From: Balaenoptera acutorostrata
Taxonomy: Eukaryota; Chordata; Mammalia; Artiodactyla; Balaenopteridae
Length of the DNA stretch: 64,000 nucleotides
Direction: 5' to 3'
Assembly: GCF_949987535.1 (NCBI RefSeq)
Contig: NC_080064.1
Coordinates: 126,446,708-126,510,707 of the forward strand
The position numbers and the translations under genes are program-made. Shown here piece after piece: positions 1 through 64,000 of the stretch. The notes beneath the pieces are model-generated. The model was not told where the DNA came from, did no database searches, and saw only the letters and a program-made list of their open reading frames with translations. How positions within the stretch are numbered: position 1 is the stretch's first letter; every line of letters begins with the position of its first letter.

Positions 1-177
1 TAATGGTTGCTTCATAGTCACAAGGATTGCAGGGCTCTAAATGACACCTGCCCTCAAGAAATGCCCTGGAGTGGGGAATAGGCAAGAAAATTCAACACAT
101 GAGAAATTTTTCAAGAAGTCAATATGAAGAGGGAAGTTGTACTCACTCTTTATCAAAAAAAGGAAAAGAAAAAAAAG

Positions 178-1068
178 GACATGCTTAAAGCTCAGTATAA
201 GGAATTATTAGCCACATGCAAATTCAAATTCAAAAAGGTTTCAGCTCACACCAGTCATGACCATCAGCAAAAAGACTACAAACTATAAATGCTTAAGGGG
301 TTTGAGAAAAATGTGTACCTTCTAGCTGCTCGTGGGATGTAAAGTGGTAACAGCACTAACGAAAACTGAATGGAGCTGCTACAAAGGTAAAAATTGAGCT
401 ACCATATGATGCGGCAGGGCACCTTTTGGGCCTATAACCTAAGACCACCAGAATCGGAAAGACAGAGGCAGGCAAATGTGAACTGCAACAACATTGATAT
501 AGCCAAGACATGGAAGCAAAAAAAAGGTCCATAAACAGATGAATGGACAAAGACAAAGTGGTATACGTACCAAATGGAATAGAAGCCTCGGGAACAAAAT
601 GAACAATGCCGTTTTCAGGACTACAGTTGAGCCTAGAAATAATCATATAAGGTTAAGTAAGTCAAAAGGGTATGACAAATATCCTATGATATCATTTATA
701 CATGTTATCCTAAGATTGCTACCAATGAACATATTTCCACAAAAAAAGACACTCACAGACTTATCAAATAAACTAATGGTTAGCCAAACTGAAAGGTGGG
801 AGGATGGGTAAATTAGGACTATGGCGTTTACATACATATACTAATGTATGTTAAATGTATGTAAACATATAACAGATAAACTATATGAATTATATAATCA
901 CCAATACCTTTAAAATATATATTGTGTAATCACATACATGCTAACAGGATCCGAAGATGAACAGACATATGTATGAATCATTGAGCAGATTCTGTACAGC
1001 CAGACAATGAAAACACTCTAATCAAATTTACTCCGATAAGAAATAGAAATTAAATTTAAAAAACAAAC
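178..1068 (+). mobile_element. LINE-1 3' end (ORF2 C-terminus, 3' UTR, tail), monomer A
   Basis: This stretch follows the last part of a mammalian LINE-1 in the sense direction. In order I recognise the end of the ORF2 region (tcagctcacaccagtca near 240, ccatcagcaaaaag near 261, gagctaccatatgatg near 396, gccaagacatggaagc near 503, aacagatgaatggac near 534), its C-terminal end (aagtaagtca near 655, atgatatcattta near 686), and the 3' UTR (ctcacagact near 753, aggtgggaggatgggtaaatta near 794, gattctgtacagcc near 988). It ends in a short A-rich tail at about 1060. The ORF2 part is full of frameshifts and stops and cannot code. A translated remnant of the ORF2 C-terminus is still visible as KYPMISFIHV. 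The same segment sits at the same offset (177 to 1067) in every A monomer. Confidence 0.9.
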
Positions 1069-1158
1069 AGAAGTAAGGAGACATAAACTTCTCGGGGCTT
1101 CTCCCAGCACATTCCACTCTAACTCACAACCTCGGAACACTACCTAGAGGAAGACTCT

Positions 1159-1172
1159 GTTGCCCTAGTAAC
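1159..1172. promoter_or_regulatory. Candidate RFX X-box, one per monomer
   Basis: The sequence gttgccctagtaac fits the 14-bp RFX-family consensus GTTRCCNNRGYAAC at every defined position. It begins 83 bases before each monomer end. In the 47 complete monomers the starts are 1159, 2725, 3963, 5205, 6771, 8009, 9251, 10816, 12054, 13296, 14861, 16099, 17664, 18902, 20144, 21710, 22948, 24513, 25751, 26993, 28559, 29797, 31039, 32605, 33843, 35085, 36651, 37889, 39131, 40697, 41935, 43177, 44743, 45981, 47223, 48789, 50027, 51269, 52514, 54079, 55317, 56559, 57803, 59369, 60607, 61849 and 63415. The motif match is visible; binding is not shown. Confidence 0.5.
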
Positions 1173-1194
1173 AAGAGTTGAGAACGTAATAATG

Positions 1195-1208
1195 CTGCCG
1201 CCTTGTGG
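1195..1208 (-). promoter_or_regulatory. CTCF-like motif, one per monomer
   Basis: The minus strand reads ccacaaggcggcag, which agrees with the classical CTCF core CCGCGNGGNGGCAG except at the third and fifth bases. It begins 36 bp after the start of the X-box in each monomer. Type C monomers have TG in place of the central CG (for example 3999-4012), and the first B copy has a different base at about 2765. It may be a chance resemblance. Confidence 0.3.
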
Positions 1209-1395
1209 CTGTTTCCCACAACAGCAGCTTTATACCCAGTGCCTATTGTTGCTTAATAGTCACAAGGACTGCAGGGCACTAAATGACACCTGCCTTCAAA
1301 AAAGGCCCTGGGGTAGGGAATAGGCAAGAAAATTCAACACATGAGAAATTTTTCAGGAAGTCAATATGAAGAGGGAAGTTGTACTCACTCTTTAA

Positions 1396-1420
1396 CAAAA
1401 AAAGGAAAAGAAGAAAAAGG
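1396..1420 (+). repeat. Purine-rich A/G tract at the L1 5' junction
   Basis: Each monomer has a stretch of A and G of about 25 bases at the join between the non-L1 segment and the L1 fragment. In type A it lies at 154-179, in type B here and in type C at 2959-2985. The sequence differs by type (type B has gaagaaaaagggg). It could reflect the truncation point of the L1 copy or a mononucleotide-type expansion. Confidence 0.55.
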
Positions 1421-1922
1421 GGATGCCTAAAGCTCAGTGTAAGGAATTATTAGCCACATGCCTATCCAACCTCCAAAAAGGTTTCAGCTCACACAGGTCA
1501 AATGGCCATCAGCAAAAAGTCCACAAACTATAAATGCAGAAGGGGTTTTAGAGAACTCTGTACCTCCTAGCTCTGGTGGGATCTAAAGTGGTAACAGCAC
1601 TAACAAAAACGGAATGGAGCTGCTTTACAAGGTAAAAACTGAGCTACCATATGATGCGACAGGGCACCTTTTGAGCCTATTAACTAAGACCACCAGAATC
1701 GGAAAGACAGAGGCAGGCAAATGTGCACTGCAGCAATATTGAAATAGCCAAGACATGGAAGCAAAAAAAAGGTCCATAAACAGATGAATGGACAAAGACG
1801 AAGTGGTATACGTACCAAATGGAATAGAAGCCTCGGGAACAAAATGAACAATGCCGTTTTCAGGACTACAGTTGAGCCTAGAAATAATCATATAAGGTTA
1901 AGTAAGTCAAAAGGGTATGACA
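1420..1922 (+). mobile_element. LINE-1 3' fragment, monomer B, part before the SINE
   Basis: This is the same L1 segment as in monomer A, covering the ORF2 3' part up to the SINE insertion point. Type B markers are gcgacagg near 1657, gagcctattaac near 1673 and gtgcactgcagcaat near 1719. It includes the upstream 14-bp target-site copy at 1909-1922. Confidence 0.9.
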
Positions 1923-2229
1923 GGGGCTTCCCTGGTGGCGCAGTGATAGAGAATCTGCCTGCTAATGCAGGGGACGCGGGTTCGAGCCCTGGTCTGGGAG
2001 GATCCCACGTGCCACAGAGCAACTGGGACCGTGAGCCACAACTGCTGAGCCTGCGCATCTGGAGCCTGTGCCCCGCAACGGAAGGGGCCACGATAGTGAG
2101 AGGCCCGCGCACCGCAATGAAGAGTGGCCCCCGCTTGCCGCAACTAGAGAAAGCCCTCGCACGAAACGAAGACCCAACACAGCTAAATAAATAGATAAAT
2201 AAATAAATAAAGTAGCTATTAATTAAAAA
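1923..2229 (+). mobile_element. CHR-type tRNA-derived SINE, unit 1 copy
   Basis: A full-length SINE lies inside the L1 part of monomer B. It starts at ggggcttccctggtgg. Its RNA polymerase III boxes are visible: A box tggcgcagtg at 1936-1945 and B box ggttcgagcc at 1979-1988. A long tRNA-unrelated body follows, then an AAATAAAT-type tail and an A-run. It is flanked by direct repeats aaaagggtatgaca at 1909-1922 and 2230-2243, and monomers A and C show the empty site. It resembles CHR-2 elements of cetaceans. It has 18 CpGs in about 257 bp, far denser than its surroundings. Both strands are open for long distances, but that is chance reading through a SINE. Confidence 0.88.
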
Positions 2230-2634
2230 AAAAGGGTATGACAAATATCCTATGATATCATTTATACATGTTATCCTAAGATTGCTACCAATGAACATAT
2301 TTCCACAAAAAAAGACACTCACAGACTTATCAAATAAACTAATGGTTAGCCAAAATGAAAGGTGGGAGGATGGGTAAATTAGGACTATGGTGTTTACATA
2401 CATATACTAATGTATGTTAAATGTATATAAACATATAACAGAAAAACTATATGAATTATATAATCACCAATACCTTTAAAATATATATTGTGTAATCACA
2501 TACATGCTAACAGGATCCGAAGATGAACAGACATATGTATGAATCATTGAGCAGATTCTGTACAGCCAGACAATCAAAACACTCTAATCAAATTTACTCC
2601 GATAAGAAATAGAAATTAAATTGAAAAAACAAAC
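2230..2634 (+). mobile_element. LINE-1 3' fragment, monomer B, part after the SINE
   Basis: This is the continuation of the L1 copy after the SINE: the second target-site copy at 2230-2243, the end of ORF2, the 3' UTR and the A-rich tail near 2620-2634. Type B markers are atggtgtttac near 2387, gtatataaacat near 2425 and cagaaaaact near 2439. Confidence 0.9.
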
Positions 2635-2983
2635 AGAAGTAAGGAGACATGAAGTTCTGGGGGCTTGTCCCAGCACATTCCACTCTAGTTTACAACCTCG
2701 GAACACTACCTCCAGGAAGACTCTGTTGCCCTAGTAACAAGAGTTGAGAACGTAATAATGCTGCCGGCTTGTGGCTGTTTCCCACAACAGCAGCTTTATA
2801 CCCAGTGCCAATTGTTGCTTAATAGTCACAAGGACTGCAGGGCTCTAAATGACACCTGCCCTCAAAAAATGCCCTGCGGTAGGGAATAGGCAAGAAAATT
2901 CAAGACATGAGAAAATTTTCAAGAAGTCAATAAGAGGAAGGAAGTTGTACTCACGCTTTAAAAAAAAGGAAAAGAAAAAAAAG

Positions 2984-3872
2984 GACATGCCTAAAGCTCA
3001 GTATAAGGAATTATTAGCCATAGGCAAATTCAAATTCAAAAAGGTTTCAGCTCACACCAGTCATGACCATCAGCAAAAAGTCTACAAACTATAAATGCTG
3101 AAGGGGTTTTAGAGAACTGTGTACCTTCTAGCTGCTGGTGGGATGTAAAGTGGTAACAGCACTAACGCAAACTGAATCGAGCTGCTTTACAAGGTAAAAC
3201 CTGAGCTACCATATGATGCGGCAGGGCACCTTTTGGGCCTATAACCTAAGACCACCAGAATCGGAAAGACAGAGGCAGGCAAATGTGCACTGCAGCAATA
3301 TTGAAATAGCCAAGAAATGGAAGCAAAAAAAGATCCATAAACAGATGAATGGACAAAAAGAAGAGGTATATGGACAGCATGGAATAGTAGCCTCGGAAAA
3401 AAAATAAACAATGCCGTGTTCAGGACTACAGTTGAGCCTAGAAATAATCATATAAGGTTAAGTAAGTCAAAAAGGTATGACAAATATCCTATGATATCAT
3501 TTATACATGTTATCCTAAGATTGCTACCAATGAACATATTTCCACAAAAAAAGACACTCACAGACTTATCAAATAAACTAATTGTTAGCCGAAATGAAAG
3601 GTGGGAGGATGGGTAAATTAGGACTATGGGGTTAACATACATATAGTAATGTTTGTTAAATGTATATAAACAAAAAACATACAAACTATATAAATTATAT
3701 AATCACAATACCTTTAAAATATACATTCTGTAATTCCATACATGCTAACATGATCCGAAGAGGAACAGACATATGTGTGAATCATTGAGTAGATTCTGTA
3801 CAGCCAGACAATCAAAACACTCTAATCAAATTTACTCCGATAAGAAATAGAAATTAAATTTAAAAAACAAAC
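2984..3872 (+). mobile_element. LINE-1 3' end, monomer C
   Basis: The same L1 segment appears in the third monomer type. Type C markers are aagaaatggaagc near 3312, gaggtatatggacagc near 3363, atggggttaac near 3626, caaaaaacatac near 3670 and cgaagaggaac near 3755. A monomer without a SINE at this site has cgaaat or caaaat at about 3590 depending on the copy. No coding capacity remains. Confidence 0.9.
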
Positions 3873-4046
3873 ATAAGTAAGGAGACATAAAGTTCTGGGG
3901 GCTTGTCCCAGCACATTCCACTCTAGTTTACAACCTCGGAACACTACCTCCAGGAAGACTCTGTTGCCCTAGTAACAAGAATTGAGAATGTAATAATGCT
4001 GCTGCCTTGTGGCTGTTTCCCACAACAGCAGCTTTAAACACACTGC

Positions 4047-7000
4047 TAATGGTTGCTTCATAGTCACAAGGATTGCAGGGCTCTAAATGACACCTGCCCT
4101 CAAGAAATGCCCTGGAGTGGGGAATAGGCAAGAAAATTCAACACATGAGAAATTTTTCAAGAAGTCAATATGAAGAGGGAAGTTGTACTCACTCTTTATC
4201 AAAAAAAGGAAAAGAAAAAAAAGGACATGCTTAAAGTTCAGTATAAGGAATTATTAGCCACATGCAAATTCAAATTCAAAAAGGTTTCAGCTCACACCAG
4301 TCATGACCATCAGCAAAAAGACTACAAACTATAAATGCTTAAGGGGTTTGAGAAAAATGTGTACCTTCTAGCTGCTCGTGGGATGTAAAGTGGTAACAGC
4401 ACTAACGAAAACTGAATGGAGCTGCTACAAAGGTAAAAATTGAGCTACCATATGATGCGGCAGGGCACCTTTTGGGCCTATAACCTAAGACCACCAGAAT
4501 CGGAAAGACAGAGGCAGGCAAATGTGAACTGCAACAACATTGATATAGCCAAGACATGGAAGCAAAAAAAAGGTCCATAAACAGATGAATGGACAAAGAC
4601 GAAGTGGTATACGTACCAAATGGAATAGAAGCCTCGGGAACAAAATGAACAATGCCGTTTTCAGGACTACAGTTGAGCCTAGAAATAATCATATAAGGTT
4701 AAGTAAGTCAAAAGGGTATGACAAATATCCTATGATATCATTTATACATGTTATCCTAAGATTGCTACCAATGAACATATTTCCACAAAAAAAGACACTC
4801 ACAGACTTATCAAATAAACTAATGGTTAGCCAAACTGAAAGGTGGGAGGATGGGTAAATTAGGACTATGGCGTTTACATACATATACTAATGTATGTTAA
4901 ACGTATGTAAACATATAACAGATAAACTATATGAATTATATAATCACCAATACCTTTAAAATATATATTGTGTAATCACATACATGCTAACAGGATCCGA
5001 AGATGAACAGACATATGTATGAATCATTGAGCAGATTCTGTACAGCCAGACAATGAAAACACTCTAATCAAATTTACTCCGATAAGAAATAGAAATTAAA
5101 TTTAAAAAACAAACAGAAGTAAGGAGACATAAACTTCTCGGGGCTTCTCCCAGCACATTCCACTCTAACTCACAACCTCGGAACACTACCTAGAGGAAGA
5201 CTCTGTTGCCCTAGTAACAAGAGTTGAGAACGTAATAATGCTGCCGCCTTGTGGCTGTTTCCCACAACAGCAGCTTTATACCCAGTGCCTATTGTTGCTT
5301 AATAGTCACAAGGACTGCAGGGCACTAAATGACACCTGCCTTCAAAAAAGGCCCTGGGGTAGGGAATAGGCAAGAAAATTCAACACATGAGAAATTTTTC
5401 AGGAAGTCAATATGAAGAGGGAAGTTGTACTCACTCTTTAACAAAAAAAGGAAAAGAAGAAAAAGGGGATGCCTAAAGCTCAGTGTAAGGAATTATTAGC
5501 CACATGCCTATCCAACCTCCAAAAAGGTTTCAGCTCACACAGGTCAAATGGCCATCAGCAAAAAGTCCACAAACTATAAATGCAGAAGGGGTTTTAGAGA
5601 ACTCTGTACCTCCTAGCTCTGGTGGGATCTAAAGTGGTAACAGCACTAACAAAAACGGAATGGAGCTGCTTTACAAGGTAAAAACTGAGCTACCATATGA
5701 TGCGACAGGGCACCTTTTGAGCCTATTAACTAAGACCACCAGAATCGGAAAGACAGAGGCAGGCAAATGTGCACTGCAGCAATATTGAAATAGCCAAGAC
5801 ATGGAAGCAAAAAAAAGGTCCATAAACAGATGAATGGACAAAGACGAAGTGGTATACGTACCAAATGGAATAGAAGCCTCGGGAACAAAATGAACAATGC
5901 CATTTTCAGGACTACAGTTGAGCCTAGAAATAATCATATAAGGTTAAGTAAGTCAAAAGGGTATGACAGGGGCTTCCCTGGTGGCGCAGTGATAGAGAAT
6001 CTGCCTGCTAATGCAGGGGACGCGGGTTCGAGCCCTGGTCTGGGAGGATCCCACGTGCCACAGAGCAACTGGGACCGTGAGCCACAACTGCTGAGCCTGC
6101 GCATCTGGAGCCTGTGCCCCGCAACGGAAGGGGCCACGATAGTGAGAGGCCCGCGCACCGCAATGAAGAGTGGCCCCCGCTTGCCGCAACTAGAGAAAGC
6201 CCTCGCACGAAACGAAGATCCAACACAGCTAAATAAATAGATAAATAAATAAATAAAGTAGCTATTAATTAAAAAAAAAGGGTATGACAAATATCCTATG
6301 ATATCATTTATACATGTTATCCTAAGATTGCTACCAATGAACATATTTCCACAAAAAAAGACACTCACAGACTTATCAAATAAACTAATGGTTAGCCAAA
6401 ATGAAAGGTCGGAGGATGGGTAAATTAGGACTATGGTGTTTACATACATATACTAATGTATGTTAAATGTATATAAACATATAACAGAAAAACTATATGA
6501 ATTATATAATCACCAATACCTTTAAAATATATATTGTGTAATCACATACATGCTAACAGGATCCGAAGATGAACAGACATATGTATGAATCATTGAGCAG
6601 ATTCTGTACAGCCAGACAATCAAAACACTCTAATCAAATTTACTCCGATAAGAAATAGAAATTAAATTGAAAAAACAAACAGAAGTAAGGAGACATGAAG
6701 TTCTGGGGGCTTGTCCCAGCACATTCCACTCTAGTTTACAACCTCGGAACACTACCTCCAGGAAGACTCTGTTGCCCTAGTAACAAGAGTTGAGAACGTA
6801 ATAATGCTGCCGCCTTGTGGCTGTTTCCCACAACAGCAGCTTTATACCCAGTGCCAATTGTTGCTTAATAGTCACAAGGACTGCAGGGCTCTAAATGACA
6901 CCTGCCCTCAAAAAATGCCCTGCGGTAGGGAATAGGCAAGAAAATTCAAGACATGAGAAAATTTTCAAGAAGTCAATAAGAGGAAGGAAGTTGTACTCAC

Positions 7001-8092
7001 GCTTTAAAAAAAAGGAAAAGAAAAAAAAGGACATGCCTAAAGCTCAGTATAAGGAATTATTAGCCATAGGCAAATTCAAATTCAAAAAGGTTTCAGCTCA
7101 CACCAGTCATGACCATCAGCAAAAAGTCTACAAACTATAAATGCTGAAGGGGTTTTAGAGAACTGTGTACCTTCTAGCTGCTGGTGGGATGTAAAGTGGT
7201 AACAGCACTAACGCAAACTGAATCGAGCTGCTTTACAAGGTAAAACCTGAGCTACCATATGATGCGGCAGGGCACCTTTTGGGCCTATAACCTAAGACCA
7301 CCAGAATCGGAAAGACAGAGGCAGGCAAATGTGCACTGCAGCAATATTGAAATAGCCAAGAAATGGAAGCAAAAAAAGATCCATAAACAGATGAATGGAC
7401 AAAAAGAAGAGGTATATGGACAGCATGGAATAGTAGCCTCGGAAAAAAAATAAACAATGCCGTGTTCAGGACTACAGTTGAGCCTAGAAATAATCATATA
7501 AGGTTAAGTAAGTCAAAAAGGTATGACAAATATCCTATGATATCATTTATACATGTTATCCTAAGATTGCTACCAATGAACATATTTCCACAAAAAAAGA
7601 CACTCACAGACTTATCAAATAAACTAATTGTTAGCCAAAATGAAAGGTGGGAGGATGGGTAAATTAGGACTATGGGGTTAACATACATATAGTAATGTTT
7701 GTTAAATGTATATAAACAAAAAACATACAAACTATATAAATTATATAATCACAATACCTTTAAAATATACATTCTGTAATTCCATACATGCTAACATGAT
7801 CCGAAGAGGAACAGACATATGTGTGAATCATTGAGTAGATTCTGTACAGCCAGACAATCAAAACACTCTAATCAAATTTACTCCGATAAGAAATAGAAAT
7901 TAAATTTAAAAAACAAACATAAGTAAGGAGACATGAAGTTCTGGGGGCTTGTCCCAGCACATTCCACTCTAGTTTACAACCTCGGAACACTACCTCCAGG
8001 AAGACTCTGTTGCCCTAGTAACAAGAGTTGAGAATGTAATAATGCTGCTGCCTTGTGGCTGTTTCCCACAACAGCAGCTTTAAACACACTGC
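4047..8092 (+). repeat. HOR unit 2, regular A-B-C
   Basis: Monomer A is 4047-5288, B is 5289-6854 and C is 6855-8092. Private changes are agttcag near 4236 in A, aacgtatg near 4900 in A, a CpG-to-CpA change at 5901-5902 in B and agatcc near 6216 in the SINE. B carries ggtcgg near 6408, a marker shared with the B copies of units 3, 4 and the second B of unit 5. Confidence 0.96.
5969..6275 (+). mobile_element. CHR-type SINE, unit 2 copy
   Basis: Same insertion and target-site duplication as at 1923. Own change: agatcc near 6216. Confidence 0.87.
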
Positions 8093-11000
8093 TAATGGTT
8101 GCTTCATAGTCACAAGGATTGCAGGGCTCTAAATGACACCTGCCCTCAAGAAATGCCCTGGAGTGGGGAATAGGCAAGAAAATTCAACACATGAGAAATT
8201 TTTCAAGAAGTCAATATGAAGAGGGAAGTTGTACTCACTCTTTATCAAAAAAAGGAAAAGAAAAAAAAGGACATGCTTAAAGCTCAGTATAAGGAATTAT
8301 TAGCCACATGCAAATTCAAATTCAAAAAGGTTTCAGCTCACACCAGTCATGACCATCAGCAAAAAGACTACAAACTATAAATGCTTAAGGGGTTTGAGAA
8401 AAATGTGTACCTTCTAGCTGCTCGTGGGATGTAAAGTGGTAACAGCACTAACGAAAACTGAATGGAGCTGCTACAAAGGTAAAAATTGAGCTACCATATG
8501 ATGCGGCAGGGCACCTTTTGGGCCTATAACCTAAGACCACCAGAATCGGAAAGACAGAGGCAGGCAAATGTGAACTGCAACAACATTGATATAGCCAAGA
8601 CATGGAAGCAAAAAAAAGGTCCATAAACAGATGAATGGACAAAGACGAAGTGGTATACGTACCAAATGGAATAGAAGCCTCGGGAACAAAATGAACAATG
8701 CCGTTTTCAGGACTACAGTTGAGCCTAGAAATAATCATATAAGGTTAAGTAAGTCAAAAGGGTATGACAAATATCCTATGATATCATTTATACATGTTAT
8801 CCTAAGATTGCTACCAATGAACATATTTCCACAAAAAAAGACACTCACAGACTTATCAAATAAACTAATGGTTAGCCAAACTGAAAGGTGGGAGGATGGG
8901 TAAATTAGGACTATGGCGTTTACATACATATACTAATGTATGTTAAATGTATGTAAACATATAACAGATAAACTATATGAATTATATAATCACCAATACC
9001 TTTAAAATATATATTGTGTAATCACATACATGCTAACAGGATCCGAAGATGAACAGACATATGTATGAATCATTGAGCAGATTCTGTACAGCCAGACAAT
9101 GAAAACACTCTAATCAAATTTACTCCGATAAGAAATAGAAATTAAATTTAAAAAACAAACAGAAGTAAGGAGACATAAACTTCTCGGGGCTTCTCCCAGC
9201 ACATTCCACTCTAACTCACAACCTCGGAACACTACCTAGAGGAAGACTCTGTTGCCCTAGTAACAAGAGTTGAGAACGTAATAATGCTGCCGCCTTGTGG
9301 CTGTTTCCCACAACAGCAGCTTTATACCCAGTGCCTATTGTTGCTTAATAGTCACAAGGACTGCAGGGCACTAAATGACACCTGCCTTCAAAAAAGGCCC
9401 TGGGGTAGGGAATAGGCAAGAAAATTCAACACATGAGAAATTTTTCAGGAAGTCAATATGAAGAGGGAAGTTGTACTCACTCTTTAACAAAAAAAGGAAA
9501 AGAAGAAAAAGGGGATGCCTAAAGCTCAGTGTAAGGAATTATTAGCCACATGCCTATCCAACCTCCAAAAAGGTTTCAGCTCACACAGGTCAAATGGCCA
9601 TCAGCAAAAAGTCCACAAACTATAAATGCAGAAGGGGTTTTAGAGAACTCTGTACCTCCTAGCTCTGGTGGGATCTAAAGTGGTAACAGCACTAACAAAA
9701 ACGGAATGGAGCTGCTTTACAAGGTAAAAACTGAGCTACCATATGATGCGACAGGGCACCTTTTGAGCCTATTAACTAAGACCACCAGAATCGGAAAGAC
9801 AGAGGCAGGCAAATGTGCACTGCAGCAATATTGAAATAGCCAAGACATGGAAGCAAAAAAAAGGTCCATAAACAGATGAATGGACAAAGACGAAGTGGTA
9901 TACGTACCAAATGGAATAGAAGCCTCGGGAACAAAATGAACAATGCCGTTTTCAGGACTACAGTTGAGCCTAGAAATAATCATATAAGGTTAAGTAAGTC
10001 AAAAGGGTATGACAGGGGCTTCCCTGGTGGCGCAGTGATAGAGAATCTGCCTGCTAATGCAGGGGACGCGGGTTCGAGCCCTGGTCTGGGAGGATCCCAC
10101 GTGCCACAGAGCAACTGGGACCGTGAGCCACAACTGCTGAGCCTGCGCATCTGGAGCCTGTGCCCCGCAACGGAAGGGGCCACGATAGTGAGAGGCCCGC
10201 GCACCGCAATGAAGAGTGGCCCCCGCTTACCGCAACTAGAGAAAGCCCTCGCACGAAACGAAGACCCAACACAGCTAAATAAATAGATAAATAAATAAAT
10301 AAAGTAGCTATTAATTAAAAAAAAGGGTATGACAAATATCCTATGATATCATTTATACATGTTATCCTAAGATTGCTACCAATGAACATATTTCCACAAA
10401 AAAAGACACTCACAGACTTATCAAATAAACTAATGGTTAGCCAAAATGAAAGGTCGGAGGATGGGTAAATTAGGACTATGGTGTTTACATACATATACTA
10501 ATGTATGTGAAATGTATATAAACATATAACAGAAAAACTATATGAATTATATAATCACCAATACCTTTAAAATATATATTGTGTAATCACATACATGCTA
10601 ACAGGATCCGAAGATGAACAGACATATGTATGAATCATTGAGCAGGTTCTGTACAGCCAGACAATCAAAACACTCTAATCAAATTTACTCCGATAAGAAA
10701 TAGAAATTAAATTGAAAAAACAAACAGAAGTAAGGAGACATGAAGTTCTGGGGGCTTGTCCCAGCACATTCCACTCTAGTTTACAACCTCAGAACACTAC
10801 CTCCAGGAAGACTCTGTTGCCCTAGTAACAAAAGTTGAGAACGTAATAATGCTGCCGCCTTGTGGCTGTTTCCCACAACAGCAGCTTTATACCCAGTGCC
10901 AATTGTTGCTTAATAGTCACAAGGACTGCAGGGCTCTAAATGACACCTGCCCTCAAAAAATGCCCTGCGGTAGGGAATAGGCAAGAAAATTCAAGACATG

Positions 11001-12137
11001 AGAAAATTTTCAAGAAGTCAATAAGAGGAAGGAAGTTGTACTCACGCTTTAAAAAAAAGGAAAAGAAAAAAAAGGACATGCCTAAAGCTCAGTATAAGGA
11101 ATTATTAGCCATAGGCAAATTCAAATTCAAAAAGGTTTCAGCTCACACCAGTCATGACCATCAGCAAAAAGTCTACAAACTATAAATGCTGAAGGGGTTT
11201 TAGAGAACTGTGTACCTTCTAGCTGCTGGTGGGATGTAAAGTGGTAACAGCACTAACGCAAACTGAATCGAGCTGCTTTACAAGGTAAAACCTGAGCTAC
11301 CATATGATGCGGCAGGGCACCTTTTGGGCCTATAACCTAAGACCACCAGAATCGGAAAGACAGAGGCAGGCAAATGTGCACTGCAGCAATATTGAAATAG
11401 CCAAGAAATGGAAGCAAAAAAAGATCCATAAACAGATGAATGGACAAAAAGAAGAGGTATATGGACAGCATGGAATAGTAGCCTCGGAAAAAAAATAAAC
11501 AATGCCGTGTTCAGGACTACAGTTGAGCCTAGAAATAATCATATAAGGTTAAGTAAGTCAAAAAGGTATGACAAATATCCTATGATATCATTTATACATG
11601 TTATCCTAAGATTGCTACCAATGAACATATTTCCACAAAAAAAGACACTCACAGACTTATCAAATAAACTAATTGTTAGCCAAAATGAAAGGTGGGAGGA
11701 TGGGTAAATTAGGACTATGGGGTTAACATACATATAGTAATGTTTGTTAAATGTATATAAACAAAAAACATACAAACTATATAAATTATATAATCACAAT
11801 ACCTTTAAAATATACATTCTGTAATTCCATACATGCTAACATGATCCGAAGAGGAACAGACATATGTGTGAATCATTGAGTAGATTCTGTACAGCCAGAC
11901 AATCAAAACACTCTAATCAAATTTACTCCGATAAGAAATAGAAATTAAATTTAAAAAACAAACATAAGTAAGGAGACATAAAGTTCTGGGGGCTTGTCCC
12001 AGCACATTCCACTCTAGTTTACAACCTCGGAACACTACCTCCAGGAAGACTCTGTTGCCCTAGTAACAAGAATTGAGAATGTAATAATGCTGCTGCCTTG
12101 TGGCTGTTTCCCACAACAGCAGCTTTAAACACACTGC
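8093..12137 (+). repeat. HOR unit 3, regular A-B-C
   Basis: Monomer A is 8093-9334, B is 9335-10899 and C is 10900-12137. The unit is 4045 bp because the A-run at the end of the SINE tail is one base shorter. B has markers cttaccgc near 10227, tatgtgaaatg near 10504, gcaggttc near 10643 and a CpG-to-CpA change at 10790-10791. These group it with the B monomers at 13380, 16183 and 23032. Confidence 0.95.
10015..10320 (+). mobile_element. CHR-type SINE, unit 3 copy
   Basis: Same insertion point. Has cttaccgc near 10227 and an A-run one base shorter. Confidence 0.87.
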
Positions 12138-14058
12138 TAATGGTTGCTTCATAGTCACAAGGATTGCAGGGCTCTAAATGACACCTGCCCTCAAGAAATG
12201 CCCTGGAGTGGGGAATAGGCAAGAAAATTCAACACATGAGAAATTTTTCAAGAAGTCAATATGAAGAGGGAAGTTGTACTCACTCTTTATCAAAAAAAGG
12301 AAAAGAAAAAAAAGGACATGCTTAAAGCTCAGTATAAGGAATTATTAGCCACATGCAAATTCAAATTCAAAAAGGTTTCAGCTCACACCAGTCATGACCA
12401 TCAGCAAAAAGACTACAAACTATAAATGCTTAAGGGGTTTGAGAAAAATGTGTACCTTCTAGCTGCTCGTGGGATGTAAAGTGGTAACAGCACTAACGAA
12501 AACTGAATGGAGCTGCTACAAAGGTAAAAATTGAGCTACCATATGATGCGGCAGGGCACCTTTTGGGCCTATAACCTAAGACCACCAGAATCGGAAAGAC
12601 AGAGGCAGGCAAATGTGAACTGCAACAACATTGATATAGCCAAGACATGGAAGCAAAAAAAAGGTCCATAAACAGATGAATGGACAAAGACGAAGTGGTA
12701 TACGTACCAAATGGAATAGAAGCCTCGGGAACAAAATGAACAATGCCGTTTTCAGGACTACAGTTGAGCCTAGAAATAATCATATAAGGTTAAGTAAGTC
12801 AAAAGGGTATGACAAATATCCTATGATATCATTTATACATGTTATCCTAAGATTGCTACCAATGAACATATTTCCACAAAAAAAGACACTCACAGACTTA
12901 TCAAATAAACTAATGGTTAGCCAAACTGAAAGGTGGGAGGATGGGTAAATTAGGACTATGGCGTTTACATACATATACTAATGTATGTTAAATGTATGTA
13001 AACATATAACAGATAAACTATATGAATTATATAATCACCAATACCTTTAAAATATATATTGTGTAATCACATACATGCTAACAGGATCCGAAGATGAACA
13101 GACATATGTATGAATCATTGAGCAGATTCTGTACAGCCAGACAATGAAAACACTCTAATCAAATTTACTCCGATAAGAAATAGAAATTAAATTTAAAAAA
13201 CAAACAGAAGTAAGGAGACATAAACTTCTCGGGGCTTCTCCCAGCACATTCCACTCTAACTCACAACCTCGGAACACTACCTAGAGGAAGACTCTGTTGC
13301 CCTAGTAACAAGAGTTGAGAACGTAATAATGCTGCCGCCTTGTGGCTGTTTCCCACAACAGCAGCTTTATACCCAGTGCCTATTGTTGCTTAATAGTCAC
13401 AAGGACTGCAGGGCACTAAATGACACCTGCCTTCAAAAAGGCCCTGGGGTAGGGAATAGGCAAGAAAATTCAACACATGAGAAATTTTTCAGGAAGTCAA
13501 TATGAAGAGGGAAGTTGTACTCACTCTTTAACAAAAAAAGGAAAAGAAGAAAAAGGGGATGCCTAAAGCTCAGTGTAAGGAATTATTAGCCACATGCCTA
13601 TCCAACCTCCAAAAAGGTTTCAGCTCACACAGGTCAAATGGCCATCAGCAAAAAGTCCACAAACTATAAATGCAGAAGGGGTTTTAGAGAACTCTGTACC
13701 TCCTAGCTCTGGTGGGATCTAAAGTGGTAACAGCACTAACAAAAACGGAATGGAGCTGCTTTACAAGGTAAAAACTGAGCTACCATATGATGCGACAGGG
13801 CACCTTTTGAGCCTATTAACTAAGACCACCAGAATCGGAAAGACAGAGGCAGGCAAATGTGCACTGCAGCAATATTGAAATAGCCAAGACATGGAAGCAA
13901 AAAAAAGGTCCATAAACAGATGAATGGACAAAGACGAAGTGGTATACGTACCAAATGGAATAGAAGCCTCGGGAACAAAATGAACAATGCCGTTTTCAGG
14001 ACTACATTTGAGCCTAGAAATAATCATATAAGGTTAAGTAAGTCAAAAGGGTATGACA

Positions 14059-14365
14059 GGGGCTTCCCTGGTGGCGCAGTGATAGAGAATCTGCCTGCTA
14101 ATGCAGGGGACGCGGGTTCGAGCCCTGGTCTGGGAGGATCCCACGTGCCACAGAGCAACTGGGACCGTGAGCCACAACTGCTGAGCCTGCGCATCTGGAG
14201 CCTGTGCCCCGCAACGGAAGGGGCCACGATAGTGAGAGGCCCGCGCACCGCAATGAAGAGTGGCCCCCGCTTACCGCAACTAGAGAAAGCCCTCGCACGA
14301 AACGAAGACCCAACACAGCTAAATAAATAGATAAATAAATAAATAAAGTAGCTATTAATTAAAAA
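14059..14365 (+). mobile_element. CHR-type SINE, unit 4 first copy
   Basis: Same insertion point. Shares the cttaccgc variant with the copies at 10015, 16862 and 23711. The upstream host sequence has catttgag near 14006. Confidence 0.87.
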
Positions 14366-14944
14366 AAAAGGGTATGACAAATATCCTATGATATCATTTA
14401 TACATGTTATCCTAAGATTGCTACCAATGAACATATTTCCACAAAAAAAGACACTCACAGACTTATCAAATAAACTAATGGTTAGCCAAAATGAAAGGTC
14501 GGAGGATGGGTAAATTAGGACTATGGTGTTTACATACATATACTAATGTATGTGAAATGTATATAAACATATAACAGAAAAACTATATGAATTATATAAT
14601 CACCAATACCTTTAAAATATATATTGTGTAATCACATACATGCTAACAGGATCCGAAGATGAACAGACATATGTATGAATCATTGAGCAGGTTCTGTACA
14701 GCCAGACAATCAAAACACTCTAATCAAATTTACTCCGATAAGAAATAGAAATTAAATTGAAAAAACAAACAGAAGTAAGGAGACATGAAGTTCTGGGGGA
14801 TTGTCCCAGCACATTCCACTCTAGTTTACAACCTCAGAACACTACCTCCAGGAAGACTCTGTTGCCCTAGTAACAAGAGTTGAGAACGTAATAATGCTGC
14901 CGCCTTGTGGCTGTTTCCCACAACAGCAGCTTTATACCCAGTGC

Positions 14945-16182
14945 CAATTGTTGCTTAATAGTCACAAGGACTGCAGGGCTCTAAATGACACCTGCCCTCA
15001 AAAAATGCCCTGCGGTAGGGAATAGGCAAGAAAATTCAAGACATGAGAAAATTTTCAAGAAGTCAATAAGAGGAAGGAAGTTGTACTCTCGCTTTAAAAA
15101 AAAGGAAAAGAAAAAAAAGGACATGCCTAAAGCTCAGTATAAGGAATTATTAGCCATAGGCAAATTCAAATTCAAAAAGGTTTCAGCTCACACCAGTCAT
15201 GACCATCAGCAAAAAGTCTACAAACTATAAATGCTGAAGGGGTTTTAGAGAACTGTGTACCTTCTAGCTGCTGGTGGGATGTAAAGTGGTAACAGCACTA
15301 ACGCAAACTGAATCGAGCTGCTTTACAAGGTAAAACCTGAGCTACCATATGATGCGGCAGGGCACCTTTTGGGCCTATAACCTAAGACCACCAGAATCGG
15401 AAAGACAGAGGCAGGCAAATGTGCACTGCAGCAATATTGAAATAGCCAAGAAATGGAAGCAAAAAAAGATCCATAAACAGATGAATGGACAAAAAGAAGA
15501 GGTATATGGACAGCATGGAATAGTAGCCTCGGAAAAAAAATAAACAATGCCGTGTTCAGGACTACAGTTGAGCCTAGAAATAATCATATAAGGTTAAGTA
15601 AGTCAAAAAGGTATGACAAATATCCTATGATATCATTTATACATGTTATCCTAAGATTGCTACCAATGAACATATTTCCACAAAAAAAGACACTCACAGA
15701 CTTATCAAATAAACTAATTGTTAGCCGAAATGAAAGGTGGGAGGATGGGTAAATTAGGACTATGGCGTTTACATACATATACTAATGTATGTTAAATGTA
15801 TGTAAACATATAACAGATAAACTATATAAATTATATAATCACAATACCTTTAAAATATACATTCTGTAATTCCATACATGCTAACATGATCCGAAGATGA
15901 ACAGACATATGTATGAATCATTGAGCAGATTCTGTACAGCCAGACAATGAAAACACTCTAATCAAATTTACTCCGATAAGAAATAGAAATTAAATTTAAA
16001 AAACAAACAGAAGTAAGGAGACATAAACTTCTCGGGGCTTCTCCCAGCACATTCCACTCTAACTCACAACCTCGGAACACTACCTAGAGGAAGACTCTGT
16101 TGCCCTAGTAACAAGAGTTGAGAACGTAATAATGCTGCCGCCTTGTGGCTGTTTCCCACAACAGCAGCTTTATACCCAGTGC
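14945..16182 (+). repeat. Mosaic monomer X (C/A recombinant), first copy
   Basis: Type C up to about 15727 (cgaaat). It is type A at 15766-15820 (gcgtttac, gtatgtaaac, cagataaac), type C again at 15828-15890 (tataaatt, cacaatacc, aacatgatcc) and type A from 15898 to the end (gatgaac, aatgaaaac, acttctcgg). A B monomer follows. The pattern C-A-C-A implies a crossover together with a patch of gene conversion or mismatch repair. Confidence 0.92.
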
Positions 16183-16861
16183 CTATTGTTGCTTAATAGT
16201 CACAAGGACTGCAGGGCACTAAATGACACCTGCCTTCAAAAAGGCCCTGGGGTAGGGAATAGGCAAGAAAATTCAACACATGAGAAATTTTTCAGGAAGC
16301 CAATATGAAGAGGGAAGTTGTACTCACTCTTTAACAAAAAAAGGAAAAGAAGAAAAAGGGGATGCCTAAAGCTCAGTGTAAGGAATTATTAGCCACATGC
16401 CTATCCAACCTCCAAAAAGGTTTCAGCTCACACAGGTCAAATGGCCATCAGCAAAAAGTCCACAAACTATAAATGCAGAAGGGGTTTTAGAGAACTCTGT
16501 ACCTCCTAGCTCTGGTGGGATCTAAAGTGGTAACAGCACTAACAAAAACGGAATGGAGCTGCTTTACAAGGTAAAAACTGAGCTACCATATGATGCGACA
16601 GGGCACCTTTTGAGCCTATTAACTAAGACCACCAGAATCGGAAAGACAGAGGCAGGCAAATGTGCACTGCAGAAATATTGAAATAGCCAAGACATGGAAG
16701 CAAAAAAAAGGTCCATAAACAGATGAATGGACAAAGACGAAGTGGTATACGTACCAAATGGAATAGAAGCCTCGGGAACAAAATGAACAATGCCGTTTTC
16801 AGGACTACATTTGAGCCTAGAAATAATCATATAAGGTTAAGTAAGTCAAAAGGGTATGACA

Positions 16862-17168
16862 GGGGCTTCCCTGGTGGCGCAGTGATAGAGAATCTGCCTG
16901 CTAATGCAGGGGACGCGGGTTCGAGCCCTGGTCTGGGAGGATCCCACGTGCCACAGAGCAACTGGGACCGTGAGCCACAACTGCTGAGCCTGCGCATCTG
17001 GAGCCTGTGCCCCGCAACGGAAGGGGCCACGATAGTGAGAGGCCCGCGCACCGCAATGAAGAGTGGCCCCCGCTTACCGCAACTAGAGAAAGCCCTCGCA
17101 CGAAACGAAGACCCAACACAGCTAAATAAATAGATAAATAAATAAATAAAGTAGCTATTAATTAAAAA
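16862..17168 (+). mobile_element. CHR-type SINE, unit 4 second copy
   Basis: Only 2803 bp after the previous copy instead of 4046, because one monomer is missing between them. Same variants as the copy at 14059. Confidence 0.87.
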
Positions 17169-20100
17169 AAAAGGGTATGACAAATATCCTATGATATCAT
17201 TTATACATGTTATCCTAAGATTGCTACCAATGAACATATTTCCACAAAAAAAGACACTCACAGACTTATCAAATAAACTAATGGTTAGCCAAAATGAAAG
17301 GTCGGAGGATGGGTAAATTAGGACTATGGTGTTTACATACATATACTAATGTATGTGAAATGTATATAAACATATAACAGAAAAACTATATGAATTATAT
17401 AATCACCAATACCTTTAAAATATATATTGTGTAATCACATACATGCTAACAGGATCCGAAGATGAACAGACATATGTATGAATCATTGAGCAGGTTCTGT
17501 ACAGCCAGACAATCAAAACACTCTAATCAAATTTACTCCGATAAGAAATAGAAATTAAATTGAAAAAACAAACAGAAGTAAGGAGACATGAAGTTCTGGG
17601 GGCTTGTCCCAGCACATTCCACTCTAGTTTACAACCTCAGAACACTACCTCCAGGAAGACTCTGTTGCCCTAGTAACAAGAGTTGAGAACGTAATAATGC
17701 TGCCGCCTTGTGGCTGTTTCCCACAACAGCAGCTTTATACCCAGTGCCAATTGTTGCTTAATAGTCACAAGGACTGCAGGGCTCTAAATGACACCTGCCC
17801 TCAAAAAATGCCCTGCGGTAGGGAATAGGCAAGAAAATTCAAGACATGAGAAAATTTTCAAGAAGTCAATAAGAGGAAGGAAGTTGTACTCACGCTTTAA
17901 AAAAAAGGAAAAGAAAAAAAAGGACATGCCTAAAGCTCAGTATAAGGAATTATTAGCCATAGGCAAATTCAAATTCAAAAAGGTTTCAGCTCACACCAGT
18001 CATGACCATCAGCAAAAAGTCTACAAACTATAAATGCTGAAGGGGTTTTAGAGAACTGTGTACCTTCTAGCTGCTGGTGGGATGTAAAGTGGTAACAGCA
18101 CTAACGCAAACTGAATCGAGCTGCTTTACAAGGTAAAACCTGAGCTACCATATGATGCGGCAGGGCACCTTTTGGGCCTATAACCTAAGACCACCAGAAT
18201 CGGAAAGACAGAGGCAGGCAAATGTGCACTGCAGCAATATTGAAATAGCCAAGAAATGGAAGCAAAAAAAGATCCATAAACAGATGAATGGACAAAAAGA
18301 AGAGGTATATGGACAGCATGGAATAGTAGCCTCGGAAAAAAAATAAACAATGCCGTGTTCAGGACTACAGTTGAGCCTAGAAATAATCATATAAGGTTAA
18401 GTAAGTCAAAAAGGTATGACAAATATCCTATGATATCATTTATACATGTTATCCTAAGATTGCTACCAATGAACATATTTCCACAAAAAAAGACACTCAC
18501 AGACTTATCAAATAAACTAATTGTTAGCCGAAATGAAAGGTGGGAGGATGGGTAAATTAGGACTATGGGGTTAACATACATATAGTAATGTTTGTTAAAT
18601 GTATATAAACAAAAAACATACAAACTATATAAATTATATAATCACAATACCTTTAAAATATACATTCTGTAATTCCATACATGCTAACATGATCCGAAGA
18701 GGAACAGACATATGTGTGAATCATTGAGTAGATTCTGTACAGCCAGACAATCAAAACACTCTAATCAAATTTACTCTGATAAGAAATAGAAATTAAATTT
18801 AAAAAACAAACATAAGTAAGGAGACATGAAGTTCTGGGGGCTTGTCCCAGCACATTCCACTCTAGTTTACAACCTCGGAACACTACCTCCAGGAAGACTC
18901 TGTTGCCCTAGTAACAAGAGTTGAGAATGTAATAATGCTGCTGCCTTGTGGCTGTTTCCCACAACAGCAGCTTTAAACACACTGCTAATGGTTGCTTCAT
19001 AGTCACAAGGATTGCAGGGCTCTAAATGACACCTGCCCTCAAGAAATGCCCTGGAGTGGGGAACAGGCAAGAAAATTCAACACATGAGAAATTTTTCAAG
19101 AAGTCAATATGAAGAGGGAAGTTGTACTCACTCTTTATCAAAAAAAGGAAAAGAAAAAAAAGGACATGCTTAAAGCTCAGTATAAGGAATTATTAGCCAC
19201 ATGCAAATTCAAATTCAAAAAGTTTTCAGCTCACACCAGTCATGACCATCAGCAAAAAGACTACAAACTATAAATGCTTAAGGGGTTTGAGAAAAATGTG
19301 TACCTTCTAGCTGCTCGTGGGATGTAAAGTGGTAACAGCACTAACGAAAACTGAATGGAGCTGCTACAAAGGTAAAAATTGAGCTACCATATGATGCGGC
19401 AGGGCACCTTTTGGGCCTATAACCTAAGACCACCAGAATCGGAAAGACAGAGGCAGGCAAATGTGAACTGCAACAACATTGATATAGCCAAGACATGGAA
19501 GCAAAAAAAAGGTCCATAAACAGATGAATGGACAAAGACGAAGTGGTATACGTACCAAATGGAATAGAAGCCTCGGGGACAAAATGAACAATGCCGTTTT
19601 CAGGACTACAGTTGAGCCTAGAAATAATCATATAAGGTTAAGTAAGTCAAAAGGGTATGACAAATATCCTATGATATCATTTATACATGTTATCCTAAGA
19701 TTGCTACCAATGAACATATTTCCACAAAAAAAGACACTCACAGACTTATCAAATAAACTAATGGTTAGCCAAAATGAAAGGTGGGAGGATGGGTAAATTA
19801 GGACTATGGCGTTTACATACATATACTAATGTATGTTAAATGTATGTAAACATATAACAGATAAACTATATGAATTATATAATCACCAATACCTTTAAAA
19901 TATATATTGTGTAATCACATACATGCTAACAGGATCCGAAGATGAACAGACATATGTATGAATCATTGAGCAGATTCTGTACAGCCAGACAATGAAAACA
20001 CTCTAATCAAATTTACTCCGATAAGAAATAGAAATTAAATTTAAAAAACAAACAGAAGTAAGGAGACATAAACTTCTCGGGGCTTCTCCCAGCACATTCC

Positions 20101-20907
20101 ACTCTAACTCACAACCTCGGAACACTACCTAGAGGAAGACTCTGTTGCCCTAGTAACAAGAGTTGAGAACGTAATAATGCTGCCGCCTTGTGGCTGTTTC
20201 CCACAACAGCAGCTTTATACCCAGTGCCTATTGTTGCTTAATAGTCACAAGGACTGCAGGGCACTAAATGACACCTGCCTTCAAAAAAGGCCCTGGGGTA
20301 GGGAATAGGCAAGAAAATTCAACACATGAGAAAATTTTCAGGAAGTCAATATGAAGAGGGAAGTTGTACTCACTCTTTAACAAAAAAAGGAAAAGAAGAA
20401 AAAGGGGATGCCTAAAGCTCAGTGTAAGGAATTATTAGCCACATGCCTATCCAACCTCCAAAAAGGTTTCAGCTCACACAGGTCAAATGGCCATCAGCAA
20501 AAAGTCCACAAACTATAAATGCAGAAGGGGTTTTAGAGAACTCTGTACCTCCTAGCTCTGGTGGGATCTAAAGTGGTAACAGCACTAACAAAAACGGAAT
20601 GGAGCTGCTTTACAAGGTAAAAACTGAGCTACCATATGATGCGACAGGGCACCTTTTGAGCCTATTAACTAAGACCACCAGAATCGGAAAGACAGAGGCA
20701 GGCAAATGTGCACTGCAGCAATATTGAAATAGCCAAGACATGGAAGCAAAAAAAAGGTCCATAAACAGATGAATGGACAAAGACGAAGTGGTATACGTAC
20801 CAAATGGAATAGAAGCCTCGGGAACAAAATGAACAATGCCGTTTTCAGGACTACAGTTGAGCCTAGAAATAATCATATAAGGTTAAGTAAGTCAAAAGGG
20901 TATGACA

Positions 20908-21214
20908 GGGGCTTCCCTGGTGGCGCAGTGATAGAGAATCTGCCTGCTAATGCAGGGGACGCGGGTTCGAGCCCTGGTCTGGGAGGATCCCACGTGCCAC
21001 AGAGCAACTGGGACCGTGAGCCACAACTGCTGAGCCTGCGCATCTGGAGCCTGTGCCCCGCAACGGAAGGGGCCACGATAGTGAGAGGCCCGCGCACCGC
21101 AATGAAGAGTGGCCCCCGCTTGCCGCAACTAGAGAAAGCCCTCGCACGAAACGAAGACCCAACACAGCTAAATAAATAGATAAATAAATAAATAAAGTAG
21201 CTATTAATTAAAAA
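20908..21214 (+). mobile_element. CHR-type SINE, unit 5 first copy
   Basis: Same insertion point, with the common cttgccgc form. Confidence 0.87.
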
Positions 21215-21793
21215 AAAAGGGTATGACAAATATCCTATGATATCATTTATACATGTTATCCTAAGATTGCTACCAATGAACATATTTCCACAAAAAAAGA
21301 CACTCACAGACTTATCAAATAAACTAATGGTTAGCCAAAATGAAAGGTGGGAGGATGGGTAAATTAGGACTATGGTGTTTACATACATATACTAATGTAT
21401 GTTAAATGTATATAAACATATAACAGAAAAACTATATGAATTATATAATCACCAATACCTTTAAAATATATATTGTGTAATCACATACATGCTAACAGGA
21501 TCCGAAGATGAACAGACATATGTATGAATCATTGAGCAGGTTCTGTACAGCCAGACAATCAAAACACTCTAATCAAATTTACTCCGATAAGAAATAGAAA
21601 TTAAATTGAAAAAACAAACAGAAGTAAGGAGACATGAAGTTCTGGGGGCTTGTCCCAGCACATTCCACTCTAGTTTACAACCTCGGAACACTACCTCCAG
21701 GAAGACTCTGTTGCCCTAGTAACAAGAGTTGAGAACGTAATAATGCTGCCGCCTTGTGGCTGTTTCCCACAACAGCAGCTTTATACCCAGTGC

Positions 21794-23031
21794 CAATTGT
21801 TGCTTAATAGTCACAAGGACTGCAGGGCTCTAAATGACACCTGCCCTCAAAAAATGCCCTGCGGTAGGGAATAGGCAAGAAAATTCAAGACATGAGAAAA
21901 TTTTCAAGAAGTCAATAAGAGGAAGGAAGTTGTACTCACGCTTTAAAAAAAAGGAAAAGAAAAAAAAGGACATGCCTAAAGCTCAGTATAAGGAATTATT
22001 AGCCATAGGCAAATTCAAATTCAAAAAGGTTTCAGCTCACACCAGTCATGACCATCAGCAAAAAGTCTACAAACTATAAATGCTGAAGGGGTTTTAGAGA
22101 ACTGTGTACCTTCTAGCTGCTGGTGGGATGTAAAGTGGTAACAGCACTAACGCAAACTGAATCGAGCTGCTTTACAAGGTAAAACCTGAGCTACCATATG
22201 ATGCGGCAGGGCACCTTTTGGGCCTATAACCTAAGACCACCAGAATCGGAAAGACAGAGGCAGGCAAATGTGCACTGCAGCAATATTGAAATAGCCAAGA
22301 AATGGAAGCAAAAAAAGATCCATAAACAGATGAATGGACAAAAAGAAGAGGTATATGGACAGCATGGAATAGTAGCCTCGGAAAAAAAATAAACAATGCC
22401 GTGTTCAGGACTACAGTTGAGCCTAGAAATAATCATATAAGGTTAAGTAAGTCAAAAAGGTATGACAAATATCCTATGATATCATTTATACATGTTATCC
22501 TAAGATTGCTACCAATGAACATATTTCCACAAAAAAAGACACTCACAGACTTATCAAATAAACTAATTGTTAGCCGAAATGAAAGGTGGGAGGATGGGTA
22601 AATTAGGACTATGGCGTTTACATACATATACTAATGTATGTTAAATGTATGTAAACATATAACAGATAAACTATATAAATTATATAATCACAATACCTTT
22701 AAAATATACATTCTGTAATTCCATACATGCTAACATGATCCGAAGATGAACAGACATATGTATGAATCATTGAGCAGATTCTGTACAGCCAGACAATGAA
22801 AACACTCTAATCAAATTTACTCCGATAAGAAATAGAAATTAAATTTAAAAAACAAACAGAAGTAAGGAGACATAAACTTCTCGGGGCTTCTCCCAGCACA
22901 TTCCACTCTAACTCACAACCTCGGAACACTACCTAGAGGAAGACTCTGTTGCCCTAGTAACAAGAGTTGAGAACGTAATAATGCTGCCGCCTTGTGGCTG
23001 TTTCCCACAACAGCAGCTTTATACCCAGTGC
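21794..23031 (+). repeat. Mosaic monomer X, second copy
   Basis: The same C-A-C-A switches as at 14945, at about 22615, 22677 and 22747. It differs from the first copy by ctcacgc near 21935 where the first has ctctcgc near 15086. It is therefore a duplicate of the same event. Confidence 0.92.
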
Positions 23032-23710
23032 CTATTGTTGCTTAATAGTCACAAGGACTGCAGGGCACTAAATGACACCTGCCTTCAAAAAGGCCCTGGG
23101 GTAGGGAATAGGCAAGAAAATTCAACACATGAGAAATTTTTCAGGAAGCCAATATGAAGAGGGAAGTTGTACTCACTCTTTAACAAAAAAAGGAAAAGAA
23201 GAAAAAGGGGATGCCTAAAGCTCAGTGTAAGGAATTATTAGCCACATGCCTATCCAACCTCCAAAAAGGTTTCAGCTCACACAGGTCAAATGGCCATCAG
23301 CAAAAAGTCCACAAACTATAAATGCAGAAGGGGTTTTAGAGAACTCTGTACCTCCTAGCTCTGGTGGGATCTAAAGTGGTAACAGCACTAACAAAAACGG
23401 AATGGAGCTGCTTTACAAGGTAAAAACTGAGCTACCATATGATGCGACAGGGCACCTTTTGAGCCTATTAACTAAGACCACCAGAATCGGAAAGACAGAG
23501 GCAGGCAAATGTGCACTGCAGAAATATTGAAATAGCCAAGACATGGAAGCAAAAAAAAGGTCCATAAACAGATGAATGGACAAAGACGAAGTGGTATACG
23601 TACCAAATGGAATAGAAGCCTCGGGAACAAAATGAACAATGCCGTTTTCAGGACTACATTTGAGCCTAGAAATAATCATATAAGGTTAAGTAAGTCAAAA
23701 GGGTATGACA

Positions 23711-24017
23711 GGGGCTTCCCTGGTGGCGCAGTGATAGAGAATCTGCCTGCTAATGCAGGGGACGCGGGTTCGAGCCCTGGTCTGGGAGGATCCCACGTGC
23801 CACAGAGCAACTGGGACCGTGAGCCACAACTGCTGAGCCTGCGCATCTGGAGCCTGTGCCCCGCAACGGAAGGGGCCACGATAGTGAGAGGCCCGCGCAC
23901 CGCAATGAAGAGTGGCCCCCGCTTACCGCAACTAGAGAAAGCCCTCGCACGAAACGAAGACCCAACACAGCTAAATAAATAGATAAATAAATAAATAAAG
24001 TAGCTATTAATTAAAAA
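23711..24017 (+). mobile_element. CHR-type SINE, unit 5 second copy
   Basis: 2803 bp after the previous copy. Carries cttaccgc like the copies at 14059 and 16862. Confidence 0.87.
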
Positions 24018-25834
24018 AAAAGGGTATGACAAATATCCTATGATATCATTTATACATGTTATCCTAAGATTGCTACCAATGAACATATTTCCACAAAAAA
24101 AGACACTCACAGACTTATCAAATAAACTAATGGTTAGCCAAAATGAAAGGTCGGAGGATGGGTAAATTAGGACTATGGTGTTTACATACATATACTAATG
24201 TATGTGAAATGTATATAAACATATAACAGAAAAACTATATGAATTATATAATCACCAATACCTTTAAAATATATATTGTGTAATCACATACATGCTAACA
24301 GGATCCGAAGATGAACAGACATATGTATGAATCATTGAGCAGGTTCTGTACAGCCAGACAATCAAAACACTCTAATCAAATTTACTCCGATAAGAAATAG
24401 AAATTAAATTGAAAAAACAAACAGAAGTAAGGAGACATGAAGTTCTGGGGGCTTGTCCCAGCACATTCCACTCTAGTTTACAACCTCAGAACACTACCTC
24501 CAGGAAGACTCTGTTGCCCTAGTAACAAGAGTTGAGAACGTAATAATGCTGCCGCCTTGTGGCTGTTTCCCACAACAGCAGCTTTATACCCAGTGCCAAT
24601 TGTTGCTTAATAGTCACAAGGACTGCAGGGCTCTAAATGACACCTGCCCTCAAAAAATGCCCTGCGGTAGGGAATAGGCAAGAAAATTCAAGACATGAGA
24701 AAATTTTCAAGAAGTCAATAAGAGGAAGGAAGTTGTACTCACGCTTTAAAAAAAAGGAAAAGAAAAAAAAGGACATGCCTAAAGCTCAGTATAAGGAATT
24801 ATTAGCCATAGGCAAATTCAAATTCAAAAAGGTTTCAGCTCACACCAGTCATGACCATCAGCAAAAAGTCTACAAACTATAAATGCTGAAGGGGTTTTAG
24901 AGAACTGTGTACCTTCTAGCTGCTGGTGGGATGTAAAGTGGTAACAGCACTAACGCAAACTGAATCGAGCTGCTTTACAAGGTAAAACCTGAGCTACCAT
25001 ATGATGCGGCAGGGCACCTTTTGGGCCTATAACCTAAGACCACCAGAATCGGAAAGACAGAGGCAGGCAAATGTGCACTGCAGCAATATTGAAATAGCCA
25101 AGAAATGGAAGCAAAAAAAGATCCATAAACAGATGAATGGACAAAAAGAAGAGGTATATGGACAGCATGGAATAGTAGCCTCGGAAAAAAAATAAACAAT
25201 GCCGTGTTCAGGACTACAGTTGAGCCTAGAAATAATCATATAAGGTTAAGTAAGTCAAAAAGGTATGACAAATATCCTATGATATCATTTATACATGTTA
25301 TCCTAAGATTGCTACCAATGAACATATTTCCACAAAAAAAGACACTCACAGACTTATCAAATAAACTAATTGTTAGCCGAAATGAAAGGTGGGAGGATGG
25401 GTAAATTAGGACTATGGGGTTAACATACATATAGTAATGTTTGTTAAATGTATATAAACAAAAAACATACAAACTATATAAATTATATAATCACAATACC
25501 TTTAAAATATACATTCTGTAATTCCATACATGCTAACATGATCCGAAGAGGAACAGACATATGTGTGAATCATTGAGTAGATTCTGTACAGCCAGACAAT
25601 CAAAACACTCTAATCAAATTTACTCTGATAAGAAATAGAAATTAAATTTAAAAAACAAACATAAGTAAGGAGACATGAAGTTCTGGGGGCTTGTCCCAGC
25701 ACATTCCACTCTAGTTTACAACCTCGGAACACTACCTCCAGGAAGACTCTGTTGCCCTAGTAACAAGAGTTGAGAATGTAATAATGCTGCTGCCTTGTGG
25801 CTGTTTCCCACAACAGCAGCTTTAAACACACTGC

Positions 25835-28800
25835 TAATGGTTGCTTCATAGTCACAAGGATTGCAGGGCTCTAAATGACACCTGCCCTCAAGAAATGCCC
25901 TGGAGTGGGGAACAGGCAAGAAAATTCAACACATGAGAAATTTTTCAAGAAGTCAATATGAAGAGGGAAGTTGTACTCACTCTTTATCAAAAAAAGGAAA
26001 AGAAAAAAAAGGACATGCTTAAAGCTCAGTATAAGGAATTATTAGCCACATGCAAATTCAAATTCAAAAAGTTTTCAGCTCACACCAGTCATGACCATCA
26101 GCAAAAAGACTACAAACTATAAATGCTTAAGGGGTTTGAGAAAAATGTGTACCTTCTAGCTGCTCGTGGGATGTAAAGTGGTAACAGCACTAACGAAAAC
26201 TGAATGGAGCTGCTACAAAGGTAAAAATTGAGCTACCATATGATGCGGCAGGGCACCTTTTGGGCCTATAACCTAAGACCACCAGAATCGGAAAGACAGA
26301 GGCAGGCAAATGTGAACTGCAACAACATTGATATAGCCAAGACATGGAAGCAAAAAAAAGGTCCATAAACAGATGAATGGACAAAGACGAAGTGGTATAC
26401 GTACCAAATGGAATAGAAGCCTCGGGGACAAAATGAACAATGCCGTTTTCAGGACTACAGTTGAGCCTAGAAATAATCATATAAGGTTAAGTAAGTCAAA
26501 AGGGTATGACAAATATCCTATGATATCATTTATACATGTTATCCTAAGATTGCTACCAATGAACATATTTCCACAAAAAAAGACACTCACAGACTTATCA
26601 AATAAACTAATGGTTAGCCAAAATGAAAGGTGGGAGGATGGGTAAATTAGGACTATGGCGTTTACATACATATACTAATGTATGTTAAATGTATGTAAAC
26701 ATATAACAGATAAACTATATGAATTATATAATCACCAATACCTTTAAAATATATATTGTGTAATCACATACATGCTAACAGGATCCGAAGATGAACAGAC
26801 ATATGTATGAATCATTGAGCAGATTCTGTACAGCCAGACAATGAAAACACTCTAATCAAATTTACTCCGATAAGAAATAGAAATTAAATTTAAAAAACAA
26901 ACAGAAGTAAGGAGACATAAACTTCTCGGGGCTTCTCCCAGCACATTCCACTCTAACTCACAACCTCGGAACACTACCTAGAGGAAGACTCTGTTGCCCT
27001 AGTAACAAGAGTTGAGAACGTAATAATGCTGCCGCCTTGTGGCTGTTTCCCACAACAGCAGCTTTATACCCAGTGCCTATTGTTGCTTAATAGTCACAAG
27101 GACTGCAGGGCACTAAATGACACCTGCCTTCAAAAAAGGCCCTGGGGTAGGGAATAGGCAAGAAAATTCAACACATGAGAAAATTTTCAGGAAGTCAATA
27201 TGAAGAGGGAAGTTGTACTCACTCTTTAACAAAAAAAGGAAAAGAAGAAAAAGGGGATGCCTAAAGCTCAGTGTAAGGAATTATTAGCCACATGCCTATC
27301 CAACCTCCAAAAAGGTTTCAGCTCACACAGGTCAAATGGCCATCAGCAAAAAGTCCACAAACTATAAATGCAGAAGGGGTTTTAGAGAACTCTGTACCTC
27401 CTAGCTCTGGTGGGATCTAAAGTGGTAACAGCACTAACAAAAACGGAATGGAGCTGCTTTACAAGGTAAAAACTGAGCTACCATATGATGCGACAGGGCA
27501 CCTTTTGAGCCTATTAACTAAGACCACCAGAATCGGAAAGACAGAGGCAGGCAAATGTGCACTGCAGCAATATTGAAATAGCCAAGACATGGAAGCAAAA
27601 AAAAGGTCCATAAACAGATGAATGGACAAAGACGAAGTGGTATACGTACCAAATGGAATAGAAGCCTCGGGAACAAAATGAACAATGCCGTTTTCAGGAC
27701 TACAGTTGAGCCTAGAAATAATCATATAAGGTTAAGTAAGTCAAAAGGGTATGACAGGGGCTTCCCTGGTGGCGCAGTGATAGAGAATCTGCCTGCTAAT
27801 GCAGGGGACGCGGGTTCGAGCCCTGGTCTGGGAGGATCCCACGTGCCACAGAGCAACTGGGACCGTGAGCCACAACTGCTGAGCCTGCGCATCTGGAGCC
27901 TGTGCCCCGCAACGGAAGGGGCCACGATAGTGAGAGGCCCGCGCACCGCAATGAAGAGTGGCCCCCGCTTGCCGCAACTAGAGAAAGCCCTCGCACGAAA
28001 CGAAGACCCAACACAGCTAAATAAATAGATAAATAAATAAATAAAGTAGCTATTAATTAAAAAAAAAGGGTATGACAAATATCCTATGATATCATTTATA
28101 CATGTTATCCTAAGATTGCTACCAATGAACATATTTCCACAAAAAAAGACACTCACAGACTTATCAAATAAACTAATGGTTAGCCAAAATGAAAGGTGGG
28201 AGGATGGGTAAATTAGGACTATGGTGTTTACATACATATACTAATGTATGTTAAATGTATATAAACATATAACAGAAAAACTATATGAATTATATAATCA
28301 CCAATACCTTTAAAATATATATTGTGTAATCACATACATGCTAACAGGATCCGAAGATGAACAGACATATGTATGAATCATTGAGCAGGTTCTGTACAGC
28401 CAGACAATCAAAACACTCTAATCAAATTTACTCCGATAAGAAATAGAAATTAAATTGAAAAAACAAACAGAAGTAAGGAGACATGAAGTTCTGGGGGCTT
28501 GTCCCAGCACATTCCACTCTAGTTTACAACCTCGGAACACTACCTCCAGGAAGACTCTGTTGCCCTAGTAACAAGAGTTGAGAACGTAATAATGCTGCCG
28601 CCTTGTGGCTGTTTCCCACAACAGCAGCTTTATACCCAGTGCCAATTGTTGCTTAATAGTCACAAGGACTGCAGGGCTCTAAATGACACCTGCCCTCAAA
28701 AAATGCCCTGCGGTAGGGAATAGGCAAGAAAATTCAAGACATGAGAAAATTTTCAAGAAGTCAATAAGAGGAAGGAAGTTGTACTCACGCTTTAAAAAAA

Positions 28801-29880
28801 AGGAAAAGAAAAAAAAGGACATGCCTAAAGCTCAGTATAAGGAATTATTAGCCATAGGCAAATTCAAATTCAAAAAGGTTTCAGCTCACACCAGTCATGA
28901 CCATCAGCAAAAAGTCTACAAACTATAAATGCTGAAGGGGTTTTAGAGAACTGTGTACCTTCTAGCTGCTGGTGGGATGTAAAGTGGTAACAGCACTAAC
29001 GCAAACTGAATCGAGCTGCTTTACAAGGTAAAACCTGAGCTACCATATGATGCGGCAGGGCACCTTTTGGGCCTATAACCTAAGACCACCAGAATCGGAA
29101 AGACAGAGGCAGGCAAATGTGCACTGCAGCAATATTGAAATAGCCAAGAAATGGAAGCAAAAAAAGATCCATAAACAGATGAATGGACAAAAAGAAGAGG
29201 TATATGGACAGCATGGAATAGTAGCCTCGGAAAAAAAATAAACAATGCCGTGTTCAGGACTACAGTTGAGCCTAGAAATAATCATATAAGGTTAAGTAAG
29301 TCAAAAAGGTATGACAAATATCCTATGATATCATTTATACATGTTATCCTAAGATTGCTACCAATGAACATATTTCCACAAAAAAAGACACTCACAGACT
29401 TATCAAATAAACTAATTGTTAGCCGAAATGAAAGGTGGGAGGATGGGTAAATTAGGACTATGGGGTTAACATACATATAGTAATGTTTGTTAAATGTATA
29501 TAAACAAAAAACATACAAACTATATAAATTATATAATCACAATACCTTTAAAATATACATTCTGTAATTCCATACATGCTAACATGATCCGAAGAGGAAC
29601 AGACATATGTGTGAATCATTGAGTAGATTCTGTACAGCCAGACAATCAAAACACTCTAATCAAATTTACTCCGATAAGAAATAGAAATTAAATTTAAAAA
29701 ACAAACATAAGTAAGGAGACAGAAAGTTCTGGGGGCTTGTCCCAGCACATTCCACTCTAGTTTACAACCTCGGAACACTACCTCCAGGAAGACTCTGTTG
29801 CCCTAGTAACAAGAATTGAGAATGTAATAATGCTGCTGCCTTGTGGCTGTTTCCCACAACAGCAGCTTTAAACACACTGC
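25835..29880 (+). repeat. HOR unit 6, regular A-B-C
   Basis: Monomer A is 25835-27076, B is 27077-28642 and C is 28643-29880. A shares gaacagg near 25911, aagttttcag near 26070 and ggggacaa near 26424 with the A monomers of units 5 and 8. B shares aaaattttcagg near 27180 with units 5 and 8. C has acagaaag near 29719, shared with units 8 and 9. Confidence 0.96.
27757..28063 (+). mobile_element. CHR-type SINE, unit 6 copy
   Basis: Same insertion point, common form. Confidence 0.87.
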
Positions 29881-32800
29881 TAATGGTTGCTTCATAGTCA
29901 CAAGGATTGCAGGGCTCTAAATGACACCTGCCCTCAAGAAATGCCCTAGAGTGGGGAATAGGCAAGAAAATTCAACACATGAGAAATTTTTCAAGAAGTC
30001 AATATGAAGAGGGAAGTTGTACTCACTCTTTATCAAAAAAAGGAAAAGAAAAAAAAGGACATGCTTAAAGCTCAGTATAAGGAATTATTAGCCACATGCA
30101 AATTCAAATTCAAAAAGGTTTCAGCTCACACCAGTCATGACCATCAGCAAAAAGACTACAAACTATAAATGCTTAAGGGGTTTGAGAAAAATGTGTACCT
30201 TCTAGCTGCTCGTGGGATGTAAAGTGGTAACAGCACTAACGAAAACTGAATGGAGCTGCTACAAAGGTAAAAATTGAGCTACCATATGATGCGGCAGGGC
30301 ACCTTTTGGGCCTATAACCTAAGACCACCAGAATCGGAAAGACAGAGGCAGGCAAATGTGAACTGCAACAACATTGATATAGCCAAGACATGGAAGCAAA
30401 AAAAAGGTCCATAAACAGATGAATGGACAAAGACGAAGTGGTATACGTACCAAATGGAATAGAAGCCTCGGGAACAAAATGAACAATGCCGTTTTCAGGA
30501 CTACAGTTGAGCCTAGAAATAATCATATAAGGTTAAGTAAGTCAAAAGGGTATGACAAATATCCTATGATATCATTTATACATGTTATCCTAAGATTGCT
30601 ACCAATGAACATATTTCCACAAAAAAAGACACTCACAGACTTATCAAATAAACTAATGGTTAGCCAAACTGAAAGGTGGGAGGATGGGTAAATTAGGACT
30701 ATGGCGTTTACATACATATACTAATGTATGTTAAATGTATGTAAACATATAACAGATAAACTATATGAATTATATAATCACCAATACCTTTAAAATATAT
30801 ATTGTGTAATCACATACATGCTAACAGGATCCGAAGATGAACAGACATATGTATGAATCATTGAGCAGATTCTGTACAGCCAGACAATGAAAACACTCTA
30901 ATCAAATTTACTCCGATAAGAAATAGAAATTAAATTTAAAAAACAAACAGAAGTAAGGAGACATAAACTTCTCGGGGCTTCTCCCAGCACATTCCACTCT
31001 AACTCACAACCTCGGAACACTACCTAGAGGAAGACTCTGTTGCCCTAGTAACAAGAGTTGAGAACGTAATAATGCTGCCGCCTTGTGGCTGTTTCCCACA
31101 ACAGCAGCTTTATACCCAGTGCCTATTGTTGCTTAATAGTCACAAGGACTGCAGGGCACTAAATGACACCTGCCTTCAAAAAAGGCCCTGGGGTAGGGAA
31201 TAGGCAAGAAAATTCAACACATGAGAAATTTTTCAGGAAGTCAATATGAAGAGGGAAGTTGTACTCACTCTTTAACAAAAAAAGGAAAAGAAGAAAAAGG
31301 GGATGCCTAAAGCTCAGTGTAAGGAATTATTAGCCACATGCCTATCCAACCTCCAAAAAGGTTTCAGCTCACACAGGTCAAATGGCCATCAGCAAAAAGT
31401 CCACAAACTATAAATGCAGAAGGGGTTTTAGAGAACTCTGTACCTCCTAGCTCTGGTGGGATCTAAAGTGGTAACAGCACTAACAAAAACGGAATGGAGC
31501 TGCTTTACAAGGTAAAAACTGAGCTACCATATGATGCGACAGGGCACCTTTTGAGCCTATTAACTAAGACCACCAGAATCGGAAAGACAGAGGCAGGCAA
31601 ATGTGCACTGCAGCAATATTGAAATAGCCAAGACATGGAAGCAAAAAAAAGGTCCATAAACAGATGAATGGACAAAGACGAAGTGGTATACGTACCAAAT
31701 GGAATAGAAGCCTCGGGAACAAAATGAACAATGCCGTTTTCAGGACTACAGTTGAGCCTAGAAATAATCATATAAGGTTAAGTAAGTCAAAAGGGTATGA
31801 CAGGGGCTTCCCTGGTGGCGCAGTGATAGAGAATCTGCCTGCTAATGCAGGGGACGCGGGTTCGAGCCCTGGTCTGGGAGGATCCCACGTGCCACAGAGC
31901 AACTGGGACCGTGAGCCACAACTGCTGAGCCTGCGCATCTGGAGCCTGTGCCCCGCAACGGAAGGGGCCACGATAGTGAGAGGCCCGCGCACCGCAATGA
32001 AGAGTGGCCCCCGCTTGCCGCAACTAGAGAAAGCCCTCGCACGAAACGAAGACCCAACACAGCTAAATAAATAGATAAATAAATAAATAAAGTAGCTATT
32101 AATTTAAAAAAAAGGGTATGACAAATATCCTATGATATCATTTATACATGTTATCCTAAGATTGCTACCAATGAACATATTTCCACAAAAAAAGACACTC
32201 AGAGACTTATCAAATAAACTAATGGTTAGCCAAAATGAAAGGTGGGAGGATGGGTAAATTAGGACTATGGTGTTTACATACATATACTAATGTATGTTAA
32301 ATGTATATAAACATATAACAGAAAAACTATATGAATTATATAATCACCAATACCTTTAAAATATATATTGTGTAATCACATACATGCTAACAGGATCCGA
32401 AGATGAACAGACATATGTATGAATCATTGAGCAGATTCTGTACAGCCAGACAATCAAAACACTCTAATCAAATTTACTCCGATAAGAAATAGAAATTAAA
32501 TTGAAAAAACAAACAGAAGTAAGGAGACATGAAGTTCTGGGGGCTTGTCCCAGCACATTCCACTCTAGTTTACAACCTCGGAACACTACCTCCAGGAAGA
32601 CTCTGTTGCCCTAGTAACAAGAGTTGAGAACGTAATAATGCTGCCGCCTTGTGGCTGTTTCCCACAACAGCAGCTTTATACCCAGTGCCAATTGTTGCTT
32701 AATAGTCACAAGGACTGCAGGGCTCTAAATGACACCTGCCCTCAAAAAATGCCCTGCGGTAGGGAATAGGCAAGAAAATTCAAGACATGAGAAAATTTTC

Positions 32801-33926
32801 AAGAAGTCAATAAGAGGAAGGAAGTTGTACTCACGCTTTAAAAAAAAGGAAAAGAAAAAAAAGGACATGCCTAAAGCTCAGTATAAGGAATTATTAGCCA
32901 TAGGCAAATTCAAATTCAAAAAGGTTTCAGCTCACACCAGTCATGACCATCAGCAAAAAGTCTACAAACTATAAATGCTGAAGGGGTTTTAGAGAACTGT
33001 GTACCTTCTAGCTGCTGGTGGGATGTAAAGTGGTAACAGCACTAACGCAAACTGAATCGAGCTGCTTTACAAGGTAAAACCTGAGCTACCATATGATGCG
33101 GCAGGGCACCTTTTGGGCCTATAACCTAAGACCACCAGAATCGGAAAGACAGAGGCAGGCAAATGTGCACTGCAGCAATATTGAAATAGCCAAGAAATGG
33201 AAGCAAAAAAAGATCCATAAACAGATGAATGGACAAAAAGAAGAGGTATATGGACAGCATGGAATAGTAGCCTCGGAAAAAAAATAAACAATGCCGTGTT
33301 CAGGACTACAGTTGAGCCTAGAAATAATCATATAAGGTTAAGTAAGTCAAAAAGGTATGACAAATATCCTATGATATCATTTATACATGTTATCCTAAGA
33401 TTGCTACCAATGAACATATTTCCACAAAAAAAGACACTCACAGACTTATCAAATAAACTAATTGTTAGCCGAAATGAAAGGTGGGAGGATGGGTAAATTA
33501 GGACTATGGGGTTAACATACATATAGTAATGTTTGTTAAATGTATATAAACAAAAAACATACAAACTATATAAATTATATAATCACAATACCTTTAAAAT
33601 ATACATTCTGTAATTCCATACATGCTAACATGATCCGAAGAGGAACAGACATATGTGTGAATCATTGAGTAGATTCTGTACAGCCAGACAATCAAAACAC
33701 TCTAATCAAATTTACTCTGATAAGAAATAGAAATTAAATTTAAAAAACAAACATAAGTAAGGAGACATGAAGTTCTGGGGGCTTGTCCCAGCACATTCCA
33801 CTCTAGTTTACAACCTCGGAACACTACCTCCAGGAAGACTCTGTTGCCCTAGTAACAAGAGTTGAGAATGTAATAATGCTGCTGCCTTGTGGCTGTTTCC
33901 CACAACAGCAGCTTTAAACACACTGC
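29881..33926 (+). repeat. HOR unit 7, regular A-B-C
   Basis: Monomer A is 29881-31122, B is 31123-32688 and C is 32689-33926. A has ccctagag near 29944, shared only with unit 9. B has an A-to-T change in the SINE tail (aattta near 32101) and cagagac near 32200, shared with unit 9. C has the TpG variant at 33718-33719 found also in the C monomers at 17748 and 24597. Confidence 0.96.
31803..32109 (+). mobile_element. CHR-type SINE, unit 7 copy
   Basis: Same insertion point. The tail has aattta in place of aattaa, shared with the copy at 39895. Confidence 0.87.
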
Positions 33927-36900
33927 TAATGGTTGCTTCATAGTCACAAGGATTGCAGGGCTCTAAATGACACCTGCCCTCAAGAAATGCCCTGGAGTGG
34001 GGAACAGGCAAGAAAATTCAACACATGAGAAATTTTTCAAGAAGTCAATATGAAGAGGGAAGTTGTACTCACTCTTTATCAAAAAAAGGAAAAGAAAAAA
34101 AAGGACATGCTTAAAGCTCAGTATAAGGAATTATTAGCCACATGCAAATTCAAATTCAAAAAGTTTTCAGCTCACACCAGTCATGACCATCAGCAAAAAG
34201 ACTACAAACTATAAATGCTTAAGGGGTTTGAGAAAAATGTGTACCTTCTAGCTGCTCGTGGGATGTAAAGTGGTAACAGCACTAACGAAAACTGAATGGA
34301 GCTGCTACAAAGGTAAAAATTGAGCTACCATATGATGCGGCAGGGCACCTTTTGGGCCTATAACCTAAGACCACCAGAATCGGAAAGACAGAGGCAGGCA
34401 AATGTGAACTGCAACAACATTGATATAGCCAAGACATGGAAGCAAAAAAAAGGTCCATAAACAGATGAATGGACAAAGACGAAGTGGTATACGTACCAAA
34501 TGGAATAGAAGCCTCGGGGACAAAATGAACAATGCCGTTTTCAGGACTACAGTTGAGCCTAGAAATAATCATATAAGGTTAAGTAAGTCAAAAGGGTATG
34601 ACAAATATCCTATGATATCATTTATACATGTTATCCTAAGATTGCTACCAATGAACATATTTCCACAAAAAAAGACACTCACAGACTTATCAAATAAACT
34701 AATGGTTAGCCAAAATGAAAGGTGGGAGGATGGGTAAATTAGGACTATGGCGTTTACATACATATACTAATGTATGTTAAATGTATGTAAACATATAACA
34801 GATAAACTATATGAATTATATAATCACCAATACCTTTAAAATATATATTGTGTAATCACATACATGCTAACAGGATCCGAAGATGAACAGACATATGTAT
34901 GAATCATTGAGCAGATTCTGTACAGCCAGACAATGAAAACACTCTAATCAAATTTACTCCGATAAGAAATAGAAATTAAATTTAAAAAACAAACAGAAGT
35001 AAGGAGACATAAACTTCTCGGGGCTTCTCCCAGCACATTCCACTCTAACTCACAACCTCGGAACACTACCTAGAGGAAGACTCTGTTGCCCTAGTAACAA
35101 GAGTTGAGAACGTAATAATGCTGCCGCCTTGTGGCTGTTTCCCACAACAGCAGCTTTATACCCAGTGCCTATTGTTGCTTAATAGTCACAAGGACTGCAG
35201 GGCACTAAATGACACCTGCCTTCAAAAAAGGCCCTGGGGTAGGGAATAGGCAAGAAAATTCAACACATGAGAAAATTTTCAGGAAGTCAATATGAAGAGG
35301 GAAGTTGTACTCACTCTTTAACAAAAAAAGGAAAAGAAGAAAAAGGGGATGCCTAAAGCTCAGTGTAAGGAATTATTAGCCACATGCCTATCCAACCTCC
35401 AAAAAGGTTTCAGCTCACACAGGTCAAATGGCCATCAGCAAAAAGTCCACAAACTATAAATGCAGAAGGGGTTTTAGAGAACTCTGTACCTCCTAGCTCT
35501 GGTGGGATCTAAAGTGGTAACAGCACTAACAAAAACGGAATGGAGCTGCTTTACAAGGTAAAAACTGAGCTACCATATGATGCGACAGGGCACCTTTTGA
35601 GCCTATTAACTAAGACCACCAGAATCGGAAAGACAGAGGCAGGCAAATGTGCACTGCAGCAATATTGAAATAGCCAAGACATGGAAGCAAAAAAAAGGTC
35701 CATAAACAGATGAATGGACAAAGACGAAGTGGTATACGTACCAAATGGAATAGAAGCCTCGGGAACAAAATGAACAATGCCGTTTTCAGGACTACAGTTG
35801 AGCCTAGAAATAATCATATAAGGTTAAGTAAGTCAAAAGGGTATGACAGGGGCTTCCCTGGTGGCGCAGTGATAGAGAATCTGCCTGCTAATGCAGGGGA
35901 CGCGGGTTCGAGCCCTGGTCTGGGAGGATCCCACGTGCCACAGAGCAACTGGGACCGTGAGCCACAACTGCTGAGCCTGCGCATCTGGAGCCTGTGCCCC
36001 GCAACGGAAGGGGCCACGATAGTGAGAGGCCCGCGCACCGCAATGAAGAGTGGCCCCCGCTTGCCGCAACTAGAGAAAGCCCTCGCACGAAACGAAGACC
36101 CAACACAGCTAAATAAATAGATAAATAAATAAATAAAGTAGCTATTAATTAAAAAAAAAGGGTATGACAAATATCCTATGATATCATTTATACATGTTAT
36201 CCTAAGATTGCTACCAATGAACATATTTCCACAAAAAAAGACACTCACAGACTTATCAAATAAACTAATGGTTAGCCAAAATGAAAGGTGGGAGGATGGG
36301 TAAATTAGGACTATGGTGTTTACATACATATACTAATGTATGTTAAATGTATATAAACATATAACAGAAAAACTATATGAATTATATAATCACCAATACC
36401 TTTAAAATATATATTGTGTAATCACATACATGCTAACAGGATCCGAAGATGAACAGACATATGTATGAATCATTGAGCAGGTTCTGTACAGCCAGACAAT
36501 CAAAACACTCTAATCAAATTTACTCCGATAAGAAATAGAAATTAAATTGAAAAAACAAACAGAAGTAAGGAGACATGAAGTTCTGGGGGCTTGTCCCAGC
36601 ACATTCCACTCTAGTTTACAACCTCGGAACACTACCTCCAGGAAGACTCTGTTGCCCTAGTAACAAGAGTTGAGAACGTAATAATGCTGCCGCCTTGTGG
36701 CTGTTTCCCACAACAGCAGCTTTATACCCAGTGCCAATTGTTGCTTAATAGTCACAAGGACTGCAGGGCTCTAAATGACACCTGCCCTCAAAAAATGCCC
36801 TGCGGTAGGGAATAGGCAAGAAAATTCAAGACATGAGAAAATTTTCAAGAAGTCAATAAGAGGAAGGAAGTTGTACTCACGCTTTAAAAAAAAGGAAAAG

Positions 36901-37972
36901 AAAAAAAAGGACATGCCTAAAGCTCAGTATAAGGAATTATTAGCCATAGGCAAATTCAAATTCAAAAAGGTTTCAGCTCACACCAGTCATGACCATCAGC
37001 AAAAAGTCTACAAACTATAAATGCTGAAGGGGTTTTAGAGAACTGTGTACCTTCTAGCTGCTGGTGGGATGTAAAGTGGTAACAGCACTAACGCAAACTG
37101 AATCGAGCTGCTTTACAAGGTAAAACCTGAGCTACCATATGATGCGGCAGGGCACCTTTTGGGCCTATAACCTAAGACCACCAGAATCGGAAAGACAGAG
37201 GCAGGCAAATGTGCACTGCAGCAATATTGAAATAGCCAAGAAATGGAAGCAAAAAAAGATCCATAAACAGATGAATGGACAAAAAGAAGAGGTATATGGA
37301 CAGCATGGAATAGTAGCCTCGGAAAAAAAATAAACAATGCCGTGTTCAGGACTACAGTTGAGCCTAGAAATAATCATATAAGGTTAAGTAAGTCAAAAAG
37401 GTATGACAAATATCCTATGATATCATTTATACATGTTATCCTAAGATTGCTACCAATGAACATATTTCCACAAAAAAAGACACTCACAGACTTATCAAAT
37501 AAACTAATTGTTAGCCGAAATGAAAGGTGGGAGGATGGGTAAATTAGGACTATGGGGTTAACATACATATAGTAATGTTTGTTAAATGTATATAAACAAA
37601 AAACATACAAACTATATAAATTATATAATCACAATACCTTTAAAATATACATTCTGTAATTCCATACATGCTAACATGATCCGAAGAGGAACAGACATAT
37701 GTGTGAATCATTGAGTAGATTCTGTACAGCCAGACAATCAAAACACTCTAATCAAATTTACTCCGATAAGAAATAGAAATTAAATTTAAAAAACAAACAT
37801 AAGTAAGGAGACAGAAAGTTCTGGGGGCTTGTCCCAGCACATTCCACTCTAGTTTACAACCTCAGAACACTACCTCCAGGAAGACTCTGTTGCCCTAGTA
37901 ACAAGAATTGAGAATGTAATAATGCTGCTGCCTTGTGGCTGTTTCCCACAACAGCAGCTTTAAACACACTGC
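33927..37972 (+). repeat. HOR unit 8, regular A-B-C
   Basis: Monomer A is 33927-35168, B is 35169-36734 and C is 36735-37972. It is a near copy of unit 6, 8092 bp upstream, with the same A, B and C markers. Its own change is CpG to CpA at 37863-37864 in C. Confidence 0.96.
35849..36155 (+). mobile_element. CHR-type SINE, unit 8 copy
   Basis: Same insertion point, common form, 8092 bp after its closest partner at 27757. Confidence 0.87.
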
Positions 37973-40900
37973 TAATGGTTGCTTCATAGTCACAAGGATT
38001 GCAGGGCTCTAAATGACACCTGCCCTCAAGAAATGCCCTAGAGTGGGGAATAGGCAAGAAAATTCAACACATGAGAAATTTTTCAAGAAGTCAATATGAA
38101 GAGGGAAGTTGTACTCACTCTTTATCAAAAAAAGGAAAAGAAAAAAAAGGACATGCTTAAAGCTCAGTATAAGGAATTATTAGCCACATGCAAATTCAAA
38201 TTCAAAAAGGTTTCAGCTCACACCAGTCATGACCATCAGCAAAAAGACTACAAACTATAAATGCTTAAGGGGTTTGAGAAAAATGTGTACCTTCTAGCTG
38301 CTCGTGGGATGTAAAGTGGTAACAGCACTAACGAAAACTGAATGGAGCTGCTACAAAGGTAAAAATTGAGCTACCATATGATGCGGCAGGGCACCTTTTG
38401 GGCCTATAACCTAAGACCACCAGAATCGGAAAGACAGAGGCAGGCAAATGTGAACTGCAACAACATTGATATAGCCAAGACATGGAAGCAAAAAAAAGGT
38501 CCATAAACAGATGAATGGACAAAGACGAAGTGGTATACGTACCAAATGGAATAGAAGCCTCGGGAACAAAATGAACAATGCCGTTTTCAGGACTACAGTT
38601 GAGCCTAGAAATAATCATATAAGGTTAAGTAAGTCAAAAGGGTATGACAAATATCCTATGATATCATTTATACATGTTATCCTAAGATTGCTACCAATGA
38701 ACATATTTCCACAAAAAAAGACACTCACAGACTTATCAAATAAACTAATGGTTAGCCAAACTGAAAGGTGGGAGGATGGGTAAATTAGGACTATGGCGTT
38801 TACATACATATACTAATGTATGTTAAATGTATGTAAACATATAACAGATAAACTATATGAATTATATAATCACCAATACCTTTAAAATATATATTGTGTA
38901 ATCACATACATGCTAACAGGATCCGAAGATGAACAGACATATGTATGAATCATTGAGCAGATTCTGTACAGCCAGACAATGAAAACACTCTAATCAAATT
39001 TACTCCGATAAGAAATAGAAATTAAATTTAAAAAACAAACAGAAGTAAGGAGACATAAACTTCTCGGGGCTTCTCCCAGCACATTCCACTCTAACTCACA
39101 ACCTCGGAACACTACCTAGAGGAAGACTCTGTTGCCCTAGTAACAAGAGTTGAGAACGTAATAATGCTGCCGCCTTGTGGCTGTTTCCCACAACAGCAGC
39201 TTTATACCCAGTGCCTATTGTTGCTTAATAGTCACAAGGACTGCAGGGCACTAAATGACACCTGCCTTCAAAAAAGGCCCTGGGGTAGGGAATAGGCAAG
39301 AAAATTCAACACATGAGAAATTTTTCAGGAAGTCAATATGAAGAGGGAAGTTGTACTCACTCTTTAACAAAAAAAGGAAAAGAAGAAAAAGGGGATGCCT
39401 AAAGCTCAGTGTAAGGAATTATTAGCCACATGCCTATCCAACCTCCAAAAAGGTTTCAGCTCACACAGGTCAAATGGCCATCAGCAAAAAGTCCACAAAC
39501 TATAAATGCAGAAGGGGTTTTAGAGAACTCTGTACCTCCTAGCTCTGGTGGGATCTAAAGTGGTAACAGCACTAACAAAAACGGAATGGAGCTGCTTTAC
39601 AAGGTAAAAACTGAGCTACCATATGATGCGACAGGGCACCTTTTGAGCCTATTAACTAAGACCACCAGAATCGGAAAGACAGAGGCAGGCAAATGTGCAC
39701 TGCAGCAATATTGAAATAGCCAAGACATGGAAGCAAAAAAAAGGTCCATAAACAGATGAATGGACAAAGACGAAGTGGTATACGTACCAAATGGAATAGA
39801 AGCCTCGGGAACAAAATGAACAATGCCGTTTTCAGGACTACAGTTGAGCCTAGAAATAATCATATAAGGTTAAGTAAGTCAAAAGGGTATGACAGGGGCT
39901 TCCCTGGTGGCGCAGTGATAGAGAATCTGCCTGCTAATGCAGGGGACGCGGGTTCGAGCCCTGGTCTGGGAGGATCCCACGTGCCACAGAGCAACTGGGA
40001 CCGTGAGCCACAACTGCTGAGCCTGCGCATCTGGAGCCTGTGCCCCGCAACGGAAGGGGCCACGATAGTGAGAGGCCCGCGCACCGCAATGAAGAGTGGC
40101 CCCCGCTTGCCGCAACTAGAGAAAGCCCTCGCACGAAACGAAGACCCAACACAGCTAAATAAATAGATAAATAAATAAATAAAGTAGCTATTAATTTAAA
40201 AAAAAGGGTATGACAAATATCCTATGATATCATTTATACATGTTATCCTAAGATTGCTACCAATGAACATATTTCCACAAAAAAAGACACTCAGAGACTT
40301 ATCAAATAAACTAATGGTTAGCCAAAATGAAAGGTGGGAGGATGGGTAAATTAGGACTATGGTGTTTACATACATATACTAATGTATGTTAAATGTATAT
40401 AAACATATAACAGAAAAACTATATGAATTATATAATCACCAATACCTTTAAAATATATATTGTGTAATCACATACATGCTAACAGGATCCGAAGATGAAC
40501 AGACATATGTATGAATCATTGAGCAGATTCTGTACAGCCAGACAATCAAAACACTCTAATCAAATTTACTCCGATAAGAAATAGAAATTAAATTGAAAAA
40601 ACAAACAGAAGTAAGGAGACATGAAGTTCTGGGGGCTTGTCCCAGCACATTCCACTCTAGTTTACAACCTCGGAACACTACCTCCAGGAAGACTCTGTTG
40701 CCCTAGTAACAAGAGTTGAGAACGTAATAATGCTGCCGCCTTGTGGCTGTTTCCCACAACAGCAGCTTTATACCCAGTGCCAATTGTTGCTTAATAGTCA
40801 CAAGGACTGCAGGGCTCTAAATGACACCTGCCCTCAAAAAATGCCCTGCGGTAGGGAATAGGCAAGAAAATTCAAGACATGAGAAAATTTTCAAGAAGTC

Positions 40901-42018
40901 AATAAGAGGAAGGAAGTTGTACTCACGCTTTAAAAAAAAGGAAAAGAAAAAAAAGGACATGCCTAAAGCTCAGTATAAGGAATTATTAGCCATAGGCAAA
41001 TTCAAATTCAAAAAGGTTTCAGCTCACACCAGTCATGACCATCAGCAAAAAGTCTACAAACTATAAATGCTGAAGGGGTTTTAGAGAACTGTGTACCTTC
41101 TAGCTGCTGGTGGGATGTAAAGTGGTAACAGCACTAACGCAAACTGAATCGAGCTGCTTTACAAGGTAAAACCTGAGCTACCATATGATGCGGCAGGGCA
41201 CCTTTTGGGCCTATAACCTAAGACCACCAGAATCGGAAAGACAGAGGCAGGCAAATGTGCACTGCAGCAATATTGAAATAGCCAAGAAATGGAAGCAAAA
41301 AAAGATCCATAAACAGATGAATGGACAAAAAGAAGAGGTATATGGACAGCATGGAATAGTAGCCTCGGAAAAAAAATAAACAATGCCGTGTTCAGGACTA
41401 CAGTTGAGCCTAGAAATAATCATATAAGGTTAAGTAAGTCAAAAAGGTATGACAAATATCCTATGATATCATTTATACATGTTATCCTAAGATTGCTACC
41501 AATGAACATATTTCCACAAAAAAAGACACTCACAGACTTATCAAATAAACTAATTGTTAGCCGAAATGAAAGGTGGGAGGATGGGTAAATTAGGACTATG
41601 GGGTTAACATACATATAGTAATGTTTGTTAAATGTATATAAACAAAAAACATACAAACTATATAAATTATATAATCACAATACCTTTAAAATATACATTC
41701 TGTAATTCCATACATGCTAACATGATCCGAAGAGGAACAGACATATGTGTGAATCATTGAGTAGATTCTGTACAGCCAGACAATCAAAACACTCTAATCA
41801 AATTTACTCCGATAAGAAATAGAAATTAAATTTAAAAAACAAACATAAGTAAGGAGACAGAAAGTTCTGGGGGCTTGTCCCAGCACATTCCACTCTAGTT
41901 TACAACCTCGGAACACTACCTCCAGGAAGACTCTGTTGCCCTAGTAACAAGAGTTGAGAATGTAATAATGCTGCTGCCTTGTGGCTGTTTCCCACAACAG
42001 CAGCTTTAAACACACTGC
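37973..42018 (+). repeat. HOR unit 9, regular A-B-C
   Basis: Monomer A is 37973-39214, B is 39215-40780 and C is 40781-42018. A and B are near copies of unit 7, 8092 bp upstream. C no longer matches unit 7 (it has ctccgat, and acagaaag near 41857 together with agagttgag near 41951), so the 8092-bp similarity ends close to the B-C boundary. Confidence 0.96.
39895..40201 (+). mobile_element. CHR-type SINE, unit 9 copy
   Basis: Same insertion point. Shares the tail change with the copy at 31803. Confidence 0.87.
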
Positions 42019-45000
42019 TAATGGTTGCTTCATAGTCACAAGGATTGCAGGGCTCTAAATGACACCTGCCCTCAAGAAATGCCCTGGAGTGGGGAATAGG
42101 CAAGAAAATTCAACACATGAGAAATTTTTCAAGAAGTCAATATGAAGAGGGAAGTTGTACTCACTCTTTATCAAAAAAAGGAAAAGAAAAAAAAGGACAT
42201 GCTTAAAGCTCAGTATAAGGAATTATTAGCCACATGCAAATTCAAATTCAAAAAGGTTTCAGCTCACACCAGTCATGACCATCAGCAAAAAGACTACAAA
42301 CTATAAATGCTTAAGGGGTTTGAGAAAAATGTGTACCTTCTAGCTGCTCGTGGGATGTAAAGTGGTAACAGCACTAACGAAAACTGAATGGAGCTGCTAC
42401 AAAGGTAAAAATTGAGCTACCATATGATGCGGCAGGGCACCTTTTGGGCCTATAACCTAAGACCACCAGAATCGGAAAGACAGAGGCAGGCAAATGTGAA
42501 CTGCAACAACATTGATATAGCCAAGACATGGAAGCAAAAAAAAGGTCCATAAACAGATGAATGGACAAAGACGAAGTGGTATACGTACCAAATGGAATAG
42601 AAGCCTCGGGAACAAAATGAACAATGCCGTTTTCAGGACTACAGTTGAGCCTAGAAATAATCATATAAGGTTAAGTAAGTTAAAAGGGTATGACAAATAT
42701 CCTATGATATCATTTATACATGTTATCCTAAGATTGCTACCAATGAACATATTTCCACAAAAAAAGACACTCACAGACTTATCAAATAAACTAATGGTTA
42801 GCCAAACTGAAAGGTGGGAGGATGGGTAAATTAGGACTATGGCGTTTACATACATATACTAATGTATGTTAAATGTATGTAAACATATAACAGATAAACT
42901 ATATGAATTATATAATCACCAATACCTTTAAAATATATATTGTGTAATCACATACATGCTAACAGGATCCGAAGATGAACAGACATATGTATGAATCATT
43001 GAGCAGATTCTGTACAGCCAGACAATGAAAACACTCTAATCAAATTTACTCCGATAAGAAATAGAAATTAAATTTAAAAAACAAACAGAAGTAAGGAGAC
43101 ATAAACTTCTCGGGGCTTCTCCCAGCACATTCCACTCTAACTCACAACCTCGGAACACTACCTAGAGGAAGACTCTGTTGCCCTAGTAACAAGAGTTGAG
43201 AACGTAATAATGCTGCCGCCTTGTGGCTGTTTCCCACAACAGCAGCTTTATACCCAGTGCCTATTGTTGCTTAATAGTCACAAGGACTGCAGGGCACTAA
43301 ATGACACCTGCCTTCAAAAAAGGCCCTGGGGTAGGGAATAGGCAAGAAAATTCAACACATGAGAAATTTTTCAGGAAGTCAATATGAAGAGGGAAGTTGT
43401 ACTCACTCTTTAACAAAAAAAGGAAAAGAAGAAAAAGGGGATGCCTAAAGCTCAGTGTAAGGAATTATTAGCCACATGCCTATCCAACCTCCAAAAAGGT
43501 TTCAGCTCACACAGGTCAAATGGCCATCAGCAAAAAGTCCACAAACTATAAATGCAGAAGGGGTTTTAGAGAACTCTGTACCTCCTAGCTCTGGTGGGAT
43601 CTAAAGTGGTAACAGCACTAACAAAAACGGAATGGAGCTGCTTTACAAGGTAAAAACTGAGCTACCATATGATGCGACAGGGCACCTTTTGAGCCTATTA
43701 ACTAAGACCACCAGAATCGGAAAGACAGAGGCAGGCAAATGTGCACTGCAGCAATATTGAAATAGCCAAGACATGGAAGCAAAAAAAAGGTCCATAAACA
43801 GATGAATGGACAAAGACGAAGTGGTATACGTACCAAATGGAATAGAAGCCTCGGGAACAAAATGAACAATGCCGTTTTCAGGACTACAGTTGAGCCTAGA
43901 AATAATCATATAAGGTTAAGTAAGTCAAAAGGGTATGACAGGGGCTTCCCTGGTGGCGCAGTGATAGAGAATCTGCCTGCTAATGCAGGGGACGCGGGTT
44001 CGAGCCCTGGTCTGGGAGGATCCCACGTGCCACAGAGCAACTGGGACCGTGAGCCACAACTGCTGAGCCTGCGCATCTGGAGCCTGTGCCCCGCAACGGA
44101 AGGGGCCACGATAGTGAGAGGCCCGCACACCGCAATGAAGAGTGGCCCCCGCTTGCCGCAACTAGAGAAAGCCCTCGCACGAAACGAAGACCCAACACAG
44201 CTAAATAAATAGATAAATAAATAAATAAAGTAGCTATTAATTAAAAAAAAAGGGTATGACAAATATCCTATGATATCATTTATACATGTTATCCTAAGAT
44301 TGCTACCAATGAACATATTTCCACAAAAAAAGACTCTCAGAGACTTATCAAATAAACTAATGGTTAGCCAAAATGAAAGGTGGGAGGATGGGTAAATTAG
44401 GACTATGGTGTTTACATACATATACTAATGTATGTTAAATGTATATAAACATATAACAGAAAAACTATATGAATTATATAATCACCAATACCTTTAAAAT
44501 ATATATTGTGTAATCACATACATGCTAACAGGATCCGAAGATGAACAGACATATGTATGAATCATTGAGCAGATTCTGTACAGCCAGACAATCAAAACAC
44601 TCTAATCAAATTTACTCCGATAAGAAATAGAAATTAAATTGAAAAAACAAACAGAAGTAAGGAGACATGAAGTTCTGGGGGCTTGTCCCAGCACATTCCA
44701 CTCTAGTTTACAACCTCGGAACACTACCTCCAGGAAGACTCTGTTGCCCTAGTAACAAGAGTTGAGAACGTAATAATGCTGCCGCCTTGTGGCTGTTTCC
44801 CACAACAGCAGCTTTATACCCAGTGCCAATTGTTGCTTAATAGTCACAAGGACTGCAGGGCTCTAAATGACACCTGCCCTCAAAAAATGCCCTGCGGTAG
44901 GGAATAGGCAAGAAAATTCAAGACATGAGAAAATTTTCAAGAAGTCAATAAGAGGAAGGAAGTTGTACTCACGCTTTAAAAAAAAGGAAAAGAAAAAAAA

Positions 45001-46064
45001 GGACATGCCTAAAGCTCAGTATAAGGAATTATTAGCCATAGGCAAATTCAAATTCAAAAAGGTTTCAGCTCACACCAGTCATGACCATCAGCAAAAAGTC
45101 TACAAACTATAAATGCTGAAGGGGTTTTAGAGAACTGTGTACCTTCTAGCTGCTGGTGGGATGTAAAGTGGTAACAGCACTAACGCAAACTGAATCGAGC
45201 TGCTTTACAAGGTAAAACCTGAGCTACCATATGATGCGGCAGGGCACCTTTTGGGCCTATAACCTAAGACCACCAGAATCGGAAAGACAGAGGCAGGCAA
45301 ATGTGCACTGCAGCAATATTGAAATAGCCAAGAAATGGAAGCAAAAAAAGATCCATAAACAGATGAATGGACAAAAAGAAGAGGTATATGGACAGCATGG
45401 AATAGTAGCCTCGGAAAAAAAATAAACAATGCCGTGTTCAGGACTACAGTTGAGCCTAGAAATAATCATATAAGGTTAAGTAAGTCAAAAAGGTATGACA
45501 AATATCCTATGATATCATTTATACATGTTATCCTAAGATTGCTACCAATGAACATATTTCCACAAAAAAAGACACTCACAGACTTATCAAATAAACTAAT
45601 TGTTAGCCAAAATGAAAGGTGGGAGGATGGGTAAATTAGGACTATGGGGTTAACATACATATAGTAATGTTTGTTAAATGTATATAAACAAAAAACATAC
45701 AAACTATATAAATTATATAATCACAATACCTTTAAAATATACATTCTGTAATTCCATACATGCTAACATGATCCGAAGAGGAACAGACATATGTGTGAAT
45801 CATTGAGTAGATTCTGTACAGCCAGACAATCAAAACACTCTAATCAAATTTACTCCGATAAGAAATAGAAATTAAATTTAAAAAACAAACATAAGTAAGG
45901 AGACATGAAGTTCTGGGGGCTTGTCCCAGCACATTCCACTCTAGTTTACAACCTCGGAACACTACCTCCAGGAAGACTCTGTTGCCCTAGTAACAAGAGT
46001 TGAGAATGTAATAATGCTGCTGCCTTGTGGCTGTTTCCCACAACAGCAGCTTTAAACACACTGC
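42019..46064 (+). repeat. HOR unit 10, regular A-B-C
   Basis: Monomer A is 42019-43260, B is 43261-44826 and C is 44827-46064. Private changes are gtaagtta near 42675 in A, a CpG-to-CpA change at 44126-44127 in the SINE and gactctcag near 44332 in B. B shares cagagac with the B monomers of units 7, 9 and 11. Confidence 0.96.
43941..44247 (+). mobile_element. CHR-type SINE, unit 10 copy
   Basis: Same insertion point. Has a CpG-to-CpA change at 44126-44127. Confidence 0.87.
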
Positions 46065-49000
46065 TAATGGTTGCTTCATAGTCACAAGGATTGCAGGGCT
46101 CTAAATGACACCTGCCCTCAAGAAATGCCCTGGAGTGGGGAATAGGCAAGAAAATTCAACACATGAGAAATTTTTCAAGAAGTCAATATGAAGAGGGAAG
46201 TTGTACTCACTCTTTATCAAAAAAAGGAAAAGAAAAAAAAGGACATGCTTAAAGCTCAGTATAAGGAATTATTAGCCACATGCAAATTCAAATTCAAAAA
46301 GGTTTCAGCTCACACCAGTCATGACCATCAGCAAAAAGACTACAAACTATAAATGCTTAAGGGGTTTGAGAAAAATGTGTACCTTCTAGCTGCTCGTGGG
46401 ATGTAAAGTGGTAACAGCACTAACGAAAACTGAATGGAGCTGCTACAAAGGTAAAAATTGAGCTACCATATGATGCGGCAGGGCACCTTTTGGGCCTATA
46501 ACCTAAGACCACCAGAATCGGAAAGACAGAGGCAGGCAAATGTGAACTGCAACAACATTGATATAGCCAAGACATGGAAGCAAAAAAAAGGTCCATAAAC
46601 AGATGAATGGACAAAGACGAAGTGGTATACGTACCAAATGGAATAGAAGCCTCGGGAACAAAATGAACAATGCCGTTTTCAGGACTACAGTTGAGCCTAG
46701 AAATAATCATATAAGGTTAAGTAAGTCAAAAGGGTATGACAAATATCCTATGATATCATTTATACATGTTATCCTAAGATTGCTACCAATGAACATATTT
46801 CCACAAAAAAAGACACTCACAGACTTATCAAATAAACTAATGGTTAGCCAAACTGAAAGGTGGGAGGATGGGTAAATTAGGACTATGGCGTTTACATACA
46901 TATACTAATGTATGTTAAATGTATGTAAACATATAACAGATAAACTATATGAATTATATAATCACCAATACCTTTAAAATATATATTGTGTAATCACATA
47001 CATGCTAACAGGATCCGAAGATGAACAGACATATGTATGAATCATTGAGCAGATTCTGTACAGCCAGACAATGAAAACACTCTAATCAAATTTACTCCGA
47101 TAAGAAATAGAAATTAAATTTAAAAAACAAACAGAAGTAAGGAGACATAAACTTCTCGGGGCTTCTCCCAGCACATTCCACTCTAACTCACAACCTCGGA
47201 ACACTACCTAGAGGAAGACTCTGTTGCCCTAGTAACAAGAGTTGAGAACGTAATAATGCTGCCGCCTTGTGGCTGTTTCCCACAACAGCAGCTTTATACC
47301 CAGTGCCGATTGTTGCTTAATAGTCACAAGGACTGCAGGGCACTAAATGACACCTGCCTTCAAAAAAGGCCTTGGGGTAGGGAATAGGCAAGAAAATTCA
47401 ACACATGAGAAATTTTTCAGGAAGTCAATATGAAGAGGGAAGTTGTACTCACTCTTTAACAAAAAAAGGAAAAGAAGAAAAAGGGGATGCCTAAAGCTCA
47501 GTGTAAGGAATTATTAGCCACATGCCTATCCAACCTCCAAAAAGGTTTCAGCTCACACAGGTCAAATGGCCATCAGCAAAAAGTCCACAAACTATAAATG
47601 CAGAAGGGGTTTTAGAGAACTCTGTACCTCCTAGCTCTGGTGGGATCTAAAGTGGTAACAGCACTAACAAAAACGGAATGGAGCTGCTTTACAAGGTAAA
47701 AACTGAGCTACCATATGATGCGACAGGGCACCTTTTGAGCCTATTAACTAAGACCACCAGAATCGGAAAGACAGAGGCAGGCAAATGTGCACTGCAGCAA
47801 TATTGAAATAGCCAAGACATGGAAGCAAAAAAAAGGTCCATAAACAGATGAATGGACAAAGACGAAGTGGTATACGTACCAAATGGAATAGAAGCCTCGG
47901 GAACAAAATGAACAATGCCGTTTTCAGGACTACAGTTGAGCCTAGAAATAATCATATAAGGTTAAGTAAGTCAAAAGGGTATGACAGGGGCTTCCCTGGT
48001 GGCGCAGTGATAGAGAATCTGCCTGCTAATGCAGGGGACGCGGGTTCGAGCCCTGGTCTGGGAGGATCCCACGTGCCACAGAGCAACTGGGACCGTGAGC
48101 CACAACTGCTGAGCCTGCGCATCTGGAGCCTGTGCCCCGCAACGGAAGGGGCCACGATAGTGAGAGGCCCGCGCACCGCAATGAAGAGTGGCCCCCGCTT
48201 GCCGCAACTAGAGAAAGCCCTCGCACGAAACGAAGACCCAACACAGCTAAATAAATAGATAAATAAATAAATAAAGTAGCTATTAATTAAAAAAAAAGGG
48301 TATGACAAATATCCTATGATATCATTTATACATGTTATCCTAAGATTGCTACCAATGAACATATTTCCACAAAAAAAGACACTCAGAGACTTATCAAATA
48401 AACTAATGGTTAGCCAAAATGAAAGGTGGGAGGATGGGTAAATTAGGACTATGGTGTTTACATACATATACTAATGTATGTTAAATGTATATAAACATAT
48501 AACAGAAAAACTATATGAATTATATAATCACCAATACCTTTAAAATATATATTGTGTAATCACATACATGCTAACAGGATCCGAAGATGAACAGACATAT
48601 GTATGAATCATTGAGCAGATTCTGTACAGCCAGACAATCAAAACACTCTAATCAAATTTACTCCGATAAGAAATAGAAATTAAATTGAAAAAACAAACAG
48701 AAGTAAGGAGACATGAAGTTCTGGGGGCTTGTCCCAGCACATTCCACTCTAGTTTACAACCTCGGAACACTACCTCCAGGAAGACTCTGTTGCCCTAGTA
48801 ACAAGAGTTGAGAACGTAATAATGCTGCCGCCTTGTGGCTGTTTCCCACAACAGCAGCTTTATACCCAGTGCCAATTGTTGCTTAATAGTCACAAGGACT
48901 GCAGGGCTCTAAATGACACCTGCCCTCAAAAAATGCCCTGCGGTAGGGAATAGGCAAGAAAATTCAAGACATGAGAAAATTTTCAAGAAGTCAATAAGAG

Positions 49001-50110
49001 GAAGGAAGTTGTACTCACGCTTTAAAAAAAAGGAAAAGAAAAAAAAGGACATGCCTAAAGCTCAGTATAAGGAATTATTAGCCATAGGCAAATTCAAATT
49101 CAAAAAGGTTTCAGCTCACACCAGTCATGACCATCAGCAAAAAGTCTACAAACTATAAATGCTGAAGGGGTTTTAGAGAACTGTGTACCTTCTAGCTGCT
49201 GGTGGGATGTAAAGTGGTAACAGCACTAACGCAAACTGAATCGAGCTGCTTTACAAGGTAAAACCTCAGCTACCATATGATGCGGCAGGGCACCTTTTGG
49301 GCCTATAACCTAAGACCACCAGAATCGGAAAGACAGAGGCAGGCAAATGTGCACTGCAGCAATATTGAAATAGCCAAGAAATGGAAGCAAAAAAAGATCC
49401 ATAAACAGATGAATGGACAAAAAGAAGAGGTATATGGACAGCATGGAATAGTAGCCTCGGAAAAAAAATAAACAATGCCGTGTTCAGGACTACAGTTGAG
49501 CCTAGAAATAATCATATAAGGTTAAGTAAGTCAAAAAGGTATGACAAATATCCTATGATATCATTTATACATGTTATCCTAAGATTGCTACCAATGAACA
49601 TATTTCCACAAAAAAAGACACTCACAGACTTATCAAATAAACTAATTGTTAGCCGAAATGAAAGGTGGGAGGATGGGTAAATTAGGACTATGGGGTTAAC
49701 ATACATATAGTAATGTTTGTTAAATGTATATAAACAAAAAACATACAAACTATATAAATTATATAATCACAATACCTTTAAAATATACATTCTGTAATTC
49801 CATACATGCTAACATGATCCGAAGAGGAACAGACATATGTGTGAATCATTGAGTAGATTCTGTACAGCCAGACAATCAAAACACTCTAATCAAATTTACT
49901 CCGATAAGAAATAGAAATTAAATTTAAAAAACAAACATAAGTAAGGAGACATGAAGTTCTGGGGGCTTGTCCCAGCACATTCCACTCTAGTTTACAACCT
50001 CGGAACACTACCTCCAGGAAGACTCTGTTGCCCTAGTAACAAGAGTTGAGAATGTAATAATGCTGCTGCCTTGTGGCTGTTTCCCACAACAGCAGCTTTA
50101 AACACACTGC
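46065..50110 (+). repeat. HOR unit 11, regular A-B-C
   Basis: Monomer A is 46065-47306, B is 47307-48872 and C is 48873-50110. Private changes are gtgccgatt at the A-B boundary near 47305, ccttgggg near 47371 and aacctcagc near 49262 in C. Confidence 0.96.
47987..48293 (+). mobile_element. CHR-type SINE, unit 11 copy
   Basis: Same insertion point, common form. Confidence 0.87.
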
Positions 50111-51352
50111 TAATGGTTGCTTCATAGTCACAAGGATTGCAGGGCTCTAAATGACACCTGCCCTCAAGAAATGCCCTGGAGTGGGGAATAGGCAAGAAAA
50201 TTCAACACATGAGAAATTTTTCAAGAAGTCAATATGAAGAGGAAAGTTGTACTCACTCTTTATCAAAAAAAGGAAAAGAAAAAAAAGGACATGCTTAAAG
50301 CTCAGTATAAGGAATTATTAGCCACATGCAAATTCAAATTCAAAAAGGTTTCAGCTCACACCAGTCATGACCATCAGCAAAAAGACTACAAACTATAAAT
50401 GCTTAAGGGGTTTGAGAAAAATGTGTACCTTCTAGCTGCTCGTGGGATGTAAAGTGGTAACAGCACTAACGAAAACTGAATGGAGCTGCTACAAAGGTAA
50501 AAATTGAGCTACCATATGATGCGGCAGGGCACCTTTTGGGCCTATAACCTAAGACCACCAGAATCGGAAAGACAGAGGCAGGCAAATGTGAACTGCAACA
50601 ACATTGATATAGCCAAGACATGGAAGCAAAAAAAAGGTCCATAAACAGATGAATGGACAAAGACGAAGTGGTATACGTACCAAATGGAATAGAAGCCTCG
50701 GGAACAAAATGAACAATGCCGTTTTCAGGACTACAGTTGAGCCTAGAAATAATCATATAAGGTTAAGTCAGTCAAAAGGGTATGACAAATATCCTATGAT
50801 ATCATTTATACATGTTATCCTAAGATTGCTACCAATGAACATATTTCCACAAAAAAAGACACTCACAGACTTATCAAATAAACTAATGGTTAGCCAAACT
50901 GAAAGGTGGGAGGATGGGTAAATTAGGACTATGGCGTTTACATACATATACTAATGTATGTTAAATGTATGTAAACATATAACAGATAAACTATATGAAT
51001 TATATAATCACCAATACCTTTAAAATATATATTGTGTAATCACATACATGCTAACAGGATCCGAAGATGAACAGACATATGTATGAATCATTGAGCAGAT
51101 TCTGTACAGCCAGACAATGAAAACACTCTAATCAAATTTACTCCGATAAGAAATAGAAATTAAATTTAAAAAACAAACAGAAGTAAGGAGACATAAACTT
51201 CTCGGGGCTTCTCCCAGCACATTCCACTCTAACTCACAACCTCGGAACACTACCTAGAGGAAGACTCTGTTGCCCTAGTAACAAGAGTTGAGAACGTAAT
51301 AATGCTGCCGCCTTGTGGCTGTTTCCCACAACAGCAGCTTTATACCCAGTGC

Positions 51353-52597
51353 CTATTGTTGCTTAATAGTCACAAGGACTGCAGGGCACTAAATGACACC
51401 TGCCTTCAAAAAAGGCCCTGGGGTAGGGAATAGGCAAGAAAATTCAACACATGAGAAATTTTTCAGGAAGTCAATATGAAGAGGGAAGTTGTACTCACTC
51501 TTTAACAAAAAAAGGAAAAGAAGAAAAAGGGGATGCCTAAAGCTCAGTGTAAGGAATTATTAGCCACATGCCTATCCAACCTCCAAAAAGGTTTCAGCTC
51601 ACACAGGTCAAATGGCCATCAGCAAAAAGTCCACAAACTATAAATGCAGAAGGGGTTTTAGAGAACTCTGTACCTCCTAGCTCTGGTGGGATCTAAAGTG
51701 GTAACAGCACTAACAAAAACGGAATGGAGCTGCTTTACAAGGTAAAAACTGAGCTACCATATGATGCGACAGGGCACCTTTTGAGCCTATTAACTAAGAC
51801 CACCAGAATCGGAAAGACAGAGGCAGGCAAATGTGCACTGCAGCAATATTGAAATAGCCAAGACATGGAAGCAAAAAAAAGGTCCATAAACAGATGAATG
51901 GACAAAGACGAAGTGGTATACGTACCAAATGGAATAGAAGCCTCGGGAACAAAATGAACAATGCCGTTTTCAGGACTACAGTTGAGCCTAGAAATAATCA
52001 TATAAGGTTAAGTAAGTCAAAAGGGTATGACAAATATCCTATGATATCATTTATACATGTTATCCTAAGATTGCTACCAATGAACATATTTCCACAAAAA
52101 AAGACACTCACAGACTTATCAAATAAACTAATGGTTAGCCAAACTGAAAGGTGGGAGGATGGGTAAATTAGGACTATGGCGTTTACATACATATACTAAT
52201 GTATGTTAAATGTATGTAAACATATAACAGATAAACTATATGAATTATATAATCACCAATACCTTTAAAATATATATTGTGTAATCACATACATGCTAAC
52301 AGGATCCGAAGATGAACAGACATATGTATGAATCATTGAGCAGATTCTGTACAGCCAGACAATGAAAACACTCTAATCAAATTTACTCCGATAAGAAATA
52401 GAAATTAAATTTAAAAAACAAACAGAAGTAAGGAGACATAAACTTCTCGGGGCTTCTCCCAGCACATTCCACTCTAACTCACAACCTCGGAACACTACCT
52501 AGAGGAAGACTCTGTTGCCCTAGTAACAAGAGTTGAGAACGTAATAATGCTGCCGCCTTGTGGCTGTTTCCCACAACAGCAGCTTTATACCCAGTGC
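51353..52597 (+). repeat. Hybrid monomer Y (B start, A end, no SINE), first copy
   Basis: The first part has type B markers (gcgacagg near 51767, gagcctattaac near 51783, gtgcactgcagcaat near 51829). The SINE site is empty at about 52030, and the rest has type A markers (caaactgaaag near 52139, atggcgtttac near 52176, cagataaac near 52228). The switch lies in the interval where A and B are identical, about 51860-52140. At 1245 bp it equals a B monomer minus the SINE and one target-site copy. Confidence 0.9.
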
Positions 52598-53277
52598 CTA
52601 TTGTTGCTTAATAGTCACAAGGACTGCAGGGCACTAAATGACACCTGCCTTCAAAAAAGGCCCTGGGGTAGGGAATAGGCAAGAAAATTCAACACATGAG
52701 AAATTTTTCAGGAAGTCAATATGAAGAGGGAAGTTGTACTCACTCTTTAACAAAAAAAGGAAAAGAAGAAAAAGGGGATGCCTAAAGCTCAGTGTAAGGA
52801 ATTATTAGCCACATGCCTATCCAACCTCCAAAAAGGTTTCAGCTCACACAGGTCAAATGGCCATCAGCAAAAAGTCCACAAACTATAAATGCAGAAGGGG
52901 TTTTAGAGAACTCTGTACCTCCTAGCTCTGGTGGGATCTAAAGTGGTAACAGCACTAACAAAAACGGAATGGAGCTGCTTTACAAGGTAAAAACTGAGCT
53001 ACCATATGATGCAACAGGGCACCTTTTGAGCCTATTAACTAAGACCACCAGAATCGGAAAGACAGAGGCAGGCAAATGTGCACTGCAGCAATATTGAAAT
53101 AGCCAAGACATGGAAGCAAAAAAAAGGTCCATAAACAGATGAATGGACAAAGACGAAGTGGTATACGTACCAAATGGAATAGAAGCCTCGGGAACAAAAT
53201 GAACAATGCCGTTTTCAGGACTACAGTTGAGCCTAGAAATAATCATATAAGGTTAAGTAAGTCAAAAGGGTATGACA

Positions 53278-53583
53278 GGGGCTTCCCTGGTGGCGCAGTG
53301 ATAGAGAATCTGCCTGCTAATGCAGGGGACGCGGGTTCGAGCCCTGGTCTGGGAGGATCCCACGTGCCACAGAGCAACTGGGACCGTGAGCCACAACTGC
53401 TGAGCCTGCGCATCTGGAGCCTGTGCCCCGCAACGGAAGGGGCCACGATAGTGAGAGGCCCGCGCACCGCAATGAAGAGTGGCCCCCGCTTGCCGCAACT
53501 AGAGAAAGCCCTCGCACGAAACGAAGACCCAACACAGCTAAATAAATAGATAAATAAATAAATAAAGTAGCTATTAATTAAAA
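53278..53583 (+). mobile_element. CHR-type SINE, unit 12 copy
   Basis: 5291 bp after the previous copy because a SINE-less hybrid monomer (51353-52597) is added. The A-run is one base shorter. Confidence 0.87.
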
Positions 53584-56500
53584 AAAAGGGTATGACAAAT
53601 ATCCTATGATATCATTTATACATGTTATCCTAAGATTGCTACCAATGAACATATTTCCACAAAAAAAGACACTCACAGACTTATCAAATAAACTAATGGT
53701 TAGCCAAAATGAAAGGTGGGAGGATGGGTAAATTAGGACTATGGTGTTTACATACATATACTAATGTATGTTAAATGTATATAAACATATAACAGAAAAA
53801 CTATATGAATTATATAATCACCAATACCTTTAAAATATATATTGTGTAATCACATACATGCTAACAGGATCCGAAGATGAACAGACATATGTATGAATCA
53901 TTGAGCAGATTCTGTACAGCCAGACAATCAAAACACTCTAATCAAATTTACTCCGATAAGAAATAGAAATTAAATTGAAAAAACAAACAGAAGTAAGGAG
54001 ACATGAAGTTCTGGGGGCTTGTCCCAGCACATTCCACTCTAGTTTACAACCTCGGAACACTACCTCCAGGAAGACTCTGTTGCCCTAGTAACAAGAGTTG
54101 AGAACGTAATAATGCTGCCGCCTTGTGGCTGTTTCCCACAACAGCAGCTTTATACCCAGTGCCAATTGTTGCTTAATAGTCACAAGGACTGCAGGGCTCT
54201 AAATGACACCTGCCCTCAAAAAATGCCCTGCGGTAGGGAATAGGCAAGAAAATTCAAGACATGAGAAAATTTTCAAGAAGTCAATAAGAGGAAGGAAGTT
54301 GTACTCACGCTTTAAAAAAAAGGAAAAGAAAAAAAAGGACATGCCTAAAGCTCAGTATAAGGAATTATTAGCCATAGGCAAATTCAAATTCAAAAAGGTT
54401 TCAGCTCACACCAGTCATGACCATCAGCAAAAAGTCTACAAACTATAAATGCTGAAGGGGTTTTAGAGAACTGTGTACCTTCTAGCTGCTGGTGGGATGT
54501 AAAGTGGTAACAGCACTAACGCAAACTGAATCGAGCTGCTTTACAAGGTAAAACCTGAGCTACCATATGATGCGGCAGGGCACCTTTTGGGCCTATAACC
54601 TAAGACCACCAGAATCGGAAAGACAGAGGCAGGCAAATGTGCACTGCAGCAATATTGAAATAGCCAAGAAATGGAAGCAAAAAAAGATCCATAAACAGAT
54701 GAATGGACAAAAAGAAGAGGTATATGGACAGCATGGAATAGTAGCCTCGGAAAAAAAATAAACAATGCCGTGTTCAGGACTACAGTTGAGCCTAGAAATA
54801 ATCATATAAGGTTAAGTAAGTCAAAAAGGTATGACAAATATCCTATGATATCATTTATACATGTTATCCTAAGATTGCTACCAATGAACATATTTCCACA
54901 AAAAAAGACACTCACAGACTTATCAAATAAACTAATTGTTAGCCGAAATGAAAGGTGGGAGGATGGGTAAATTAGGACTATGGGGTTAACATACATATAG
55001 TAATGTTTGTTAAATGTATATAAACAAAAAACATACAAACTATATAAATTATATAATCACAATACCTTTAAAATATACATTCTGTAATTCCATACATGCT
55101 AACATGATCCGAAGAGGAACAGACATATGTGTGAATCATTGAGTAGATTCTGTACAGCCAGACAATCAAAACACTCTAATCAAATTTACTCCGATAAGAA
55201 ATAGAAATTAAATTTAAAAAACAAACATAAGTAAGGAGACATAAAGTTCTGGGGGCTTGTCCCAGCACATTCCACTCTAGTTTACAACCTCGGAACACTA
55301 CCTCCAGGAAGACTCTGTTGCCCTAGTAACAAGAATTGAGAATGTAATAATGCTGCTGCCTTGTGGCTGTTTCCCACAACAGCAGCTTTAAACACACTGC
55401 TAATGGTTGCTTCATAGTCACAAGGATTGCAGGGCTCTAAATGACACCTGCCCTCAAGAAATGCCCTGGAGTGGGGAATAGGCAAGAAAATTCAACACAT
55501 GAGAAATTTTTCAAGAAGTCAATATGAAGAGGGAAGTTGTACTCACTCTTTATCAAAAAAAGGAAAAGAAAAAAAAGGACATGCTTAAAGCTCAGTATAA
55601 GGAATTATTAGCCACATGCAAATTCAAATTCAAAAAGGTTTCAGCTCACACCAGTCATGACCATCAGCAAAAAGACTACAAACTATAAATGCTTAAGGGG
55701 TTTGAGAAAAATGTGTACCTTCTAGCTGCTCGTGGGATGTAAAGTGGTAACAGCACTAACGAAAACTGAATGGAGCTGCTACAAAGGTAAAAATTGAGCT
55801 ACCATATGATGCGGCAGGGCACCTTTTGGGCCTATAACCTAAGACCACCAGAATCGGAAAGACAGAGGCAGGCAAATGTGAACTGCAACAACATTGATAT
55901 AGCCAAGACATGGAAGCAAAAAAAAGGTCCATAAACAGATGAATGGACAAAGACGAAGTGGTATATGTACCAAATGGAATAGAAGCCTCGGGAACAAAAT
56001 GAACAATGCCGTTTTCAGGACTACAGTTGAGCCTAGAAATAATCATATAAGGTTAAGTAAGTCAAAAGGGTATGACAAATATCCTATGATATCATTTATA
56101 CATGTTATCCTAAGATTGCTACCAATGAACATATTTCCACAAAAAAAGACACTCACAGACTTATCAAATAAACTAATGGTTAGCCAAAATGAAAGGTGGG
56201 AGGATGGGTAAATTAGGACTATGGCGTTTACATACATATACTAATGTATGTTAAATGTATGTAAACATATAACAGATAAACTATATGAATTATATAATCA
56301 CCAATACCTTTAAAATATATATTGTGTAATCACATACATGCTAACAGGATCCGAAGATGAACAGACATATGTATGAATCATTGAGCAGATTCTGTACAGC
56401 CAGACAATGAAAACACTCTAATCAAATTTACTCCGATAAGAAATAGAAATTAAATTTAAAAAACAAACAGAAGTAAGGAGACATAAACTTCTCGGGGCTT

Positions 56501-56642
56501 CTCCCAGCACATTCCACTCTAACTCACAACCTCGGAACACTACCTAGAGGAAGACTCTGTTGCCCTAGTAACAAGAGTTGAGAACGTAATAATGCTGCCG
56601 CCTTGTGGCTGTTTCCCACAACAGCAGCTTTATACCCAGTGC

Positions 56643-57886
56643 CTATTGTTGCTTAATAGTCACAAGGACTGCAGGGCACTAAATGACACCTGCCTTCAAA
56701 AAAGGCCCTGGGGTAGGGAATAGGCAAGAAAATTCAACACATGAGAAATTTTTCAGGAAGTCAATATGAAGAGGGAAGTTGTACTCACTCTTTAACAAAA
56801 AAAGGAAAAGAAGAAAAAGGGGATGCCTAAAGCTCAGTGTAAGGAATTATTAGCCACATGCCTATCCAACCTCCAAAAAGGTTTCAGCTCACACAGGTCA
56901 AATGGCCATCAGCAAAAAGTCCACAAACTATAAATGCAGAAGGGGTTTTAGAGAACTCTGTACCTCCTAGCTCTGGTGGGATCTAAAGTGGTAACAGCAC
57001 TAACAAAAACGGAATGGAGCTGCTTTACAAGGTAAAAACTGAGCTACCATATGATGCGACAGGGCACCTTTTGAGCCTATTAACTAAGACCACCAGAATC
57101 GGAAAGACAGAGGCAGGCAAATGTGCACTGCAGCAATATTGAAATAGCCAAGACATGGAAGCAAAAAAAAGGTCCATAAACAGATGAATGGACAAAGACG
57201 AAGTGGTATACGTACCGAATGGAATAGAAGCCTCGGGAACAAAATGAACAATGCCGTTTTCAGGACTACAGTTGAGCCTAGAAATAATCATATAAGGTTA
57301 AGTAAGTCAAAAGGGTATGACAAATATCCTATGATATCATTTATACATGTTATCCTAAGATTGCTACCAATGAACATATTTCCACAAAAAAAGACACTCA
57401 CAGACTTATCAAATAAACTAATGGTTAGCCAAAATGAAAGGTGGGAGGATGGGTAAATTAGACTATGGCGTTTACATACATATACTAATGTATGTTAAAT
57501 GTATGTAAACATATAACAGATAAACTATATGAATTATATAATCACCAATACCTTTAAAATATATATTGTGTAATCACATACATCCTAAGAGGATCCGAAG
57601 ATGAACAGACATATGTATGAATCATTGAGCAGATTCTGTACAGCCAGACAATGAAAACACTCTAATCAAATTTACTCCGATAAGAAATAGAAATTAAATT
57701 TAAAAAACAAACAGAAGTAAGGAGACATAAACTTCTCGGGGCTTCTCCCAGCACATTCCACTCTAACTCACAACCTCGGAACACTACCTAGAGGAAGACT
57801 CTGTTGCCCTAGTAACAAGAGTTGAGAACGTAATAATGCTGCCGCCTTGTGGCTGTTTCCCACAACAGCAGCTTTATACCCAGTGC
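56643..57886 (+). repeat. Hybrid monomer Y, second copy
   Basis: Same B-then-A structure and no SINE. Its A-type half has caaaatgaaag, matching the A monomer just before it (55401) and not the first Y copy. One G is missing near 57461. Confidence 0.9.
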
Positions 57887-58566
57887 CTATTGTTGCTTAA
57901 TAGTCACAAGGACTGCAGGGCACTAAATGACACCTGCCTTCAAAAAAGGCCCTGGGGTAGGGAATAGGCAAGAAAATTCAACACATGAGAAATTTTTCAG
58001 GAAGTCAATATGAAGAGGGAAGTTGTACTCACTCTTTAACAAAAAAAGGAAAAGAAGAAAAAGGGGATGCCTAAAGCTCAGTGTAAGGAATTATTAGCCA
58101 CATGCCTATCCAACCTCCAAAAAGGTTTCAGCTCACACAGGTCAAATGGCCATCAGCAAAAAGTCCACAAACTATAAATGCAGAAGGGGTTTTAGAGAAC
58201 TCTGTACCTCCTAGCTCTGGTGGGATCTAAAGTGGTAACAGCACTAACAAAAACGGAATGGAGCTGCTTTACAAGGTAAAAACTGAGCTACCATATGATG
58301 CGACAGGGCACCTTTTGAGCCTATTAACTAAGACCACCAGAATCGGAAAGACAGAGGCAGGCAAATGTGCACTGCAGCAATATTGAAATAGCCAAGACAT
58401 GGAAGCAAAAAAAAGGTCCATAAACAGATGAATGGACAAAGACGAAGTGGTATACGTACCAAATGGAATAGAAGCCTCGGGAACAAAATGAACAATGCCG
58501 TTTTCAGGACTACAGTTGAGCCTAGAAATAATCATATAAGGTTAAGTAAGTCAAAAGGGTATGACA

Positions 58567-58873
58567 GGGGCTTCCCTGGTGGCGCAGTGATAGAGAATCT
58601 GCCTGCTAATGCAGGGGACGCGGGTTCGAGCCCTGGTCTGGGAGGATCCCACGTGCCACAGAGCAACTGGGACCGTGAGCCACAACTGCTGAGCCTGCGC
58701 ATCTGGAGCCTGTGCCCCGCAACGGAAGGGGCCACGATAGTGAGAGGCCCGCGCACCGCAATGAAGAGTGGCCCCCGCTTGCCGCAACTAGAGAAAGCCC
58801 TCGCACGAAACGAAGACCCAACACAGCTAAATAAATAGATAAATAAATAAATAAAGTAGCTATTAATTAAAAA
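58567..58873 (+). mobile_element. CHR-type SINE, unit 13 copy
   Basis: 5289 bp after the previous copy, again because of an extra SINE-less monomer (56643-57886). Confidence 0.87.
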
Positions 58874-60690
58874 AAAAGGGTATGACAAATATCCTATGAT
58901 ATCATTTATACATGTTATCCTAAGATTGCTACCAATGAACATATTTCCACAAAAAAAGACACTCACAGACTTATCAAATAAACTAATGGTTAGCCAAAAT
59001 GAAAGGTGGGAGGATGGGTAAATTAGGACTATGGTGTTTACATACATATACTAATGTATGTTAAATGTATATAAACATATAACAGAAAAACTATATGAAT
59101 TATATAATCACCAATACCTTTAAAATATATATTGTGTAATCACATACATGCTAACAGGATCCGAAGATGAACAGACATATGTATGAATCATTGAGCAGAT
59201 TCTGTACAGCCAGACAATCAAAACACTCTAATCAAATTTACTCCGATAAGAAATAGAAATTAAATTGAAAAAACAAACAGAAGTAAGGAGACATGAAGTT
59301 CTGGGGGCTTGTCCCAGCACATTCCACTCTAGTTTACAACCTCGGAACACTACCTCCAGGAAGACTCTGTTGCCCTAGTAACAAGAGTTGAGAACGTAAT
59401 AATGCTGCCGCCTTGTGGCTGTTTCCCACAACAGCAGCTTTATACCCAGTGCCAATTGTTGCTTAATAGTCACAAGGACTGCAGGGCTCTAAATGACACC
59501 TGCCCTCAAAAAATGCCCTGCGGTAGGGAATAGGCAAGAAAATTCAAGACATGAGAAAATTTTCAAGAAGTCAATAAGAGGAAGGAAGTTGTACTCACGC
59601 TTTAAAAAAAAGGAAAAGAAAAAAAAGGACATGCCTAAAGCTCAGTATAAGGAATTATTAGCCATAGGCAAATTCAAATTCAAAAAGGTTTCAGCTCACA
59701 CCAGTCATGACCATCAGCAAAAAGTCTACAAACTATAAATGCTGAAGGGGTTTTAGAGAACTGTGTACCTTCTAGCTGCTGGTGGGATGTAAAGTGGTAA
59801 CAGCACTAACGCAAACTGAATCGAGCTGCTTTACAAGGTAAAACCTGAGCTACCATATGATGCGGCAGGGCACCTTTTGGGCCTATAACCTAAGACCACC
59901 AGAATCGGAAAGACAGAGGCAGGCAAATGTGCACTGCAGCAATATTGAAATAGCCAAGAAATGGAAGCAAAAAAAGATCCATAAACAGATGAATGGACAA
60001 AAAGAAGAGGTATATGGACAGCATGGAATAGTAGCCTCGGAAAAAAAATAAACAATGCCGTGTTCAGGACTACAGTTGAGCCTAGAAATAATCATATAAG
60101 GTTAAGTAAGTCAAAAAGGTTTGACAAATATCCTATGATATCATTTATACATGTTATCCTAAGATTGCTACCAATGAACATATTTCCACAAAAAAAGACA
60201 CTCACAGACTTATCAAATAAACTAATTGTTAGCCAAAATGAAAGGTGGGAGGATGGGTAAATTAGGACTATGGGGTTAACATACATATAGTAATGTTTGT
60301 TAAATGTATATAAACAAAAAACATACAAACTATATAAATTATATAATCACAATACCTTTAAAATATACATTCTGTAATTCCATACATGCTAACATGATCC
60401 GAAGAGGAACAGACATATGTGTGAATCATTGAGTAGATTCTGTACAGCCAGACAATCAAAACACTCTAATCAAATTTACTCCGATAAGAAATAGAAATTA
60501 AATTTAAAAAACAAACATAAGTAAGGAGACATAAAGTTCTGGGGGCTTGTCCCAGCACATTCCACTCTAGTTTACAACCTCGGAACACTACCTCCAGGAA
60601 GACTCTGTTGCCCTAGTAACAAGAATTGAGAATGTAATAATGCTGCTGCCTTGTGGCTGTTTCCCACAACAGCAGCTTTAAACACACTGC

Positions 60691-63600
60691 TAATGGTTGC
60701 TTCATAGTCACAAGGATTGCAGGGCTCTAAATGACACCTGCCCTCAAGAAATGCCCTGGAGTGGGGAATAGGCAAGAAAATTCAACACATGAGAAATTTT
60801 TCAAGAAGTCAATATGAAGAGGGAAGTTGTACTCACTCTTTATCAAAAAAAGGAAAAGAAAAAAAAGGACATGCTTAAAGCTCAGTATAAGGAATTATTA
60901 GCCACATGCAAATTCAAATTCAAAAAGGTTTCAGCTCACACCAGTCATGACCATCAGCAAAAAGACTACAAACTATAAATGCTTAAGGGGTTTGAGAAAA
61001 ATGTGTACCTTCTAGCTGCTCGTGGGATGTAAAGTGGTAACAGCACTAACGAAAACTGAATGGAGCTGCTACAAAGGTAAAAATTGAGCTACCATATGAT
61101 GCGGCAGGGCACCTTTTGGGCCTATAACCTAAGACCACCAGAATCGGAAAGACAGAGGCAGGCAAATGTGCACTGCAACAACATTGATATAGCCAAGACA
61201 TGGAAGCAAAAAAAAGGTCCATAAACAGATGAATGGACAAAGACGAAGTGGTATACGTACCGAATGGAATAGAAGCCTCGGGAACAAAATGAACAATGCC
61301 GTTTTCAGGACTACAGTTGAGCCTAGAAATAATCATATAAGGTTAAGTAAGTCAAAAGGGTATGACAAATATCCTATGATATCATTTATACATGTTATCC
61401 TAAGATTGCTACCAATGAACATATTTCCACAAAAAAAGACACTCACAGACTTATCAAATAAACTAATGGTTAGCCAAACTGAAAGGTGGGAGGATGGGTA
61501 AATTAGGACTATGGCGTTTACATACATATACTAATGTATGTTAAATGTATGTAAACATATAACAGATAAACTATATGAATTATATAATCACCAATACCTT
61601 TAAAATATATATTGTGTAATCACATACATGCTAACAGGATCCGAAGATGAACAGACATATGTATGAATCATTGAGCAGATTCTGTACAGCCAGACAATGA
61701 AAACACTCTAATCAAATTTACTCCGATAAGAAATAGAAATTAAATTTAAAAAACAAACAGAAGTAAGGAGACATAAACTTCTCGGGGCTTCTCCCAGCAC
61801 ATTCCACTCTAACTCACAACCTCGGAACACTACCTAGAGGAAGACTCTGTTGCCCTAGTAACAAGAGTTGAGAACGTAATAATGCTGCCGCCTTGTGGCT
61901 GTTTCCCACAACAGCAGCTTTATACCCAGTGCCTATTGTTGCTTAATAGTCACAAGGACTGCAGGGCACTAAATGACACCTGCCTTCAAAAAAGGCCCTG
62001 GGGTAGGGAATAGGCAAGAAAATTCAACACATGAGAAATTTTTCAGGAAGTCAATATGAAGAGGGAAGTTGTACTCACTCTTTAACAAAAAAAGGAAAAG
62101 AAGAAAAAGGGGATGCCTAAAGCTCAGTGTAAGGAATTATTAGCCACATGCCTATCCAACCTCCAAAAAGGTTTCAGCTCACACAGGTCAAATGGCCATC
62201 AGCAAAAAGTCCACAAACTATAAATGCAGAAGGGGTTTTAGAGAACTCTGTACCTCCTAGCTCTGGTGGGATCTAAAGTGGTAACAGCACTAACAAAAAC
62301 GGAATGGAGCTGCTTTACAAGGTAAAAACTGAGCTACCATATGATGCGACAGGGCACCTTTTGAGCCTATTAACTAAGACCACCAGAATCGGAAAGACAG
62401 AGGCAGGCAAATGTGCACTGCAGCAATATTGAAATAGCCAAGACATGGAAGCAAAAAAAAGGTCCATAAACAGATGAATGGACAAAGACGAAGTGGTATA
62501 CGTACCAAATGGAATAGAAGCCTCGGGAACAAAATGAACAATGCCGTTTTCAGGACTACAGTTGAGCCTAGAAATAATCATATAAGGTTAAGTAAGTCAA
62601 AAGGGTATGACAGGGGCTTCCCTGGTGGCGCAGTGATAGAGAATCTGCCTGCTAATGCAGGGGACGCGGGTTCGAGCCCTGGTCTGGGAGGATCCCACGT
62701 GCCACAGAGCAACTGGGACCCTGAGCCACAACTGCTGAGCCTGCGCATCTGGAGCCTGTGCCCCGCAACGGAAGGGGCCACGATAGTGAGAGGCCCGCGC
62801 ACCGCAATGAAGAGTGGCCCCCGCTTGCCGCAACTAGAGAAAGCCCTCGCACGAAACGAAGACCCAACACAGCTAAATAAATAGATAAATAAATAAATAA
62901 AGTAGCTATTAATTAAAAAAAAAGGGTATGACAAATATCCTATGATATCATTTATACATGTTATCCTAAGATTGCTACCAATGAACATATTTCCACAAAA
63001 AAAGACACTCACAGACTTATCAAATAAACTAATGGTTAGCCAAAATGAAAGGTGGGAGGATGGGTAAATTAGGACTATGGTGTTTACATACATATACTAA
63101 TGTATGTTAAATGTATATAAACATATAACAGAAAAACTATATGAATTATATAATCACCAATACCTTTAAAATATATATTGTGTAATCACATACATGCTAA
63201 CAGGATCCGAAGATGAACAGACATATGTATGAATCATTGAGCAGATTCTGTACAGCCAGACAATCAAAACACTCTAATCAAATTTACTCCGATAAGAAAT
63301 AGAAATTAAATTGAAAAAACAAACAGAAGTAAGGAGACATGAAGTTCTGGGGGCTTGTCCCAGCACATTCCACTCTAGTTTACAACCTCGGAACACTACC
63401 TCCAGGAAGACTCTGTTGCCCTAGTAACAAGAGTTGAGAACGTAATAATGCTGCCGCCTTGTGGCTGTTTCCCACAACAGCAGCTTTATACCCAGTGCCA
63501 ATTGTTGCTTAATAGTCACAAGGACTGCAGGGCTCTAAATGACACCTGCCCTCAAAAAATGCCCTGCGGTAGGGAATAGGCAAGAAAATTCAAGACATGA

Positions 63601-64000
63601 GAAAATTTTCAAGAAGTCAATAAGAGGAAGGAAGTTGTACTCACGCTTTAAAAAAAAGGAAAAGAAAAAAAAGGACATGCCTAAAGCTCAGTATAAGGAA
63701 TTATTAGCCATAGGCAAATTCAAATTCAAAAAGGTTTCAGCTCACACCAGTCATGACCATCAGCAAAAAGTCTACAAACTATAAATGCTGAAGGGGTTTT
63801 AGAGAACTGTGTACCTTCTAGCTGCTGGTGGGATGTAAAGTGGTAACAGCACTAACGCAAACTGAATCGAGCTGCTTTACAAGGTAAAACCTGAGCTACC
63901 ATATGATGCGGCAGGGCACCTTTTGGGCCTATAACCTAAGACCACCAGAATCGGAAAGACAGAGGCAGGCAAATGTGCACTGCAGCAATATTGAAATAGC
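60691..64000 (+). repeat. HOR unit 14, A-B and start of C, cut by window end
   Basis: Monomer A is 60691-61932, B is 61933-63498 and C begins at 63499 and is cut after 502 bp. A has gtgcactgcaac near 61168, mixing a B/C-type base into an otherwise A-type stretch, and accgaatgg near 61258. The SINE has gaccctgag near 62717 instead of gaccgtgag. Confidence 0.95.
62613..62919 (+). mobile_element. CHR-type SINE, unit 14 copy
   Basis: Same insertion point. Own change: gaccctgag near 62717. Confidence 0.87.

Follow-up and report, generated by a model that had tools for sequence, protein, structure and literature searches.

A SINE-tagged trimeric array of a probable LINE-1-derived cetacean satellite in Balaenoptera acutorostrata

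We analyzed a stretch of 64,000 nucleotides from Balaenoptera acutorostrata (assembly GCF_949987535.1, contig NC_080064.1), referred to here as the window. It is very likely cetacean heterochromatic satellite DNA of a kind described in 1998, and its repeat unit would go back to a 5′-truncated LINE-1 (L1) and the DNA next to it. The monomers are usually ordered as a trimer of 4,046 bp in which one member carries a SINE, and four hybrid monomers mark places where this order changes.

Results

Satellite monomers fill the window and form a higher-order repeat

A BLAST search with the monomer at 2634-3875 tiled the window from base 2 to base 64,000 on the + strand, with gaps only at SINE inserts, and all 64,000 of the 64,000 bases were assigned to satellite monomers arranged head-to-tail. 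Cutting at the monomer start gave 48 monomers (1..64000, + strand) with lengths totaling 64,000 bases, of which 46 are complete and two are cut by the window ends; the only unrelated DNA is that of the SINE inserts. The first-pass annotation had described an L1 3′ end plus other sequence as the tandem unit, and 48 head-to-tail monomers that account for every base agree with this. Tandem Repeats Finder, at its period limit of 500, reported no repeat in the window.

Diagnostic sites sorted the monomers into 14 of type A (one truncated at the start of the window), 16 of type B, 14 of type C (one of these is cut by the window end and too short to be distinguished from C|A), two B|A hybrids and two C|A hybrids. 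Across the array, A and C monomers are 1,238-1,242 bp long and B monomers 1,565-1,566 bp. The usual order and period, seen at a lag of 4046, is a trimer of A (1,242 bp), B (1,566 bp) and C (1,238 bp), together 4,046 bp. One such unit, delimited by the lag, BLAST and diagnostic sites, lies at 3872..7917 (+ strand) and consists of A at 3872-5113, B at 5114-6679 and C at 6680-7917. Pairwise identity among single representatives of A, B and C was 93.1-94.0%, whereas C copies were 99.7-99.9% identical to a reference C (the two C|A hybrids, 98.6 and 98.9%). Because identity between units, as judged from the C copies, is far higher than identity within a unit, the array is a higher-order repeat.

Most of the monomer resembles the 3′ end of LINE-1

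In each monomer, roughly 325-345 bp of other DNA come first, and then about 890-915 bp that resemble a sense-strand L1 3′ end with the A-rich tail last. In the A monomer at 3872, nt 382-875 (4253..4746, + strand) correspond by tblastn and frameshift-tolerant alignment to a decayed C-terminal part of ORF2 with stops and frameshifts, and the following part, at about nt 876-1237 (4747..5108, + strand), aligned to a provisional L1 reference as 3′ UTR and A-rich tail.

When 120 listed database L1 ORF2 tails were compared by tblastn with four monomers, the best match reached 40.8 bits and 1,286 matches fell at E≤1, as opposed to 28.5 bits and 158 matches for 100 shuffled monomers. A frameshift-tolerant alignment, for which the query was the majority sequence of 109 of the 120 listed proteins, gave scores of 185 for A (73/168 residues identical), 154 for C (74/193) and 186 for a B|A hybrid (69/168). 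Sixty shuffles of the A monomer had a mean score of 33.2 and a maximum of 41; the shuffles used the bare monomer, and the aligned A, C and B|A monomers were each extended by their own first 300 nt. Since both kinds of score exceed those of the shuffles, nt 382-875 of the monomer is identified by similarity as decayed L1 ORF2 that reaches near the ORF2 end. Between them, the comparisons took in A, B, C and a B|A hybrid and demonstrate an ORF2-like end in each of these types, and the earlier claim of a sense L1 3′ end within the monomer was upheld.

A sequence search of the PDB with the monomer translation from window position 2976 on, with X at stops, returned, at E≤10, four chains among 177,635 distinct ones. 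Each is a version of the same protein, the LINE-1 ORF2 protein (best E 0.04, 17.3 bits), with alignments over residues 1106-1260, 1107-1261, 1629-1783 (in a longer chain) and 1108-1154. In a control, the non-L1 segment of a C monomer was translated in all six frames; the searches listed five chains, none of them L1 and the best a sialyltransferase at E 0.039 and 17.3 bits. As an unrelated protein reached this value, the E-value of 0.04 says little and only the choice of protein is informative. Pfam gave no match to two translations from the window, and a coding function of the monomer was dropped from consideration, the ORF2 frame being broken by stops and frameshifts.

The reference for the L1 3′ end was a provisional, hand-written version of the last 946 nt of L1, composed after the window had been read. 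Against this provisional sequence, identical positions numbered 651/880 (74.0%) in A, 628/851 (73.8%) in the B|A hybrid and 637/860 (74.1%) in C, with alignments that start at nt 324-346 of the monomer and end at nt 1233-1240. The L1 truncation point would thus lie at about nt 324-346, and the division into 890 bp of L1 and 350 bp of other DNA proposed in the first-pass annotation is about right for the three monomers aligned to this provisional reference. Its statement that L1 makes up 70% of every monomer applies to those three (72-74%) but not to the 16 of 48 monomers of type B, where the share is an estimated 57% or so with the SINE of 306-307 bp included. The 3′ UTR part alone, taken from the B|A hybrid at 51178 (nt 878-1245), scored 203 against the provisional reference, with a maximum of 78 among 300 shuffles. 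An L1 start some 100 bp further upstream found no support, as 28/300 shuffles of nt 230-382 from the same hybrid scored as high against the provisional 946 nt as that stretch alone.

The monomer resembles the LINE-1 3′ end in having the ORF2 C-terminus and, by the provisional reference, a probable 3′ UTR with A-rich tail in order and sense, and differs from it in its stops and frameshifts, its 5′ truncation and its tandem rather than dispersed arrangement. One scan of genome contigs with a 21-base pattern found no L1-like match, nor did one scan each of the plasmid and phage collections; in viral contigs the 21-base pattern and a protein scan, in which one stretch fitted the peptide pattern, gave no confirmed L1-like match.

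The non-L1 segment may derive from either flank of the founder

The segment without a detected L1 match covers nt 1-323 of the A monomer (3872..4194, + strand) and nt 1-345 of the other two aligned monomers, as delimited by the provisional reference and six-frame PDB searches. For nt 1-230 of the B|A hybrid at 51178, 183/300 shuffles aligned as well to the provisional 946-nt L1 piece. 3′ transduction is a known habit of L1, and the segment could have arisen by such read-through, or could be another mobile element or a different part of L1. It directly follows the A-rich tail of the preceding monomer, a further A-rich run immediately precedes the L1 start in the position expected of a second tail, and the DNA comparison covered only the last 946 nt of L1 in the provisional reference. 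Even so, we judge this unlikely. Six-frame PDB searches with one 345-bp copy (C monomer at 6680) listed no L1 protein at E≤10, which is a weak test for decayed sequence. In addition, a 66-residue ORF in the segment yielded three candidates and only two relatives in a search of 5.77 billion proteins; both come from single ENA contigs, so that database gives no sign of a dispersed family. One of the two is presumably an adapter chimera, judging from the peptide that an adapter would encode.

The best reading of the sequence is that the unit was founded by a 5′-truncated L1 and the DNA adjacent to it. That much of the first-pass annotation stands, but its assignment of the segment to the downstream flank goes beyond what the sequence can tell, because in a head-to-tail array the segment may stem from DNA on either side of the L1 founder, so that downstream flank, upstream flank and a fusion of the two where the duplication joined them all fit. 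At the unit borders of three monomers, with one choice of border, no target-site duplication left by the founder L1 was detected (87, 267 and 707 of 1,000 shuffles scored as high).

A SINE marks every B monomer

The first complete B monomer, defined by BLAST, diagnostic sites and monomer cutting, lies at 1068..2633 (+ strand) and contains a SINE insert at 1923..2229 (+ strand), which a duplication search found to be bounded by 14-bp duplications at 1909-1922 and 2230-2243. An insert of 306-307 bp with one identical, perfect 14-bp duplication is present in 16/16 B monomers, and the other monomer types are without it. This insert is probably a CHR-type tRNA-derived SINE of cetaceans. In the copy in 5114-6679 its head resembles a tRNA weakly: the tRNA model, aligned over its whole length, scored 20.6 bits, whereas its gathering score is 29. 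Compared with two Yangtze finless porpoise loci from Appendix A of PMC12427282, the SINE was 84.1% identical to STR19 over 195 nt (score 266) and 79.9% identical to STR10 over 199 nt (score 197); 200 shuffles scored at most 39 in each case. This similarity favors a cetacean source. Other Rfam matches in B (TCL6_1, mir-4012, mir-35_2 and NPPA-AS1_3) and a match to a bacterial leader model in C were far below their gathering scores and were set aside as chance. The identities of 84.1% and 79.9% to the porpoise loci and the perfect duplication are what a CHR-type SINE would present; unlike such an element, this copy has been amplified as a passenger of a satellite unit.

An ORF of the satellite has 73 relatives in the protein database, all from ENA, and the longest source contig given is 10,169 bases. 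Twelve of these carry the SINE at the same place, 51 fit a motif for the uninterrupted site, which is a crude criterion, none show both and 10 show neither, so both kinds of monomer occur outside this array. Among the relatives, P0194 keeps the reading frame of the ORF2 end at its C-terminus, as judged by eye, and in P0187 a satellite piece is joined to an ORF2-like piece.

Hybrid monomers coincide with gains and losses of a unit

Sites that are invariant across seven selected copies of each monomer type served to place the switch points in the hybrids. The B|A hybrid at 51178..52422 (+ strand) is of B type up to nt 676 and of A type from the SINE site at nt 841 on, and it lacks the SINE; a second one at 56468..57711 (+ strand) has the same switch interval and also lacks the SINE. 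The C|A hybrid at 14770..16007 (+ strand) is C-type to nt 950, continues with A-C-A patches and is directly followed by B, and the patchwork recurs in a second C|A hybrid at 21619..22856 (+ strand). The B|A hybrids at 51178 and 56468 are extra monomers in the trimer order, and at the C|A hybrids (14770 and 21619) an A monomer is missing. Misaligned exchange inside the array produces just such an extra B|A monomer and a C|A monomer with one monomer lost, and we therefore read the hybrids, which sit at the gains and losses of a unit in the trimer order, as footprints of unequal exchange.

The C|A hybrids each head one copy of a five-monomer block of 6,849 bp, which was recognized by a lag of 6849 and by pairwise differences and lies in two copies, 14770-21618 and 21619-28467 (14770..28467, + strand). 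Four of the five monomer pairs show no differences between the copies and the hybrid pair shows three. Monomer pairs with zero differences are found elsewhere in the array too, and for this reason the identity of the block monomers alone is no proof of duplication. Given the shared patchwork together with the block identity, the two C|A hybrids are probably one event that was copied. The two B|A hybrids, with one switch interval and five differences between them, may likewise be copies of one event. The four hybrids would then perhaps record two events rather than four.

Near-identical arrays are hard to assemble, and the hybrid monomers and length changes might accordingly be artifacts of the assembly. 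We regard this as decidedly unlikely, as the two hybrids of a pair are not identical (three differences in one pair, five in the other) and the C|A pair has an internal A-C-A patchwork and sits in a duplicated five-monomer block.

Centromeric satellites typically show higher-order repeats and hybrid monomers, and the presence of both here would fit a functional centromere whose units are under selection for building the kinetochore. The higher-order repeats of primate alpha satellite share with this array a unit of several monomers that are near-identical between units and diverged within them, as well as hybrids from unequal exchange; the monomer here is about seven times longer, is retrotransposon-derived and has no CENP-B box that we could find. 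At ≤1 mismatch the window contains no CENP-B boxes, where 2.07 are expected by chance, and a function in CENP-B binding was dropped, although such absence is compatible with a centromere. The centromere monomers predicted for the finless porpoise are 99-201 bp long, according to PMC11403816. All in all, selection for a centromere role seems very improbable. The array is instead most likely passive heterochromatin kept by unequal exchange, with its heterochromatic nature taken from the literature on cetacean satellites, and no function is needed because amplification by recombination explains it.

Discussion

An L1 origin of whale and dolphin satellites was reportedly set out by Kapitonov, Holmquist and Jurka in 1998 (MBE 15:611), and the common cetacean satellite itself is said to be the work of Arnason and co-workers. 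The first-pass annotation knew of no described cetartiodactyl satellite of this composition; that view has to be given up, as the published record has linked cetacean satellites to L1 since 1998. In PMC9659126, the common cetacean satellite is a tandem repeat with a kilobase-scale monomer like the 3′-terminal part of mammalian L1. The L1-origin satellite of 1998 also appears in tables of PMC8909793 and PMC6947457 (Table 1), the killer whale satellite component is 1,579 bp by its published title, and heterochromatin makes up as much as 25-30% of the genome in whales, as stated in PMC7763226.

Compared by description and by the length in that title, the array likely belongs to the same family as the common cetacean satellite. 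Both have a kilobase-scale tandem monomer resembling the L1 3′ end, and the B monomer at 1,565-1,566 bp is close to the 1,579 bp of the title. This array differs, by the published description, in its SINE-free A and C monomers (1,238-1,242 bp) and in its trimeric order. It could also be an L1-derived satellite born independently of the published one, from another L1 copy or flank. Its monomer lengths do differ from the published 1,579 bp, and a 4,046-bp trimer was not described among the literature matches listed and the passages from them. For one and the same end of an element to give rise to a satellite twice is less economical, however, and the SINE-bearing monomer is within 14 bp of the length in the title; we consider a separate birth rather unlikely.

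The following course can be proposed. Local tandem duplication of an L1 copy with its surroundings would have started the array, and its monomers would then have diverged by 6-7%. A SINE may subsequently have landed in the B lineage, after which amplification would have acted on the ABC trio as a whole. Block duplication, conversion patches and unequal exchange of arrays out of register would keep the copies near-identical while changing their number.

What is new here is at most the SINE-tagged trimer and the exchange hybrids. A trimer with SINE-free monomers was likewise absent among the literature matches listed and the passages from them. The array may represent an undescribed higher-order subfamily of the L1-derived cetacean satellite, in which a B monomer that postdates the SINE insertion and uninterrupted A and C monomers are locked into a 4-kb trimer, a proposal that we hold tentatively and at somewhat below an even chance. 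If it is true, the SINE would be a physical tag that directly displays unequal exchange, conversion patches and block duplication, and the turnover of a retrotransposon-born satellite would become datable and comparable between whale species. As the L1 origin was already known, what the array offers is a legible record of the copying of such DNA. Its B monomers, tagged by the SINE, and its hybrid monomers make misaligned recombination readable from one 64-kb stretch, and a comparison across cetaceans would date the replacement of the single monomer by the trimer as the unit of amplification.

Recombinant monomers and composition of the satellite

Two monomers that lack the SINE (51178-52422 and 56468-57711) are identified by diagnostic sites as B|A recombinants, that is, hybrids with a B-type beginning and an A-type end, and are therefore not necessarily ancestral B. 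At first glance, both resemble a B monomer prior to insertion. A larger duplication is evident at 14770-28467, which consists of two near-identical copies of a 6,849-bp block, each containing five monomers.

CpG observed/expected was 0.06 in the non-L1 segment of a single A monomer (3872-4216), where the dinucleotide is nearly absent, 0.44 in the L1 part of that monomer, and 0.75 in one copy of the SINE.

In a B monomer, a 148-codon open frame (5794-6240) starts within L1-derived sequence and extends into the SINE. Similarly fused frames are also found among database proteins, such as P0166. Among the relatives of the satellite ORF, P0194 retains the frame of the ORF2 end, as judged by eye, and P0187 combines a satellite piece and an L1 ORF2-like piece in one protein. 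P0194 may represent an older form of the satellite monomer.
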